Part shown: one piece after another, positions 1 through 61,770 of the stretch
Numbering within the stretch: the first letter of the stretch is position 1
Layout: every line of letters starts with the position of its first letter
From: a virus
DNA: 61,770 nt
Virus record (IMG/VR): IMGVR_UViG_3300017991_000117
Span: 1 to 61,770 of that record
Reading direction: 5' to 3' (one strand)
Program-made: the position numbers and the translations under genes
Notes under the pieces: model-generated
Database searches by the model: none
Told to the model about the DNA's origin: nothing
The model's input: the letters and a program-made list of their open reading frames with translations, nothing else

Positions 1-311
1 CTATCAGTACCACTGTCTGTATCACTGTCTGTATCACTGTCTGTATCACTGTCTGTATCACTGTCTGTATCACTGTCTGTATCACTGTCAGTATCACTGT
101 CTGTATCACTGTCTGTATCACTGTCTGTATCACTGTCTGTATCACTGTCTGTATCAGAATCTACGTCACTATCTGTATCGCTATCCGAATCTCCGTCTAC
201 ATCAGAATCAACATCAGCATCAGAATCTCCCCCATCTTCCACAATAAAAGAAGAAGCCTCTTCTCCGCAGCCAAAAACCATAAAAACACAAAAAATAGTT
301 ATATAACGCAT
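1..311 (-). CDS. Asp-Ser/Thr repeat lipoprotein, 3' end cut off by the window edge
   Basis: The frame opens at ATG 311-309 behind a strong ribosome binding site (AAAGGAGGGG) and stays open to the left edge, so the C-terminus is missing. It starts [15 protein letters not shown]: a short charged end, a hydrophobic stretch and a lipobox-like VFGC at residues 12-15, typical of a secreted lipoprotein lipidated on Cys15. An acidic linker follows, then a run of Asp-Thr-Asp-Ser units encoded by a 12-bp tandem repeat. The gene has its own promoter and is separated from the tail fibre gene. Phage lipoproteins of other families (for example T5 Llp) block superinfection at the outer membrane; that role here is only inference. 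The Asp-rich stalk could bind calcium or act as a spacer. Confidence is high for a lipoprotein and low for its function. Confidence 0.8.
11..154. repeat. 12 tandem copies of a 12-bp unit
   Basis: Twelve head-to-tail copies of a 12-bp unit (plus strand CACTGTCTGTAT) run from 11 to 154. One copy, at 83-94, carries a T-to-A change that is synonymous in the minus-strand frame. On the minus strand each unit encodes Asp-Thr-Asp-Ser within the lipoprotein. The near-perfect identity suggests recent expansion by slippage, so copy number probably varies between isolates. Confidence 0.95.
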
Positions 312-354
312 AGATCCCCTCCTTTAGCAGGACTTTTTAATAACTCCTAACTAA

Positions 355-382
355 AAAATAACAATAAAAAATAATCTGTCAA
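355..382 (-). promoter_or_regulatory. sigma70-like promoter for the lipoprotein gene
   Basis: On the minus strand a consensus -35 box TTGACA (382-377) is followed after 16 bases by TATTTT (360-355), about 45 bases upstream of the lipoprotein ATG. The surrounding ATATTGACAG is identical to the -35 region of the two plus-strand promoters at 49.15 and 49.40 kb, which suggests the same promoter class. The -10 box is weak. No hairpin terminator is visible between the fibre gene stop and this site. Confidence 0.55.
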
Positions 383-399
383 TATGTAAAGCTAACTTT

Positions 400-3300
400 T
401 TAGAAAAATACAGGCGTCCACGAACCAAACGCATCCCAACTATCTACTAAATTGTTATCATTACCACCAGCAGTAGAATAACTGGTAATACCAGGTATAG
501 TATAAAGAACAGCAAAATTAACAGTATAAGACGCAACCAAAGCGTTATTATTCGCGGTAATCCAACTAGCTCCAGTAGGAGTAGCTACACTAAAAGCTTG
601 TGCGCTACCCGTATCATTATGAACAGTATTATCTCTAATATGTCCTCTAACATTTACCGGAGCAGCGCTCACATCAACATATAAGCCTACCCCATTACCC
701 GAAGGGGCTATATTCCAAATTTCATTATCACCCACAGTCCATTGACCGGAATGATCATCATCTATAAAGATGTGTGTTATAAGTCCAACCCCGGATATTC
801 CGGTATTTAACTGTCTTGTTGTATTTCCTATTATAGAAAAATCACTACAATTTATACTTACAAAAATGTTAACACTACCGGCATAAATATTAGCACCAGC
901 ATATCCTTTCAATACCACACTATTATTTGTAATATCAAAAGAATCACCGCTAACCCAAATACCATAACAAGCAGCCGTATTATCTACAGGATCAATCGTT
1001 ACATCGTTCTCACAAATACTTTCATGTTCAACACCCGCCGTATAAATACCAAATCTCCCAGCTATAATCTTATTATTTCTAATAACTCCGTAATCCACTC
1101 TTCCAAAAACACCATAATGTGTGGAACCAATAGTATTACCACTAATATCTAAATTAGTTGGACTATTTATAACAGTCTGTATGCCGTACGCTGTATTAGC
1201 AGCCGGATTAACATCTATATAAACAGTATTCTCATGAATACTTACTTCACCAACATTTAAATCCCCAGTAACAGACCTTGCATCGTAAACAATACCGTGT
1301 GTATTACTAGCCACATTTTTAGCACAAGAAACGTTATTATTGCAAATACGTACGCCGTTAACACTTGGTGTAGAAGTATCAGGATCATCAGGATATAGTT
1401 TCAGATATATTCCATATAAATCATTCCCCGCTTTGCTTATCTCACTAATAGTATTATTATCTATGGATAATCCATGTATCTCCGCATCATCACCCGCCCC
1501 ACTTCCAGAAATATCTACATGAATACCGTAACAATCGTTTAAACTATACAAATCAGTTAATTTACTTATATTATTATTATTAACAATAACACCACGAATC
1601 TCATCTAAAGTTGCACTAACCGTTACAGCAATATCAATCGCTTCAAGATTAAGATAAGAACCACTCGCAGAATTATCCTTATACCCATCGTATATATTAT
1701 TATCACAAACTTCGAAACCTGATAAAACTGTAGCCCCGCCATAGGATGCACTAATATCTGCACGAATACCCCGTTCGTAACAACCAAATATATTATTGTT
1801 CTTTACCGAAATATAATCAGCACTTTCCAAATAAATGCCGGTACCATTATAAATGGAATAGTTATTATCTAATGATCCATTTGTACTTTGTCTAATAACA
1901 TAACCAGAAGTATTATTTCCGCTGATAAAAACTGGAGCATAAGTAATACCACCAATAACAGTATTGCCTGATATATTGAAATAATTACAGGCAAATAATT
2001 GTATTCCCCAATTTGTAAAACCAGAATCATACTCTACAAACACAACATTATCTTTGATATTCACATTATCAACACCAGACAATGTAACAGCAACAACATA
2101 ACTAAGCGCATCTGTTTTAGCGATAATAATATTATCCCTTATCCAGAAAAAATAGTTATTTGCAGAAGTGCTACCGATGTCTAAAAAACTTTGTGCACTC
2201 GTTTGTCCACCACCCTCAAAAATATTTCCCACAATATATACACTGTTAACATCAGTAACAGCATCAAAATTCTCAAAAATATCACCCGTACTATCTACAT
2301 AATTATCAGAAATATAAACATTAGAAAGAGTGCCACCACCTAATCTAAAATTAAATATCCTATAACCATTGGAAATACCCGCAGATAAAGCAGAATATAT
2401 AAACTTGCAATTATCTACTTTAGTATCATTCGCCATCAAGAAAACATTTCCGCTATTATTAACATCGGTAATAGCCGCATTAAAACGTAAACCAGATACT
2501 CTACAACCCTCTGATAAAACCCATGCGGCAGAGCTATCTACAGCATAATCCCACGTGATAACATCAGAATCCTTAGAAATTCCCACGACATCAACGTGTG
2601 TCGGCTGTGTTATAGGATAACCCTCATAAATAAAATTATCTCCCGTAACCTTTATTTCAACTCGTTCCACCTGCTCACGATCCATAGTCTTGTGAACACG
2701 TGCATGTAGAAATGCAGCCCATAAATTATCAAATGCCGCTAACTTAGTTGGCGCAAGCAAAGTAGCTTTATGCCACCGTCTGTCCGCGACAGACCAATCA
2801 TCTACAGGACCATTAATATTACGAGAAACATCAAGCCAACCAGTTATAACCCCGGCAGATGCTTGCACGTAGTAAAGAGGCACACCCTTTTCCGCAAAAT
2901 CCCAATCCCCACTAATATAAGGACTGTCTATATCCGCGTTCCTATTATATGTAGATCCAATAACCCACATCATAGCAGCATCTAAATCATTATTAAATAC
3001 CGTTGACGCACCAATATCCATTGACTGTATAACACCATTATAATCTGCATATACTAATGTATTAGTATTATCTATCACAACCAAAGTAGGATCAGCGGGA
3101 ATATTTAACCTTTGCCCGCGACAATAAGCATGTCCGCCACGAACCGGAAAATTAAGATTAACGCCTAAAGAAGCATCAGTTTCAAAACTACCATTCAGTT
3201 CATCCCTAGAAAATAGAATTCCGGAGTAATGAAGCTCATCCGTAGAATAATAATCCGTAACGGCTAATGCCTCATCCGCCATCTCATATGCACATAGATT

Positions 3301-5055
3301 CCCGTAATGCCTACGATCAATAGTGTGACGAACACCGCCACCCGCCTGAAAATCTGTCTCCCAACCTAAAGCACCTCTAGTTTGATCCCACCAATAAAGA
3401 AGGGAACCAATTTTCATATTTTGATCGTAATCCAAATGTGCATAAACAGTTATAGTGTCTGAAGTGGTAGCCGCTGGTAATTTTACGTCTGGACTCGGAC
3501 CATACGAAGATCTATTCACATATAAATCAATCCAGTGAACTCCAGTATCGTCATAGAGTCTTATAATTTGTCCTTCTGGATCAGAAGCACCAGGAGGAAC
3601 AGTATTGTCAATAGTTACTGTATCTCCCGTAGTTCCACCCGTAGGACCCCAAGAAAAAGTATATACAGCGGCAGCAACCACGCAATTCAAATCATATGTG
3701 GTAGTAGCTGGATGATCATCGGACATATCAATAATCCAAGTACCAGTAACCGTGCGCACGGGCAAAGTAGCGGGATTAGTATCCGTACGCAAATTAACTA
3801 CCAGGGCTTCGTTCTGATCCACATATACTTCATATAACTTCGAACCCTCTTTTACCGTGGTTCCTAATGCTCCGGCAGTAAAATTAGCCGGTGTAAACAA
3901 AATAGAAGTAGGACTCATACCATCTAATTTTTTACCATTTACGTAGTATAAATCACCAGCAATGGGTGGTTGTACATTCAAGGTATCGCCACCTGGTGGT
4001 GTATTAATAGTTAAGCTCATTGCAAAAGTATTTAAATAAGATCCTCTCCAAATACCGTTGCAATGCTGAATATCCTGATGCTCTTCTAATAAACTTAAGG
4101 TAGCTGCACCTTCAATATTATCAGCACTAAGACCATGCGGATTATTAGGACCTACAATTCCGGTGCCTATAAAGTTCCGATGTAACGTGTCTTCACCAGT
4201 TAATCTGGGAATATCTTGATAATATAAATTAACAATGGTTATAGTCTCTGTAGTAGAACCTCCAATAACCGGCAACAAGGATATAATTACCTGTACACGA
4301 ATTGTATTACCGGAACCATCCGCTATGTCCCTAATCTCATCTACAGTAAATGTCTCCACAGGACCAAGACCGCCCGTAGAAGACTGCCAACGAAGGGTAT
4401 AATTAGGCGCACCTGTGTCATCATAAGTAAGCGTCCCATCCCCCGTAGGAGTACTAGAATCTACGGCAAGAATGGTAACACCAGTAATCGTAGTCAAAAC
4501 CGTGGGGCTAGCATAAAGAATATTATTATAAACAGTGGGGTTAAAAATATTGGAAGTGGTTAACGCATTCCCCACACCATTAGCACTAACTTTACCAATT
4601 AAAAGACACCTGTCCCTCGCGTCATTAGCCAGATTATTATCCGTTAAGGGAAGTGCTAAAAAATTAGTTTCACTATATACCCGTATTCTCCAAGCTAATG
4701 CCGCCTCCGTGGGGTATACGTTTCCATCGCTCTCATGAGGCTGATTACCAATGTCGTCTTCAGTATAAACAGCGCAAACATAATTCACTACACCTAAAGT
4801 ATAATCATCAAGAACAATAGAATAATAGTCACTAGTAGTACTGATAAATTCCCCATTAGGCACGTAACCTGTTAGTTGCTTTATATCAATACGAGTATTA
4901 TCCACTGCGTTAATTGTGATCTCACCCCCGGATTCCATTCCGCGAGAAGTCCAATCAACACGATTGCGCTTTATTTCTTCTGCTTTAGAAGTTTCAGTAC
5001 GTCGTAATGCAACCTGATCCACCAAAACCCCATCGGGATATCTACTACCTCTCAT
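400..5055 (-). CDS. tail fibre/spike with parallel beta-helix (receptor binding or depolymerase)
   Basis: This 1551-residue protein is encoded last in the tail operon, where receptor-binding proteins usually lie. Residues 1 to about 200 look like an attachment domain (MRGSRYPDGVLVDQ start). Residues from about 200 to 550 contain beta modules of the 'YxLRW' type also found in the neighbouring tail-tip protein. From about residue 830 to 1480 there are many short Asn- and Gly-rich rungs such as 'ICNNNV', 'ISGNTI' and 'VIRNNKI', the PbH1 pattern of a right-handed parallel beta-helix, as in tailspikes and pectate-lyase-like depolymerases. A short C-terminal cap ends in GSWTPVFF. No catalytic residues can be assigned by eye, so enzymatic activity is open. 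The start has a good RBS (CAGGAG). Confidence is high for a tail fibre or spike and moderate for a glycan-cleaving role. Confidence 0.85.
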   Translation of the reverse strand: MRGSRYPDGVLVDQVALRRTETSKAEEIKRNRVDWTSRGMESGGEITINAVDNTRIDIKQLTGYVPNGEFISTTSDYYSIVLDDYTLGVVNYVCAVYTEDDIGNQPHESDGNVYPTEAALAWRIRVYSETNFLALPLTDNNLANDARDRCLLIGKVSANGVGNALTTSNIFNPTVYNNILYASPTVLTTITGVTILAVDSSTPTGDGTLTYDDTGAPNYTLRWQSSTGGLGPVETFTVDEIRDIADGSGNTIRVQVIISLLPVIGGSTTETITIVNLYYQDIPRLTGEDTLHRNFIGTGIVGPNNPHGLSADNIEGAATLSLLEEHQDIQHCNGIWRGSYLNTFAMSLTINTPPGGDTLNVQPPIAGDLYYVNGKKLDGMSPTSILFTPANFTAGALGTTVKEGSKLYEVYVDQNEALVVNLRTDTNPATLPVRTVTGTWIIDMSDDHPATTTYDLNCVVAAAVYTFSWGPTGGTTGDTVTIDNTVPPGASDPEGQIIRLYDDTGVHWIDLYVNRSSYGPSPDVKLPAATTSDTITVYAHLDYDQNMKIGSLLYWWDQTRGALGWETDFQAGGGVRHTIDRRHYGNLCAYEMADEALAVTDYYSTDELHYSGILFSRDELNGSFETDASLGVNLNFPVRGGHAYCRGQRLNIPADPTLVVIDNTNTLVYADYNGVIQSMDIGASTVFNNDLDAAMMWVIGSTYNRNADIDSPYISGDWDFAEKGVPLYYVQASAGVITGWLDVSRNINGPVDDWSVADRRWHKATLLAPTKLAAFDNLWAAFLHARVHKTMDREQVERVEIKVTGDNFIYEGYPITQPTHVDVVGISKDSDVITWDYAVDSSAAWVLSEGCRVSGLRFNAAITDVNNSGNVFLMANDTKVDNCKFIYSALSAGISNGYRIFNFRLGGGTLSNVYISDNYVDSTGDIFENFDAVTDVNSVYIVGNIFEGGGQTSAQSFLDIGSTSANNYFFWIRDNIIIAKTDALSYVVAVTLSGVDNVNIKDNVVFVEYDSGFTNWGIQLFACNYFNISGNTVIGGITYAPVFISGNNTSGYVIRQSTNGSLDNNYSIYNGTGIYLESADYISVKNNNIFGCYERGIRADISASYGGATVLSGFEVCDNNIYDGYKDNSASGSYLNLEAIDIAVTVSATLDEIRGVIVNNNNISKLTDLYSLNDCYGIHVDISGSGAGDDAEIHGLSIDNNTISEISKAGNDLYGIYLKLYPDDPDTSTPSVNGVRICNNNVSCAKNVASNTHGIVYDARSVTGDLNVGEVSIHENTVYIDVNPAANTAYGIQTVINSPTNLDISGNTIGSTHYGVFGRVDYGVIRNNKIIAGRFGIYTAGVEHESICENDVTIDPVDNTAACYGIWVSGDSFDITNNSVVLKGYAGANIYAGSVNIFVSINCSDFSIIGNTTRQLNTGISGVGLITHIFIDDDHSGQWTVGDNEIWNIAPSGNGVGLYVDVSAAPVNVRGHIRDNTVHNDTGSAQAFSVATPTGASWITANNNALVASYTVNFAVLYTIPGITSYSTAGGNDNNLVDSWDAFGSWTPVFF

Positions 5056-5067
5056 TTTATTCTCCTG

Positions 5068-5547
5068 TTACCACCAAGCCCAACGATCCTGAAGTCCCTT
5101 CGGCCATTCGGACTTGGGAATATTAACTTTCTGCCCAGCATACTTTCTAGCTGCTTTTTCAAACCTGTTATCATAATAACTATGTTTATCCTTCATAAAC
5201 AACCAAATAAAAATACTATTAAATATATACAAAAAAGGAAGTAAAATACCAAATATATACTGTTGATAACAATGCATAGTTTCATGCTTTATTGTTCTTC
5301 TCCATCTCTCTCCATTAGTATCCACAACAAATATATTACTACCGCAACTATAACCCGCCCAGCCTTTTTCCTTAAAAAATTTTCTACAAAACCACCCATC
5401 ATCACGCATATCCCAAGTTAAAATATAATTAGAATCAAAATCAAGCTTTGATATTTGTCCTGTAATAGCCAAGAATATTCCTAGTAACCAACCCCAAATA
5501 GAAAGTGGCATCGACCAAAGAAAACCTAGTAAATAAACTATAGACAT
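5068..5547 (-). CDS. membrane protein with HExxH zinc metallopeptidase-like motif
   Basis: This 159-residue protein has hydrophobic segments at about 4-29 and 100-118. Between them lies HETMHCYQQ (H88, E89, H92), an HExxH motif followed by QQ, as in the DUF4157-like and other small gluzincin-like families. A later Glu (E130 in NRFEKAARKYAG) could be the third zinc ligand. The fold therefore resembles a minimal zinc metallopeptidase anchored in a membrane. It sits between the tail-tip protein and the terminal fibre with an excellent RBS (GGAGGTAAAA), so it is co-transcribed with late genes. It may be a virion or lysis-time membrane protease, or an inactive domain used for assembly. The motif is clear and the role is unknown. 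Confidence 0.6.
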   Translation of the reverse strand: MSIVYLLGFLWSMPLSIWGWLLGIFLAITGQISKLDFDSNYILTWDMRDDGWFCRKFFKEKGWAGYSCGSNIFVVDTNGERWRRTIKHETMHCYQQYIFGILLPFLYIFNSIFIWLFMKDKHSYYDNRFEKAARKYAGQKVNIPKSEWPKGLQDRWAWW

Positions 5548-5556
5548 TTTTACCTC

Positions 5557-8500
5557 CTATGCCGGTTCAGTAAGAGCGGGTACCCACCTGTTTACTCCAA
5601 ACGCGTGTAAGCACTTCAAGGTCATAGACCTAATTCTAAAATCTCGTAAATCACGTATACCTGTAACAGATAACCTCAATTGATGAAAATCATGATCATT
5701 TCTAATATTTTCATTTCTTTCTATAGTATTCCATGAAGCAGCCAAACACGCGGCGTTATTAATGCCAGAACGATGTTCAAAAACTTCCGTCAATCTACTC
5801 TTACCATAAACTCTCTTTTCCTTATGACTTAAAAAATAAGTAGCCCCCGCAATTAACTGTGAAAGATCGATCTCCACTGTTTTAGAATCCAGATATCTCC
5901 AGTATCTTTGGGACAACGTATAAGTATTAGAACCGTCTTCCACATTTATATTAGAATCTGACATATTCATAGTAGATTGTTCTACTAGAGTTGCTCGTCC
6001 ATTATTAGGATTGAAAAATAAGGGAATCGTAGCATCATATTCCCCCTGTTCCTTATCCAAACGATCCCATAAAAAATAGTCTGCAAATATTATATGATCA
6101 ATCAAATTGTAACCTGTTAAATCCATGACCGGAACTGTAACCTGATATATTAAACCATAATCTATTGTATATACGGAAGAAGCAGAATAACTAGAAGTAA
6201 TTGTAACCTGATTAGCCGCAGTAAAACTCCATAAATCGTTTGGAAAAGCAATACCATCCTCGTATAAAATAGCATTAACCTGATCTTGATCAGAAGCATA
6301 AGTCAAAGTTGCTACCCAGTTTGGACCAACCGGGGTAAAAGATAACTGCTCATCTTCTACAGGCAAAAGCGTAGGATATACATAAGCATAGACAAAAGGA
6401 TCAGACGCACTTATCGTTGTATTCACATGCGTGCAAACACTAAAATCAGCCTCACTAATAGCCCCAAACAAATTAGTGGGATTATTATTAGAATCGTATT
6501 CAGTTACATCCAATAAATCAATAGAAGAATTTGCAGCAGATATTCTACGAGCATGACCCTGATTAACCGTAGTATCAGTAATTGTCACATCTCTATTCGT
6601 AGTTGCTGCCGGTGGAGTTCCGCTCAAAATTTTTAATAAACTCCACGTTATCGAAACTGTAATAGTAGAACCATCCGCAGAAGTTAGTATATAAGATCCA
6701 TTACCCACCAAAGAAACCCAAGCACCGTAAGTACTTCCAAGTGTCTCCCACCTTAATCTTCTTGTATCCCCCACACTATTATATTCATATTCTATATTAC
6801 CTACCCCAGCCGGTGTAGTTTCAGATATATGCGTTATTTCAACTCCGGATAAAGGTATAGTAATATTAGATTTTTTATGTCTTAATCCTAAGTATTCCTT
6901 CTCCAACAGGGATAAAGGATGCGGAGACCATAACCAAACCAATTCACCAAAATACTGTCTGTGTCTGCTTCTCACCTGCGTAACTGTAGCCAAATAACTT
7001 GAAGAAATTAAATTAATTCCCACATTCATTGCATCTATAGAAAACTTTATATTACCTCCAGGTTTATCAATAGCAACAGATACTAAAATACCATTATCTA
7101 AACTCCCTGGTGGAACTGAATCGGGAGGTACTATAGTCTCAAACTCAGCGTATGTTGCTCCCTCATAACCTAAACCCCCGGTATCTACTACAATGGGAAA
7201 TGCACCACTGCCTACCCACGTAGTTCCATTATCAAAACTAAAGGCTAATGTTATTGTAGCTACACCCGCACCATAACTTCTGAACCAACCATTTATTTTG
7301 GCTTCAAATCCCTCGTAATCATAGAACATCCCCCGACTTCTCTGGGGAAAATTAGTACCACGTGGACCTGGCCTTGGCATAGGCCAATTCAGCACATGAG
7401 AACGAACCTCTAACGCAGTTTCTCCTCCTACAGTCTCCTCTATAATCCATTTAAACGCAGGATTAGGGTCTAAAGGATCGGGCTTACCTTCAATAACATC
7501 AGATGTATCTATAGTGGTTGTAATGGATGGGGGCGGTGTTTCTATCCACCAATTATCAGGTGTTTCATCAAAACCATAATTAGTATCATCGGCCACTGTT
7601 ATTGTGTCTATAGTCACACCGGCAGCAGGTAGTAATGAAGTATCACAGTTAATCCACAAGCCTAAAATTTGCGCCAAATTATTTCTCGTCCTATTATAAC
7701 CAATAGAAAAATTTACAACAGCAGTAGCAGGCCAAGGCGCTACTAGAACATCCATTAAATCCGTAATACAATTAACATGCAATTGAGCACTTAAGCTATC
7801 TGTTAAAATATAATTACCATTTTGTGTTATAGACACCCAAGGACTATAAACAGCACCAAACGATCTCCATCTTAATCTCCTAGTCACCGGAGTAACGCTA
7901 CCATCATATTCGTATTCTAAATCCGCATTGCCCAATACAGAAGGATTTCCCTGTATTTTATTTATATAAACACCATTTCTGATATTAGGATAAAAAACAA
8001 AGTCTCCAGGTTTATTTCCCAATATTATTGGCGCAATGTTCTGTACCCCGTGCTCTATTTTTATACTAGAATTAGGAGCCAAAGGACACTGTAAAAGTAA
8101 CTTAGAATTGTAAACAGAAGCAAACGCAGCATATGGCGCACCATAACGAACATCTGCCACCAAAGCATTATTTATATCCGTAACAACCGTAGCCAAAGGA
8201 ACGGCAGCGCCCGGAGTAATTGTTATTGCAATTAAACCGTGGTTATCAATATCCATATACAAAATATCGTCAACACCAATAGTTATGTTAAAAGTTCCCG
8301 CCAACCCTAAGATATAAGCTGCTACTGTACTAGGATAACCCGGTATAAATAAATCTCCATCAGCAGCCTGTATAGTGGGTCCTGTAATACCGAAAGGCCC
8401 CCAATTAAGCTCATTAGTACCCGCAGTATAATATAGTCTGTGCAAAGCGCTAGGAGTAACATCCGCCTCCACGCCCAAGGGTGTTACTCCAGTTATATTA

Positions 8501-9177
8501 CCCGTAGTAGATATACTATGTGATCTTTCCTTAAACCTATGATTCATAGCCATAGAATGGTCTAAAAACCAATTCGGACCCCACATTCTACGGGAATAAC
8601 CAAACGGTGGAATTTGAGTAAATTCAGCAACAGCAGTCTCTAAACCCCTGAACCTAGATCCGTAATTTCTATAACCCAATCTAAGCTCATGAATAAAATT
8701 ACGATAAGTATCTAAGTCCTGGCCTAAATTATTATATGTTCTTATTGCCTCTCCAAAATGATCTTCAATCCCATTTATAGTTACGTTCTCTATCGATAAA
8801 TCATCTTGAGTCTCTTGTATATTATCATCAATATACTCCAGCACTTCTGCATAAGAAGCTAGCCAAATAGCATAATCCCTCAGAGTAACATAGGATTTTA
8901 ATTGACGACCATCCAAATGGTCTAACAAAATTATCTCGTTATCCCCTAGATCTAAATACCTCCAAAAAACAACGTTACCTTCAGCATCGGATAAAACAGT
9001 ACCCGTAAATTTATCATTTATATAAACACCAAATTCATTAGTAGGTGTCCCTGTTTCTAGCCTTACTTCCGTCTTACCAGATCGATAAGGCAATACCATG
9101 CCCAAAGATCTGTAAAAATCCCCACCAACAATATTATCTATTAACTCGTTATACCTATATACACCGTCAATAGCCAT
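5557..9177 (-). CDS. large tail-tip/baseplate protein with repeated beta modules
   Basis: This 1206-residue protein is encoded after the J-like baseplate gene, a position typical of baseplate wedge or fibre-connector proteins. An N-terminal alpha/beta region (residues 1 to about 210) precedes a module at about 270-390 with the pattern 'ITITxGAxxPLxTVxxDINxAL', the same module that occurs twice in the tail sheath. Two copies of a second module follow (about 410-510 and 745-850), each with 'YEY...RRLRW...G..Y..WVS...NG.YILT'; related copies occur in the terminal fibre. A beta-rich domain with Trp and Gly near residues 580-680 resembles carbohydrate-binding folds. The C-terminal 200 residues are not recognised. 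The ATG lies almost against the end of the upstream gene, implying translational coupling. Confidence 0.65.
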   Translation of the reverse strand: MAIDGVYRYNELIDNIVGGDFYRSLGMVLPYRSGKTEVRLETGTPTNEFGVYINDKFTGTVLSDAEGNVVFWRYLDLGDNEIILLDHLDGRQLKSYVTLRDYAIWLASYAEVLEYIDDNIQETQDDLSIENVTINGIEDHFGEAIRTYNNLGQDLDTYRNFIHELRLGYRNYGSRFRGLETAVAEFTQIPPFGYSRRMWGPNWFLDHSMAMNHRFKERSHSISTTGNITGVTPLGVEADVTPSALHRLYYTAGTNELNWGPFGITGPTIQAADGDLFIPGYPSTVAAYILGLAGTFNITIGVDDILYMDIDNHGLIAITITPGAAVPLATVVTDINNALVADVRYGAPYAAFASVYNSKLLLQCPLAPNSSIKIEHGVQNIAPIILGNKPGDFVFYPNIRNGVYINKIQGNPSVLGNADLEYEYDGSVTPVTRRLRWRSFGAVYSPWVSITQNGNYILTDSLSAQLHVNCITDLMDVLVAPWPATAVVNFSIGYNRTRNNLAQILGLWINCDTSLLPAAGVTIDTITVADDTNYGFDETPDNWWIETPPPSITTTIDTSDVIEGKPDPLDPNPAFKWIIEETVGGETALEVRSHVLNWPMPRPGPRGTNFPQRSRGMFYDYEGFEAKINGWFRSYGAGVATITLAFSFDNGTTWVGSGAFPIVVDTGGLGYEGATYAEFETIVPPDSVPPGSLDNGILVSVAIDKPGGNIKFSIDAMNVGINLISSSYLATVTQVRSRHRQYFGELVWLWSPHPLSLLEKEYLGLRHKKSNITIPLSGVEITHISETTPAGVGNIEYEYNSVGDTRRLRWETLGSTYGAWVSLVGNGSYILTSADGSTITVSITWSLLKILSGTPPAATTNRDVTITDTTVNQGHARRISAANSSIDLLDVTEYDSNNNPTNLFGAISEADFSVCTHVNTTISASDPFVYAYVYPTLLPVEDEQLSFTPVGPNWVATLTYASDQDQVNAILYEDGIAFPNDLWSFTAANQVTITSSYSASSVYTIDYGLIYQVTVPVMDLTGYNLIDHIIFADYFLWDRLDKEQGEYDATIPLFFNPNNGRATLVEQSTMNMSDSNINVEDGSNTYTLSQRYWRYLDSKTVEIDLSQLIAGATYFLSHKEKRVYGKSRLTEVFEHRSGINNAACLAASWNTIERNENIRNDHDFHQLRLSVTGIRDLRDFRIRSMTLKCLHAFGVNRWVPALTEPA

Positions 9178-9178
9178 A

Positions 9179-10168
9179 CTATACCCCGACGCCTTTTTTC
9201 ACTCCGGTCTTAGATTTAATCTGCGCATCATTTATGAATGACATTTTTATATCCGATTGTTCACTGTTTATAACACGCAAAGAATCTAAATAATAATACT
9301 CATAAGCATTCAACGCCGTATAAGTACCGCCTGCAACTACAGATACATCAACTAAACCCGCATAAGCCGCAGATTGACCTTTAGTATCTGTACTAGGAAC
9401 TACTGTACCCCGCATTCTATTTACAGACACTGTAACCGAATCATGAACCGGATTATCGGCAAATACGGCATATGGTCTAAAAACAAAACTCTCTACTATA
9501 ATACCTGATACGGCATAAGCCGCTGCTACATTATCTGCGTATATTCTATACGTGGCCAAAGAAGTTGACATCCCTACTTCAGTATAAATTACTGAACCAT
9601 TAGCAATAAAATATACTTTATCATTATACCTTAATATCTTAAATGTTGACAAGCCTCTGGTCCACGGAGTACTATAACTAGTTACCAACGATCCCAAACT
9701 ATATAAATCACAAACTAAAGTCATCGTACCTTGCGTATCCAGTTCCAACCGCATTGAAGCATAATTATTTGCATCTACGTACAAAACATAATTTATTAAA
9801 TAAACTGTAGAAACAGGGTATACGGTTATATGCGGTATAGTTACCCGAATCTCCGATTGAACATTAGTCCACACGGCTTTAGACTCAACACCTGCAATAG
9901 AACCCCCCACAGCACCTGTATCCAGAGTCAAATGTGAAGATCCTGTGGTCAAAGAACCGCTGCCCCCAGAAATGTCCGTCCAACGTGATAAATTTAAAAC
10001 CCCTGCTGTGAAATCATCATTCCACTGAAGCGGATCAAAACCAGATCCTTCTATAATAAAATTATTTCCCCCCGTAGAAGGACCCCTAAAAGGAGAAACT
10101 CCCGTAATGGACATAGCCATTCCATATAAAATACCGGTACCATAAATAAATGTATTATACTTAGCCAT
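9179..10168 (-). CDS. tail protein: IPT/TIG domain split by a LamG-like insertion
   Basis: The 329-residue protein begins a typical IPT/TIG Ig-like domain at residues 22-44 (ITGVSPFRGPSTGGN, then the GSGF turn). It is interrupted from about residue 50 to 235 by a beta-sandwich of the concanavalin/LamG type ('DDFTAGVLNLSRWT' ... 'VYFIANGSVIYTE'), and then the IPT domain appears to resume (VVPSTD...GLVDVSV...YEYYYL). Both domain types are common adhesive or carbohydrate-binding modules in tail tips. The ATG directly follows the stop of the J-like gene (TAGATG), so translation is coupled. It is probably part of the baseplate periphery or a short fibre. The split-domain reading comes from sequence pattern only. 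Confidence 0.65.
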   Translation of the reverse strand: MAKYNTFIYGTGILYGMAMSITGVSPFRGPSTGGNNFIIEGSGFDPLQWNDDFTAGVLNLSRWTDISGGSGSLTTGSSHLTLDTGAVGGSIAGVESKAVWTNVQSEIRVTIPHITVYPVSTVYLINYVLYVDANNYASMRLELDTQGTMTLVCDLYSLGSLVTSYSTPWTRGLSTFKILRYNDKVYFIANGSVIYTEVGMSTSLATYRIYADNVAAAYAVSGIIVESFVFRPYAVFADNPVHDSVTVSVNRMRGTVVPSTDTKGQSAAYAGLVDVSVVAGGTYTALNAYEYYYLDSLRVINSEQSDIKMSFINDAQIKSKTGVKKGVGV

Positions 10169-11596
10169 CTATGTCACCAAATTTATAACAAAATCCGTAC
10201 TAAGTATTCTGGCATATTCCGCAGGATCTACGGCAATATCCGATACTCCCGTTCCATCTTGTTCAGCCAACGTAATATAAGTCCAATTATCCACGCCTTG
10301 CACCTGCGAGACAACCCTATCAATATCAAACTCTTCTACATCATCACCCAGCTTCAACCCATTTATATACTCAGTCACCGCAGTCTTAACCGTTAATAAC
10401 ACACTATCAGGATTACCCGAATTAACTTTTAAATTAGCCTCTATCTCAAGATACTTAGGTTGAGCCGCTCTAAATAATTTATCCATACCCATGGAATAAA
10501 ATCTGGGCTGCGTAAAATATGAGGCCAAAGTCTCAATCATAGAATTATATTCGAATGTAATTATAACAGGATCATCCAAAGCAGCCGGTGCACTACCACC
10601 GGATATAAATTTTATACCGTCTTCAGCCATGTTACTATACGAATATTCACCTTCTCCTATTATCACTTCATAATCTGTTCCCTCTACAAACGTTACTCCA
10701 CCTGTAGTAGCTACTTCCAAAACCCTTATCAAGGGCTGTCTATCCACTTCTATCAGCGTTTCTACTCCTGGATAGCCTGTAGTGTACGTTCTCTCTACAG
10801 GGGCCTCAGTCATCGCCCAGACATCCACAGCGCCCGCATCAGTTTGTTCACGTGTAAGAAAAGTATCTTGTCCATACACCACATAAGCATCGTACACTGT
10901 ATTAAAATTATCTAGAACATAACTTTTTACGCCTGCTGGTGTACCTATATTACTACCTTCTACATGAAGAAGATAACGATCAGCTACTTCTCTATTTGTC
11001 TCCGTCCCCCTACCAGAAGAACTACGATTCCTATTATAAACCTCATCGAAACCTGACAACGGCCTTCGCATGGTCTTTATTGTATAAGCACCTATCGAAG
11101 TCTCTTCCCCGGTAGATACCGAAGCAGCTAAAACATCTAATTCATATTTCTCTGTTTCCGCGTTATAATAAGCATCAGGAGAAGCAAAAAACATGGTCTG
11201 GGTTTCAATCGTCCTAAAATTTATAGCCACCCCCGTTTCAGGATCTACGATAGTGGCTAACGGGAAATTAACAGGCACCGTAATATTTGCCGTCGGTGTT
11301 TGATTCCTGGAAAAAGTAACAACCACAATAGAGCGAGAACCATCCCACCGAACAATTCCCTCGTTGAACATAATGCTATCAACATCATCGGGAACAAGTT
11401 TTTCTACATTTTTCAAGCTAGCTAAATCATTTACATAAACAACACGCTTATTCTGGTCCTCCATCACCTCTGATACAGGATCTATTTGTAAGTCTCTAAC
11501 CGGACCTATAGCCGTATCCAGAGTGGGATCTCTGAGATTAACCCCATCTGCTATCATCACCCCAAATTGCGGTGCCGTTATATTTCCAACACTCAT
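10169..11596 (-). CDS. baseplate wedge protein, J-like (Mu gp47 / P2 J family)
   Basis: At 475 residues it is in the usual size range for J-like baseplate proteins. The middle part shows family features: a 'GEETSIGAYTI' segment, then 'GRGTETNREVADRYLLHV' and 'GTPAGVKSYVLDN', the region that in J-like proteins organises the wedge dimer. The C-terminus has 'DVEEFDIDRVVSQVQGVDNW', typical of the last domain that contacts neighbouring wedges. It is preceded in the operon by a gp25-like gene, the standard gp25-J order. Its role is to form the wedge ring that triggers sheath contraction on binding. Confidence is high. Confidence 0.85.
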   Translation of the reverse strand: MSVGNITAPQFGVMIADGVNLRDPTLDTAIGPVRDLQIDPVSEVMEDQNKRVVYVNDLASLKNVEKLVPDDVDSIMFNEGIVRWDGSRSIVVVTFSRNQTPTANITVPVNFPLATIVDPETGVAINFRTIETQTMFFASPDAYYNAETEKYELDVLAASVSTGEETSIGAYTIKTMRRPLSGFDEVYNRNRSSSGRGTETNREVADRYLLHVEGSNIGTPAGVKSYVLDNFNTVYDAYVVYGQDTFLTREQTDAGAVDVWAMTEAPVERTYTTGYPGVETLIEVDRQPLIRVLEVATTGGVTFVEGTDYEVIIGEGEYSYSNMAEDGIKFISGGSAPAALDDPVIITFEYNSMIETLASYFTQPRFYSMGMDKLFRAAQPKYLEIEANLKVNSGNPDSVLLTVKTAVTEYINGLKLGDDVEEFDIDRVVSQVQGVDNWTYITLAEQDGTGVSDIAVDPAEYARILSTDFVINLVT

Positions 11597-11598
11597 AA

Positions 11599-12039
11599 TC
11601 AGCTCCTTAATGAACCGCTAACCGGAAAATTAGCAGCCCCAGATACTGTAATAATTTCTAATTTCCAACGAATTATTCTACCATCAGCTAAATCCGGCCA
11701 AAACTGCACGGGAGAAAAATCATAAATAAGTTCTTCTGCCGTTCGCTGACTAAATTGATAAGTTCTTTGTGCTCGTCTAAGTCTCTCCAAACCGTTTCTG
11801 ACCAATAATTGAAAATCTAGCATAACCGGCACATTTAATGTTGCCGCAGAAGGATTATTTTGGTCCAATCCCACAGCAGAATCCAAGCCGCACCCGATTC
11901 CACCAATATCTCTAACGTCTGTGGATAAAGTCATTTTACAATCTTGCTCTGTCTTAGCTTTACCCGTCACCTTTTTATATAAACCTGTGGATAAGCTCCT
12001 TACGTAATCTCCATTTTTTATTTGTAGCGTATAAGACAT
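11599..12039 (-). CDS. gp25-like (P2 W) baseplate wedge protein
   Basis: The 146-residue protein carries a run including CKMTLSTDVRDIGGIGCGLD and a C-terminal 'DFSPVQFWPDLADGRIIRWKLEIITVSG' that fit the gp25/W fold, whose partners are J-like wedge proteins and the first sheath ring. It lies directly before the J-like gene and overlaps the upstream frame by one base at 12039. The sequence is diverged: the usual 'GERxxxPEFG' signature is replaced by 'DVRDIGGIGCGL'. The call rests as much on order as on sequence. Confidence 0.6.
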   Translation of the reverse strand: MSYTLQIKNGDYVRSLSTGLYKKVTGKAKTEQDCKMTLSTDVRDIGGIGCGLDSAVGLDQNNPSAATLNVPVMLDFQLLVRNGLERLRRAQRTYQFSQRTAEELIYDFSPVQFWPDLADGRIIRWKLEIITVSGAANFPVSGSLRS

Positions 12040-12554
12040 TATGGCACTTGTTCAGCTTCGCGCATCAAGGCTTGATATATGGCGTCATCCAAAATTTGTA
12101 CTGACGCAACCAATTGAATCTTTGTATCCTCCCAATAAGATATAAGTTGGTCCACTTCATCCATATAACTAACCATATTGTGAAAACTTTCTCTGGTAAT
12201 AGCCAATGAACTCACCGCACTCTCAAACAGACTTCTCGCAGGATCTAAAAAGTACTCATAAAACTCCGGACAAAATTCAGCTAGCGGTCCTTCCGGTGCA
12301 CTCATTAACTGTTCTCTGATAGCTTCAATAACCTTTTGAAACTGCTCCCACAAAAATTCCTCGGCCTTGGCTAAAACATCCCACTGAGCTAACCACGCTC
12401 GTAATGCTGCGATTTGAGCATCAATAGCCGCTATAATACTCAGGAGTAAAGCTTTCAGAGTTTCCAAAATTTTGGAAGCCTGTTCGTAAATCCATCTAGC
12501 CACACATTTTGCCAAAGGTCTAGCTGGAGAACCCATATAAAAACTCCTTCCCAA
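12039..12554 (-). CDS. helical protein of the baseplate operon, unknown function
   Basis: This 171-residue protein is predicted to be almost entirely helical, with an Ala/Leu-rich amphipathic stretch at about 30-60 and aromatic-rich helices later (FCPEFYEYFLDPARSLF). It is not recognised as any known baseplate family. It sits between the spike and gp25-like genes. The first ATG is at 12554; a second Met at residue 7 (MGSPARPL) is also possible. Likely roles are a baseplate structural subunit or an assembly factor; neither can be supported from sequence. Confidence 0.55.
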   Translation of the reverse strand: MGRSFYMGSPARPLAKCVARWIYEQASKILETLKALLLSIIAAIDAQIAALRAWLAQWDVLAKAEEFLWEQFQKVIEAIREQLMSAPEGPLAEFCPEFYEYFLDPARSLFESAVSSLAITRESFHNMVSYMDEVDQLISYWEDTKIQLVASVQILDDAIYQALMREAEQVP

Positions 12555-12585
12555 AAATTATATTAACACAAAACATTTACAAACC

Positions 12586-13908
12586 TTAAACAGTCCTAAC
12601 AGTAGTACTTAAACAAACTGGTGTGGGCAACAATGCAGCTAAAGTTGCTGCCGCAACTCCCGCAGCAGCTAAAGGCAAATTTGGAGGAAATATTGACGCT
12701 GTATTTAAAGAAGCACTAAGAACAGTTAAAAATGTAACCATAGCCGCAGAAAAACTATCGCCTTTAACCACCCGATCAGTTGCTGCCGCACTTCCTAAAT
12801 TAACAAAACCGGATAAACTTATGCTAGGAGCGCTAACAGCAACAGAAGCCGAAGAACTCAAACTCATGGTACCTGTAGAATTTAGACTCATCGAACCACT
12901 AGAAGTGATATTAACCGTAACCCCTGTTATATCAACAGAAGTAATTGCCGTTAAACTTGTACTAAGATTATTTACACTCCACTGGGCCAATGGCGTAGTC
13001 CAAGAAAATTTTGTCGCTAAATTAGCAGATACAACAAAATTTCCTAATGTATCAATCTTTTCTTCATAAACATCAATATTACCGCTCAAATCCTTTAACA
13101 GTGTATAATCTCTTACAAATTGTCCAGCTTCTCCAATCATAGGAGAAAATAGAGTATCATTAATAACATCCCCACAAGATTTACGCGCTATAGTGGTACC
13201 ACCAGGAATTAATCCACCATATCGTATATCGTAATTAACTTCCTGTGCCTGACCACCTCTAGCACTATATATATTAGTCTCTTGTTCATCTGTTGGCAAA
13301 ACTCTACGTCTAGCACCACCCCTTCTTATTTCTGAAGACTCTCCCACATTTTCTATCTCTAATGTTGTTGTAGTAGTAATATCACCCGTTGGTTTATTTA
13401 TATTAATACTATGGGGTCCACTACGTATCTTCGCCCTATCGCCTAAGTGTAAAACAGAATTACGTGCACTCATAAAATCCCAATCACCGGGTCTCAATCT
13501 TTCTCTGCCCGATGCAGGACCCCATCCAATTCCACCCCGGGCCTCATTTTCTTGATCATATTGATCAAAACCCTCATAGAAAATAGCATGATAACCTAAA
13601 GCATAAGCCGTACCATTAGCATCAAACGCAATGAGTAAAGAATCTCCCACCTGCGGTATATATCGACCCCAGGAAGAACGTAAATAGTTCTTATCACTCT
13701 CATTCATTTTGGGTGGAACCGACAAACCTAATAAAGGAATTGTTACTTTTCTACTGTAAGCTAAGGATTCAAACAATACATTTACAGTCCCCTCATCAAC
13801 ATATACATCAGTTACCCTAGCCCGATGTATACTATTCATAAAAGAATTCTCCTTAGACTTACGACTTAAAAAAGAACTAGATTCCTTATTTACAATATTT
13901 CTTCCCAT
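12586..13908 (-). CDS. baseplate spike protein, gpV/gp5-like (OB fold plus beta-helix)
   Basis: The 440-residue protein starts with an N-terminal helix and an OB-fold-like domain at about 27-110 (ARVTDVYVDEGTVNVLFESL ... 'PQVGDSLLIAFDANGTAYALG'), as in P2 gpV and T4 gp5. From about 310 to 375 there are short alternating beta repeats rich in Ser/Thr ('MSLNSTGTMSLSSSASVAVSA'), the intertwined trimeric beta-helix that forms the membrane-piercing needle. The last 60 residues are hydrophobic and Ala-rich; no obvious HxH iron-binding tip is seen, so a separate PAAR-like tip might exist elsewhere. Its start overlaps the stop of the hub gene, fitting hub-spike co-assembly. Confidence 0.8.
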   Translation of the reverse strand: MGRNIVNKESSSFLSRKSKENSFMNSIHRARVTDVYVDEGTVNVLFESLAYSRKVTIPLLGLSVPPKMNESDKNYLRSSWGRYIPQVGDSLLIAFDANGTAYALGYHAIFYEGFDQYDQENEARGGIGWGPASGRERLRPGDWDFMSARNSVLHLGDRAKIRSGPHSININKPTGDITTTTTLEIENVGESSEIRRGGARRRVLPTDEQETNIYSARGGQAQEVNYDIRYGGLIPGGTTIARKSCGDVINDTLFSPMIGEAGQFVRDYTLLKDLSGNIDVYEEKIDTLGNFVVSANLATKFSWTTPLAQWSVNNLSTSLTAITSVDITGVTVNITSSGSMSLNSTGTMSLSSSASVAVSAPSISLSGFVNLGSAAATDRVVKGDSFSAAMVTFLTVLSASLNTASIFPPNLPLAAAGVAAATLAALLPTPVCLSTTVRTV

Positions 13909-16370
13909 TACTTCTTCTTATTTGTCTCTACTTTAGTTTGTTTCAGCAACTCCGCTAAATTATAAGGTCTATTACCATTACCAAAATGCGCGTGTATAGG
14001 TCTCCCCCTATCATCTAGCCTACCACCCCAACCTCTAATTTGATTAACGTTAATTGTTGTATCAACATTAGAATTCCACACAATACTGTGCTGCAAATTA
14101 ACTATATTTGCATAATAATTTCGCTTCCTCCAAAAAATAGGTCTATTTACCATCAAACCAAACATAGGTACTACCGGAATAGATGTATTACGAGCTTCTG
14201 CATTAACCCTATTTAATTCAAGAGCACAAAAAAATTGAGCAGCTCTGTCACCTTCTAAAATACCCCAAACATTACCATCCATCACTCTAACACCCAGTAT
14301 AGGAATCAACTCCTTTATCGAAGATATTTGATATCTTGTTTCTAAGTTATTCAGAGCTGTTTGATTCTTAAAATAATTGGGCTGCGCTCTATATACAGTA
14401 AGAACACCTTCATCCGTAGAAGTATTGCTAAAACCTAACTGTTCATGCTCTTCCACAGTAAATTCACGTTCATAATTAAACTCAGCTTTCTTCTCATAAT
14501 TATATAATTCTAAATCAGCATCAAGCTTTGTAGTCTCAAAAACCATACTGGTTAGTTTATCTACATCAGAATATTCACCGTCATATGATTTTGCAAAAAT
14601 ATCGTTATAACTGTTGTTAAAACTTTTATTCACGTCATCAACATAGCTATCTGCAATTCCATACTTACCCACGAATTCCCCCGGATCAAAATCAAAAAAT
14701 GGCATTTCAAAGATCACATCGCCTTTAGGCGTAGCATAAAATCTAAAATCAATTCTCTGCGCCAAATCATAAATATATGACAATCTATCCCTAAAATGAG
14801 AATGGATAGAGCTTATCGTACCCATCCCCCGATCCAAAACATCGCCCAAATTAGTATCCAAAGTAGCTGGGGCGAAGTAGTAAACTTTACCCCCGCCAAC
14901 AGGATACTTGTCTAAATTAGTTCCTATAACAGTTATTATATCCTCTATCTTCGGCATTCCCGACGTAAGCAATTCAGTAGGTATATCTTCATCTCGATCC
15001 AACATATCTGTTAAATCTATTTCCCTAACCCTGTGATGTATAATTTCATTCCACTTATTTAAGTCCTCAATACCACTACCCAAAGCCTTATCCCCGGTTG
15101 AAGCTTCAGCCCCGTCATATTGAAAATATATATAGTGCAATCCTATGGCATCTGACCTACGCTTAAATCCAACATTACGAGAACTGGTCACAGCAGCCAT
15201 ATTCAATTTATCCAAGCGTTCTATTCTACCTGCTTGTTTATGTTTTCTAATTACGTTTTCTCCGGTCTCCGTAAGTGTCTCTGCCCTCACATCAGGACCA
15301 GGCAGTATTTTCTCTAGCTCATTCGGACTAATATTCATTATATTGGTCAAATAATTCAACCTGGCATCCGCATCCATATTAGCTATCTCACGCATTACCG
15401 TTTCATTAATAACTTTTTCCGCAGATTGCGAACCAAAAAATATTGTCTCTAATATTTCAAAAATAGTAAAACCTTCAAAAATTTCTTGAAAAGGAATTAC
15501 CCCGGTGCTCGAAACAGTATTCAATTCTTCACGAAGAACATCCTCGATATTAGGATCAGCTAAACCCGTAGACAATTGAATAAGAGAGTATCTGGCCATT
15601 TTTGTTACATCAGTACATGTAATTGTAACATTAGAACTTTTATTTACATCTGAATCCTCAGTATAACTCGTAACAAATCCGGTAAACATCCAATACCATC
15701 TGCGTGCGTCAAAAGGATCTCTAAACACTACGCGAACAGGATCATTAGAATGAAATACGCAATCACCTTCTTGAAAAGGATAATCATGTATAATACCACC
15801 CGGATATTTAACTAACTCCGACTCCGAATTGGTAGGATTAACTTTACTCCGGTATCCCAATTTTTCCGTTATAACAGATCTCTTGATAGACCCCCACGGA
15901 GTCTCAGCATCATAGGCAACTGCTAATTTATTCTCCTCTTGTTCCCTTAAATTCATCAACTCTTTTTGTACTTCGCTACTAAAAGAATCGACACCAAGAT
16001 TCTCATCACTAACACCGGAACTAATAGCATCCCAAAGATCCTGATTTAAATGCTGGAACTCATCTATATTATTATATTCACTCTTTTTTATAGTTCCATC
16101 TATATACTTGTTATAATTTGCAATAGATTGTCCTATTGCGATTAAATCCTGATGTGTGATAATATAACGGTCTTCATGATTATTAAGGGTAATAGCGCAA
16201 GATCCTGGAGTTCTCTCCGCACTACCTCCAGATTGATTTACCCGCACAGAAAGAACATCGTTAGTAATTTCTTGCCCATAAATAAATACTCTATACGCAG
16301 GAAAAGCTGTCCTATGTACAGTTCCACCGGCCAAAACATCTGCGTATGCTACTTCGTCTAAACTTGCCAT
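13908..16370 (-). CDS. baseplate hub protein (gp27 / gpD-like)
   Basis: This 820-residue protein begins with a region (residues about 20-70: 'AYRVFIYGQEITNDVLSVRV' followed by 'CAITLNNHEDRYI') characteristic of tail hub proteins of the gp27/gpD type, whose domains build the ring at the tube end. A second half contains 'DLAQRIDFRFYATPKGDVIFE', a typical hub segment, and a C-terminal domain with 'GWGGRLDDRGRP'. It lies directly before the spike gene, as expected for a spike-hub pair. It is larger than T4 gp27 (391 residues), with charged insertions at about 90-150 and 320-380. The exact fold assignment needs structure prediction. Confidence 0.75.
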   Translation of the reverse strand: MASLDEVAYADVLAGGTVHRTAFPAYRVFIYGQEITNDVLSVRVNQSGGSAERTPGSCAITLNNHEDRYIITHQDLIAIGQSIANYNKYIDGTIKKSEYNNIDEFQHLNQDLWDAISSGVSDENLGVDSFSSEVQKELMNLREQEENKLAVAYDAETPWGSIKRSVITEKLGYRSKVNPTNSESELVKYPGGIIHDYPFQEGDCVFHSNDPVRVVFRDPFDARRWYWMFTGFVTSYTEDSDVNKSSNVTITCTDVTKMARYSLIQLSTGLADPNIEDVLREELNTVSSTGVIPFQEIFEGFTIFEILETIFFGSQSAEKVINETVMREIANMDADARLNYLTNIMNISPNELEKILPGPDVRAETLTETGENVIRKHKQAGRIERLDKLNMAAVTSSRNVGFKRRSDAIGLHYIYFQYDGAEASTGDKALGSGIEDLNKWNEIIHHRVREIDLTDMLDRDEDIPTELLTSGMPKIEDIITVIGTNLDKYPVGGGKVYYFAPATLDTNLGDVLDRGMGTISSIHSHFRDRLSYIYDLAQRIDFRFYATPKGDVIFEMPFFDFDPGEFVGKYGIADSYVDDVNKSFNNSYNDIFAKSYDGEYSDVDKLTSMVFETTKLDADLELYNYEKKAEFNYEREFTVEEHEQLGFSNTSTDEGVLTVYRAQPNYFKNQTALNNLETRYQISSIKELIPILGVRVMDGNVWGILEGDRAAQFFCALELNRVNAEARNTSIPVVPMFGLMVNRPIFWRKRNYYANIVNLQHSIVWNSNVDTTINVNQIRGWGGRLDDRGRPIHAHFGNGNRPYNLAELLKQTKVETNKKK

Positions 16371-16373
16371 TCT

Positions 16374-17159
16374 TTATCCCAAATCGTTCATAAATTCCCT
16401 ACTCAGATTAGACACCAAAACACTATAAATATAATCCAATGAAGGATAAGAATTCTGCGCCGTAAATCCAAAATTATAATTTACACTAAATGGTGTAGGT
16501 TCTGCGGAATCTGTAAACTCCAGAGGTCTATCAAAATGTCCAATAAAAGTAATGAGAGTATTACCAAATAAAGGACTGGAATATGTTATATAATAATAAA
16601 CAGGTGCCCCACTTCTTGGGTCCATCACAGGTTCTCTAGTAAGCGTATGCAAATTATGAAAATTAGCCAACTTAGCAGCGCCCGCCATACTTTTAGCAAC
16701 ACCTTTTTGTTCTAAACCAACTGCGGCATCCCTTTGAGCAATAGTTTCAGCGGATTTCTGGTTTAACCAATCAACCCCCTTTTCTATACGCCCGGATACC
16801 TCATTAACCCAACCCCCTTTTTTATACCCGCCGCGTTTAAGATTTATATTCCCTGTTTGTCCGGAAAACTCCATTTGAAGAATATCATTATTCCTACCGA
16901 CCCTATTAGTCCAATGAACAAATACAGAACCACCTTGAGTATCTTTTTTAGTTATACGTTTAGATGAACGAAAAGAAACTGTATTAGGATTCACATGCAT
17001 ACTTACACCAGGAATTCCATAACGCAAGCGATAAGAAGAAGTTAGATAAAAAGGTGTGCGCAAAGACACAGCCTCATACGGATTCAGTGCACGTTCCAGA
17101 GCTTTGGCAAAATTAGGGATACTACTAGTCTCATTAAATAATTGTGCAATGGCAGTCAT
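16374..17159 (-). CDS. baseplate/tail-initiator protein between tape measure and hub
   Basis: The 261-residue protein contains 'GGSVFVHWTNRVGRNNDILQMEFSG', followed by 'GNINLKRGG', and a C-terminal 'TFIGHFDRPLEFTDSAEPTPFSVNYNFGF' segment. This beta arrangement resembles the tail proteins that link the tape measure end to the hub in several myoviruses, some of which carry a LysM; no LysM is seen here. Position between the tape-measure and hub genes supports a role at the tube-baseplate junction. The specific family is not recognised with certainty. Confidence 0.55.
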   Translation of the reverse strand: MTAIAQLFNETSSIPNFAKALERALNPYEAVSLRTPFYLTSSYRLRYGIPGVSMHVNPNTVSFRSSKRITKKDTQGGSVFVHWTNRVGRNNDILQMEFSGQTGNINLKRGGYKKGGWVNEVSGRIEKGVDWLNQKSAETIAQRDAAVGLEQKGVAKSMAGAAKLANFHNLHTLTREPVMDPRSGAPVYYYITYSSPLFGNTLITFIGHFDRPLEFTDSAEPTPFSVNYNFGFTAQNSYPSLDYIYSVLVSNLSREFMNDLG

Positions 17160-20141
17160 CTAATCCTCCAATGTAAATATAGAAGGTAATCCACCCCATT
17201 CACCTTCTTTTTCTCTTCCTCGTTCTTTTTCAATCTCTCTCAACTGTACCATGGGCGGCAACTCCTGCTTTCGAATAAAACGCGCCTCTTCTTTTTCCCG
17301 CCATTTAGCCGCATCCGTAGCTTCTTTCGTTACTTTACCCCCAGAACCCCAGAAAGAAGCCCTATTAATATTAAGGGTATTTACTTTACCCCTAGTAAAT
17401 TTAGGCATTGCTACACGTTTACTTGGATCTCTGGGTCCATAACCTTTACCCAAGGTGCTATGATAAAAATAGGTAGCTCCACCCGTAGGATCTAAAGCAC
17501 GACCCTCAAGAATTTTTCTAGCTAATTCACGACTCTCTTTAGTAGCTTCGCGTTTAGTTGCATAAGGGCGCATCTTCCCACCTTTAGTTGTGCCCTGTCT
17601 ACCAAATCCCGTACCGCCTGTTATAACCTCTTCCAAAGTCTGTCCGAACCCACCTTGTTTTAGTCTGTTTAAAGCAGTAAATCCAATTCCCGCAGCTTCA
17701 ATTTCCCTAGTCCCTGTAAGCGGCTTACGACCCATTTCACTACGTATCATTCGGGCCAATGCTTCTTCATCCACTTCACTATAAGAACGCATTCCCATTC
17801 TAGTTTCTGTAATAGCAGATTCATCCCCAAATAATAACCCACAACGTGGACAATTACCCATCAACATCAAATTAATATTACCTAATTGATCAGTTCCACT
17901 GGAGACTATAGACAGCTGGCCTCCAACCCATTGCTCTTCTTCCAATCTGATCTGACCTTCGGGTGTTTCTAGATAAGATTCTGCAATAGGAACTTCATAA
18001 GTAGCCTCTTCCGTCCCTACTTCTACGGGAACGGTTACAACTCTAATAGTCTCCGTAGTAGGAGTATAGCGTTCCACCATACGGGGAACTTCCTCAGACC
18101 CCATACCAATTTGAGGTACAGAATGAGGAACTCTTATACGTACAGGATTAAGTCTCGGATAAATAGAGGGTAAAACTTCTGCTCGTTCTTCTGGAGTTAA
18201 CTTCTGTATTTCTTCCGAAGACAGAATTGCAATGGGTTGACCCTCTTGCTCCTTTTCCCCTTTACCTAATGGATCAAATTCTATAGCCCTAGCTAAATTA
18301 TCAAAAGTTGATCCTAATATTGTTTTTCCCGATCTTTCAGCGGCACCTTTCATATCTCGTAAACCACCTATCATCTGTTTAAAACCTTTATCCATACCAG
18401 AAGACAGATCGCCTACTTTACTTAACAGTATTTCATTAGCCTCTTCATCACCACGCAGGTAATTTATTATCATTTGTGGTACAGATCTAAAGAATCCAAT
18501 CAAAGTAGCTAGTAGATTCCCCATTACACTGAGAATACCTTCACCCATCTTAGAAATACCTTGCATCCATTCATTCATATTACGCTGAAATCTACTTTGT
18601 TTTTGCTTTTCAGTTTGAAGAGATTCCTGAATAGTCTTTATATTTTTATCCACAATTTCTTCCGCTCTTTTTATATCTCCCTCATCTATCGCCCTTTTAA
18701 CCATCATAATACTATTAGAACCCTCTACTCCCATCTTAAGACCGCTGGCTTCTTGTAAAATATATTTGGCTAAAGTTTCGTCACCTTGGGCAGCACGCAA
18801 CACTACACCGCCCAATTTTTCTATAAATTTCATCAGTTCATCTTTTCTCCCACCTTCGGCGACCCTACTAAAAGCTTCCTGCATCTTTTGTATAGCGTCT
18901 AAGCCCTTACCAAAACCCATCTCCTCGCCAATCATCATCTTCCACTCATTGGACATATTAACGATACTGGATGCCATCTGGGTTAAACCCATTGCCGCTT
19001 GTCTACCAGCAAATTGACGAGGAACACCCATTTTTTCAAAGCTATCTTGTAGAGTCATAGATAAATCAATAACATCATCAATATCAAATCCAAATTTCTG
19101 TAAGGAACCCGCCGCACTCTCCACATTTTTAGTAAATTGTTGAACACCTATACCAGATTCCATACCCGCAGAAATCATCTTAAGCGTAGTGTCTCTTGCC
19201 TCACCTAAAGTCTTTCCATACTCGGATATATAAGTAATAGTCCTTCTGGCTGTATCACCACCCGCTAATTCCAACATCTTATCAATACCCAGGGTCAAAG
19301 TAAGATAATTATCAGCAACCCCGCGAATATCCGTATCTACTTCGCTTAGCATCTGTTCAATAGTCAATCCACCTTCGGCAAACGCTTGTGCAACCCCTTG
19401 AACTTCTTGCCTAGCAATACCATAAAATTGCTGTAGATTTTCCTGCAATTTAGAAATATAATTGGTTCCTGATCGGACCATCCTATCTACAGCACTATCA
19501 TACATAGTAATCAATATATTGGTTACTTCTCCAGCTTCACGTTGTATTCTATCTCTCCGCTGAAAACCAAAAGCCATCCACATCACACCACCGGCTAAAA
19601 TAGCACCTGGCAATGGTAAGTGTACTTTTCTTAACATACCTGTAATAGAATTCTTTAAACTTTTTACTTCTCTACCAATAACGCTTTTTTCAAATTTTCT
19701 CTGTTTTTCTCTGCGCTCCCTTTCCTTTCGCTTCTTCTCTTCTTCTTTTAGTTTCCGCTCTTCTTCATTAAAATCTATTTCCGTAACTACTTTATCTTGT
19801 TCCACAACCTCTTTTGTAACCTCATTAGACAATAAAGAAAATTTTTCTGTTGCGTCATCTAAAGTATTATTAAAAAGTGACAAAGAAATACCGGACTTCT
19901 CTGCAAAAGAAATAAATGTATTGGAAATAGCATTTTTTTGATTTTCAATTAAATTTATAGTTTCTTCAATATTCTCTAAACCTTCTATATTCAACTCTTT
20001 AACGGCTTCTTTAAAATAATCTATAGAGTCAAGCATATCATCGAACGCATCTGCATTCTCATCAGAAACTTCAGCAATAGCAGATCCCAACTCGGTAAAT
20101 CTGGTCTTTACTTCTTCTACTTGAGTTGGATCTACGAGCAT
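17160..20141 (-). CDS. tape-measure-like protein 2 with C-terminal SleB-like hydrolase domain
   Basis: The 993-residue protein is a paralogue of the adjacent upstream gene: both contain 'FYGIARQEV'/'YYGIGRKEV', 'LTLGIDKM'/'VTLGLDKM', 'GVPRQFAGRQAAMGLTQMAS'/'GLTKQFAGQRAARGLSGIAA'. N-terminal coiled coil (residues about 1-165, very Lys/Glu-rich near 125-150), a hydrophobic segment near 180-195 and long helices fit a tape measure that fills the tail tube and sets its length. Residues about 789-935 resemble the SleB/cell-wall hydrolase family: 'ALARMIRSEMGRK' with a candidate catalytic Glu near 802, 'AAGIGFTALNRL', and 'DPTGGATYFYHS'. That would give the virion a peptidoglycan-cleaving activity for entry. 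The ATG directly follows the previous stop (TAGATG). Confidence 0.75.
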   Translation of the reverse strand: MLVDPTQVEEVKTRFTELGSAIAEVSDENADAFDDMLDSIDYFKEAVKELNIEGLENIEETINLIENQKNAISNTFISFAEKSGISLSLFNNTLDDATEKFSLLSNEVTKEVVEQDKVVTEIDFNEEERKLKEEEKKRKERERREKQRKFEKSVIGREVKSLKNSITGMLRKVHLPLPGAILAGGVMWMAFGFQRRDRIQREAGEVTNILITMYDSAVDRMVRSGTNYISKLQENLQQFYGIARQEVQGVAQAFAEGGLTIEQMLSEVDTDIRGVADNYLTLTLGIDKMLELAGGDTARRTITYISEYGKTLGEARDTTLKMISAGMESGIGVQQFTKNVESAAGSLQKFGFDIDDVIDLSMTLQDSFEKMGVPRQFAGRQAAMGLTQMASSIVNMSNEWKMMIGEEMGFGKGLDAIQKMQEAFSRVAEGGRKDELMKFIEKLGGVVLRAAQGDETLAKYILQEASGLKMGVEGSNSIMMVKRAIDEGDIKRAEEIVDKNIKTIQESLQTEKQKQSRFQRNMNEWMQGISKMGEGILSVMGNLLATLIGFFRSVPQMIINYLRGDEEANEILLSKVGDLSSGMDKGFKQMIGGLRDMKGAAERSGKTILGSTFDNLARAIEFDPLGKGEKEQEGQPIAILSSEEIQKLTPEERAEVLPSIYPRLNPVRIRVPHSVPQIGMGSEEVPRMVERYTPTTETIRVVTVPVEVGTEEATYEVPIAESYLETPEGQIRLEEEQWVGGQLSIVSSGTDQLGNINLMLMGNCPRCGLLFGDESAITETRMGMRSYSEVDEEALARMIRSEMGRKPLTGTREIEAAGIGFTALNRLKQGGFGQTLEEVITGGTGFGRQGTTKGGKMRPYATKREATKESRELARKILEGRALDPTGGATYFYHSTLGKGYGPRDPSKRVAMPKFTRGKVNTLNINRASFWGSGGKVTKEATDAAKWREKEEARFIRKQELPPMVQLREIEKERGREKEGEWGGLPSIFTLED

Positions 20142-22622
20142 CTATTCACCTACTGCCTGAATTTCACCTTTAAGAACTGCGTCCCTAATATCTCCTTGGT
20201 CTATCATACTTCGCACGGTAATAGCCTGTACAGGCTGTTGGCTAACAAGACGTGTACTTTCCGTAGTAGGAACTCTCCTAGCCGGTGAAGGCATCCTCGG
20301 CGATTCTTGCACAGTCTGCGCAGCAGGCATACCCATTTCTTCCATGGCAGGAGTACTGGGTCTTTCTGTTATTTGTTGAAGAGGATAAGGAACCGGAGAC
20401 ATTCTCCCCCCCTCCTCTTCCCTTTGAAAAGACTCTTTTAAACTTTCTCTTTCCTCTTCTTCTATGATAACACCCTCTTTCCCCGGACCAAATGTATTAT
20501 TCCACCAATCTGAAGTTTCTTCCATTATAGAATCTAACAGGAATCCGCGCATTCGTTGCGCTTTTACAGTTGATTCAACGGCTTCTTCCCTGGTCTGACC
20601 TAGAACAGCTTGCCTTAAAATAACAGCGGGCTCTCCCGTAAATCCTGCGCTAGGCCCAATAAAATCTGTCTTCAAAGCTTTTTTAACTGGTGCAACAATA
20701 TCCTGTAACTTTCCCCCTAATTGAGTTCCTCCTAATTTCTTCGACCCTTCTGCTATGGTATCCACACCCTTTAGCAATGAATCAAATTGACCTTCCATAG
20801 CAGCGCTAATCTTATCCAGCGCTTTATTCCTTTCTTGCGCTGGCATAAACAAAGCCGAAATAGCAGCTATTAAACCTCGCCAACCTGCGATAGAAGCGCC
20901 TAATATACCTGTAAGAATCTCTAATACACCTTCACCAATCTTACTTAGACCTTCTATAAGCTGTCTCTGAGTTTTTTGCATTTCAGACATTTGCGTTCCT
21001 TCTGTCTGAAATACTTTTATCAACTTTTCTCTTTCAGCATTACCTAATTCAGAGATTTTACGACCTTTTTCAAACTTAGCCGCTGCATCCGCAATATCCG
21101 TTGCCCCTTCATTACTAAAACCTTGTTGCTGTAAATAAAAAATTCTTTTATTCCTATCCGTACCCACCATTTCAGTAGATACACTAGAAACAGCCTCAAT
21201 AGTTTTCTGCAAAAAACCTTCCGCTTTTCCCGCTGCAACCCTACGAAAACCTTCTTGAAACTGTTGTAACGTATCATAGATATCTCTACCCGGAGTTACT
21301 CTTTGCGCTACAAGTGCTCTGAAACCACCAGACATACCAGAAATACCCGCAGCAATACCACTCAGACCCCTTGCAGCCCTCTGACCAGCAAATTGCTTAG
21401 TAAGACCCATAGCCTCGTAGTGTTCCTGCAACTTACTCATTACACCTACGACATCTTCAACATCAATTCCATACTGTGTAAGAGCTTGACTACCCGTCAT
21501 TACACTGTCAACAAACCTACTAACACCCATTCCGGAGCGTTGGGCTGCAAACGTTAATCTTGTATATTTATCCGCAGCCTCATCTAATTGATCTCCGTAT
21601 TCAGCAACTAATTTAATAACATTCTGGGACGAAGCCCCTGTAGCTACACCCCACATTTTATCCAGACCTAAAGTAACTGTCTCCACATTTGAACCAACAA
21701 TACCTAAACGCTGATCAAATTTTTCCGTTAATTGATCTACTTCAAATCCCGCATCTACAAATTGTTTAACTACCCTCTGTACTTCTTTACGCCCGATACC
21801 ATAATAGTACTGTGCTTTTTCCTGAAAATCAGCAAACCAGCGAACTGCTTTATTCGTCTCCCTATCAAATATGCTATTGGTGGCAGCTTCAAATACATTA
21901 GCCACTTCACCACGTTCCGCTTGCTTTCTAACATCTTCCCGGATACCAAGAATCATCATCCCGAGAAGAGATCCTATAATACCACCTTTAATACCACCGG
22001 GAATACCACGGCCAACTGTGCCGACCATGGCGTCCTTCCCCTTTTCCAACTCTCCTCGTACTCGACCTGTAATTTCTTTCGTTAAAGCCTTCAACTGGCT
22101 TTCTGATTCTTCTACATCTTTTACCGCGTCTTTTGCACTTTTTGCAGCTCTCTCGGCTTTATCTAACGCCGCATCAGCCGTGGACTGTGCTGCTTCAGCA
22201 GCAGCCCCCGCAGTACCAGCATCCATCGCCAATGAACTAGATGGTAAAATATCGGATAAACGATCCTGAACTGTATCAGCTGTCTGCGCTCCAACACTAT
22301 CCTTCAAAGTAAAACCGGAAATCTTAGTTATATTAGTAGCAATATCTTCCGCTTTTTTAGAAAACTCTTCCAAATTGCCAATAGTCAAACCCATGTGACT
22401 ATTGTGCAAGTCATACATTGAATCCAATAAAGACGTGACATTTATTACAGATTCAGATAAACCGTCAATATAACCTTTTAACTCAACTACATCAGTTTTT
22501 ACACCTTTGGCCATCTCCTGAACAGCTGTACCAAAGTCTGTATAAACCTCTTTTACATCCGAGACTTCGTTTATTAGTTCAGATAAATCAAAATTTATCA
22601 CATATGACTGAGGATCAATCAT
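20142..22622 (-). CDS. tape-measure-like protein 1
   Basis: The 826-residue protein shares the central approx. 300 residues with the next gene. It has Ala-rich coiled coil at about 130-185 and a hydrophobic Gly-rich segment near 205-225 (GGIKGGIIGSLLGMMILGI) suited to insert in the host inner membrane during DNA entry; a second hydrophobic stretch lies near 570-600. Pro/Glu-rich low-complexity sequence forms the C-terminal 130 residues and lacks the hydrolase domain seen in the paralogue. It follows the tail chaperone frames, the standard tape-measure position. Whether both paralogues share the tube lumen, or one is the ruler and the other a baseplate plug or ejected protein, cannot be told from sequence. 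Confidence 0.75.
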   Translation of the reverse strand: MIDPQSYVINFDLSELINEVSDVKEVYTDFGTAVQEMAKGVKTDVVELKGYIDGLSESVINVTSLLDSMYDLHNSHMGLTIGNLEEFSKKAEDIATNITKISGFTLKDSVGAQTADTVQDRLSDILPSSSLAMDAGTAGAAAEAAQSTADAALDKAERAAKSAKDAVKDVEESESQLKALTKEITGRVRGELEKGKDAMVGTVGRGIPGGIKGGIIGSLLGMMILGIREDVRKQAERGEVANVFEAATNSIFDRETNKAVRWFADFQEKAQYYYGIGRKEVQRVVKQFVDAGFEVDQLTEKFDQRLGIVGSNVETVTLGLDKMWGVATGASSQNVIKLVAEYGDQLDEAADKYTRLTFAAQRSGMGVSRFVDSVMTGSQALTQYGIDVEDVVGVMSKLQEHYEAMGLTKQFAGQRAARGLSGIAAGISGMSGGFRALVAQRVTPGRDIYDTLQQFQEGFRRVAAGKAEGFLQKTIEAVSSVSTEMVGTDRNKRIFYLQQQGFSNEGATDIADAAAKFEKGRKISELGNAEREKLIKVFQTEGTQMSEMQKTQRQLIEGLSKIGEGVLEILTGILGASIAGWRGLIAAISALFMPAQERNKALDKISAAMEGQFDSLLKGVDTIAEGSKKLGGTQLGGKLQDIVAPVKKALKTDFIGPSAGFTGEPAVILRQAVLGQTREEAVESTVKAQRMRGFLLDSIMEETSDWWNNTFGPGKEGVIIEEEERESLKESFQREEEGGRMSPVPYPLQQITERPSTPAMEEMGMPAAQTVQESPRMPSPARRVPTTESTRLVSQQPVQAITVRSMIDQGDIRDAVLKGEIQAVGE

Positions 22623-23291
22623 CGATTGTTAACCTACTCCTATTTATATCCTTTTTTTCTTCGTCTTTCTTAAATAAATCCTCTTTATCTATTTCGTTAC
22701 CATCTTCATCCACATAATCAATTTCATGTTCTCTTATATATTTAGACTGGGGTGAATTCCAAATCGCATGTTTCCGCATCTCTTCTGGATCATCAAATAG
22801 AATATCCCCGTCATCAAATTCTTCCACGACTTCTAAGTCCTCCAAAGAATCTATTTCAACGGGTTTAATTTTTGCTTCTTCCTGTGCTTGAAATTCTTGG
22901 AATTTCTCCCCTACATCCTTCACCCATTCTCTTCTACCCACTATTAAAGACAATGGTATAAACTCGTCATCATCAGTCCTTCTCAAAAGACCATCATCGC
23001 CTTCAACCGGAACAATATCCAGTCCATAAATATGAAGTAAAGTCTTTTTCAAAGCCTTCATAAAAAACCGATAATCCTCGTACTTATTTTCCTCCTCAAA
23101 TCTAGCGCTCTCGTACTCGAATAACCAACGGGTAGAATTCATCCGATCCACAGAAGGATCACTTATTAATATGTTCTTCCGGGCTAATACCCTTGATTTT
23201 ATATGTAATTGATTCCTTATTGTTCTCCAGTAGGGGAAGGATCGGTCGAATTCGGATTCTCTTCCTTCTCCGAACCTTCCCCTGATGAGTT
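22615..23291 (-). CDS. tail assembly chaperone, T-type extension read by -1 frameshift (G-T fusion)
   Basis: This frame is the -1 frame relative to the upstream chaperone and stays open from the slippery site (23289-23295) to the stop at 22615. Its only in-frame initiator near the open start, GTG at 23151, has no Shine-Dalgarno sequence, while the 46 codons between slippery site and GTG read as ordinary protein (e.g. 'RSFPYWRTIRNQLHI', 'ARKNILISDPSVDRM'). A single -1 slip gives a 375-residue fusion whose tail is acidic (DDGDILFDDPEEM). In lambda, P2 and most long-tailed phages, such G/GT pairs bind the tape measure and recruit tube subunits. Here the tape-measure gene overlaps its 3' end by eight bases. 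Confidence 0.8.
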
Positions 23292-23741
23292 TTTTGCTGC
23301 TACTTGCGCCGCATCCCTGCGAGAACTAAGCGCATTATAAAAATCCTCAAGTTCTTGTACGAACGTAGGCGGACGTTCCGCTAACCATTCCATGAGATGC
23401 TCAGCCGCAAAATACTTTTTTGCGTACTTATTTTTAGATTCGTAACTACGTCTAGAATCTTCATCCAAATCCAACCACTTTTGATCAAATAATTTATTTT
23501 CGACAGATGATCCATCTATCTCCCTGATGGACATAGCCAATGTAGGAAGACGCAAAGTTCTAGTGGCAGTCGCTACATTCGAAGGATCGATGAACCGAAT
23601 ACTCCAATTAAGTTCCTCTTCGGTAAGTAATCGAATAAGAAACTTATGCTGATCCTTTATAAATATGTCCTGAAGTTCCTTGCCATCTAGTTCTTCAGCC
23701 AAATCGGTTAACACACGGAGGGGGTCTGTCTCGACGGACAT
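23217..23741 (-). CDS. tail assembly chaperone, G-type
   Basis: The 174-residue acidic protein lies between the tail tube and the tape measure, exactly where lambda gpG-like chaperones occur. It has a mixed-charge body with 'LIRLLTEEELNWSIRFIDPS' and ends in a disordered Ser/Glu/Pro tail (GEGSEKEENPNSTDPSPTGE) that spans the frameshift signal, so this tail is lost in the fusion product. It has a strong RBS (AAAGGAG). A small share of ribosomes should shift at codons 150-151 to make the fusion. It is expected to act during assembly and be absent from the virion. Confidence 0.8.
   Translation of the reverse strand: MSVETDPLRVLTDLAEELDGKELQDIFIKDQHKFLIRLLTEEELNWSIRFIDPSNVATATRTLRLPTLAMSIREIDGSSVENKLFDQKWLDLDEDSRRSYESKNKYAKKYFAAEHLMEWLAERPPTFVQELEDFYNALSSRRDAAQVAAKNSSGEGSEKEENPNSTDPSPTGEQ
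23232..23295 (-). promoter_or_regulatory. programmed -1 ribosomal frameshift signal (A AAA AAC plus stem)
   Basis: In the chaperone frame, codons 149-151 are GCA AAA AAC, which places the canonical slippery heptamer A AAA AAC at 23295-23289. After a 5-base spacer, AGGGGAAGG (23283-23275) pairs perfectly over 9 bp with CCTTCCCCT (23240-23232); the 34-base loop holds a second short stem (TTCGG/CCGAA). Slippery site, spacer and stem fit the requirements for -1 frameshifting. The -1 frame downstream is the T-type extension and is free of stops. Confidence 0.88.
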
Positions 23742-23798
23742 GAGCTTTCGCTCCTTTCTCTCGTATACTACGAGGTACTAATTGTAAACTTCCACTCC

Positions 23799-24245
23799 TT
23801 AGAAGTAATCTTTTCTCACATAATCAATTGCGGCATTGACCCTAACAACTTTATCCCCATCAGCTGGAAGATTTCTTCCAAGAGATGTAAACCAACAACC
23901 AGAATACACAATAATAGCGGTAGAACCATCTGGATTTGCCCACGTTTCTTTAATACTAAGAGGGTTAGTTTGATCCGTTAACATAGTGAGATCAAAATTA
24001 ATACCCCATGCCTGCTCCATACGTTTATTAAAAAGATCAACTCTATTAACATTAATAGTAGTTCCTGTGATATTCATAGGAACTCGTTCATAAATCTCAC
24101 CCGCAGTAGCAGAATTCAATTCATATACTGGTGTAGTTGGTCTGGCTTCGTTCGGAGCCCAACTTTGTATCAGACCCACAGTTATACCATTAACCCGGAT
24201 AGTAACTGCATGACTAGATCTAACTGATGTGTTTGGAACTGGCAT
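23799..24245 (-). CDS. tail tube protein (gp19-like)
   Basis: The 148-residue protein directly follows the sheath gene and precedes the chaperones, the conserved place of the tube subunit. It is mostly beta, with 'AVTIRVNGITVGLIQSWAPN', 'GTTINVNRVDLFNKRMEQAW' and a C-terminal 'VVRVNAAIDYVRKDYF', which fits the two-sheet fold of T4 gp19 and related tube proteins. It forms the rigid inner tube through which DNA passes. The length is close to that of gp19 (163 residues). Confidence 0.85.
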   Translation of the reverse strand: MPVPNTSVRSSHAVTIRVNGITVGLIQSWAPNEARPTTPVYELNSATAGEIYERVPMNITGTTINVNRVDLFNKRMEQAWGINFDLTMLTDQTNPLSIKETWANPDGSTAIIVYSGCWFTSLGRNLPADGDKVVRVNAAIDYVRKDYF

Positions 24246-24292
24246 TTATCTTACCACCTTTTAATTTGTAGTATCTCCGTTCTCCTGCTCAA

Positions 24293-26752
24293 TTACTCTG
24301 AGCTAGAGAAAAACGGGTTGTCAACACTGTACTCACCGAAGAACCTCTTAGCCGGATACTTCAGGTAATACCAATACTTAAATGTGAATGTCCGTGGATC
24401 TGTACTCTGCGCTACCCGAATATCAGTCTGCGGATTAAGCCGTCTACTTGTACCATCCGCATTTCTATACGGTCCAATTACTCCGGATTCTATATTCGCT
24501 TCAATCCCATTTTTAATCCAGGACTTAATATCACTGACAAAATCAGCCAAATCATCAGGAACAACGCCGCGAACATTATTATCCAGTAAATTATTAATCG
24601 TAGAAGTCAGAACATCATTAGCCGCACTAGATTGAGGTTCCTCAAAAGATACAACTCCAGCACCCCCAGCCTCAGTAGTAAGGGGGTCCAGCATCACAGC
24701 ACGACCACCCGTCATTGTAATAACATTCACGCCACTATCAGCGAGAGTATGTCTCTCAGCATCCAAATATGTTTCAAAGTTCTCAATCTCAAATCCAACA
24801 ATAGTATCACCCACCATAGCGTCTGAAGGATTATCCAACGAAGCAAAATGTGCGGCAACAGCTACGGACAAGTATGATCCATCTACTTCTATGGTAACTT
24901 CCCTATCATCCTCTAGAGTAAGAATTCTATCCGCCTCTGTAGGAGCTTGCAAAATCTGCCTGCCTCTACCGGGAGAGGTGTTACCGGGCTGGAGGGTGAC
25001 TGTAGACCGATAAACTAAAGTATCGGGAGTATCAGGATCTCCAATATCAGAGCCCCTAGCCATCCCGTACCAGCCCCGGCGCGGTTTCTTCTCATAGAGA
25101 GAAGACATATCAGAAACATGCTCTTGCAGATATACGGCAGAATCCAAAGAAGTATCAATAACTATAACCTCAGTAATTGAACTGCTCTGCTCACAAACAT
25201 CAATTGCAGCTCTAATTTGTGCGGTACTTGGTGTACCAGGAACTGTCGTATCATCTATCTGTATGAGATAAATAGAAGAAGCATCATTCTCAAATGCAAT
25301 TTCTCCGGCGATGCAAAGCTTATTCCGTGTATAATTATCAATAGTCAACGGAGAAGTATACTCATAAAGCTGCGTTGGATTATAAACCCTATGTGGTTCT
25401 GTATAATCTGTAGAAGCTCTCGTATGATCGTAAGTTACATAATAAGTCGTAGCGAATGCAGGTCTACTACCAGTTCCCAAGGTTTCGTATGGAAGGCTAG
25501 AAGCCGGAATACCAAACAGGGTGGTAAAAGCATTGTTAGCCACGGTAAAAAACTGAACTGAAGAAGAATTCCCCTTAGCCGTAGGGTAATTCTCAAATGG
25601 ATCAGGAGTCGTAACAGCTAGTGTCGTACCACCCACAACATAAGCACAGTGGGAGAACTGAGGGCCATAATTAGTACTGGCATTAAGAGCAAGATTAATG
25701 TCTTCCGCCACTTGAGCAGCCGTCTGAGCACCACCAGCAGTTAATGTAACCGTAAGCTGCGCTCCATCATTAATAGACATCAAAAGAGCATCGTTAGTAG
25801 CTAATACAATAGCATAGGGTCCGGCAATACCAGTAAGATTTGCTTCGGCTGAAGAAGTAGTTACCCAATCAACAGTATTACCTGTTTTTTCATAATCTGA
25901 ATTCTTTGTATAGGACACAGCACCAGGATACGCACCAACATAGGTAATACTACTCAAGGGCGTAGTTGCTGTAGCTGAAGTAAGAGGATCTACAACAGTA
26001 TCCACTGTAACATAATCAATTGTATATGTAGTACTAGAATTATAAACAGCATCCGTAACCCTAACCACAGTAGGTGCCTGATAACCAATAGCAGCGGTAG
26101 GAACCCACGCCGCATTAGAGATGGTAGAAGCTGCATCCGCATAAGTAGCAGCTAAATCCTGATACGATAGAAAAACTTTAACATCCGAGGCAGAAGTTGT
26201 AATAGGGGATGTAATCACAAGCGTATCATTTGCTACCGCACCTGTAATAGTTGTAGCAACTGCATTATATGCAGTACCATATGCAGGATCAGCAGCAAGA
26301 GCCGTGTTAATATCCGTGGCAATAGTTGTAATCGGGGTAGCAGCACCAGAAGTAAGGGTAATAGTTAATACCTTTTTACCATCCAAAGAAATAGTAAATT
26401 TAGTATTAGTTGTAGTGTTAGCAGTAGCACCCGCAACAGCATTACCCGTAATAGTAGCCGCAACAAAACTCCAATCACCCAAACCCATGGCGTTAGCGTT
26501 TGCATATAGAACAGAGTTGTTTCGGCTTCTGTCGCAAGTATTCGTAAGAGTGGCAGTATGCGGAGAAACGGCGGCCACAGTTAACGTTTCATCGTAAACC
26601 TTACCCCTGATTACAGCCTCACTAGTTACTCGGCGTGTACGGGGAGCTATCGCCACAATAGCCGGTGTTCTTTCAGACGTTACTGAAACAGAACCAGGCT
26701 CATTTACCTGTTGTATATAACTACCAGGATCTACATAACCAACAGCTACCAT
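24293..26752 (-). CDS. contractile tail sheath protein
   Basis: The N-terminal 'YVDPGSYIQQVNEPGSVSV' followed by 'RTPAIVAIAP' and the C-terminal 'DIRVAQSTDPRTFTFKYWYYLKYPAKRFFGEY' are hallmark ends of tail sheath subunits, which build the donor strands of the sheath mesh. At 819 residues it is long (T4 gp18 is 659). The excess is explained by two inserted copies of a beta module (about 95-210 and 300-425) with 'LDGKKVLTITLTSGAAT...DINTAL' and 'INDGAQLTVTLTAGGAQT...DINLAL'. A conserved core domain follows from about residue 470. The sheath shows that the phage is a myovirus. It lies next to the tube gene. Confidence 0.93.
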   Translation of the reverse strand: MVAVGYVDPGSYIQQVNEPGSVSVTSERTPAIVAIAPRTRRVTSEAVIRGKVYDETLTVAAVSPHTATLTNTCDRSRNNSVLYANANAMGLGDWSFVAATITGNAVAGATANTTTNTKFTISLDGKKVLTITLTSGAATPITTIATDINTALAADPAYGTAYNAVATTITGAVANDTLVITSPITTSASDVKVFLSYQDLAATYADAASTISNAAWVPTAAIGYQAPTVVRVTDAVYNSSTTYTIDYVTVDTVVDPLTSATATTPLSSITYVGAYPGAVSYTKNSDYEKTGNTVDWVTTSSAEANLTGIAGPYAIVLATNDALLMSINDGAQLTVTLTAGGAQTAAQVAEDINLALNASTNYGPQFSHCAYVVGGTTLAVTTPDPFENYPTAKGNSSSVQFFTVANNAFTTLFGIPASSLPYETLGTGSRPAFATTYYVTYDHTRASTDYTEPHRVYNPTQLYEYTSPLTIDNYTRNKLCIAGEIAFENDASSIYLIQIDDTTVPGTPSTAQIRAAIDVCEQSSSITEVIVIDTSLDSAVYLQEHVSDMSSLYEKKPRRGWYGMARGSDIGDPDTPDTLVYRSTVTLQPGNTSPGRGRQILQAPTEADRILTLEDDREVTIEVDGSYLSVAVAAHFASLDNPSDAMVGDTIVGFEIENFETYLDAERHTLADSGVNVITMTGGRAVMLDPLTTEAGGAGVVSFEEPQSSAANDVLTSTINNLLDNNVRGVVPDDLADFVSDIKSWIKNGIEANIESGVIGPYRNADGTSRRLNPQTDIRVAQSTDPRTFTFKYWYYLKYPAKRFFGEYSVDNPFFSSSE

Positions 26753-26898
26753 GTCTATTTTCTCCTGTTTGATAGGACATTAATAAACTTAAATATATCG
26801 AGAGAGTATTTCATACGACTCCGCTTATAAAGCGCCCAAATTCATTTTATTTTATCTTGTTATTTGTAGGGATTTTTAAAGATATAGAACAGATCGGT

Positions 26899-28071
26899 TT
26901 ATCTAGGTAATTTATTATTATATTTTATCCAGTCCTTACCAAAATAGTCACCATTAGGAATTTCATTATATAATTCAGGTCTTACGTTATCTCGCTCTAA
27001 GAAAACAGGGGGAGTAACTAAATCTCTATCTATATAGTCGGCGGCAAAAACAGGTATAGATCCTCTTCTAGCATATATATAATCATAAGTTTCTCCACCA
27101 TATCTTGTAGTATTCAACTCGGCAGACCAGTTAAATTGACTCTGAAAAATTATATGAAACCATTCCGCAGGGTCTAAGCCTCTTTCTTGGTAGGAGCGTC
27201 CTATAAATTGAAATCGTCGCTTTTCCATATAAAAAGTAAAAAAATTATATACTAAATCTGCTAACTCTGTTCTTGTATTTAAATCATCAGTGACAATATC
27301 CACACTCACAGTCATATCACCACAAGAAACGTATCTATTCTTAGGTGGATTATCTGTATTCAAATAAGTATCAGAATCGCCTATAACAAAACCCAAAGTA
27401 TTTAAACAATCTGTATCACCACCAGTTATTTCAATATAATTTGGAGAAGTTAATCCACAAGGACCACCTGTAGAAATTCTTATCTTATCATCACTCGTAG
27501 GCTCTAAATTATAGTATAAAGCTTGTGTCCTGTTAATAGCGCTACATAACTCTGCCGTTGTAACTGCTGTCATACTACTAAATAAAGACGCATCAAAAGT
27601 TATAGTGGACGTTGTTTCACTATCAGACGCTCCACCAGGCCATGTTTTGAACTCAAGTGTCCAACCATCTGTTAAATCATATGGACCTTCAATACTACTT
27701 ATAATAGAAGGCGCGTACTGAACATGAGTTACGAAACTATCCCCTATACCCAGTTTTCTCTCGCGAAGAATGGTAGAAGTTATAGCCACCATCGGAAATT
27801 CATCCGGAGTATCTGCATAAGCCATAACTAAATCAACAGAATTTTCTAAATTGGATTCATTTCCCGTAGCACCAATGGCAAACTTTTGTATATTTGGTGT
27901 TTCTGTTATTTTTGTATTGGCATCAGCTACTTTATAATCAAAGAATTTTTTTAACTCAGAAGCAAAAGCATCTTTAGTCGTTTCTACTAATTGACCAAAA
28001 CGGGGTGGATCAGTAGAATCATAAGGCTGTGTAGGAACATATTTACGATCTGCTAAATTTTCAGTTGACAT
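26899..28071 (-). CDS. neck/tail-terminator-like protein
   Basis: The 390-residue protein lies just before the sheath gene, where tail terminator or tail-completion proteins usually lie. The C-terminal half carries 'DLNTRTELADLVYNFFTFYMEKRRFQFIGRSY' and 'AEWFHIIFQSQFNW', compatible with the alpha/beta fold of tail terminators. A central stretch (about 125-250) resembles the beta module seen in the sheath: 'GPYDLTDGWTLEFKT', a Thr-rich strand and 'AELCSAIN'. It may cap the tube and sheath and join them to the head. The assignment is based mainly on order. Confidence 0.5.
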   Translation of the reverse strand: MSTENLADRKYVPTQPYDSTDPPRFGQLVETTKDAFASELKKFFDYKVADANTKITETPNIQKFAIGATGNESNLENSVDLVMAYADTPDEFPMVAITSTILRERKLGIGDSFVTHVQYAPSIISSIEGPYDLTDGWTLEFKTWPGGASDSETTSTITFDASLFSSMTAVTTAELCSAINRTQALYYNLEPTSDDKIRISTGGPCGLTSPNYIEITGGDTDCLNTLGFVIGDSDTYLNTDNPPKNRYVSCGDMTVSVDIVTDDLNTRTELADLVYNFFTFYMEKRRFQFIGRSYQERGLDPAEWFHIIFQSQFNWSAELNTTRYGGETYDYIYARRGSIPVFAADYIDRDLVTPPVFLERDNVRPELYNEIPNGDYFGKDWIKYNNKLPR

Positions 28072-28074
28072 CTA

Positions 28075-28521
28075 TTAATCTTCCTCAGTTTCACCCAATG
28101 CTTTTAAACCTTCTTCTTCCATTTTTTTAAGTCTAGTATAATAATCGGGTATCTCATTTAAATGATCCAAGGAGATGCGTCGAGAAGTTTCCATATCATC
28201 TGTATGCTCGTATTCAACTTCTACCCCCATTGCTAACTCTTTAGGATCTACTTCATCTAGCCCAATACCAACTTCATTAGCCCGTCCTGTAGTCAAAAAA
28301 ATAACATATAATGTAGCCAATTCATAAATGTACTGTTCTATTTTGTCTACATCATACCCTTCTTCTTCACACCAATCGTGTACCTGATCATCCGTAGGAT
28401 TAGGGTTATCTTTAATAAATTCTATAATATCTCCGCGTACTTTATCATCAGATTTTTGCTGACCATAAAGAGATTTATAAATACGATGAAAACCTTGGTC
28501 CCTAATAGTTTTCATTACCAT
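28075..28521 (-). CDS. small acidic protein with shared N-terminal leader (family member)
   Basis: The 148-residue protein begins with MVMKTIRDQGFHRIYKSL, a diverged version of the (I/L)SDxxLxRIAxxL leader found in six other small proteins in this window. The rest is acidic and helical (DKIEQYIYELATLYVIFLTT, then EYEHTDDMETSRRISLDHL) and matches nothing recognised. The RBS (GGTGGAG) could serve either the first Met or Met3. It is encoded in the neck region, directly upstream of the terminator-like gene. The leader suggests that it is taken to the same place as the other family members. Confidence 0.65.
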   Translation of the reverse strand: MVMKTIRDQGFHRIYKSLYGQQKSDDKVRGDIIEFIKDNPNPTDDQVHDWCEEEGYDVDKIEQYIYELATLYVIFLTTGRANEVGIGLDEVDPKELAMGVEVEYEHTDDMETSRRISLDHLNEIPDYYTRLKKMEEEGLKALGETEED

Positions 28522-28533
28522 TATACTCCACCA

Positions 28534-28986
28534 TCACGTTTGATAAATTTCATCGTCATCAATAAATAAATCAACTGTACCAAATTTATCAGCAGCCGCA
28601 CTCAAAGCATCTCCAAAATCACCCCAATCACCATCCCAAAAACCCGCTCCATGCCCATTTCTAGTTAACCAAAAATCGTGTCCTGCTCTAGCTTCATCAT
28701 TTCCCGTAACTTCATATGCTTGAGAAAGGAGTTCCTCATTTTCCAACTGAAATTTAGAACAATCTTCTCGCATCTTATCAATAGTTTCACGATTTATATC
28801 ATCTATACTATAATTTTCATCCAAAGGAACACCACCACTTGGATCAGACTCATCATTTGTCGACCACAAGGCTGTTTCCATATATTGTTGAGTAAACTCA
28901 TCAATTTCCGGAATAACATAACCTTGTGCTACCTTAAGAACTCTATTAATTCTACCCATACCTGCATCTGAAATACCGCGTTTCAT
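28534..28986 (-). CDS. small acidic protein with shared N-terminal leader (family member)
   Basis: The 150-residue protein begins MKRGISDAGMGRINRVLKVA, then continues with unrelated acidic sequence ending in DLFIDDDEIYQT. The start has a strong RBS (GGAGG). A Gly/Trp/Asp-rich stretch near 113-130 (HGAGFWDGDWGDFGDAL) is unusual but not assignable. The gene lies between two other leader-bearing genes, giving a run of three. No catalytic motif is visible. Confidence 0.65.
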   Translation of the reverse strand: MKRGISDAGMGRINRVLKVAQGYVIPEIDEFTQQYMETALWSTNDESDPSGGVPLDENYSIDDINRETIDKMREDCSKFQLENEELLSQAYEVTGNDEARAGHDFWLTRNGHGAGFWDGDWGDFGDALSAAADKFGTVDLFIDDDEIYQT

Positions 28987-28987
28987 T

Positions 28988-29374
28988 TCATTCCTCCAAT
29001 CTCTTTAGCATCTGCGATAATGCATCTTGTTTATCATAAGGCCACACCCAAACTAAGTTATTATCCGCATCCAAAGTACTAAAATTAATATCAAAATAAT
29101 CTAAGCCCATTTCCAATAGCTGTCCGGCCCTCATTGGCTCTACAACAATATCCCTTTGCAATCTTGATCTCAAATCTTCTGCCGTATCCGAATCAGGAAC
29201 AAAGTATACTTCTCTTTCCCCATTAGGACCTGTTACTATGACTGAAAAACCTTCAGTATCTTCTATACTACCCGCAGATTCTTCCGATAATGATTGACCT
29301 TTTACAATTTTAGCCAACCTTTTAAAATCATTGGAAAATGCTTCCCCGAAACTTGTGTTCACGCTTCTCCCCAT
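28988..29374 (-). CDS. small acidic protein, diverged leader-family member
   Basis: I place the start at ATG 29374 because it has a clear RBS (AAAGGAAG) and avoids a 97-base overlap with the upstream gene; the longer frame to 29482 is unlikely. The resulting 128-residue protein starts MGRSVNTSFGEAFSNDFKRL and continues AKIVKGQ, where SNDFKRLAKIV aligns with the shared leader at an offset. The middle (GFSVIVTGPNGEREVYFVP) is a short beta region and the end is helical. Function is unknown. Confidence 0.6.
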   Translation of the reverse strand: MGRSVNTSFGEAFSNDFKRLAKIVKGQSLSEESAGSIEDTEGFSVIVTGPNGEREVYFVPDSDTAEDLRSRLQRDIVVEPMRAGQLLEMGLDYFDINFSTLDADNNLVWVWPYDKQDALSQMLKRLEE

Positions 29375-29385
29375 TTTTCTTCCTT

Positions 29386-30450
29386 TTACCAAACCAATGA
29401 AAATGGTCCTACTGGATCTACGTATCGTATATCCATTGTCTGTTGTACTATCACATAGGCAAAAGGATCTGAAGGTGACCAACTTGTAACCTTATATCTA
29501 GATCCTGTTTGCACACCATCTTTTATCTCAAACAAAACTTTATTATCTTTTACATATTCATCTTCAGACCCTATTTCAATTGTAGGATCAAATAAAGAAA
29601 ATCCCGCCGTCCACACTTTTAAATTATCTTGAACAGGCAAATCCGCGTGCTCACCCTTAGTATTCCTACTAATAGGAATTGAACGCATCAATAATACCCA
29701 AGGTCCAAATCTGTACTCTCCACAATCGGATTTTTCCGAATCTGCACCACCTAAAGCATCTCCAGAAGATAAATCAATCCTCGCATATCTTGCTCTAACT
29801 ATCTCAAATGCAGGAGTTATTATACTGGTGGTATCCCGCGTTAATGTAGCTTTAAACCTTATATTACCGGAAGAAGGATTTACTGTAGCGAGATTGTCTA
29901 TATCATCCCAAATAATACCGGAATCCAAAGAATATTCAACAACGACATTAGATTGTCCTTCAATACGGACAAATGATAAAGCCTGTGATTCCCAAGTAGA
30001 TCCAAAAGCTGTTCGACTAAATGATTTATCTCCTGATTCTATAGTACCTGAAGTAGAAGTAGAAGTTAAAACAACTTTCGCCGATTTGAAAGTCTTTGTT
30101 ATTTCAACTCCTGTAAGAGTTACATCAGAATCCGTAGCCGACATCCACACAGTATCATAACCAAATTTTAAATAACCAGGAACATACCTCTCACCATAGC
30201 AAGAGCCACATTTGGCGTCTGATTGCTTATTGGATTGTTTATAACAAGCGCATTCATTACCACTTTTGACGCCCATCCACATATCAGATCGGATTCCCCC
30301 CGCAAGAATCTGCTCTATCAACAATGCTCTTTGAGAGGCATGTTCCTGTTCTGCTTTTACATGTTTGAAAATATCACGAGACCAAGATCCTGTGGCCATA
30401 TGACCAAGACCTTCGCAACCATCCGCACCAAACCTACTCCAGCATACCAT
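29386..30450 (-). CDS. neck/head-closure structural protein with Cys cluster
   Basis: The 354-residue protein has an N-terminal Cys cluster, C67-x-C69 and C81-x2-C84 (NECACYKQ ... AKCGSCYG), that looks like a zinc site. It is followed by beta-rich sequence with an Ig-like stretch at about 105-215 and a C-terminal domain (NKVLFEIKDGVQTGSRYKVT). Small head-completion and neck proteins often lie here, between capsid and sheath genes, but this one matches no family I recognise. Its ATG overlaps the stop of the upstream 58-residue gene by one base (TAATG), a sign of coupled translation. Confidence 0.55.
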   Translation of the reverse strand: MVCWSRFGADGCEGLGHMATGSWSRDIFKHVKAEQEHASQRALLIEQILAGGIRSDMWMGVKSGNECACYKQSNKQSDAKCGSCYGERYVPGYLKFGYDTVWMSATDSDVTLTGVEITKTFKSAKVVLTSTSTSGTIESGDKSFSRTAFGSTWESQALSFVRIEGQSNVVVEYSLDSGIIWDDIDNLATVNPSSGNIRFKATLTRDTTSIITPAFEIVRARYARIDLSSGDALGGADSEKSDCGEYRFGPWVLLMRSIPISRNTKGEHADLPVQDNLKVWTAGFSLFDPTIEIGSEDEYVKDNKVLFEIKDGVQTGSRYKVTSWSPSDPFAYVIVQQTMDIRYVDPVGPFSLVW

Positions 30451-30626
30451 TATCTTCTCTCAAATGTTTCCTCTATAATCTCGTGTAAGCTTGTATTTTC
30501 ATAATCGGAATCTTCTAATTTAGCTTTAAAATCTTCCCATTTATCAGGATCTAATAAATTAATAAAAAATATATTATCATCTTCAGTATCATTATTTAAA
30601 TTAACTTTTTTATTGTTTATTATCAT
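30450..30626 (-). CDS. 58-residue acidic protein, unknown
   Basis: A short frame from ATG 30626 to TAA 30450 fills the gap between two real genes and ends in a one-base stop/start overlap with the next gene, the arrangement of translationally coupled phage genes. The product starts MIINNKKVNLNND and is acidic and helical, with LLDPDKWEDFKAKLEDSDYE in the middle. Codon use is AT-rich like its neighbours. The ribosome binding site is weak. Function unknown; coding status is likely but not certain. Confidence 0.55.
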   Translation of the reverse strand: MIINNKKVNLNNDTEDDNIFFINLLDPDKWEDFKAKLEDSDYENTSLHEIIEETFERR

Positions 30627-30639
30627 TAATAAAAATTAA

Positions 30640-30975
30640 TTACCAATTCATGGTTTGAGCAAGAATATAATCTTCCTCATTCATCCAATCAGGAACCTCT
30701 TTTAAAAGATCATCTGCCTCGTCTCCCTGAAAAAACCATCCGTCATCAGGATATTCAGGATTATCAATAGCTACATAAGGAAGACCTTGATTAATCTCCA
30801 CAGTCCAACCTTCAGCTCTGGCTGCTTCTGCACGTTGTTCATAATCTTTTGCCATATTTTTTATTCGTTCAGCTTTTTCAGGATCTCCACCAGCGGCTTC
30901 CATATAAATGTCTTCTTCAAATACTTGTGCTACTTTAGCAATCCTTTTGAAACCATTATCTGATATACTTTTCAT
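30640..30975 (-). CDS. small acidic protein with shared N-terminal leader (family member)
   Basis: The start is set at ATG 30975, which has an excellent RBS (AAGGAG) overlapping the stop of the preceding gene; the longer frame to 31077 would overlap that gene. The 111-residue product begins MKSISDNGFKRIAKVAQVFE, a close match to the shared leader, then runs into acidic helical sequence (AERIKNMAKDYEQRAEAARA) and a short C-terminal part (PDWMNEEDYILAQ). No known domain is seen. Confidence 0.7.
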   Translation of the reverse strand: MKSISDNGFKRIAKVAQVFEEDIYMEAAGGDPEKAERIKNMAKDYEQRAEAARAEGWTVEINQGLPYVAIDNPEYPDDGWFFQGDEADDLLKEVPDWMNEEDYILAQTMNW

Positions 30976-30979
30976 TTTT

Positions 30980-31225
30980 CTACTCCTTATATTGAGAACA
31001 GAATTTGTTGTCACCTTCAAAATTATATTCAACAACAGGTCGTCCATTAAATGGGCAAACATCAAATATACAAGCAAATCTTTTTTCTTTAATTACACTC
31101 ATTTTCTTTATTTTTTGTAGTGTATACGTACCATTTTTTACCATTTTACCGTACACATCAAAATCCCCTACGACACCAGGAGCTGAACAAGTGTCATCTG
31201 ATAAATTATAAAATCTACAAACCAA
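30980..31225 (-). CDS. small Cys-containing protein, unknown
   Basis: The 81-residue frame starts at TTG 31225 with GGGGG five bases upstream. Cysteines at residues 3, 13, 52, 57 and 76 (e.g. 'FACIFDVCPFNGR' and 'NKFCSQY') suggest a small zinc-binding fold, and the presence of Cys3 and Cys13 supports the TTG start over later Met codons. Its stop is five bases before the leader-family gene at 30975. Function is not recognised. Confidence 0.5.
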   Translation of the reverse strand: MVCRFYNLSDDTCSAPGVVGDFDVYGKMVKNGTYTLQKIKKMSVIKEKRFACIFDVCPFNGRPVVEYNFEGDNKFCSQYKE

Positions 31226-31246
31226 ATTTTCCCCCTAATTTTTCTA

Positions 31247-32146
31247 CTATCCATTGAAATAATAATTCCTAAATAATGATCCTGTTGGTGAAGAGGCAAT
31301 AAGGTTATACCACATATAGCCCATTCTCGTCTCAACACTCGCAGTACCAGACCTTACAAATTTACGTTTAACTTCTGGTACATATTTATCTAACTCAGCT
31401 CTTAACTGATTCATCATCGGATTTAATCCTGAAAAATGCTGTAGTACAAAACTATGACCCTGATCACTATATGAAGGTATATCGGTATCAATAGCAAATA
31501 AAGACTGCGAAGTAATACCAATATATAAAGAGGCTCGTATAAGAACATCAGAAAATTGACTGACAGGAAAGTCATCTAAAGTATTCCAAACAGGGTACGG
31601 AGGTCTACCATTTATATAAGAAAGACCTTGCATAAGATATAAAATTAACATACTATCACTGTACCCGATATAACAGTACTTCTCTGGAACGTTAGGTTTT
31701 ATCGATTTATCAATCATCAAACGAAACATAGGCAAAATAGACAAAACCTTAGGTGATACAACTTGCATCACTTGTGTTCTATATAAATTTTCTGTATTCT
31801 CATTAACTCTAGCATGCCAATTAAATAACGTAGTTCCCGACGTTGTAGTTTCATCAGGAAGCATTTTTATAGAATATTTTCCTGTAGCATCATGTCTGAT
31901 ACGACTAATAGTCGGTGGTGTAGGTTCTGGCCAGTAAGTATCTGTTAGTATACTCGTACCATTAGAATCAGTAACTTCTAAATCAAGAGCACCTTTAGAA
32001 CCAGATGGTGTAGTTTCTTCAACTATATCCACCGGCTTACCCTCAGAATCCAGTATAGTAACATCCACCAAACGATATGAATTAGTCCTAGCTAATTCAA
32101 TCATATTCGCTACAGCAGGAACATCTAGTCCGGGTTCAATAATCAT
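31247..32146 (-). CDS. virion structural protein of the neck/head region, unknown family
   Basis: The 299-residue protein starts MIIEPGLDVPAVANMIELAR and has an N-terminal beta half ('YRLVDVTILDSEGKPVDIVE', 'GKYSIKMLP') resembling an Ig-like or Ca-Z beta domain. A helical C-terminal half contains 'GYSDSMLILYLMQGLSYING' and ends 'FRNYYFNG'. Its size and position among head-to-tail genes suggest an adaptor or connector. I do not recognise the family. Confidence 0.5.
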   Translation of the reverse strand: MIIEPGLDVPAVANMIELARTNSYRLVDVTILDSEGKPVDIVEETTPSGSKGALDLEVTDSNGTSILTDTYWPEPTPPTISRIRHDATGKYSIKMLPDETTTSGTTLFNWHARVNENTENLYRTQVMQVVSPKVLSILPMFRLMIDKSIKPNVPEKYCYIGYSDSMLILYLMQGLSYINGRPPYPVWNTLDDFPVSQFSDVLIRASLYIGITSQSLFAIDTDIPSYSDQGHSFVLQHFSGLNPMMNQLRAELDKYVPEVKRKFVRSGTASVETRMGYMWYNLIASSPTGSLFRNYYFNG

Positions 32147-32151
32147 CGTAT

Positions 32152-32373
32152 TTAAAAAGAACTTAAATGAGTCTCCGATAAACTCTTTACTTTAGCCAGA
32201 AACTCCATGTACGCAGAATCCAACCCTTCTCGTACTTCCGCATCTAACCAAGACGGTAGATCTTCCCAAATAGGTTCAATTGCGGTATATAAACGAGAAG
32301 AAAGACCCTCCATAGTTTGTTGTGAATTTAAACTCTTAGCCACACGACGTAATCCCTTGTCAGAAATAGACAT
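32152..32373 (-). CDS. 73-residue protein with shared N-terminal leader (family member)
   Basis: It begins MSISDKGLRRVAKSLNSQQ, the cleanest copy of the leader seen in the window, followed by only about 55 residues of helical sequence (PIWEDLPSWLDAEVREGLDS). As the shortest members, this one and the 69-residue one define how little is needed beside the leader. It lies five bases downstream of the decoration-like gene's neighbour and just before the structural protein at 31247. No known function. Confidence 0.7.
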   Translation of the reverse strand: MSISDKGLRRVAKSLNSQQTMEGLSSRLYTAIEPIWEDLPSWLDAEVREGLDSAYMEFLAKVKSLSETHLSSF

Positions 32374-32384
32374 ATTTCACCTTC

Positions 32385-32765
32385 CTAATCTCCTAGCAAT
32401 GCCACCACCACGTTCGCATCCACTGGAGTTGCTGTAATTGTTATTGCCGTAATACCTGCCTTATAAAACATCATAGCGCCATCAGCGGCTATATTGAAAG
32501 TATCTGTGCCACCGTTTAGTACAACCTGAATAGCAGCGTCAGTACCGACATAAACCATATCGGCAGACGCTACAGTACCAAAAGGAATCGCAACAGGTGC
32601 GCCTGTAACTATTTTATAAGAATTAGCACCACCTTCATTATAAGTTAATTGGGGACCTGTCGTATCCGAAGATGTGATAGTAGGTGCTCCCAATATTACA
32701 GATGTATTAGCCCCACCTGTTACCGTCGGATACGCAATAGTTCCGGTTAACGTTGCTGTAGCCAT
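32385..32765 (-). CDS. small beta-rich Ala/Thr/Gly protein (possible decoration protein)
   Basis: The 126-residue protein has low-complexity Ala/Thr/Val/Gly composition with short strands (MATATLTGTIAYPTVTGG ... 'ITAITITATPVDANVVVALL') and no charged core, the look of a small virion surface or decoration protein. It lies among head genes. No family is recognised. The start is supported by position directly after the signal-peptide protein gene. Confidence 0.5.
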   Translation of the reverse strand: MATATLTGTIAYPTVTGGANTSVILGAPTITSSDTTGPQLTYNEGGANSYKIVTGAPVAIPFGTVASADMVYVGTDAAIQVVLNGGTDTFNIAADGAMMFYKAGITAITITATPVDANVVVALLGD

Positions 32766-32766
32766 T

Positions 32767-33237
32767 TTATATGCTCCCGTCTGTTGCCCAATTTACACCA
32801 AAAGCTAGCCCCACTGCTAATAAACCACCAGTCAAAATACCTGCAATATAAATAAATGTCGGCGTTTTATACCAAGCATTCTTTTCTTTCAATCTATTTT
32901 CATATACTTCGCGTTCTTTTATTCTCAAATCATGCTCAGCTTCAAAAGACAATTTCCATTTATCACTTATCTTCTCAGTGACCTCTATATTAAGTTGTTT
33001 TAATTTTATAATCTCATCTTTTAATTTTAACTCTTCCTTCAATAAGGATATCTTCTCACGACTTATTTGTAATTCCTTAAGATCAATTAATACTCTCTTA
33101 CCAATATCTAAAGAAAAAAAATAGCCTTCAGTACCCTTATAATTTATAACCGCACGTTCTACTTTATCCGCGTAAGACACAAAAGTAAAACTAGTAATTA
33201 TTATACAAACTAATAAACTTTTTATGTTTAACAACAC
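32767..33237 (-). CDS. secreted/membrane coiled-coil protein (possible lysis protein)
   Basis: The 156-residue protein begins with a signal-peptide-like segment (MLLNIKSLLVCIIITSFTFV, then SYA before DK) and continues with a Lys/Glu coiled coil (about 55-115). It ends with a hydrophobic segment at about 125-148 (FIYIAGILTGGLLAVGLAFG). That topology would put the coiled coil in the periplasm, anchored at the C-terminus. It overlaps the spanin-like gene by one base, so the pair may work together at lysis. There is no lipobox, so it is not a classical o-spanin. Confidence 0.5.
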   Translation of the reverse strand: MLLNIKSLLVCIIITSFTFVSYADKVERAVINYKGTEGYFFSLDIGKRVLIDLKELQISREKISLLKEELKLKDEIIKLKQLNIEVTEKISDKWKLSFEAEHDLRIKEREVYENRLKEKNAWYKTPTFIYIAGILTGGLLAVGLAFGVNWATDGSI

Positions 33238-33590
33238 TAATAACCCATGTTTTCAAACTCTTTAAGAACCTCTTCGGGTTTCATACTTTTAATTTTCTCT
33301 TTCTCAATATTTAATTTATTATCTAACTTTTCTATTTTATTATTTATTTTAATAACTTCAGAAGTAATAAATCCTTCTTTTTCTTCTATAATCCTCTTCT
33401 CCGTATTTAAATTAGCTATTTCTGCTTGTACTCTGGCTATTTTAGCTTCTTTTCTAGCTATAAAAACTTCTTCACTATTTTTTCTTAATATAATATAACA
33501 AATAGAAACTATAACAGCTACCAAACCGGAAGCTATCCAAATAATATTTTTCTTAATCCAATTCCAAACTTTTTTCATCTTATATATCAC
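33237..33590 (-). CDS. Rz-like inner-membrane spanin candidate
   Basis: The 117-residue protein has one N-terminal transmembrane segment (about 18-36, IIWIASGLVAVIVSICYIIL) followed by a long charged coiled coil (about 45-105), which is the i-spanin (Rz) architecture. In Gram-negative phages such proteins pair with an outer-membrane partner to fuse the membranes at lysis. Its neighbours are a holin-like protein upstream and a periplasmic coiled-coil protein downstream. The Rz call is inference from architecture only, as these proteins share little sequence. Confidence 0.5.
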   Translation of the reverse strand: MIYKMKKVWNWIKKNIIWIASGLVAVIVSICYIILRKNSEEVFIARKEAKIARVQAEIANLNTEKRIIEEKEGFITSEVIKINNKIEKLDNKLNIEKEKIKSMKPEEVLKEFENMGY

Positions 33591-33796
33591 TTATAAACAT
33601 ATTCACTAACAATACGCATTAGCTCGTCTTCCGGTATACTCTGCAATATAACCTCTAAAAAAGCAGTATCACCCACTTCGTTCCTAATTTTTTCTACAAA
33701 GTTAAAAGAATCTTCAAAAATATTCTCCTGTCCTACCAACTTCAAACTACCGGCTATCCTACCTAAAGCATTGTCCGAAATACCTTTATTCAACAT
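33587..33796 (-). CDS. 69-residue protein with shared N-terminal leader (family member)
   Basis: The start is set at ATG 33796, which has an excellent RBS (AAAGGAG); an in-frame ATG at 33817 lies inside the holin-like gene. The product starts MLNKGISDNALGRIAGSLKL, matching the shared leader, and then has acidic sequence (VEKIRNEVGDTAFLEVILQS). It overlaps the holin-like gene by 11 bases and the spanin-like gene by four. Why a leader-family protein is inserted in a putative lysis group is unclear. Confidence 0.7.
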   Translation of the reverse strand: MLNKGISDNALGRIAGSLKLVGQENIFEDSFNFVEKIRNEVGDTAFLEVILQSIPEDELMRIVSEYVYK

Positions 33797-34133
33797 TTTG
33801 CTCTCCTTTAACAGCATTTTCTTTTTGTTTTAAAAACAATCGTAAAAATCTTTTAACAAATGGATATGTAGAACCAGAAACAGATCCGGCAATAATACCT
33901 AGAATAATAGATTGCGCGAGTACCTCCGTAATGCGTAATCCTGGTACAAAAGCCAGTACCATACCAAGTAAAAATGGCATAATAGTTATAACCAATTTAT
34001 AAAATTCATTTTTCTCCAATTTTGGATTAACTGTATCAACTACTTTACGAACAATAAATAGAATTATCCCCGTAAATAAAGATATCAACCAAAAATTTAA
34101 TCCTGTAAATACAGAAATTATCTCTAATTCCAT
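33786..34133 (-). CDS. holin-like multi-span membrane protein
   Basis: The 115-residue protein has three hydrophobic segments (about 9-29, 47-66 and 72-92) and a charged C-terminal tail (FLRLFLKQKENAVKGEQ). That size and topology are typical of class I holins, which permeabilise the inner membrane at lysis. It precedes a spanin-like gene. No endolysin gene is recognised in the window, so the lysis role remains tentative; other small membrane proteins could look the same. Confidence 0.5.
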   Translation of the reverse strand: MELEIISVFTGLNFWLISLFTGIILFIVRKVVDTVNPKLEKNEFYKLVITIMPFLLGMVLAFVPGLRITEVLAQSIILGIIAGSVSGSTYPFVKRFLRLFLKQKENAVKGEQNVE

Positions 34134-34143
34134 GTCCTACCTC

Positions 34144-34596
34144 CTATAATGAATCCCCCGCGCCTTCGGATAAAAAGAAAACCAACATGGTTATGTCTGC
34201 TGCCGGTGCAGCAATTTTATTCTCAATAAAAAGAGAAATAGGTGGTCCATAAAGCATAGGTGTATTTGGATTATTCAATTTCGTAGCAGGGTATAACTTA
34301 GCATCAGTATGAATATTATTACAAATTTCAACACCGGTAAGTGTCGTGGTAGCACCTTGTTGTATCCCATTAGACAAAGTAGAAGTAGCAACAAATGGAT
34401 CACCCACCCATGTACCGCCATAATAAACTTTAAAATCTATATTACCTGCTGGAAATGCGGTACCTCTAGAAGTTACAAAAATATTTATATTCTTCAATGG
34501 TGTAAGACACGGTTGATCCCATACACGAGTACTCGGAGCAGCACCTCCAGCATTAGTCAATGTGACTTCATGCACAGTCATTCTATTTTGAGCCAT
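34144..34596 (-). CDS. small beta-rich virion protein, unknown
   Basis: The 150-residue protein is beta-rich with low charge (INIFVTSRGTAFPAGNIDFK, 'ISLFIENKIAAP', 'DITMLVFFLSEGAGDSL'). It sits two genes downstream of the major capsid gene with a good RBS (AAGGAG). A head decoration or neck protein is plausible; no family is recognised. Confidence 0.5.
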   Translation of the reverse strand: MAQNRMTVHEVTLTNAGGAAPSTRVWDQPCLTPLKNINIFVTSRGTAFPAGNIDFKVYYGGTWVGDPFVATSTLSNGIQQGATTTLTGVEICNNIHTDAKLYPATKLNNPNTPMLYGPPISLFIENKIAAPAADITMLVFFLSEGAGDSL

Positions 34597-34682
34597 GGTA
34601 AAAACTCCTTATAAAAGAATTTGAACAAACAAATCCCTAAATAAATTATATAGTACAAGATATAGGAAGATTAAAAATATAA

Positions 34683-35537
34683 CTAGACTTGAACATGAGC
34701 CAGTTGCTTTAGCACCCAGTCTTTTGCCTTTTGATAAATCAAATGGCTCTGTAAGTACTCGTAATCAACTCGCTTCAAATTATGGGCCATACCCTCTAGC
34801 TTACGAACAAACTCATCCTCCGGAAGCATATCCGATCCGGCATCCTCACCCTGTCGCATACAAAGACCAGTAATGGGTGGATAAATCATTTCCTGGACTT
34901 CAACAACCTCTTTCTCCGCATCTTTATCAACGTCCTTAGATAGCTTACGTCCGGAATCTACCTGCTTAGATCTACTCAAAAGTAACCGTTGCTCTTCGTA
35001 CGCTTCCAATATTTCAACATCCACAGTAGTACCTTTATCCGAAGCTAACTTCTCATAGAAATTATTATATTCATCTTCATTCAAAAGATCCATAATAGGT
35101 GGATGCCTGTTCAACATCTTTCGCAAATCCATACTCTTTTTCAATTCTTCAAAAGGAACGAACTGCGTTAGATTGTAAGGCTTCTGACTCTCAGGAATAA
35201 TAATCGGATAAATATCCGGAGCCTTACCAAATTGAAGTGCAATTTGTGTATTAGACATATTCAGCACATACACATCTCGTTCTTCTTTAAAATAGTTGGT
35301 AAAATTCTTTACAGCTTGTAGCATATCCATTTTTCTCACCCGTTTCTCTCCCTTTAACCTTATGGTGAAGGGGTTAGTGTTGAAGACAAGAGCCTTACCC
35401 TGTTTAACCAAGATCCTTGCTTTGGCAGGATGTGTAAACGAGATGTGTCTGTTGTCCACATCCAGAACACTAATTTTTGACTGATCTTTGTTTGGCAATG
35501 CAAGGACTCTCGCCCAACTCTCCCATACATTTTGCAT
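34683..35537 (-). CDS. capsid-locus protein with N-terminal PLMP/RRXRR-like module
   Basis: The 284-residue protein has residues 22-61 matching the pattern of the RRXRR/PLMP domain found at the N-terminus of IscB-type proteins: 'ISVLDVDNRHI', then 'HPAKARILVKQGKA', then 'NPFTIRL'. No RuvC or HNH motif follows. Instead there is a charged helical body and a C-terminal segment with 'LEGMAHNLKRVDYEYLQSHLIYQKAKDW'. It is the gene directly after the major capsid gene and its terminator. The first ATG (35537) has no Shine-Dalgarno sequence, so an internal start or readthrough coupling is possible. A head assembly or vertex role is inferred from position only. Confidence 0.55.
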   Translation of the reverse strand: MQNVWESWARVLALPNKDQSKISVLDVDNRHISFTHPAKARILVKQGKALVFNTNPFTIRLKGEKRVRKMDMLQAVKNFTNYFKEERDVYVLNMSNTQIALQFGKAPDIYPIIIPESQKPYNLTQFVPFEELKKSMDLRKMLNRHPPIMDLLNEDEYNNFYEKLASDKGTTVDVEILEAYEEQRLLLSRSKQVDSGRKLSKDVDKDAEKEVVEVQEMIYPPITGLCMRQGEDAGSDMLPEDEFVRKLEGMAHNLKRVDYEYLQSHLIYQKAKDWVLKQLAHVQV

Positions 35538-35541
35538 GGGG

Positions 35542-35575
35542 TTAAAAAGAACGGGGAGTAATATTACTCCCCGTT
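35542..35575 (-). terminator. intrinsic terminator after the major capsid gene
   Basis: A perfect 26-bp inverted repeat (35550-35575, arms AACGGGGAGTAAT and ATTACTCCCCGTT) is followed on the minus strand by CTTTTT. It lies ten bases after the capsid stop and directly before the next ATG. It is by far the strongest hairpin in the window and is expected to cap capsid mRNA, leaving lower readthrough for downstream genes. Confidence 0.85.
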
Positions 35576-35585
35576 CAGCACCCTT

Positions 35586-36806
35586 TTACTTAACTCCCTT
35601 GGCCACAGCCTTACTATTGGCGCAACCGAAAGAAACCAATTCACAGAATGACCAACCCTTAACAGTTTCCATATTGGCGTACTTATTAAAGGGTTCGCTA
35701 AACAGATCCATTCGAATACCCATCTCACCAAAATACTCAGAAGCCGTACAGGCATAGAAAGTACCGGCCGGAATGACTTCCTCAACACCAATACCCGCAG
35801 CCGTAAGAATCTGAGCACTTAGGATATTCCCGATATGTCCAGCTAAAATCAACTCACGCTCAGTTACAGGATCAACAGCCGTTGACATCGTAGTAATAAT
35901 GTCAGAAAGCTCCGCACGATTAATGAAGAACTTCTCCACCATCAAACGATGCCGCTCAACTTGAAAACGAACAGCCTCAAAAGCTGCAATACCCAACGTG
36001 GCATAAGTCGTCACGGTGTTAATCGCGGTTGAAGCGGCATCCGCCAGAGCAATACCGAGTTTATCCTCCTGAAGCTCAATCTCTTGACGGGCAGTATCCT
36101 GCGCACGATCAAGAACATCAAAGTTCAGATGATAGATATCTGCGATATCCACGGTCGGAAAAGAGGTAATCTTGTCCTCTTTAGGGGTGATCCATTTGGA
36201 CTTAATCCTTGATTCCGGAGTCTGCCCGTCCTGACCAACAACCCAAGCAACCGAACGAACATCTACAGGAATACGGAAAAGTTCACCTTGAGCAACATCT
36301 CGCACTCTATACCACTTACGAGCAAAACCTTCGTAATCAAGAATTTGCTTAATAGGATATGCAAGCTCTTGCCCAACAACATGCCAACCCGCGTCAGATG
36401 TTCGATCAGTCAAAGCAGCTGCAAGAATTTCTCGACGCTGCTCCGGACTCATAGTCTGAGAGGGATCATCAGGATTGTATGGACGCAGGGAACTTGCTTC
36501 CTTAGACGTGGTATTAAGAAGCTGGCGAATCTGCACAAGTGCGTCTTTCGCGTCATCAGCGTTAATCTGTCCTTCTTTATTGAACATCTTATCGCCGACA
36601 GCTGCTTTCACATCACGCGGAGTATAGCTGTAACGCTGCGGATTATACTGTCCGTTCTCATCATACAGCTGCTCATCCTTACGAGAAGTCAACCGTTGCT
36701 TAGGACGCATGTGTACACGTCGTTGTTTGCCCTTAGTAGCTCTCCTAGCCGACGTAGAAGGGGCAGGACGATTACTATTACTGATGCTCTTATAGGGATT
36801 ACCCAT
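35586..36806 (-). CDS. major capsid protein (HK97 fold)
   Basis: The 406-residue protein follows the protease, scaffold and decoration-like genes and is followed by a strong terminator, the usual setting of the major capsid gene. It has a basic N-terminal arm (RRATKGKQRRVHMRPKQRL), then 'YDRIFRIPVD'-type P-domain features: 'ELFRIPVDVRSVAWVVGQDG', an E-loop region rich in charge (SRIKSKWITPKEDK), a long spine helix (RQEIELQEDKLGIALADAAS) and an A-domain end with 'FYACTASEYFGEMGIRMDLF'. It matches the general pattern of capsid proteins of SPO1-like and other large myoviruses. The RBS is strong (AAAGGAG). Confidence 0.85.
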   Translation of the reverse strand: MGNPYKSISNSNRPAPSTSARRATKGKQRRVHMRPKQRLTSRKDEQLYDENGQYNPQRYSYTPRDVKAAVGDKMFNKEGQINADDAKDALVQIRQLLNTTSKEASSLRPYNPDDPSQTMSPEQRREILAAALTDRTSDAGWHVVGQELAYPIKQILDYEGFARKWYRVRDVAQGELFRIPVDVRSVAWVVGQDGQTPESRIKSKWITPKEDKITSFPTVDIADIYHLNFDVLDRAQDTARQEIELQEDKLGIALADAASTAINTVTTYATLGIAAFEAVRFQVERHRLMVEKFFINRAELSDIITTMSTAVDPVTERELILAGHIGNILSAQILTAAGIGVEEVIPAGTFYACTASEYFGEMGIRMDLFSEPFNKYANMETVKGWSFCELVSFGCANSKAVAKGVK

Positions 36807-36820
36807 CGTACTACTCCTTT

Positions 36821-37600
36821 CTAGGTCAAGCCACCACGGTAGCGAATGCCCATGTACGGATCAGATGCCGTAGGAACTTGGAATACTGTTCCAATGTCCG
36901 GTCCTGCCCCCGTACCCGTCAATGTTACATACCCATCAAGACCCTGAGCCGTAGCCCCGGCCTCAACCACACTATTCACCGCGTAGATTTTACTCGGGTC
37001 ATACGCAGTTGTGAAAATAGTAGACCAGTTATTAATAACTGTCATGCGGCTGTCATTGTACTCTGTATAATCGAGAGAATTAAAAAAATTCTTACCCTCA
37101 AACTGGAGTGTAGACAGTGGAACTTGATACATATACGTTACGTACACATACCCACCGGAAGGAATGGTAGAACCTGCTGTACGCACCACAGTACCATTAG
37201 TGTAATTGACGGTATAATCACTACCCGCACCTTCAGTGTACGTTGTACCACCACCAACTACTGCGCTTGAAACTCGAACACCACCACCTGAACCAGTAGG
37301 ATCAAGTAATATTGCGTTTGCAAGAGACGTAGCAACAACACCGGTTAACTGAATATACTCGTCAACCACTGTTTCGTACAAAGCTGTCGTCTTGTCATAC
37401 TTGGCAAAACCAAACGGAGCAGCACCAGTGCTGACAATGATCTCCTGACTCGTATTAAGCTCGACCAACATACCGGCTCTAAACGTAGTAGTTGCATTAA
37501 CCACATACGTACCGATATTTGATCCAATAACCGAGCGCTTCAGATCAATACCTGCATTGATAATGCTAGTTTGGTACGCCTGCCATTGAGGTGTAGCCAT
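36821..37600 (-). CDS. putative capsid decoration/auxiliary head protein
   Basis: The 259-residue protein is encoded just before the major capsid gene with a strong RBS (AAAAGGAG). It begins MATPQWQAYQTSIINAGIDL and contains 'FRAGMLVELNTSQEIIVST', the 'VxGMLVxL' pattern of beta-tulip-like decoration proteins. The middle is Gly/Thr-rich beta sequence. It is likely to be a capsid-stabilising protein that binds the shell; head fibre is an alternative. Confidence 0.6.
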   Translation of the reverse strand: MATPQWQAYQTSIINAGIDLKRSVIGSNIGTYVVNATTTFRAGMLVELNTSQEIIVSTGAAPFGFAKYDKTTALYETVVDEYIQLTGVVATSLANAILLDPTGSGGGVRVSSAVVGGGTTYTEGAGSDYTVNYTNGTVVRTAGSTIPSGGYVYVTYMYQVPLSTLQFEGKNFFNSLDYTEYNDSRMTVINNWSTIFTTAYDPSKIYAVNSVVEAGATAQGLDGYVTLTGTGAGPDIGTVFQVPTASDPYMGIRYRGGLT

Positions 37601-37627
37601 AATCTAGCTCCTTTTGAAATACAGCAG

Positions 37628-39694
37628 CTACTTACGCATATCTCCAAGTTGCCTGCCCAATTTAGTAGACGTAAGCGCGTTGCTAATTTCATCAAAATTT
37701 GTTTCATGAGGAATACTGACAGGTTCCTCTGTTTTCACATTAAAATTCCCAGAAGACAATTTTTCTCTCATACTTCTGGAATCTCTGCTCGCCACTACAT
37801 TATCATTCGTTTCCACTGGAGTAGGAAACAGTCCTTCAATATCTTTCTGTACATCATTCAGATAAGAATCATCCTTTTCCAAAAGATCCGCTGCTTTGGA
37901 TAAAAGATCTTCAACAAAGCTATCATGACCTTCTTGTGCAATAAGCTCAATCAATTCTACGGCTGTTCTCTGGTCCATTCCCGTATAGATTTCACCATCA
38001 GAAAATTCAACCGCACCTTCATTAGCCGCTAGAACATCAGCCATCGCAACTTTATAACTATTTGGATAATGATTTAACTTCATCCTAGCAGATGCAATCC
38101 GTACACATTTAGAAAACTTATGAGCAAACTTTTCAACTTGCTCTTGCACTAATTTCTCAGCACGAGCTTGATATAGTTTCTTATAGTTATCTTCTAATTC
38201 AGCTGTTTTGAAATCCACTTCAGCTTCATCCAAAGAAGACTCCTCCGGCTTATCCGGCTCCTCTTTAGTATCAGTATCCGACTCATCCGTAACACTCATA
38301 TCCCGAGCATCGCCAATACCTTCGGGCTTTTCCTCGGTAACAACTTCAATATCATCCTCGATACCGCCCAACTTCTTATAACGTGCTACCGTCTTCTCTT
38401 TGGATTTTCTCTCTTTAACTTTTTCTTTTAACGATACTTTAGTAACTGTTGGTTTCTCCTCAGTATCTGTATCCATTTCCTTCAACACATCAGATTCGCC
38501 CTTATCCAGCTCTTCTCTAGAATCCGTATCGCCGCCCCCAGTAACAGGCTCATCCACTGGAAGGACTTCACCACCTGTAGTCTCTATATCTTCATCCACT
38601 CCCGCTTTAAGCAAACGGGAACCGCATAACTCAGCGGCTTTACTCCAACCATCACGTATAATAACGCTCTTAACCTTATTAGCTAATTTAGCCAAAGCCT
38701 TTTTATCCGCTTTAACTTTCTTATTAGTAAGACCGAAAAACATGGGGCCATGATCTTCATGGTGCGCAGCTATGTTCCCTTCTTTCGTAATCACAATTTT
38801 AGATTTCTTAGCCCGAATGAGTTGTTCTCTATCCAAACCCATCTCATCCACCGTAGGCATTTTCTTATCTTCTTCTTTCAATTCCCTAAGCTTTTTCATT
38901 TTATCTTCTTTATCATCCTCGTCCTTATCCTTATCCAGCTTAGGTTTATCTTTATCCTTTTTATCCCTATCCTTTTCGTCTTCTTCCTCTTCCGCCAGCA
39001 TGGGTGGAGTACTAACAGGAGGTGGCGTTGACATATCCTGTACCGCTTGAGCAGACTTAATCCGGGCCAAAGCAATAATATATTTACGAGCCTTACCCAT
39101 TAACTTCTTTACTTCATCCTCATCACGATCTTCAGATTTTTCATCAATCTTCTTTAAATCTTTTACCTTCTTCTCTAGTCCTTCTTCCTCTTTCTTTTCC
39201 TTCTTCTCTTCCTTTATTTCTTCCTTCTCTTCTTTCTCTTCTTTCTTATCTTCTTCACCCAAAATTAATTTAGCTGCACTCATTATTTTCTTAAGTTCTT
39301 CTTTATCGCCTTTTTCTAATTCTTCTTCCTTACCTTCCAACTCCTCAAGAATTCCTTCTAGTTCTCCTGCACCTTCTTCAATATCTTTTTTCTTATCAAT
39401 TTCTTTTAACTCCTCTTTAGCTTCGCCCTTATCCTCTTTAGAAAGCATTCCCTTTTCCTTCATAAACTCCACCATAAGATCAAATGCTTCTTCAGGATCT
39501 TCAACATTCCGCAACTTAGCCAAGCAACCTTCAAAGTCCTCTGGCATTTTAACTGCACTACGCCGAAACATAGACTTCCGAATTAAATCTTGTGTCTGAC
39601 TTTCAATAACACTTCGATCAGACGCGCTTAATTCGATATCTCCGCGATTGAATATATCTGCTACAGTCCTAAATAGTTCGATTTTATGATCCAT
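37628..39694 (-). CDS. prohead scaffold/core protein, very Lys/Glu-rich
   Basis: I set the start at ATG 39694 (MDHKIELFRTVADIF), which has an AGGAG site eight bases upstream; the longer frame to 39730 overlaps the protease gene and lacks an RBS. The 688-residue product has long Lys/Glu runs (about residues 90-300) of extreme charge and predicted coiled coil, then a folded region (about 545-620, with 'KFAHKFSKCVRIASARMKLN'). Scaffold proteins are typically charged, helical and removed by the prohead protease, whose gene is directly upstream. It is unusually long for a scaffold, so it may carry an extra fused domain. Confidence 0.75.
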   Translation of the reverse strand: MDHKIELFRTVADIFNRGDIELSASDRSVIESQTQDLIRKSMFRRSAVKMPEDFEGCLAKLRNVEDPEEAFDLMVEFMKEKGMLSKEDKGEAKEELKEIDKKKDIEEGAGELEGILEELEGKEEELEKGDKEELKKIMSAAKLILGEEDKKEEKEEKEEIKEEKKEKKEEEGLEKKVKDLKKIDEKSEDRDEDEVKKLMGKARKYIIALARIKSAQAVQDMSTPPPVSTPPMLAEEEEDEKDRDKKDKDKPKLDKDKDEDDKEDKMKKLRELKEEDKKMPTVDEMGLDREQLIRAKKSKIVITKEGNIAAHHEDHGPMFFGLTNKKVKADKKALAKLANKVKSVIIRDGWSKAAELCGSRLLKAGVDEDIETTGGEVLPVDEPVTGGGDTDSREELDKGESDVLKEMDTDTEEKPTVTKVSLKEKVKERKSKEKTVARYKKLGGIEDDIEVVTEEKPEGIGDARDMSVTDESDTDTKEEPDKPEESSLDEAEVDFKTAELEDNYKKLYQARAEKLVQEQVEKFAHKFSKCVRIASARMKLNHYPNSYKVAMADVLAANEGAVEFSDGEIYTGMDQRTAVELIELIAQEGHDSFVEDLLSKAADLLEKDDSYLNDVQKDIEGLFPTPVETNDNVVASRDSRSMREKLSSGNFNVKTEEPVSIPHETNFDEISNALTSTKLGRQLGDMRK

Positions 39695-39710
39695 CTTCGG
39701 TGCTCCTATG

Positions 39711-40619
39711 TTACCGAGGTTGAAGTGCATGATTCAGTATACTAGCCACCGACCCGGGAATGGTTTCGGCATGCTTAACTACAAAATTTGCGATTTCTTG
39801 CAAATCGTTTTTATTAAAATTCTTATTACTGGCCGCTAAACTAAGAATATCATCTTGAATTTCAGCCGTCTCATCAGCCGGGTCATCAACCGCAGAAATC
39901 TCTTGGAAAATAGTTCCCATACACTTTTCCCAAGCCAACCGCATTGATCCATCTTTAGCCTTAAGCGGCATTCTGGCATGTTTTCCACGGACGCATTTAC
40001 ATAATTCAAAATCTGTAGTAGCTACGTTGCCGCATACTGCGCACTCCGTAGCAACAACATCACAACCCATAGAAAATTTTCTTACAGATCCACTCTTATA
40101 CGCACTAGCAAGAGCTGGATCTTTTGTAGTATCTACGCCAATAAGCAACTCTACAAAAACGTCCCGATCAACGTCTTTACCCAAAGCCTCTTTAACTGCT
40201 CTTTTAACAGTGTCATCAGCAGCATTCTGAGTATTGAGATGGCTATCTAATATAACACCACGACTTAATTTAAGATCGGAAGCATTATGGTTAACAAAAT
40301 GAGGCTTTAAGTTATAAGTCTTATAAACTTGACTAGCAATTATATCATCAAACCGCTCTAATTCAGCTTGTTCCCAACCATCCAAATTATTATTTGGACG
40401 GTCAGCACTATTTGCCCGAGCAGGAATAAAAATATAATCCCTTGGATCTCTACTTATAACGTAAGCATCCGCAACAGAATCTAATGCAGCCTCAACATTC
40501 ATATTCACTCCATCTTCCATATAAAAAGATGAAATTTTTGATGAAGCAGATTTAGATCTGGACCATGAACCATTATGTCGGAAACCTAATGGCTCCCACT
40601 GTGATATTTTTCTGAACAT
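39711..40619 (-). CDS. prohead maturation protease (U35/S78-like)
   Basis: The 302-residue protein has the pattern of phage prohead serine proteases: His at 107 or 111 in 'KPHFVNHNASDLKLSRGVIL', a Ser at 183 in 'VRKFSMGCDV', and 'FQEISAVDDPADETA' at 238-252 (the 'E(L/I)SxVDxPAxxxA' end typical of this family). A zinc-like cluster C193-x2-C196 ... C207-x-C209 is inserted after the Ser motif, as in some large-phage relatives. It would cleave scaffold, capsid arms and any leader peptides during maturation. It is followed by the scaffold gene, as expected. Confidence 0.82.
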   Translation of the reverse strand: MFRKISQWEPLGFRHNGSWSRSKSASSKISSFYMEDGVNMNVEAALDSVADAYVISRDPRDYIFIPARANSADRPNNNLDGWEQAELERFDDIIASQVYKTYNLKPHFVNHNASDLKLSRGVILDSHLNTQNAADDTVKRAVKEALGKDVDRDVFVELLIGVDTTKDPALASAYKSGSVRKFSMGCDVVATECAVCGNVATTDFELCKCVRGKHARMPLKAKDGSMRLAWEKCMGTIFQEISAVDDPADETAEIQDDILSLAASNKNFNKNDLQEIANFVVKHAETIPGSVASILNHALQPR

Positions 40620-40702
40620 ATACTACCTTATAAAAGTATAGTCCTCTACTAAACAAATTGTAGTTTAATTATAATAGGAGATTTAAAACAACTGAGGATT
40701 AA

Positions 40703-41017
40703 TTAAGTTAAATACTTCAGTACTAAATCATCAAAAGTTTTTTTATCTAAATCAGTTTTTAACTCTTTATACTGCCAGATGCCAGTACACGCTTCCCCCA
40801 GAATACTATCGATCCAACCATAATCATTGCGATTATGGTTAACAATTTTTAATCGCCCACCCTTTTTTATGAATCTACCCAGCATACGACCACAAACCAT
40901 ATTAAAAGACTTCACAAAAGATTCTACTTTAGATCTACAATAATAACTACCATCTACATAATTATGATAAACCAAAGAAACAGGTCTATCTTCGTCCGAA
41001 ATTAAAAAAATACGCAT
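40703..41017 (-). CDS. small protein of the capsid operon, unknown
   Basis: The 104-residue protein starts MRIFLISDEDRPVSLVYHNY and is of mixed charge with a basic segment (GRFIKKGGRLKIVNHNRN). No motif is recognised. It is encoded three bases after the 38-residue gene and precedes the protease. The 83-base gap to the protease gene holds no gene or hairpin that I can see. Confidence 0.5.
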   Translation of the reverse strand: MRIFLISDEDRPVSLVYHNYVDGSYYCRSKVESFVKSFNMVCGRMLGRFIKKGGRLKIVNHNRNDYGWIDSILGEACTGIWQYKELKTDLDKKTFDDLVLKYLT

Positions 41018-41020
41018 AAT

Positions 41021-41137
41021 TTAATTTTTCTTTTCTTTTTTATCTTTCTTCTTAGAATCCTCTGCCTCTCCTTTCAAATCTTTATAGTCAATGACCTTAC
41101 CAACTACCTTTGCATCACTTCTTTTTTTGAAACCCAT
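41021..41137 (-). CDS. 38-residue Lys-rich protein, unknown
   Basis: ATG 41137 is preceded by GTGAGGCAAAA, a fair RBS, and the frame ends three bases before the next start codon. The product begins MGFKKRSDAKVVGKVIDYKD and ends in a Lys/Asp/Glu-rich tail (KKKDKKEKK). Tight packing on both sides and the RBS support a real gene. Function unknown. Confidence 0.6.
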   Translation of the reverse strand: MGFKKRSDAKVVGKVIDYKDLKGEAEDSKKKDKKEKKN

Positions 41138-41144
41138 TTTTGCC

Positions 41145-42131
41145 TCACGTTATTAGTGCTCTTGTTTCAGCATCCCAATAATGATTATCGTATCTTATAA
41201 CCTCTTTACCATCTAAATAATAAGTTTCTAAATCATTTTTATTTATATCTGCGTCCAAAAACGAATCTAGCTCTTTTGCCTTACCAAACTCACGAACAAA
41301 TACATCAGGTCCATATCCATACACATAGCCATTATGAACGTACAAAACATCGTCTTCTTCATCATATACGACAACTTCATCAGCTTCAATACCGGTAATA
41401 TCTCCATAAAAAATATTAGTAAATTTTATTTTATTATACGACAAATTTACGAGTAGATTTATAAAATTTTTGTTTTTAAATTCTAAAGGAAAATCTACTA
41501 TAACTTTTCCCGAAATATTAATCTCTTTCACATCCAAATTCCCGAGCAAAGGTCCACTATATACCTCGCGAAAAATAACCGGAAAATAATCACAAGAACA
41601 ATGTGCGTGTGATATTGTATCTCCATCTAAAAGAACATTTAATATATAATTAGTATCAAAAATACAACCGTTATAAGCATTACAAACCGGACACAATCCA
41701 GAAGATTTAAACATAACTTGATGGATACCCATATCCAAAAAAGCTTTTGTCCTAGCTATAGAGCACAAAGCAAAATAATCATTCACGTTGGACATAGCAA
41801 ATTCCAAAATATTTATATCGCTATCATCCATAATTAAGTCTTTAGCGCTTAAAGCAACCCCCTTCATAAGGGTGGACTTAATAGACAAAAAATCAAATAT
41901 TTTAAAAGCTTTTTTCTTGCTATTTAAGAATATTTCATAATACTTATCAGGCTTAATTATAATTTTATCCGAAATAAATTTATCAAGATCGTTTTCTAAA
42001 ACAGGGCCATTAGCAAGTGATAGGATAGTTTTCTTATCAAACACATTTTTTTTAATTAACTTTTCACTAGACTTTTTTAGTAAAGCTGCGGAACCATCGC
42101 CAACAAAAAAAGAATCAAAATCCTCACTCAC
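41145..42131 (-). CDS. MuF/SPP1 gp7-like minor head protein
   Basis: The 328-residue protein directly follows the portal and shares one base with it, the standard MuF position. It carries the Cys/His pattern of the MuF C-terminal domain: 'SIARTKAFLDMG' (about 124-135), C147-x2-C150, C156 and 'SHAHCSC' at 174-180, giving a probable zinc-bound core. A helical N-terminus (about 1-110) would bind the portal. The C-terminal 140 residues form an extra domain (VVYDEEDDVLYVHNGYVYGY). MuF-type proteins are minor head proteins thought to sit near the portal and enter with the DNA. Confidence 0.75.
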   Translation of the reverse strand: MSEDFDSFFVGDGSAALLKKSSEKLIKKNVFDKKTILSLANGPVLENDLDKFISDKIIIKPDKYYEIFLNSKKKAFKIFDFLSIKSTLMKGVALSAKDLIMDDSDINILEFAMSNVNDYFALCSIARTKAFLDMGIHQVMFKSSGLCPVCNAYNGCIFDTNYILNVLLDGDTISHAHCSCDYFPVIFREVYSGPLLGNLDVKEINISGKVIVDFPLEFKNKNFINLLVNLSYNKIKFTNIFYGDITGIEADEVVVYDEEDDVLYVHNGYVYGYGPDVFVREFGKAKELDSFLDADINKNDLETYYLDGKEVIRYDNHYWDAETRALIT

Positions 42132-43900
42132 TATTCTACTCCCATAGGCATTGCACCCTCAGAAGGTGCTTCAATACTTTCTTCAGGTGTCCCAGCTTCC
42201 CCGCTACCTGGTGCTCCTGGACCTGTAGGCTTAGCAGCATTCGGAGGTTTAGCTGCCCCTCCAGCTGGCTTAGGAGCCCCTCCCGGGGGAGCAGCTCCCG
42301 GCTTAGGCATCGTAGTTTCTTGCTTATACTGCTGTGCTAACTCTGTTCCCAACGTTTTGTCAATAATCTCTTTTTTCTCTTTCCATTCCACTGCTTTGTT
42401 CTTCGTTTCTGCCTTCCAATCAAGACCTAAAACAGAACCAACAGTAGACTGGGAAACATCAAATCCCAATTTTTCCATTTGTAAAAGAGCTTGTAGCAAA
42501 TCACTGTCAACAGAAGGATCTAACTTATTTTTCCATTGTAATTTCGGCATAATAAGCAAATTCTCATCCGATAGTTCCTGTGCAGTTCTCTTCTTTCTAT
42601 ATCCACCTGCTATTTCTTTTGGACTAGATTTATACCAACCGTTCACAATAGCTATCGGCCTTATAAATTTTGGATAAATCCAAACACTCTCAAAATATTG
42701 CCTCAAGGACAGAAGACGACGAAGAAAAACTTGAAGACCGCCTTTCACACTGCTAAATGAAACCTCTCCCGTCATAAAGCCTTTAGACAATCCAAGAGCT
42801 GTTAGCTTTACTTTTTCGATAACATCATGCTCACCACGAATTGAAATAGCTCGATCAGTAGTCCCCCAAGCTTCAAAATTTATACCATAATCCCAACAAA
42901 GCCATGCATTCGGATCAACCTCACATCTACTCAGCATAGCTAATAACTCCGTTTCCCTTTCAGGATCAGGAATCCACTGTGTAGCAGCATCACCAAGTTT
43001 AATAACTTTAATCGGACTCGCATGACGCCTATAAGTGGCAATAGTGCTGTTATATACAGCGTCCTCCACCATCCAAATACGCCATAATCTTGATGCCATA
43101 GAAGTACCACGACTATCATAGGGTGATAGTCTCCGAGCAATGAAAGAACAATTACTAGACTCCAATTTAATTGGTTGTCTCGCTAAAACGCGGCTAACAA
43201 ATTCAGATGGCAATGAAGTTCTTAATTTAATAGAGTCTGGAGATCTGTCGGACAAAAGCTTAATTAGCTCCTCATCGGGTTGCAAATATATAATAGGGTC
43301 CATATTTATAATGGGAGAATCTTTTACCTCTATATTATCCGGATTGTGTAAAGCTATATAATCCCAGATACCCAAATCTTCGTTGAAAAAACAATGAGGG
43401 AAAACTTCACCAAGTACTAAATACTCCCTCACCATTTGTTTCAGTCGATCAAGAAAATCAACCTTCTCGCACATTAAATTAATAGTATTTTTTATATCCT
43501 CTTTATCCCCGTCTTCTACTTGAACTTCAAACGAGCTAACAAGCATCTCACTGTACATATCCATCGCCATGCCAAACATGGGATCTAATTTTTGGAATAA
43601 TCTCCAATAAGAATTGGCCGTCCTACGATCAATCGGATACTGCATCCGATCAGGGCTTTCAATTTCTGGCAGGTACGGCCTTTGCATATGATTAAGTACT
43701 TGACCACCACCTCCACCACCATATGTAGTTTGCATAGTACCTGGATTAAAAGTTCCCATACGTGGAGGTAGAGGATTCAAAGTACCACCGATCTTAGCCA
43801 CATCATCTCTAACAACTTCCCTCTGCATAGATCTTGGATTAGTAGATATAATGCGCGGTTTAAAAGAATTAGCCCTTTTTTTAAATTCATCTTTATCCAT
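42131..43900 (-). CDS. portal protein
   Basis: The 589-residue protein lies next to a MuF-like gene and upstream of the protease, as expected for the portal. It contains 'RRTANSYWRLFQKLDPMFG', 'LKQMVREYLVLGEVFPHCFF' and 'DSRGTSMASRLWRIWMVEDAVYNS', features of the wing and stem regions of large-myovirus portals. A Pro/Gly/Ala-rich tail (about residues 530-589) follows. It forms the dodecameric vertex through which DNA is packaged. TerL lies about 14 kb upstream, with a block of fibre genes between. Confidence 0.85.
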   Translation of the reverse strand: MDKDEFKKRANSFKPRIISTNPRSMQREVVRDDVAKIGGTLNPLPPRMGTFNPGTMQTTYGGGGGGQVLNHMQRPYLPEIESPDRMQYPIDRRTANSYWRLFQKLDPMFGMAMDMYSEMLVSSFEVQVEDGDKEDIKNTINLMCEKVDFLDRLKQMVREYLVLGEVFPHCFFNEDLGIWDYIALHNPDNIEVKDSPIINMDPIIYLQPDEELIKLLSDRSPDSIKLRTSLPSEFVSRVLARQPIKLESSNCSFIARRLSPYDSRGTSMASRLWRIWMVEDAVYNSTIATYRRHASPIKVIKLGDAATQWIPDPERETELLAMLSRCEVDPNAWLCWDYGINFEAWGTTDRAISIRGEHDVIEKVKLTALGLSKGFMTGEVSFSSVKGGLQVFLRRLLSLRQYFESVWIYPKFIRPIAIVNGWYKSSPKEIAGGYRKKRTAQELSDENLLIMPKLQWKNKLDPSVDSDLLQALLQMEKLGFDVSQSTVGSVLGLDWKAETKNKAVEWKEKKEIIDKTLGTELAQQYKQETTMPKPGAAPPGGAPKPAGGAAKPPNAAKPTGPGAPGSGEAGTPEESIEAPSEGAMPMGVE

Positions 43901-43903
43901 CTA

Positions 43904-44437
43904 TTACTCTTCTACATCCTTCTTCTGCTTTTGTTCCTTCAACTTAGTATCCACAATAATACCAGCCTCCCTAAGAGTAAACATCTCCCGCGCTGATAAC
44001 TCTTCCGGAAGATCTTTTCGCTCTATATTAGAAAAATTAATCTCTACTTTTTTCTTTAATAAAGACGGTAATTGTTTTATACGGTCTTCCTCTTTTTTAA
44101 TAGAATCCTTATAATTTTCTTTCAATTCGTTTAGCTTTTCTTTATATAAAACTAAATTTTCTGCTTTTATAGCGTGAAGTCCTGTTCTCTCGTCTATGAT
44201 ACAATTACCATCTTCATCCCTACTACAGTAATCTTGAATTAATTCCAAACGTTTTCTATTATATGGCAAAAGTTCTTCCATTTCTTTTCCCGCTTCCTCA
44301 AGAAAAGAAATTTTATCCTTTATCGCAATCATATTTGTAGAAATATCCCAACGAAAATCCAAAGTTCCTAATTTTTCTTCAGAAATTTTACTAAGAACAT
44401 TCCAAATATCAACTAGATCTTTGTTACTAAATTCCAT
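43904..44437 (-). CDS. coiled-coil protein before the portal, unknown
   Basis: The 177-residue protein is helical and highly charged, with coiled coil at about 35-145 (YKEKLNELKENYKDSIKKEE). It starts MEFSNKDLVDIWNVLSKISE and ends REAGIIVDTKLKEQKQKKDVEE. It is encoded three bases before the portal gene, so an assembly or packaging accessory role is possible. No known family is recognised. Confidence 0.5.
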   Translation of the reverse strand: MEFSNKDLVDIWNVLSKISEEKLGTLDFRWDISTNMIAIKDKISFLEEAGKEMEELLPYNRKRLELIQDYCSRDEDGNCIIDERTGLHAIKAENLVLYKEKLNELKENYKDSIKKEEDRIKQLPSLLKKKVEINFSNIERKDLPEELSAREMFTLREAGIIVDTKLKEQKQKKDVEE

Positions 44438-44503
44438 TTTTAATTACCTCTTTAAAGTTTTTATTATAATATACTTTTTAAAAAACATAGACTTATTAGA
44501 ACT

Positions 44504-46522
44504 CTAACTCGTTGAAGCACTAAAATCACTATAGTATACCACAATTCTCACTTTCATATCATCTACAGTAACATTAGAATCTGTAGTAATCGTTAATGTA
44601 GTGGCGCTACCATTAGCAATGGGTAATTGAGTTCCATCATTTCCTCCCGGAGAAACCGCAGTATTTCCTAAAGATACACCCGCATTTTGAATTAATTCAT
44701 CAGCATTTCCACTACCCGTGATACCAACATCATAATTAGTCGCACCACCTCCAGCTGCATCTGTACATCTTACTGTCACTCCCCAAATTAATGAATTTGC
44801 AGGAGCTAAATTACCTGAAGTTGCAACTCCTCCTGCACCTTGACCAACTGCAATTGTAACCTCTTCAGAAACCCATTGACACCCTAAACCACAAGATGCA
44901 GCATTTTGCCCACCAACAGAATAACCCTGAACAACAAACAATTCGTCCGTTCCTGGATCACTAGCACTAGTACCAATCCACACACCATCACCAATAGAAA
45001 TAGTTCCTCCTTGAGAATTATTTCTAGTTGCAAAAACCCTTACTATACCATCCTGCGTCCCGACACCATTAGTTTCACATTCTACTTCAATTTCTCCATA
45101 TGTACACTGAGAAGGCGTAGCATTTTGACCAAAAAATCTAATGTGGCATATATCACCTACACCATGAGCACTACCATTAGTCACAAATAAATAAGCATCC
45201 CCAGAACCATTATATACTGTAGTTGTAGGAGCAGATAATGAACCATTATAACCAATAGAAAAACCTAACACAGAATTACAAGAAATACCTAAATAATCAT
45301 TAAATATTCTGTATAAACCTAATCCCGTATCATCAAAGAATTTTATCGCAGGATCACTCTCAGTGCCGGGCGGTGCATAGTAATAACCGTCAGTATCTAT
45401 ATACGCCACATTAGCTTCATCAGAATCCCGCCAGACCTGAATATTAGTTGAACCGTCATTAGTAGATCCTTTTACAATTAATTTACCAATCGCCGGTGTC
45501 CCGTCAAAATCTGTAGTTCCTATACCAACATTTTCTCCTGATATAGACATCCGTGTAGCAAGAGATCCACCAGAACTAGTCTTAAAATCTAGTCTACTTT
45601 CTTCACTGGCCGCTGTATGATTAATACAATAATTAGAGATACCTGAATATACATAAGAAGTCGGTGTACTATTCATTCCGATAAAAGCTATACTAGAAAT
45701 ATCTGTCGCAGAACCATGTGCATTTGTTGTTAATAAATTTAAATAAGCTTGACCGCTAGCATTATATACATTCGTCACAGGAGAACTCGTACCTGTATCA
45801 TAATTAACAACTAAACCAGTAACTTGATTAACCGTAACTCCTACAGCATCTCCAAACGTGGTAGCGTTATATAACCCATTATTAGAATCACTCTCCCAGG
45901 CTATCGATGGTGCAGCAGAGTTACCGTCCGCGTATTTACCTATTCCTTTTACTAAAGTATCACCACTGCTATCAATAATTAACTTATCAACTGCATTCTG
46001 TTTTATACTCAATGCTGTATCAGAGTTATCATCCTTATCGTACTCTAAAACTAAATTAGTAGCAGTACCTCCATTTTCTAATGTAATACCTTCAGCCTCA
46101 ACAAGCATAGTTGTCAAAGCTTCAATATTCATAGACGTAGTAGACTGTATTTCAATTGTTGTCGTCGCTTTAAGTTCAGCCGTAGCAGTAGATTTTAAAC
46201 TTAAAGCAGCTCCAGTTCCCGTTGATTTGAGGGTAAGTGCTGCACCATCGACACTCCCCACAACACCGGCATCGTCCCCATTACCAGAAGTATTAGAAAT
46301 AAGAAGATTTCCGTTCGTTCCATTTACCCAAAAATCATTGCCACCCATCGCAAAATTAACATCCGTGGCAGGACTTATATTAATATCCCCGGAAGAAACT
46401 GTAGAAATATCTAAATCTCCACTTGCAGAAGGAGAAATATTCCCCGCATATAGAGTATTTGCATCAGCAACACGTGTATACTTTCCACTATTTAAAGTAA
46501 TAGGATGTCCACTCGCTGACAT
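44504..46522 (-). CDS. fibre-like virion protein A, shares N-terminus with neighbour
   Basis: The 672-residue protein begins MSASGHPITLNSGKYTRVAD, nearly identical to the first 25 residues of the adjacent upstream gene, then has repeats of beta strands ('ALTLKSTGTGAALSLKSTA') followed by a globular Ser/Thr/Gly-rich body. The end 'DDMKVRIVVYYSDFS' may be a trimer cap. The shared start suggests a common attachment point. It is probably a virion fibre or decorating appendage. It has a good RBS (AGGAAGG). Confidence 0.6.
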   Translation of the reverse strand: MSASGHPITLNSGKYTRVADANTLYAGNISPSASGDLDISTVSSGDINISPATDVNFAMGGNDFWVNGTNGNLLISNTSGNGDDAGVVGSVDGAALTLKSTGTGAALSLKSTATAELKATTTIEIQSTTSMNIEALTTMLVEAEGITLENGGTATNLVLEYDKDDNSDTALSIKQNAVDKLIIDSSGDTLVKGIGKYADGNSAAPSIAWESDSNNGLYNATTFGDAVGVTVNQVTGLVVNYDTGTSSPVTNVYNASGQAYLNLLTTNAHGSATDISSIAFIGMNSTPTSYVYSGISNYCINHTAASEESRLDFKTSSGGSLATRMSISGENVGIGTTDFDGTPAIGKLIVKGSTNDGSTNIQVWRDSDEANVAYIDTDGYYYAPPGTESDPAIKFFDDTGLGLYRIFNDYLGISCNSVLGFSIGYNGSLSAPTTTVYNGSGDAYLFVTNGSAHGVGDICHIRFFGQNATPSQCTYGEIEVECETNGVGTQDGIVRVFATRNNSQGGTISIGDGVWIGTSASDPGTDELFVVQGYSVGGQNAASCGLGCQWVSEEVTIAVGQGAGGVATSGNLAPANSLIWGVTVRCTDAAGGGATNYDVGITGSGNADELIQNAGVSLGNTAVSPGGNDGTQLPIANGSATTLTITTDSNVTVDDMKVRIVVYYSDFSASTS

Positions 46523-46534
46523 ATTAAATCCTTC

Positions 46535-47974
46535 CTACAAACTAACAGGTTCACCTAAAACAATTACGATTGTACGACTAGAACCTGATCCTGTATCCAA
46601 CGAATATCCTACTCTCTGGGATTCCCCCGACGTAGGAGCTGTACTCGTAACTTCACCATCTGTACCAGACATATAAACAACTTGTCCGACAGTCCAAGCT
46701 CCAACATCCGACGTAAGAACAGTGGATTTACCAGAACTTTTAATACTTACAGAAGCACCGCCAGCTACTCCAGTTTGAGCTACGCCAACAACAAAATTCT
46801 GATTTGCCGTGTCTTTATTAGCCTTAACAATTTTTCCGGTGGCTGATCCATCATCGGCAGACACAATATCGTATTGGGTAATAGCTTCATCCGCTGTATC
46901 CGACCACACGCCAACATCAGTTATCTCGCCCTTAAGCTCGTTAAGACCACCTATAATAGAAGTCGCAGTAAAACCACTTAAAGAAGTGTCCCCCGCTTCA
47001 TTCAACGTTATAGTAGCCGCACGAGCACCTAAAGTAAGATCAGCAGCCGCTCCAGAAACAGTAAAATTGGACGCACTGGTAGCGTCCAAAGCAATGTCAA
47101 TTCCGTCAACATCAACAGAATTAGCATTACCATTAATTGTTACCCCGCCAACACCATTCAAAGTAATTACACCTGCTAATGTAGCGGTTAAAGTTAAATT
47201 CGTATTCACCGTAGTCCACGTAGAAGCAGCAGCCGCATTCAAAGCAATACCCGCTGATGTATCTAAATTAATAGTAGAAGCATCAATATCAACAGAAAGA
47301 TCATTTGCGCCACCTCTCAAAAATTTAGCATGATCTGTACCATTCAGCACCTGAAAACCGTCTGCTCCCGTACCGGGAATAGCAGATAAATCAACTGTAA
47401 AAGAGTAATCACCAGTAAGATTCCAAATAGTATCATAAGCATCTACAGTAATCGTAGCCCCGTTATTATAACCGTCGTCCAAATCCCAGGTAGATGCCGC
47501 CGCAGTAGACCAAGAAGCCCCATTCCACCATTGCAAATCATTAGATCCATCTATTCTTATGGCTCCAGTTTCACCCACAGAACTACTAGGAAGAACCAGC
47601 ACACCCGTACCAGTTACCCTTTCAAAACGCACATCAATTGCAACCAACACAGATAGATCACACTTTAAAGAGGCAGAATCGCTACTACCGCCACCAATAG
47701 ATATAGAGTCTCCAGAATTATCACCAAGAGTGACATTACCATTAAAAGTAGCACCACCCGTAACAGTTTCCGCACCGTCAACAGCTAAATCGCCTAAAAC
47801 TCTAGTTATTCTTCCTACAGTACCTAACTTTAGCTCTCCGGTACCATTGGCAAGAACCAATAAATCTAAATCCGTGGTATTAGGTTGAACAACACCAACA
47901 TATAAAGTGTCTGTTTCAGCAACCCTAGTATACTTTCCACTATTTAACGTAATTGGATTTCCACTTGCAGACAT
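46535..47974 (-). CDS. fibre-like virion protein B, shares N-terminus with neighbour
   Basis: The 479-residue protein begins MSASGNPITLNSGKYTRVAE, the same leader as the next gene, and continues with a different beta body of repeated triplets ('DIALDATSASNFTVSGAAAD', 'TWTTVNTNLTLTA'). Its C-terminal 120 residues share a module with two other fibre genes in this block: 'VKANKDTANQNFVVGVAQTG', then 'GQVVYMSGTDGEVTSTAPTS', then 'QRVGYSL'. It is likely to be a trimeric fibre. Confidence 0.6.
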   Translation of the reverse strand: MSASGNPITLNSGKYTRVAETDTLYVGVVQPNTTDLDLLVLANGTGELKLGTVGRITRVLGDLAVDGAETVTGGATFNGNVTLGDNSGDSISIGGGSSDSASLKCDLSVLVAIDVRFERVTGTGVLVLPSSSVGETGAIRIDGSNDLQWWNGASWSTAAASTWDLDDGYNNGATITVDAYDTIWNLTGDYSFTVDLSAIPGTGADGFQVLNGTDHAKFLRGGANDLSVDIDASTINLDTSAGIALNAAAASTWTTVNTNLTLTATLAGVITLNGVGGVTINGNANSVDVDGIDIALDATSASNFTVSGAAADLTLGARAATITLNEAGDTSLSGFTATSIIGGLNELKGEITDVGVWSDTADEAITQYDIVSADDGSATGKIVKANKDTANQNFVVGVAQTGVAGGASVSIKSSGKSTVLTSDVGAWTVGQVVYMSGTDGEVTSTAPTSGESQRVGYSLDTGSGSSRTIVIVLGEPVSL

Positions 47975-48304
47975 TTAAACCCCCCTAACTTTTTTATCTA
48001 GATTTTTTATATTTTTCTTTTTGCCTAAAATTCTGCCTTTAACACGAGAAGACTTTTCTTCCATAAATAATTTATTCCTAGCAACCCAAGGTTCCCCATT
48101 AATAAAAATAGGAGGTGGCACATAGTTTTCTAAAGCTTTTTTCATTCTTAGATCTTCAACCTCTAAAATCTCTCCCGGCTCTATAATAAATTCTTCTTTT
48201 TTTCCGTCTTCCGTAGGCAATCTAATCTTTATCTTAGAACCTGTACCATCCCAGTCTTTAGCAAATACCGACATTTTATCAGAGACTTTAAACTTCGTAC
48301 CCAT
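47975..48304 (-). CDS. small protein between fibre genes, unknown
   Basis: The 109-residue protein starts MGTKFKVSDKMSVFAKDWDG and is basic at its C-terminus (RILGKKKNIKNLDKKVRG). A beta N-terminus with 'EEFIIEPGEILEVEDLRMKK' is seen. Lying between two fibre genes, it might be a chaperone or connector; no family is recognised. Confidence 0.5.
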   Translation of the reverse strand: MGTKFKVSDKMSVFAKDWDGTGSKIKIRLPTEDGKKEEFIIEPGEILEVEDLRMKKALENYVPPPIFINGEPWVARNKLFMEEKSSRVKGRILGKKKNIKNLDKKVRGV

Positions 48305-48313
48305 TGATAAACC

Positions 48314-48982
48314 TCAATTAAATAAAGGTTCTCCGAAAGAGAACGCAAAAGTTGTGGCATTCTTTACATATCCAACAGATTGAGATATAGTTCCCGCCGC
48401 TGTAACGGGTGTTGCAGTTATTGCACCGTCAACACCTAAAAAATATTGCGTTCCTGGGGTTAAAGCTGCAAAACCGCCAATTATAACATCCTTGGAAATA
48501 TAACAAGTAGTGCCCGTAGGTTTATTATATACTACAGATAAAGCAGGTCCAAAATTAGCCCCCGCAGCATTAGATGCAAATTTAACAGTATCTGCAACAG
48601 TATCTATCTGAACCACATCACCGACAGCAACACCCAACGGACAATTATATAAGCCCATGCCACTGCCAACAAGAAGATTATAACTCACTCCAGTATCATC
48701 AGTATACCACAAAGAAAAACCCGGACCTCCTGTGTTGTCTACCCATACCGTAGGATCTCCTGGAGTACCCGGATTAGCGGCTTTACCCAATGGATCAAAA
48801 GACACACCACCAAGACCAATACAAGGATCGTTGTCTATACCAAGTTTTGCCTCAATGTTTTCGATTGCTTCATATCCACTGTTTTGGTGATCTACGATCA
48901 CCTCATCAACGCCATCAAGAAGACGAGGAAGAAAACTATCTAAAGAAGTAGGATAAACACTGCCGCCATAAACTGTAGTCAT
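48314..48982 (-). CDS. fibre-like protein with 'PTSLDSF' N-terminal domain
   Basis: I place the start at ATG 48982 (MTTVYGGSVYPTSLDSFLPR), because the segment 'YPTSLDSF ... DHQNSGYEAIENIEAKLG' is the start domain of many phage fibre proteins; the longer frame from TTG 49012 adds ten residues and cannot be excluded. The 222-residue product ends with the 'ALTPGTQYFLGVDGAITATP' module shared with two other fibre genes. It is likely to be a short fibre or collar/whisker-type appendage. Confidence 0.6.
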   Translation of the reverse strand: MTTVYGGSVYPTSLDSFLPRLLDGVDEVIVDHQNSGYEAIENIEAKLGIDNDPCIGLGGVSFDPLGKAANPGTPGDPTVWVDNTGGPGFSLWYTDDTGVSYNLLVGSGMGLYNCPLGVAVGDVVQIDTVADTVKFASNAAGANFGPALSVVYNKPTGTTCYISKDVIIGGFAALTPGTQYFLGVDGAITATPVTAAGTISQSVGYVKNATTFAFSFGEPLFN

Positions 48983-49149
48983 ATTCTCACCATTCCATAC
49001 ATAGGCATACAAGTACCTAGTAGAATTCTAATTTAAGTCTAACATGTAATCTCGTAGGGAATTTTAAATATAGTACTATATAGTAAGGAATATAAGCTCA
49101 GTACGGCATTAACTATAACATAAAAAAATAAAAAATATATCTCAGTATA

Positions 49150-49177
49150 TTGACAGCTTAAAAAAGTGTATTATATT
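49150..49177 (+). promoter_or_regulatory. sigma70-like promoter for the 60-residue plus-strand gene
   Basis: TTGACA (49150-49155), a 16-base spacer and TATATT (49172-49177) lie upstream of the RBS AAGGAG (49189-49194) and ATG 49201. The same block, from ATCTCAGTATATTGACAG to the RBS, recurs before the next plus-strand gene. Confidence 0.8.
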
Positions 49178-49200
49178 TTATATAACACAAGGAGAAAACA

Positions 49201-49383
49201 ATGAAAATCAGAAAAACAGAAACATTGAAAAAAGAAAAATACACCTTCAAAATATATAGAGAAGGCCAATACTGGTATGCAGATATTCACAGAAAAAACG
49301 AAGAAACCTGCACTAGAAAATGGGGATGTACCACAACAAAAAAGAAAATTTTAGAGTATATTAATCACTTTTGCAAAAAATAA
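49201..49383 (+). CDS. 60-residue basic protein on the opposite strand, unknown
   Basis: It is one of only two plus-strand genes. The product (MKIRKTETLKKEKYTFKIYR ...) is Lys-rich, with 'YTFKIYREGQYWYADIHRK' at the start and 'TKKKILEYINHFCKK' at the end, a small alpha/beta protein. It has a consensus promoter and strong RBS, so it is expressed independently of the late operon, perhaps early in infection. No family is recognised. Such small basic proteins in phages often bind host proteins, but this is only a general expectation. Confidence 0.75.
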   Translation: MKIRKTETLKKEKYTFKIYREGQYWYADIHRKNEETCTRKWGCTTTKKKILEYINHFCKK

Positions 49384-49401
49384 AAAACATATCTCAGTAT
49401 A

Positions 49402-49430
49402 TTGACAGCTTAAAAATTAAGTACTATGTT
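49402..49430 (+). promoter_or_regulatory. sigma70-like promoter for the gp46-like gene
   Basis: TTGACA (49402-49407), a 17-base spacer and TATGTT (49425-49430) precede RBS AAGGAG (49441-49446) and ATG 49454. It is a near copy of the promoter block 252 bases upstream. Confidence 0.8.
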
Positions 49431-49453
49431 TTATTTAACAAAGGAGAAAAACA

Positions 49454-49780
49454 ATGAAAAAAATAACCAGCATAGATGAAGTCCGCATCGCAAACCAAGA
49501 CGTGGCAAACGCTGTTCTTATTAGAATCACAACAAAACGAGGATCTGTTCCAGGAATGCCTTGGTTTGGATCTAGACTACATACTATTACTACGCTTGGA
49601 GATTGTCATACTAGAGTAATAGAAGGTTTTCTTCTGGAAGCTGTAGCTGATTTGGTTAGTGAAAATAAGATCAAAGATGTTTCTGCCACTGCATTTATAG
49701 AAAACTACAAATTTAATTGGGAACTATCTTGGGTAGACTGCACTGATGGTCAAAAACACCTCTTAGTATCGCCAGAATAA
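49454..49780 (+). CDS. Mu gp46-like (gp25-related) protein on the opposite strand
   Basis: The 108-residue protein has the plan of Mu gp46/gp25-type wedge proteins: 'DVANAVLIRITTKRGSVPGM', then 'WFGSRLHTITTL', then a helix 'FLLEAVADLVSENKIKDVSA' and a final strand 'WELSWVD'. In those families this domain is a baseplate wedge. Here it is isolated from the baseplate genes, lies on the other strand and has its own promoter. It may therefore be a co-opted gp46-like domain with a different role, or a second wedge protein expressed at another time. It converges on the KTSC gene, six bases apart, with no terminator visible between them. Confidence 0.6.
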   Translation: MKKITSIDEVRIANQDVANAVLIRITTKRGSVPGMPWFGSRLHTITTLGDCHTRVIEGFLLEAVADLVSENKIKDVSATAFIENYKFNWELSWVDCTDGQKHLLVSPE

Positions 49781-49786
49781 AAAGCG

Positions 49787-50164
49787 CTACTCCAACCTCT
49801 CGTACTCATACCTATCTCGTAAATTAGTCCATATAAATTGACCTTTAGACGGTGCAGCAAAAAACTGATCAAACACTTCGGGCTCAACATTATAATAACC
49901 GTATAAAGATTCTGGCCTGTTTCCTTTGGCTAAAAATCTTACATACAAAATTTGGTTATCATCGTCATACCCAAATTCTTTTACATTAGAACTTTCAACA
50001 GGATACATCGTTGGAAACTGATCACCAGTTTCCTCCTCTACAACCTGCTCCGCATCCTCTACAAACTGCTCTTCTTCATACAAAGGTGTTTCATATTCCT
50101 GTTGAGCCATTTTATAACCTACTGTTGAAGCAATACGCTCCAATGCTGAATCAGATAAACTCAT
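49787..50164 (-). CDS. KTSC-domain protein with shared N-terminal leader (family member)
   Basis: The 125-residue protein begins MSLSDSALERIASTVGYKMA, matching the shared leader, then has an acidic linker (about 20-50). Residues from about 55 to 123 fit the KTSC domain: 'VESSNVKEFGYDDDNQILYV', 'SLYGYYNVEPEVFDQFFAAPSKGQFI' in two parts, and 'LRDRYEYERL'. KTSC domains occur alone or fused to other domains in phages and bacteria, with no settled function. This is the only leader-family member with a domain that I can name, and it shows that the leader is a separate, portable piece. Confidence 0.75.
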   Translation of the reverse strand: MSLSDSALERIASTVGYKMAQQEYETPLYEEEQFVEDAEQVVEEETGDQFPTMYPVESSNVKEFGYDDDNQILYVRFLAKGNRPESLYGYYNVEPEVFDQFFAAPSKGQFIWTNLRDRYEYERLE

Positions 50165-50165
50165 G

Positions 50166-51560
50166 TTATTGCTGTATAATAGCCTCTACAAAACCTTTTA
50201 TACCCTCACATACTAAAGCCTTAATCTTTTCTTGATTAAAAGACTCTACATTATCCCACTCCGTTTCATGCGGAGGAACTCCAGTAGAAGGATCACCCTC
50301 TACTTTTTTATAAACGATACTATATGCATTAACATCATTGCCCCCAACAACAGTTAATTCTACTTCAGCTTCATACGCTTCTTCCTCCACCATGATAGCA
50401 TCAATAACATCCTCAAAATGCATAGAAGATAGCCTATCACCTTCTATAGCCTCGGAAATAAACTCCATATAAACTTCAGACGTTGTATTACCTGCTGGGG
50501 GAATCGCTTCCAAAGCCATATCCACACAGTTTCTAATAAAACCGTCTCCCACCTCCACCTCTATTTTACCCACGAACTCCGCGCCTTCCGGCATTTCATC
50601 GGGCATAGCGTACTGCGCCTTTCTCCCCGCCGCTATTGCACCCCCCAAACTCTCCGTTACCTTATTAAACTTATCAGGATCTGATTCTTTCAAATCCATT
50701 AATTTGTCAAGAACCTCTACAATTTGTAAAGACTCCTCATACTTTATTCTTTGGTCTTCAGAATACTGAGCTAAATTATTTTTCAAAAGATCTGCTGAAC
50801 TTTGCACAGCATTCCAGTCCCCGTCATAAACCGCACTCTGAATTTGCTCCAAGCCCCTAGCAATTTCTTGTATTTCTTGAGACCTTGACTGCGGACTATA
50901 TTTAAATTTTTCAATCTCGTCTAAAGTAAATTCCATGTCAGCAACAGTAGAATCAAGCCTAGAAATATAATCAAGAAGTTGATTAACACGATCTTGCTCC
51001 TTATCCACAGAACTCATAGACCTGTCAAAAAAAGAAAAAGCAGTCTCCAGATCCATAGGAGACATACGACCTTGTTCCGTATATAAACCGGGAATATTAG
51101 ATTTATAAAATATAACTTTTCCATCTTTATCTAAAGCAACACCAACGGACTCTAAAACTTCTTTCAATCTTTCAATATCCTCTAATTCATCATACTCCTC
51201 TAAAGTCCACGCTTCCTCTATATCTTCATCCCCCAACGGTATGATCTCTTCTTCAGCTTCGAAATCAGGATATTCTTCTTCCGACTCGGCATATTCTTCA
51301 GGAACAAAAAGTCCGCCGTCCTCTTTCTGAACAAAACGTTGTGCGGCTTTACTCAATTTACTGGAAATATTAGATTCTTCTGCACTTTTTACTTTTCCCG
51401 TCCTAACACCTATACCTCTTTCAGCAAGAGCCACAGTAAAAGGATAAACGTCCTCTTCATCTAAACTTTTTACCAGCATATTATATGAATCTTGACGAAG
51501 AATTCCTTCTTCTTCCATCATCAATTCCGCACGTCCTATAGCATCTTGTAATGTAATCAT
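50166..51560 (-). CDS. acidic helical protein, unknown (possible internal virion protein)
   Basis: The 464-residue protein is strongly acidic, especially at 75-140 (EEEIIPLGDEDIEEAWTLEE), with long helices after residue 180. It starts MITLQDAIGRAELMMEEEGI. A C-terminal alpha/beta part contains 'AEVELTVVGGNDVNAYSIVY'. It is encoded between the KTSC protein and a membrane coiled-coil protein. No family is recognised; size and charge would suit an internal head protein. Confidence 0.5.
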   Translation of the reverse strand: MITLQDAIGRAELMMEEEGILRQDSYNMLVKSLDEEDVYPFTVALAERGIGVRTGKVKSAEESNISSKLSKAAQRFVQKEDGGLFVPEEYAESEEEYPDFEAEEEIIPLGDEDIEEAWTLEEYDELEDIERLKEVLESVGVALDKDGKVIFYKSNIPGLYTEQGRMSPMDLETAFSFFDRSMSSVDKEQDRVNQLLDYISRLDSTVADMEFTLDEIEKFKYSPQSRSQEIQEIARGLEQIQSAVYDGDWNAVQSSADLLKNNLAQYSEDQRIKYEESLQIVEVLDKLMDLKESDPDKFNKVTESLGGAIAAGRKAQYAMPDEMPEGAEFVGKIEVEVGDGFIRNCVDMALEAIPPAGNTTSEVYMEFISEAIEGDRLSSMHFEDVIDAIMVEEEAYEAEVELTVVGGNDVNAYSIVYKKVEGDPSTGVPPHETEWDNVESFNQEKIKALVCEGIKGFVEAIIQQ

Positions 51561-52129
51561 CGATTTCTCCGTCCAACCCTAGTATTAGAAGCACTAGCCT
51601 TCATTGCAGATTTTATAGTATCTTCTATAGCTTTAAGCTGTTTTTTATTCTTTTTTTCTTCTTCTACTTTTACACCTTCAAAAGCCACACGTAAAGATTC
51701 TTGAGAATTTTCTAATTTCTTAACAGAAACTTGTACTTCTTCTACCTTCTCCGTAGTCCCCTCTACAGTACCTGTTAGACTATAATACTGTTTAAACGCA
51801 GCACCGATAACACCAATTATAGCTATGATAACTACTATTTTTATTGTTTTCCAACCATCTAAAGTTTTTCTAATACCTTCAATATTTGCACTCTGAATTT
51901 CAATATCCTTAGTTATTTTATCCAAAGAACTTTCTTTTACACACATATGCTCCCCCGCTTTCTTACGAGCGCTCAAAGCTATTTTTTTAGTCTCATCTAA
52001 ACCTTTTTGCAAAGAATCTATTTTTACATCGACATACTTTTCATTAGCCTTAGTATCCAATTCATTCTTTACCCAGCTCCAACTTGGGGGTGGAGGGGCA
52101 GAAGATGTATCCCTTGATTTCGCTGCCAT
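51557..52129 (-). CDS. single-span membrane protein with coiled coils
   Basis: The 190-residue protein has a transmembrane segment at about 91-110 (IKIVVIIAIIGVIGAAF), flanked on both sides by coiled coil (about 25-85 and 115-175), and a basic end (NTRVGRRNR). The N-terminus is Pro/Trp-rich (SAPPPPSWSWVKNELD). It overlaps the next gene by four bases. It might be a second spanin-like or membrane-remodelling protein, or an unrelated structural protein. Confidence 0.5.
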   Translation of the reverse strand: MAAKSRDTSSAPPPPSWSWVKNELDTKANEKYVDVKIDSLQKGLDETKKIALSARKKAGEHMCVKESSLDKITKDIEIQSANIEGIRKTLDGWKTIKIVVIIAIIGVIGAAFKQYYSLTGTVEGTTEKVEEVQVSVKKLENSQESLRVAFEGVKVEEEKKNKKQLKAIEDTIKSAMKASASNTRVGRRNR

Positions 52130-52160
52130 AGTTCACCTCGCATCTTCCCCCGTCCTTTCT

Positions 52161-52805
52161 TCATGACGATACAGAATATATATCTTCAAGAGAAATCCCA
52201 TTAATTTCATCTATATTTGCATTAGGTACAGCATTTATATCGTCTTTAAATATTAAGTCATAATTAATCTCTAATTCAGGTCTATAAGAAGCTGTTGAAT
52301 AATTAGCGTTATAACAATCCTTGTACTCATCACTGGCAGAATCACCACCATCCACAATTAAACCAATGTAATCAGAAGAACTGTACCCGCCACGATCAAA
52401 CCAATCCTTAACAGCTAACTTCATATCAGGAGATGTATACTCAGTACCCACAACCCAATTTGTTGATATAGACCAATTTTGGGAATTACCAATATCTGTG
52501 TAACCAAAAGCTAAATTTGTAGTAGACAAATTCGGAGCAGACCCATCATGCACATGAACACCGCTTGTATAAGCGCCAGAACCTTGTGCTGCACAAGTTA
52601 ATCTTATATAAGAAGAATTAACCGTTATATTATGCCGTGAAATATCAATATTTGGTTGCCACCTACAAGCTAAACGAAAATCTCGATCTATTGTATCTAT
52701 CTTAGGATACCCAAAAGTCAAAGGTTGCGCCGTACTTCTATTACCACTATCATACATATCGTGACCCTGGTCCAGGGTAGTGGTATTCTGCTTATACTGG
52801 TCCAT
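52161..52805 (-). CDS. DNRLRE/CBM-like beta-sandwich virion protein
   Basis: The 214-residue protein has a beta sandwich at about 40-185 whose pattern ('SSYIRLTCAAQGSG', 'NWVVGTEYTSPDMKLAVKDW', then 'YIGLIVDGGDSASDEYKDCY' and 'YRPELEINYD') fits the DNRLRE/CBM96-like family of surface-protein domains. It would bind glycans or act as a fibre head. A C-terminal tail (about 190-214) is acidic. It overlaps the upstream nucleotidyltransferase gene by 14 bases. Confidence 0.55.
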   Translation of the reverse strand: MDQYKQNTTTLDQGHDMYDSGNRSTAQPLTFGYPKIDTIDRDFRLACRWQPNIDISRHNITVNSSYIRLTCAAQGSGAYTSGVHVHDGSAPNLSTTNLAFGYTDIGNSQNWSISTNWVVGTEYTSPDMKLAVKDWFDRGGYSSSDYIGLIVDGGDSASDEYKDCYNANYSTASYRPELEINYDLIFKDDINAVPNANIDEINGISLEDIYSVSS

Positions 52806-53361
52806 TTATTTTTTCCTGTTTTCTTAACTTACTAGAACATATAGGGATTTTACCTGTACATACAGGCTTTACTATATAAATAGCGGGTTCCGATTTATTT
52901 ACACTGGCTATTCTCCGCGCCACCTTTGAATACTCTTTTTGCCAACAGCGGCCTTTGTCTTTTTCGCACAACACGATAACATCATAATCCACATTATGTG
53001 CGTCTTCTAAAGCATCGGCAATAGTGTCATATGTTAAATATGTAACCCGATTTTCTGCATTTAGATCATTATTTATATAAGTTTCTACAATTTGCTTTCT
53101 AAAATTTATATCCTGAATACCCCAGGTCTCTCCCTGTGGCGACGAATAAAATGCGGACTTAGTAAAAGCAACAACCATATTTTCACATAAATTAAATGCC
53201 TGCTCTAAAATATATTCATGACCACAATGAAATCTGTCCCAATTACCGAATATCGCACCTGTATCGTATTTATACATATTTCTCCGTTTTCCTAGCTCCC
53301 CCCGAACTATCTTTACTTCATCTTTAACAACTTTTTTATCTTTTTTATCTTTTTTAACCAT
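52792..53361 (-). CDS. cytidylyltransferase-fold nucleotidyltransferase (CoaD/PPAT-like)
   Basis: The core has 'GAIFGNWDRFHCGHEYILEQAF', a G-x-F-x3-D-x2-H-x-G-H-like motif (HCGH at residues 45-48) that binds nucleotide triphosphates. A late 'SSKLR' at 176-180 corresponds to the ISSTxxR loop of the HxGH nucleotidyltransferases (CoaD, NadM, tagD-like). These enzymes transfer AMP or CMP to a phosphorylated acceptor. The acceptor here is unknown. The Lys-rich N-terminal 28 residues could be untranslated: Met29 (53277) has a much better RBS (CGGAG) than the first ATG, which directly follows the fibre stop. An enzyme embedded in a fibre block suggests a role in modifying glycans or cofactors, but this is inference. 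Confidence 0.7.
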   Translation of the reverse strand: MVKKDKKDKKVVKDEVKIVRGELGKRRNMYKYDTGAIFGNWDRFHCGHEYILEQAFNLCENMVVAFTKSAFYSSPQGETWGIQDINFRKQIVETYINNDLNAENRVTYLTYDTIADALEDAHNVDYDVIVLCEKDKGRCWQKEYSKVARRIASVNKSEPAIYIVKPVCTGKIPICSSKLRKQEKINGPV

Positions 53362-53362
53362 A

Positions 53363-56300
53363 TTAATTTATTTTTATCTCCGTCCAAGATGCGGGATCAA
53401 AATAAATAGCGTTCGACGCAGTCGCCCAGCCTACACGCTGAGAATAATCCCCTGTTGTTGTAGGATTAGTCTGCGTTAATTGACCGGCTGTAGTACTCAC
53501 ATATATTATACCTCCGGGTGTCCAGCTCCAAGTGTCATTCCTAATAGTACCACTTAATAAAACAGGTTTAGATCCTGTACCTGTAGCAAGAGCTAATGCT
53601 ATACACGGCATAAAGGCATCCACATTGGCATCTGCCATATCAAAATTTCCGTCACTGGCAATCGACAAAGGAGCACCAACACCTGCTGTATTTGTATCCA
53701 CTGTAGCCGTAACCCAATCCCCCGTATAATCCAAATTAGAAGCAGGCACCAAAACTAATTGTCTTTTATTAGTACTACGCCACGTAAGATTGCCCGCCAA
53801 AAAATGCTCTGAATTATTATCCCCCTTGGGACAAAGTCCGTGAGCGCTTATAGTAGCATTTAAATCAGTATTATCTTGAGGATCATCAAAATCGTCTAAT
53901 CTAACAGCATCCGACCCACCTTTTCGGTGTGAAGAACCGTGTACTGTGGGAGTTCTAGTATCACTGGAATCGTCCAGTGTAGCATCCGATATTTTGGCAT
54001 TAAGATTAGCCAAAGTATCTGCACTATGCGCAGCGCCGCCCATAGCATGTGCTGTGGGCGTTCTAGACGCTGAAGAATCATCCAACGTGGCATCAGAAAT
54101 CTTAGCGTTCAGATTGGCTAGAGTGTCCGCAGAATGAAGAGCACCCGCTAAACCGTGCGCTGTAGGAGTACGGGATGCAGAAGAATCATCCAACGTGGCG
54201 TCCGACACCTTGGCATTCAGATTAGCAAGGGTGTCAGCACTATGCTCCACACCCGCTAAATTGTGTGTAAAATCGGATATTGTATTTTTTAGTTGTGTAC
54301 CCGTATGATTAGCCCGTGCTCTATCCGTTGCATGATAGTGTAAAGCCGTATCACCGGTATCAGTTAAATCTGTATGCTGAGCATTAGTAAAATGATAATA
54401 ATCATTTAAAGCCCCACCCTGGATACCAGTCAACGTGTTATGACCGCCAAAAGGTGATGTAGAAACTGATAGATATGGATCAAACGGAGATTGTATGTCT
54501 GTAAAACTAACCCCATTATACTGTACTATAATCTTGAATATAAGAGTACCCACGGAAACATTATCAAATTCCGGAGGTAATGTTGTGGGCAATTTAGCTA
54601 TCTGAGCATCCGATAAATTCGAATAAACCGCTTGTCCATATAAAACAGACAAAAACGGCGTGGTATCAAAAACTAAAAAACCCCAGTGAACACCATAATT
54701 TCCAGCGCCTACAGCTGTCAACACCCCACTGTTATCATAGTTTTGATTATCTATCTGTGTCTGACTACTGACCCGATTCCACCCACCAGCGCCATTTTGG
54801 TATACATAGGTAAAAGTATCCGCGCCTGAAGTATCAAAAGACGGATGAGAAATTCTTCGAGAACCATAGAAAAAAAACCCAGCAGTAACACTTAAATTAC
54901 GAGTTCCGGTTTCTGTGGTCTTTGTCCCAGTTTTTACATGTTCATAGCCTTTTGTAGTAACAGATTTCTCATAATAGTTATGCTGCATGTCTACAGCTTG
55001 ATTCCTGAAATCTCTTATGTATAAAGTATTTCCATTTCGTACAATAATATAAATGAATATCTCAGAAAATCCATTAACTGGAGTTGTGGAATTTGTTATA
55101 ATAGGATTTCCCGAATTCTCATCTATATACACATAATTTATAACATTACCCGGAGTTGCTTCAGTAAGAGCAATAGAAGCCGCTGCGGGTACAGCATAAA
55201 CCTTAAGCTCAGAAGACTCGGTAGCACCAACCCGTAACATAGCTTCACCCGCAGCTACACCCACAGTCCCATCACCATTATCAGTAATCGCAAACCCATT
55301 TACTGTAGTTGAGCACCAATCAGCATTAAATAAACACGCCAAATCAGTACACGTAATAACCCCAGCATTCCCTTTTGTTATATAAGTCGCAGTAAAAGGA
55401 TGATCAGGATCAGCAAGACCAGAAAGATTTCCATGATCTTGGACACTACCCTCAACAGGATTTGCCCGACTAACACGCCAATCAACAAAGTCCTCACCCG
55501 TACCCGTAGATACAAATCTGGTTTTCACAGCATTAGTATAGGCGCTGCTAGTTTCACTGATAATAGAAGCGATAGCCAAAAATTCCTCAAAGGGTAAACC
55601 TGTTAAAATAAGTGAAGAAATTTCAGTATTAGCACCCGTACGAGCGGACGCTACATCCGCGTATTCAACCTGTCCAACCACCGCAATAAAAGGCTGATTA
55701 GGATCATTAGTACCAAATACATGTATTAGAATAAATTTTCCCTCACCACCTTCTGTTAACTGCCAATTACCGCCAGTAAACTGATTCCAAGCCATCCTAC
55801 CCGTACCCGTTGTAGTCAAAGGAAAAGCAGTTTGCGGATCTATACGACGCCAAACACCAGAACCTGATCGATAAAAAACCGGCCAATTTGCAGTAGAAAC
55901 ACGCGCGGATAACGTGTGTATAATATCCTCGTCTATTATTTGACCGCGTGTCAAACCCAACTGCGCGTGAGCATCTAAACTGCCATCACCGTCCACAACC
56001 ATAGAAATAGGAGCTAGACCAAAATGATATACGGTACCAATAGCTGTATGCCATAAAAACTGATCGGCACCGTCCATTTTAGGACCATGCCTTTCTTCAG
56101 CAAAATACAAAGCCTTTTTATTATCCGCATCCCAATAAATAATAGAAACTATTGCATTTTGTAAATAAGTAGAAAAAGAAAGAGACGCTTCCTCTTTCAA
56201 CGTGTAGTCCTCATAATATAAAAAATGTGATCCTTCGATATCCGAGATAATAAGAGTGTCCGTATAATCTATATTACGTTTCTGCCCAGATGTATAGTAG

Positions 56301-56641
56301 GAAAAAGAAGATCCCGTAGGTTGAATAGTAAAGGCGCGAGTACCGTCGTCAAAAGCTATAGATGAATCCGTAGTATTAATAAAACCATTGGGCTCCGTAC
56401 TGTCTACAAATTGATCTATTATAAGAACAGGAATGCTTTTTATTTCACTACCATTTTCATCGGTAATAGTTATATACTCATTATCCACAGCATTTTGAAT
56501 AGACGAAGATGCGGCCACTTCCTCTGCGGTAAATTCCACTAATAAATCGTAATTAACAGTAGGGTGCGTAAAAGTTCTTGCACCCAAGTCATCCAAAACA
56601 ACTGGACTCTGTAATCCGGTAGTTGTCAAATATATAGGCAT
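53363..56641 (-). CDS. large repeat-containing virion fibre
   Basis: The 1092-residue protein starts with a domain containing 'VVLDDLGARTFTHPTVNYDL'. Two related beta modules with 'GEGKFILIHVFGTNDPNQPF'/'GVHWGFLVFDTTPFLSVLYG' follow at about 290-330 and 620-680. Near residues 800-910 are three tandem 36-residue repeats with 'HSADTLANLNAKxSDATLDD', a known collagen-free stalk type in phage fibres. The C-terminus carries the 'PGGIIYVSTTAGQLTQTNP' module shared with two other fibre genes. Placement between TerL and portal argues for a head-attached or long tail fibre. It is a likely host-range determinant. Confidence 0.75.
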   Translation of the reverse strand: MPIYLTTTGLQSPVVLDDLGARTFTHPTVNYDLLVEFTAEEVAASSSIQNAVDNEYITITDENGSEIKSIPVLIIDQFVDSTEPNGFINTTDSSIAFDDGTRAFTIQPTGSSFSYYTSGQKRNIDYTDTLIISDIEGSHFLYYEDYTLKEEASLSFSTYLQNAIVSIIYWDADNKKALYFAEERHGPKMDGADQFLWHTAIGTVYHFGLAPISMVVDGDGSLDAHAQLGLTRGQIIDEDIIHTLSARVSTANWPVFYRSGSGVWRRIDPQTAFPLTTTGTGRMAWNQFTGGNWQLTEGGEGKFILIHVFGTNDPNQPFIAVVGQVEYADVASARTGANTEISSLILTGLPFEEFLAIASIISETSSAYTNAVKTRFVSTGTGEDFVDWRVSRANPVEGSVQDHGNLSGLADPDHPFTATYITKGNAGVITCTDLACLFNADWCSTTVNGFAITDNGDGTVGVAAGEAMLRVGATESSELKVYAVPAAASIALTEATPGNVINYVYIDENSGNPIITNSTTPVNGFSEIFIYIIVRNGNTLYIRDFRNQAVDMQHNYYEKSVTTKGYEHVKTGTKTTETGTRNLSVTAGFFFYGSRRISHPSFDTSGADTFTYVYQNGAGGWNRVSSQTQIDNQNYDNSGVLTAVGAGNYGVHWGFLVFDTTPFLSVLYGQAVYSNLSDAQIAKLPTTLPPEFDNVSVGTLIFKIIVQYNGVSFTDIQSPFDPYLSVSTSPFGGHNTLTGIQGGALNDYYHFTNAQHTDLTDTGDTALHYHATDRARANHTGTQLKNTISDFTHNLAGVEHSADTLANLNAKVSDATLDDSSASRTPTAHGLAGALHSADTLANLNAKISDATLDDSSASRTPTAHAMGGAAHSADTLANLNAKISDATLDDSSDTRTPTVHGSSHRKGGSDAVRLDDFDDPQDNTDLNATISAHGLCPKGDNNSEHFLAGNLTWRSTNKRQLVLVPASNLDYTGDWVTATVDTNTAGVGAPLSIASDGNFDMADANVDAFMPCIALALATGTGSKPVLLSGTIRNDTWSWTPGGIIYVSTTAGQLTQTNPTTTGDYSQRVGWATASNAIYFDPASWTEIKIN
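53941..54249. repeat. three tandem 108-bp repeats in the fibre gene
   Basis: The 108-bp unit (36 residues, core HSADTLANLNAK) occurs three times in direct succession; the TTCTAG at 53953-53958 recurs exactly 108 bases later at 54061. Copies differ mainly at third codon positions, so the protein repeat is under selection and is not a fresh duplication. Confidence 0.85.
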
Positions 56642-56645
56642 TATC

Positions 56646-57254
56646 CTATCTCCTTACCACTAGTACATTAATAATCGGACGATCTATTAATGTGCCATTA
56701 CAATACATTTGAATCTCATCACCCGCATCAATATTTACTGACGGCGCAACATAACCCTGATCAGCGTTCACAATTGACAAAGAAACTATAGGTGTTAAAA
56801 CACCGTTTTTACGCACTTCAGCCACCCATGTTTCGTTTCCACTAGTAGACACAGTAACAAAACCTATAGTAAGCGCAACAGGTACATAATAACCAGATAT
56901 ATTAGTAGGCACATTCCCAGGACCTCTTAAGTACGAATTAGTTACAAGACTATCTCTACCCGCAGAAATAAGAGCACTACCATAAGCCGAACTACCCACA
57001 GCAGCTATGTACTTCAAATCCATTACACCATCACGACTTAAGAGTATTCCGTCCAAATAAACATCGATATCGGAGCTATCTATTAAACCAAGCAAAGAAT
57101 TTACAAATAAATCATCCAATTGGATATATTTCATATCCAAAGTCTCGCTACCTTTAGGTGCTACGGTAACACTGGCAAATCCAGTTTTACCTATAACGGA
57201 AATAGACTTATTATCATCCTTATTAGTAATCGTAATAAATCGGGCATCAGGCAT
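56646..57254 (-). CDS. fibre-associated virion protein, unknown
   Basis: The start is set at ATG 57254 (MPDARFITITNKDDNKSISV), which has a strong RBS (AGGGGG); an upstream in-frame start at 57299 is less likely. The 202-residue product is beta-rich, with an N-terminal domain (SVIGKTGFASVTVAPKGSET) and a C-terminal 'NIDAGDEIQMYCNGTLIDRP'. It may be a fibre connector or base. It lies directly before the large fibre gene. Confidence 0.55.
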   Translation of the reverse strand: MPDARFITITNKDDNKSISVIGKTGFASVTVAPKGSETLDMKYIQLDDLFVNSLLGLIDSSDIDVYLDGILLSRDGVMDLKYIAAVGSSAYGSALISAGRDSLVTNSYLRGPGNVPTNISGYYVPVALTIGFVTVSTSGNETWVAEVRKNGVLTPIVSLSIVNADQGYVAPSVNIDAGDEIQMYCNGTLIDRPIINVLVVRR

Positions 57255-57355
57255 TTCACACCCCCTGACAAAATTATTAGAAGTGAAGATCTCCCCCACA
57301 TCATAACAAAATATATTATCACTATAATGTAGAGAATTCTTAAAGACTTTAAATA

Positions 57356-57526
57356 TTATTTATTATAATTATCGGAATAAAGTTTACATTTAGAATAGTA
57401 TTCACCGCACACTTCTTTATCACAAGTACTGTCGTGCTCACCAAAACAGGAAGGCTTACTCGATACTTTTTTATCCGACAACTTAGTAAAAACTATTTTC
57501 TCTATCTTTTTCCTACGCTTAGCCAT
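57356..57526 (-). CDS. 56-residue Cys-rich protein, unknown
   Basis: ATG 57526 directly follows the TerL stop (TAAATG), so translation is coupled. The basic product (MAKRRKKIEKIVFTKLSDKK ...) ends in a Cys cluster, C27-x7-C35-x4-C40-x6-C47, a candidate zinc knuckle also seen in small phage and archaeal proteins. It may bind nucleic acid near the packaging machine; this is inference from basic charge and Cys spacing. Confidence 0.65.
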   Translation of the reverse strand: MAKRRKKIEKIVFTKLSDKKVSSKPSCFGEHDSTCDKEVCGEYYSKCKLYSDNYNK

Positions 57527-59710
57527 TTACCAAGGTCTCTTACCGGGCAATAACCTACCTGTATAAGATCCAGCCTGAGAAACTTGTCGCTTTCTCATCT
57601 CGCGCAGCTTCATAGTATCCGACGTTCTATCTACTACAGAATCTTGTACCAGTTTATTAGCGCCCACTACACAATGTGCAGTGTCATCGGAATCAATACC
57701 GCGCTTCTTACCTTTATTTGGGTTAAAAACTTTCTTCAAGTCCGGAGATCTGTTCAAACGCATAAGCTCCACAACCGCCACACCCGCTCCACTCATTTCA
57801 ACTTGTGTCTTCCCAAACATTAAATTTCCATGTGCATCTATATCAAGATTGTCTTTTTCATCGGGTGGCAGCATCACAACACGACCGTTATAAGCTAAAC
57901 GTACAAAAGACACAAAATCCTCGACCTTCAAACTCTCTTTATGAGACATAATACCTAAATCTCTTATCTGTTGTATGGAACTATCAGAACTCCAACGATC
58001 AAAACAGACTGAAGCAATATTAATACGATCTTTTAAATTTTGGATAATATCTATAATACATTGAAACCAAATATCGCGCTCAACAGTGGGTACAATGCGC
58101 ATAGCGAAATCCACCACCGTCGTTAACATCTCTCCAGGGTGTATTCTTGAGACAATAGGCTTAACCGGCTGATTTACAAAACGCTTCCCCATTCCTCTAG
58201 CTGAAGGACTATCGGGATGAACACCGTACCTATCCTGTATATGCATCATGCCGCCTGATGGCTCTATACGCCCTCTGGCTGGCTCCGCAATCGCCGCATT
58301 GCCCTCTTCATATATCTCAGCATCAACCCACTCAGGATGAGCACAGACAAGCGCAAAACTATCCCAAGAGACACCCGCATCACCAAACAAATAATGAGGG
58401 GTCTTAGGCACTAAATCGCAAAATTCTAAGGCAGAAGCCACATACAACTTTTCCGTTTTATCACTACGGTATTCTTCAACAAACGTAGCAATCGGCCTAC
58501 GATTAAAATCAATTGAAGACCAAAATCTTAAGGGATCATCAATCAACGGTGTTTCTGCATTTGGAGGATTAGCCCCAAAATCTCTCTCCGCACCTATTGG
58601 ATCTTCCGCGTATTTATCATCAAAAGCAGACCTTGGCTGCTCTGGATTAAACTCCCATGTAGGGCAGTGCACCCAATAAGTTTTCTTCAACTCCCTGGCC
58701 TGTGCTCTTTTGCAATGAAGCATCGCAGGATCTTCTTGAGATAGGGGGGAAGTAACATTAAACATCATACCAAAAGGTAACGTTGTAATATCATGAACCA
58801 GATTATAGTTTCTTACCGTCATCAAAGAGTTGTCCAAAACTCGATATAACTCTTTAGCAGATCGTGCGCTTTCCGTATCCTGTAAACGAGACCACTCATC
58901 AATAGAAGAAAATATCCTAGTTTTACCCGCTACACCACTACTATCGGAAGCAATCCTATTGTAACGAACTTGTAAATAACCATCACTTATAATATGATCT
59001 AACTGACGGTACTTCCAAGGATCTACGCTGCCTGTCTGCTTTCTTTCCTTTTTCTTAACCCAATTTATATACTTTTTTATCCAAGGGCTGTTCTTGCGCA
59101 TCTCTCTATATTTTGCGTATATAGTATCTTGCGCCTGAGTTGCAGTAGATGCGGCAAAAGTCACTTCAAACCATTCTGATCTCTCCTGACCTAGAAATGT
59201 TTGGAGAGCTCCTTTGTTTCTTATACCCTGGGTTATAGCTAAATGCTCTATATAACCCCCAACATGACCGCCTGAATACGATTTTCCCGCACGCATTCCT
59301 ATAATCCAAATACCGTCATTTACATAACGAATAACCCCGTCTTTAAGAAATTCCCGCATCGTATTGCCGCACTTAGGACAAACAAAATCTTTATAATCGG
59401 TATTCCAAACTAATAATGTCTCGGACTCTAATTCTAATCTAGATTTACCCCAACAACTTATATCTTCAGGATCTTGAGAATTACATAACTTGCATCTCAA
59501 ATTAAACATATCTCGAAGATGCTGGTATTGCCCCCAAAACTTATAAGTAGACGGAACATTCCAGTACTCCGTACGAGTAATCCATTCAATTATGTTTGGA
59601 GCCGGTTGACTAAGATATTCTAAATCTTTATCGACAGAAGCTGACCCAGAAGAAACGCAGCTATCTATTTTATCGTCTAAATCAGATAAAAAATCATCCA
59701 AGTCTTTCAT
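57527..59710 (-). CDS. terminase large subunit TerL
   Basis: The 727-residue protein has an N-terminal zinc-like pair (C73-x2-C76 and C111-x2-C114), a Walker A-like 'GMRAGKS' at 138-144, and a Walker B-like 'RIFSSIDEW' with D271/E272. The C-terminal RNase H-like nuclease has acidic positions D444 (in LFGDAGVSWDS), D571 (in SVCFDRWSSD) and a late Asp cluster in 'DSDDTAHC'. TerL powers DNA packaging at the portal and cuts the concatemer. Its length and the zinc insertion fit large-myovirus terminases. The small-subunit candidate is 1.2 kb upstream. Confidence 0.9.
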   Translation of the reverse strand: MKDLDDFLSDLDDKIDSCVSSGSASVDKDLEYLSQPAPNIIEWITRTEYWNVPSTYKFWGQYQHLRDMFNLRCKLCNSQDPEDISCWGKSRLELESETLLVWNTDYKDFVCPKCGNTMREFLKDGVIRYVNDGIWIIGMRAGKSYSGGHVGGYIEHLAITQGIRNKGALQTFLGQERSEWFEVTFAASTATQAQDTIYAKYREMRKNSPWIKKYINWVKKKERKQTGSVDPWKYRQLDHIISDGYLQVRYNRIASDSSGVAGKTRIFSSIDEWSRLQDTESARSAKELYRVLDNSLMTVRNYNLVHDITTLPFGMMFNVTSPLSQEDPAMLHCKRAQARELKKTYWVHCPTWEFNPEQPRSAFDDKYAEDPIGAERDFGANPPNAETPLIDDPLRFWSSIDFNRRPIATFVEEYRSDKTEKLYVASALEFCDLVPKTPHYLFGDAGVSWDSFALVCAHPEWVDAEIYEEGNAAIAEPARGRIEPSGGMMHIQDRYGVHPDSPSARGMGKRFVNQPVKPIVSRIHPGEMLTTVVDFAMRIVPTVERDIWFQCIIDIIQNLKDRINIASVCFDRWSSDSSIQQIRDLGIMSHKESLKVEDFVSFVRLAYNGRVVMLPPDEKDNLDIDAHGNLMFGKTQVEMSGAGVAVVELMRLNRSPDLKKVFNPNKGKKRGIDSDDTAHCVVGANKLVQDSVVDRTSDTMKLREMRKRQVSQAGSYTGRLLPGKRPW

Positions 59711-59961
59711 TAACTTTTCTTTAAAGACCTAGAACTAGTACTTAAACCACAATCATATAGACATTTCAAGAATTCTTTGAAAGTCATATTAATATTATAG
59801 GATCTACCACATTTTAAATGAACTACACAAAAAGGTTCTCCCGAAATAGATAGCTTGGTATGGTCTTCAACAGACGATATATCCTCCGGTTCTATTAGAA
59901 CTTGTTCATACGTGTCTACAGAACCAGAATGTAAATAAAGCAATGAAATTTTACTTTTCAT
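59710..59961 (-). CDS. small protein next to TerL, unknown
   Basis: The 83-residue protein has a segment 'FCVVHLKCGRSYNINMTFKE' typical of small FlbD-like or LytTR-sized beta proteins, followed by a helix (FLKCLYDCGLS). It overlaps the TerL start by one base. No specific function is assigned. Confidence 0.55.
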   Translation of the reverse strand: MKSKISLLYLHSGSVDTYEQVLIEPEDISSVEDHTKLSISGEPFCVVHLKCGRSYNINMTFKEFLKCLYDCGLSTSSRSLKKS

Positions 59962-59962
59962 A

Positions 59963-60247
59963 TTATAACAATCTTTCCAAATAAAAATTATTTACTAAAA
60001 TTTTATTTATTGTATTTGTTATCTTAAGATCAGGAATATTTTCCGGAATTTTATATTTATCTCCATCAATATATAGTACTAAACCTTTAGGGCGAAGATT
60101 AAAAACTTTCGGAATTTCTACTACTGCAACTTTTATATTCTCACCTTCAACATAATCAGAATCAACCATTACAACACGAGCAATAGGTTTTCCAATCTCA
60201 TCACGAGCCATATGATCTTTAGAAAAATATTTTGGTTTATCTACCAC
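59963..60247 (-). CDS. small protein upstream of TerL, unknown
   Basis: The 94-residue protein (MVDKPKYFSKDHMARDEIGK ...) is a mixed alpha/beta protein with 'GENIKVAVVEIPKVFNLRPK' in its middle. It shares a base with the gene before it. No motif is recognised. Confidence 0.5.
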   Translation of the reverse strand: MVDKPKYFSKDHMARDEIGKPIARVVMVDSDYVEGENIKVAVVEIPKVFNLRPKGLVLYIDGDKYKIPENIPDLKITNTINKILVNNFYLERLL

Positions 60248-60441
60248 TAAATCCAGCCCTTCTTTTCAGCAAACCAACTGGATGCTATTAAATCACCTTC
60301 AGTTCCTTCCTTATATACTTCAGAATCATCATCAATTTGGGATAAAGGAATCCATAGAGCCTCATCAAATTCATCGCACTCAACTAAAATGGCTTTATCT
60401 GTTTCTCTGACACAGACACATTTTTCTATTGTGTGTTTCAT
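60247..60441 (-). CDS. small acidic protein, unknown
   Basis: The 64-residue protein carries 'CVCVRETDKAILVECDEFDE' and 'EALWIPLSQIDDDSEVYKEG', a compact beta fold like that of small single-stranded-DNA or regulatory-protein domains seen in phages. It overlaps its upstream neighbour by four bases. Function unknown. Confidence 0.5.
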   Translation of the reverse strand: MKHTIEKCVCVRETDKAILVECDEFDEALWIPLSQIDDDSEVYKEGTEGDLIASSWFAEKKGWI

Positions 60442-60707
60442 CTTTCTTTATTCTCGCCTATAACAACAGGACCCACAGGTTCAAATAAAATTGACGTTTC
60501 TCCAATATAAGCACATTTAAAAGTATAATCATTTATGACATACTTTTCACCCACGGTAAAAATACTCCAATGTTTCGGTACAGGAGATCCATCAGGTCTT
60601 AATAAAACATTTTTAACAAAGGTATCGGGATTATATTCATTTATTTTATCAGCAATTTTCTTCGTGTCTGAAGATAGTACTTCAAATTTATTTGTTTCGG
60701 GATTCAT
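60438..60707 (-). CDS. small protein, unknown
   Basis: The 89-residue protein (MNPETNKFEVLSSDTKKIAD ...) contains 'WSIFTVGEKYVINDYTFKCA', a pattern of short strands typical of small beta proteins in phage packaging regions. No motif is recognised. It overlaps its downstream neighbour by four bases. Confidence 0.5.
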   Translation of the reverse strand: MNPETNKFEVLSSDTKKIADKINEYNPDTFVKNVLLRPDGSPVPKHWSIFTVGEKYVINDYTFKCAYIGETSILFEPVGPVVIGENKER

Positions 60708-60719
60708 TTTTTATCCTAT

Positions 60720-60950
60720 CTAGTTGCCTCGCGTGCGTTTATATAATCCTCGCGGAAACGGAATCTGTTCACAACAAGTCTTAGGTCTTAAATCTCTAGA
60801 ACGAAAATTACCAGTTTTTTCGTTTTCGTTTTTAGATAATTCAAATTCAAAACCCTTTTCATAACACGGAGCATTAAAACACTTGTAATTACCTTTTTTA
60901 TTAATAGTTTCCTCTGCTGTCATTTTTCCACACAATGGACATTTCTTCAT
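60720..60950 (-). CDS. small zinc-finger-like protein
   Basis: The 76-residue protein begins with a four-Cys site, C4-x2-C7 and C24-x4-C29 (MKKCPLCGKM ... KCFNAPCYEKGF), as in zinc ribbons. A Cys pair (TCCEQ) and a basic end (RGLYKRTRG) follow. It is probably a DNA- or RNA-binding accessory; its role is not known. Confidence 0.6.
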   Translation of the reverse strand: MKKCPLCGKMTAEETINKKGNYKCFNAPCYEKGFEFELSKNENEKTGNFRSRDLRPKTCCEQIPFPRGLYKRTRGN

Positions 60951-60951
60951 T

Positions 60952-61746
60952 TTATTTTATCCCAAAATCCTTTATTATACTATTTATAATATCGCGCACA
61001 GCAGATTTCATATTGGTCTTAACCTTCGACCTTATTAAAGAAATTACCTCGTCTGGAACAGATGAATTAGCCGGTAATATCTGCCTAAGCATTGTGTTTG
61101 CCTCTTCAGTGGCATCAATTAAACTATTTAAAAAAGACATTGTTGTATGCTCAACCGCGCTTTTAATTGCGGATTCAGTTATTTTACTACTATTTTTTAA
61201 TTTTAATAAATCTTGTCTAGTAGATATAGCGGATTGAGCTAAATCAAATGCCAATTTCATTTCTTGTATGCTCGGTTTTTTATTAGGATTTTTTTCCAAC
61301 TCCTTTTTGGTTCGATCATTATATTCCATAAGACGCTGCTCTAAATCACGAATCATGTCTCGAAGTTGATTAAATTTATCTAACTCTGTTATATAACCAT
61401 CTGTTACAACGGCATCTGCCATAGCCTGCGTTGTTTCATCAAACGCGGCAGAACCACGCTCAACAGAAGTTGTTATACTGCGAGAAACCTCTAGCATCAT
61501 TAAGTCCACTGTAGGAATATGTTGTTTAAAATGATTAGATAAATTTTGATGATTAAATTTCGGAAGCTGTTTTTCTCTAATAACTCCATTATTATAAACT
61601 TCTATCGAGTTATTTAACCAAGCCAAAACTTTAGTTTGAGACATTTTATCTTTTAATACTTTATTATGTACTTGTACCCAAAGATCTTTGTCTCGCTTAA
61701 TTAATTTGCATAACTTGCATTTGTAATGTAACTTTGCTTTAGTCAT
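60952..61746 (-). CDS. candidate terminase small subunit
   Basis: The 264-residue protein is encoded first in the packaging group. Residues 1-75 contain C10-x2-C13 and a helix-turn-helix-like pattern ('VLKDKMSQTKVLAWLNNS' and 'LPKFNHQNLSNHFKQHI'), which resembles the DNA-recognition part of small terminases and related phage regulators. A coiled coil (about 120-200) could serve oligomerisation, and the C-terminus is helical and would contact TerL. The call rests on position plus the HTH-like start. It may instead be a transcription factor. Confidence 0.6.
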   Translation of the reverse strand: MTKAKLHYKCKLCKLIKRDKDLWVQVHNKVLKDKMSQTKVLAWLNNSIEVYNNGVIREKQLPKFNHQNLSNHFKQHIPTVDLMMLEVSRSITTSVERGSAAFDETTQAMADAVVTDGYITELDKFNQLRDMIRDLEQRLMEYNDRTKKELEKNPNKKPSIQEMKLAFDLAQSAISTRQDLLKLKNSSKITESAIKSAVEHTTMSFLNSLIDATEEANTMLRQILPANSSVPDEVISLIRSKVKTNMKSAVRDIINSIIKDFGIK

Positions 61747-61770
61747 TATTCAGCACAACAAAAAGATATA

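Follow-up and report, generated by a model that had tools for sequence, protein, structure and literature searches.

A common N-terminal leader on otherwise unrelated small proteins of one phage lineage: a candidate virion-targeting address

Why should small phage proteins with unrelated bodies begin with the same short peptide? The question is raised by a 61,770-nt stretch of viral DNA (positions 1–61,770 of IMG/VR record IMGVR_UViG_3300017991_000117; hereafter, the window), which is part of the 170-kb contig IMGVR_UViG_3300018080_000001, where four further leader genes lie beyond the window. At the level of sequence, the answer is that dozens of small, acidic and otherwise unrelated proteins begin with a leader typical of this phage family. 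Its role is probably that of a prohead- or virion-targeting address for early-acting proteins injected with the DNA, where packaging, docking, cleavage and injection are steps that we infer.

The leader in the window

All seven ORFs to which the initial annotation assigned the leader are present at their coordinates on the minus strand. The pattern [ILVM][STR][DN]..[LFMIV].R[IVL] is matched within the first 24 residues by 6 of the 57 window proteins, with no further match among their 19,581 residues, while residue-shuffled versions of these proteins gave a mean of 0.017 matches and a maximum of 1 in 2,000 trials. Six of the seven proteins thus carry the strict N-terminal form; the seventh (28988–29374) keeps the second half only, as it is devoid of the ISD half and its FKRLAKIVKGQ begins 16 residues in. 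Other leaders conserve this segment as their second part, e.g., RVAKIIKGQ and RIAKSVTGQ. Likewise, the consensus originally proposed, (I/L)-(S/R)-D-x-x-(L/F/M)-x-R-(I/V)-(A/N/Y), captures a real motif, the true extent of which is longer: among 65 proteins it reads M[KR]L[KRQ]G[IL][STP]Dx[GA][LIVM]xR[IV]A, then often xx[VIL]K[GA]Q[EGD], with a total length of roughly 20 residues. The leaders and the proteins bearing them are:

28075–28521, minus strand: leader protein of 148 aa with a DUF5661 body (Pfam, E = 4.2e-18)
28456–28521, minus strand: its leader, (M)VMKTIRDQGFHRIYKSLYGQQ
28534–28986, minus strand: leader protein of 150 aa with a phrog_1915 body; a leader-bearing homologue occurs in relative G003
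28924–28986, minus strand: its leader, MKRGISDAGMGRINRVLKVAQ
28988–29374, minus strand: partial-leader protein of 128 aa, body without family assignment
29294–29374, minus strand: its offset, partial leader, (MGRSVNTSFGEAFSND)FKRLAKIVKGQ
30640–30975, minus strand: leader protein of 111 aa, the body of which resembles the C-terminal half of a leaderless protein of G002
30916–30975, minus strand: its leader, MKSISDNGFKRIAKVAQVFE
32152–32373, minus strand: leader protein of 73 aa, body without family assignment; in contig G006, the same slot is taken by a leader gene with another body
32320–32373, minus strand: its leader, MSISDKGLRRVAKSLNSQ
33587–33796, minus strand: leader protein of 69 aa; in G006, the same slot holds MKLRGIPDTGMERIAR.. 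with a tudor-like body
33728–33796, minus strand: its leader, MLNKGISDNALGRIAGSLKLVGQ
49787–50164, minus strand: leader protein of 125 aa with a KTSC body
50102–50164, minus strand: its leader, MSLSDSALERIASTVGYKMAQ

As the initial annotation had stated, the bodies diverge past the leader, and those of the window showed no mutual similarity when compared with one another. The KTSC domain is leaderless in relatives G003 and G005, where it is fused to the neighboring 50166-type protein. The further claim that codons differ while the peptide is under selection was also borne out: for identical leader residues in the window's phage, codon agreement was 0.39 observed vs. 0.40 expected, and this equality with the codon-usage expectation indicates that selection acts on the leader peptide.

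Leader proteins of related phages

A profile HMM trained on just the six window leaders detected this leader at protein N-termini in three related phage contigs, with 22 true N-terminal leaders ranked above the first false match and all reversed-protein controls below 8 bits. Across about a dozen related contigs, every one of the 67 leader matches of at least 12 bits begins no more than 6 codons from a start codon, a position relative to an ATG that would be expected for 8% of random sites. The 65 leader proteins fall into 58 unrelated body clusters. A common helix motif occurring outside phage heads, the outcome that was earlier named as refuting a targeting role, was not seen, as neither of two strict DNA patterns matched anywhere in 257 Gb of prokaryote genomes; viral matches to the pattern came only from phages of one capsid lineage. 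A tblastn search with the consensus, insensitive given its 24-residue query, returned none in 50,697 phage records. For Rctr197k, N-terminal pair comparison, noisy owing to repetitive protein families, revealed no alternative leader.

We found that variable numbers of leader genes lie between the conserved head, lysis-like and tail genes, with a maximum of 12 leader matches within one 21-kb stretch (L072), and that a single phage may encode up to about 18 different leader cargoes. Some are located outside the structural module (G001, 6.8–9.5 kb; G003, 11–14 kb). The same cargo can bear lineage-specific leader variants, i.e., MKFFLDNSNYKRIAEVL (L083) and MKFFLNDKNYKKIAEAL (G002) vs. MRLPGITDQALHRISRKV (G005).

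The leader proteins have a median length of 129 aa and are mostly single-domain, multidomain architectures being confined to a few G005 proteins; the largest cargo has about 450 residues. Their bodies carry a mean charge of -15 per 100 residues vs. -2 in other small genes (P = 3e-5) and include ArdA, DUF5661, DUF5662, KTSC and ParB-like domains. In L065, an ArdA domain (Pfam, E = 5.8e-34; PHROG antirestriction, E = 8.9e-41) begins directly past the leader in a gene within the virion module. Since an antirestriction protein made late is useful to the next infection only if it is packaged, this position supports packaging. In Vibrio phage VPs20, DUF5661 forms a fusion with a DUF2213 (head-protease-type) protein; in Rctr197k, it lies inside a giant protein that also has an inorganic pyrophosphatase domain. 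The body of 28534–28986 has a homologue in the terminal repeat of Caulobacter phage CcrBL9. The cargo family common to L083, G002 and G005, the predicted structure of which has a mean pLDDT of 45, may be ADP-ribosyltransferase-like, judging from a reading of its sequence only. Against PADLOC and NCBIfam, the cargo showed weak single matches only. There was also a weak PHROG match to an McrBC inhibitor (E = 2.7e-4), not assignable to one member.

The head module and the readings of the leader

The following genes belong to the head module:

35586–36806, minus strand: major capsid protein, by position and conservation; leader occurrence follows its lineage
37628–39730, minus strand: scaffold-like core protein, candidate docking partner; likely start ATG near 39694
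39711–40619, minus strand: prohead (head maturation) protease, which may be the leader peptidase (phrog_18299, E = 1.3e-29)
42131–43900, minus strand: portal protein, with similarity to portals including that of Bacillus phage G

The presence of a prohead protease, as first annotated, is confirmed by this family match and by a predicted fold like that of annotated prohead proteases; Foldseek hits of the fold were significant in BFVD, and nothing significant was found against PDB. In Rctr197k, as in distant relatives, the scaffold-like core protein and the protease form one fusion protein. Comparison of gene content between leader-rich and leader-poor relatives disclosed no dedicated receptor gene. 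An N-terminal [LIVMFY]-x-[KR]-[ILVT]-[AS] motif is present in 41% of capsid protein homologues and 64% of protease homologues, and in 0–15% for other virion genes. At the leader end, [AG]Q is found in 42 of the 65 proteins vs. 5 of 65 in a control window. The VGQE of the major capsid protein was considered as a propeptide site and dropped, since in leader-free relatives VGQ.L is conserved where the capsid fold begins.

In the reading that we consider probable, the leader, predicted to consist of a short basic segment plus an N-capped turn and an amphipathic helix, would recruit small acidic early-acting proteins of antirestriction or host-takeover type into the assembling prohead. Its docking site would probably be the scaffold/core or the inner face of the capsid; cleavage by the prohead protease near the leader end, at the enriched [AG]Q, may follow and free the cargo, which would be injected together with the DNA. 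The earlier proposal that cargo is taken into the capsid by the leader has partial support, more than any other reading: the ArdA cargo, the slots in the head/tail module, the DUF5661-DUF2213 fusion, the different leaders borne by the same cargo in different lineages, and the restriction to one capsid lineage. Several features count against head targeting: the internal proteins of T4 are basic and the cargoes described here acidic, [AG]Q is absent from about a third of the leader proteins and A-X-E, the motif of other proteases, fits only some of them, and part of the leader genes lie outside the structural module.

ArdA and the other early-type cargo would fit equally well a leader that docks proteins on a different part of the virion (lumen of the tail tube, baseplate or outside of the capsid), similar to contractile injection systems with N-terminal cargo signals. 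The location of leader genes between head and tail genes, not solely beside the former, and the sheath-like protein gene (24293–26752) present in the leader-bearing lineage agree with this. Yet, cargo of up to about 450 residues and up to about 18 kinds per phage would be hard to fit in a tail tube, the DUF5661-DUF2213 fusion points to the head, and the short N-terminal motif common to the capsid protein and the protease is not shared by tail proteins; we regard such docking as rather improbable. It is also unlikely that the leader is an in-cell interaction or regulatory tag (for a host chaperone, membrane, polymerase or recruitment to a phage compartment, or a degron) with no packaging involved. 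An amphipathic helix is indeed a generic docking element, and the leader genes outside the structural module suit this notion, which, however, leaves unexplained ArdA within the virion module, the tie to one capsid lineage, the lineage-specific leaders on identical cargo and the existence of a fusion between a cargo domain and a head-protease-type protein.

That the shared N-terminus is a functionless relic of duplication followed by fast divergence, or of a DNA-level recombination hotspot, appears very improbable. Leader genes do occur in tandem, and codon agreement in G005 leaders is slightly above expectation (0.43 observed vs. 0.36 expected), which indicates that gene exchange through the leader does occur in some phages. 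Against this, the window's phage has kept the peptide and not the codons, and the bodies come from known families that are unrelated to one another (ArdA, KTSC, DUF5661, DUF5662), excluding divergence from one ancestor. Head targeting could be extended to a one-address delivery system, which we put forward tentatively and with some doubt. Any gene gaining the local leader would become injected cargo, the leader and its acceptor would co-evolve, the capsid protein and protease would share a related docking motif, and the protease would cut after [AG]Q; leader-acceptor co-evolution would then account for the same cargo bearing lineage-specific leaders.

Implications and known systems

Should the leader prove to be a packaging signal, the effectors that a whole phage lineage injects could be read from sequence alone, a prediction usually impossible for uncultured phages, and dozens of unassigned small proteins would become candidates for antirestriction, anti-defence and host-takeover functions. 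Capsid-targeting leaders would have arisen independently of T4 and be usable at a far larger scale, and the leader might serve as a compact tag by which foreign proteins could be loaded into phage heads.

The T4 internal proteins IPI–III carry an N-terminal capsid-targeting sequence (CTS) and include antirestriction cargo (PMC3012670, PMC9026906). A short N-terminal leader common to divergent, otherwise unrelated small proteins and antirestriction cargo, both of which belong to the T4-type CTS as a functional class, are found here as well, in a phage that possesses a prohead protease. There is no sequence similarity, as ipI/II/III begin with MKTFKEF/MKTYQEF and have only MK and a likely helix in common with the leader. 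In contrast to the T4 CTS (MKTYQEFIAEA, 10 residues, basic cargo), the leader has about 20 residues and acidic cargo, specified by up to about 18 genes per phage in a different capsid lineage, with putative packaging and cleavage. In the P1 Dar system, an N-terminal signal of fewer than 30 residues in DarB sends antirestriction proteins into the head (PMC9024508). Here, too, an N-terminal signal accompanies antirestriction cargo, head entry being presumed, but a single consensus spans dozens of proteins, while the Dar proteins have none in common. What had been called an undescribed targeting system is thus new in sequence and follows a principle known from T4 and P1.

In the giant phage SPN3US, the head proteins gp45 and gp225 possess N-terminal propeptides of 20–24 residues, removed by the prohead protease after A-X-E (PMC10052503), whereas the putative cleavage site of the leader is enriched in [AG]Q, with E next only in some proteins. 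Polyvalent proteins of phages and conjugative elements, for which virion-packaged early-acting domains have been predicted (PMC5512222), likewise comprise ArdA and ParB-like domains. Unlike those polypeptides, each of which joins several unrelated enzymatic domains, most cargoes described here are small individual proteins with one domain and a leader of their own.

The leader peptide and its distribution

All seven small ORFs to which the initial annotation assigned a shared N-terminal leader were found at their places on the minus strand. In six, the encoded protein carries the strict pattern [ILVM][STR][DN]..[LFMIV].R[IVL] within its first 24 residues, while the pattern has 0 matches elsewhere in the window (57 genes, 19,581 residues) and a mean of 0.017 N-terminal matches in a residue-shuffled control. 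The seventh (28988-29374) retains only FKRLAKIVKGQ, offset by 16 residues, which is not noise since it equals the second half of the leader conserved elsewhere (RVAKIIKGQ, RIAKSVTGQ, RVAKTVKGQ). Over its portal, terminase and KTSC genes, the window is a 100% match to G001 (IMGVR_UViG_3300018080_000001; 170,099 bases), a longer contig of the same phage. G001 encodes four further leader genes beyond the window:

G001, 6.8-9.5 kb, leader MKARGISDEGLKRVANVVKAQE
G001, 6.8-9.5 kb, leader MKAKGISDAGLKRVAKIIKGQE
G001, 6.8-9.5 kb, leader MSISDKGMKRIAQALDK
G001, 6.8-9.5 kb, leader MKLKGLSTEGIEKLAKIITAQG

The profile search of related phages proposed with the leader recovered it: an HMM built from the window's six leaders only, applied as a held-out test to six further phage contigs or records, returned 22 new top matches, all N-terminal leaders in G001, G003, G005 or G006, with the first false match ranking below them and reversed proteins under 8 bits. 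In a wider set of 80 neighbourhoods fetched via the capsid protein, the iterated profile gave 67 matches of at least 12 bits, all 67 at most 6 codons from a start codon, although it was trained on its own matches and the held-out HMM is the unbiased part. Leader counts are 17 in G003, 12 within 21 kb in L072, 11 in G005 and 10 plus the offset one in G001. Three leader patterns matched only contigs of this capsid lineage in IMG/VR, and two degenerate leader DNA patterns had 0 matches in 257 Gb of prokaryote genomes; a common helix motif outside phage heads was thus not seen. A consensus tblastn against 50,697 phage records, insensitive for so short a peptide, found no leader, and we found no earlier description of it in the open-access literature.

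Aligned on the invariant Arg, the leaders give the consensus M[KR]L[KRQ]G[IL][STP]Dx[GA][LIVM]xR[IV]A, often followed by xx[VIL]K[GA]Q[EGD], with a mean net charge of +2.3. The proposal that codons differ and the peptide itself is selected holds for G001, where the same-codon rate at identical leader residues is 0.39 against 0.40 from codon usage; in the other phages the rate is slightly above expectation. It is thus the peptide rather than the DNA that is conserved, and the leader has also served for some recent exchange.

Within a syntenic module spanning capsid gene to sheath, we found the leader genes in a small number of variable slots flanked by conserved genes; two of the slots in G006 contain leader genes whose bodies have no relation to the window's. 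Leader clusters also lie away from this module in G001 (6.8-9.5 kb), G003 (11-14 kb) and G005 (164-170 kb). The slots surround small membrane genes resembling a lysis cassette, which in the window (32767-34133) sits within the virion module with leader genes inserted around it:

32767-33237, protein with signal peptide and coiled coil
33237-33590, protein with TM segment and coiled coil
33786-34133, holin-like membrane protein

Cargo proteins and local leader versions

By their bodies, the 65 leader proteins sort into 58 unrelated clusters, with a mean body charge per 100 residues of -15 versus -2.2 in the window's other small genes (P = 3e-5). One body is identifiable as ArdA, encoded between capsid and tail genes of region L065:

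L065:15739-16503, leader + ArdA (Pfam E 5.8e-34), ArdA starting at residue 28, directly after the leader

ArdA inhibits restriction enzymes, which is useful as DNA enters; we infer that late-made ArdA makes sense only if packaged. Further bodies include DUF5661 (three members), DUF5662, KTSC, a ParB-like domain and a PcrA-tudor-like domain. Caulobacter phage CcrBL9 encodes the body of 28534-28986 (phrog_1915) within its terminal repeat, which suggests early action. In Vibrio phage vB_VpaM_VPs20, gp14 (L149:4341-5606), whose gene lies between those of the large terminase and a DUF2184 protein, is DUF2213 fused to DUF5661, and fold matches of the window's prohead protease include DUF2213 proteins; the fusion would tie DUF5661, an uncharacterised domain of phages, to the prohead core. 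In the relative Rctr197k, a 2,052-residue polyvalent-like protein (146011-152130; L036/L037) combines inorganic pyrophosphatase, DUF5661 and DUF7178 domains; the joining of the first two in one giant protein is the architecture reported for polyvalent proteins packaged in virions (PMC5512222). Annotated CRISPR arrays also occur in Rctr197k (L036:10803-12317 and 19281-19535).

The same cargo wears different leaders by lineage. A 290-residue family bears MRLPGITDQALHRISRKV in G005, MKFFLDNSNYKRIAEVL in L083 and MKFFLNDKNYKKIAEAL in G002; the adjoining ParB-like cargo bears MKFFLNNSNYKRIAEVV in L083 and MKLTIFDLDFNKIAM in G002; and DUF5661 bears MSIHGLFVKFDKIADKVVEQEE in G004 and MRLNMKRLARVIRANG in G003. 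Such local versions are as expected if leader and acceptor co-evolved. KTSC bodies of G003 and G005 have no leader, and such leaderless homologues in some relatives indicate that the tag is modular. In these two contigs KTSC is fused to a protein of the 50166-51560 type, whose N-terminus MITLQDAI.RAEL is kept in G002, G003 and G005 while the remainder diverges. Some fused proteins also contain internal leader-like segments that precede the next domain (L072:19793-20524, L060:6186-7463), namely MKLGGITNQGIRRISRRM after DUF5661 and GNGVRRIAEAL before a ParB-like domain, which might reflect fusion of leader-bearing genes. G002 (L029-L030, ~78-88 kb) also encodes a tandem short-protein family starting MKNLKKEIRDKVVDQVWVQ, apparently repeat-built.

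Putative processing and packaging route

The phage does possess the prohead protease on which the initial annotation relied:

39711-40619 (-), head maturation protease (PHROG, E 1.3e-29)

Prediction of its fold (mean pLDDT 78) gave matches to annotated prohead proteases. Just past the leader helix, [AG]Q occurs in 42/65 proteins versus 5/65 in a control window, and AQ 34 times against 3.8 expected. Giant-phage proteases cut after A-X-E and that of T4 after L/I-X-E (PMC10052503, PMC9026906), which makes [AG]Q a predicted site that may be related to these yet distinct from them.

Leader anatomy and cargo are established here; for packaging, partner, cleavage and injection, the most probable course is that the leader helix would draw its cargo to the prohead core and thereby into the capsid, the protease would then trim the leader, and the cargo would be injected. 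The closest working parallel is the capsid targeting sequence (CTS) of T4, conserved on otherwise highly diverse defence proteins (PMC3012670); for DarB of phage P1, the 30 N-terminal residues are enough for packaging (PMC9024508). Yet the T4 leader MKTYQEFIAEA is unrelated in sequence and T4 internal proteins are basic; thus, we regard the present leader as CTS-like in its working but outside the T4 family.

The N-termini of the capsid protein (NPY[KR][KR][IVL][AS]) and protease (MxFxK[TIV][AS]) weakly suggest a resemblance to the leader motif. We treat this as a lead rather than evidence, since it involves two independent families only and a pattern chosen afterwards: [LIVMFYW]-x-[KR]-[ILVTM]-[AS] is N-terminal in 41% of capsid protein and 64% of protease homologues, compared with 15% for portal, 0-4% for other virion genes and a background of 1.3%.
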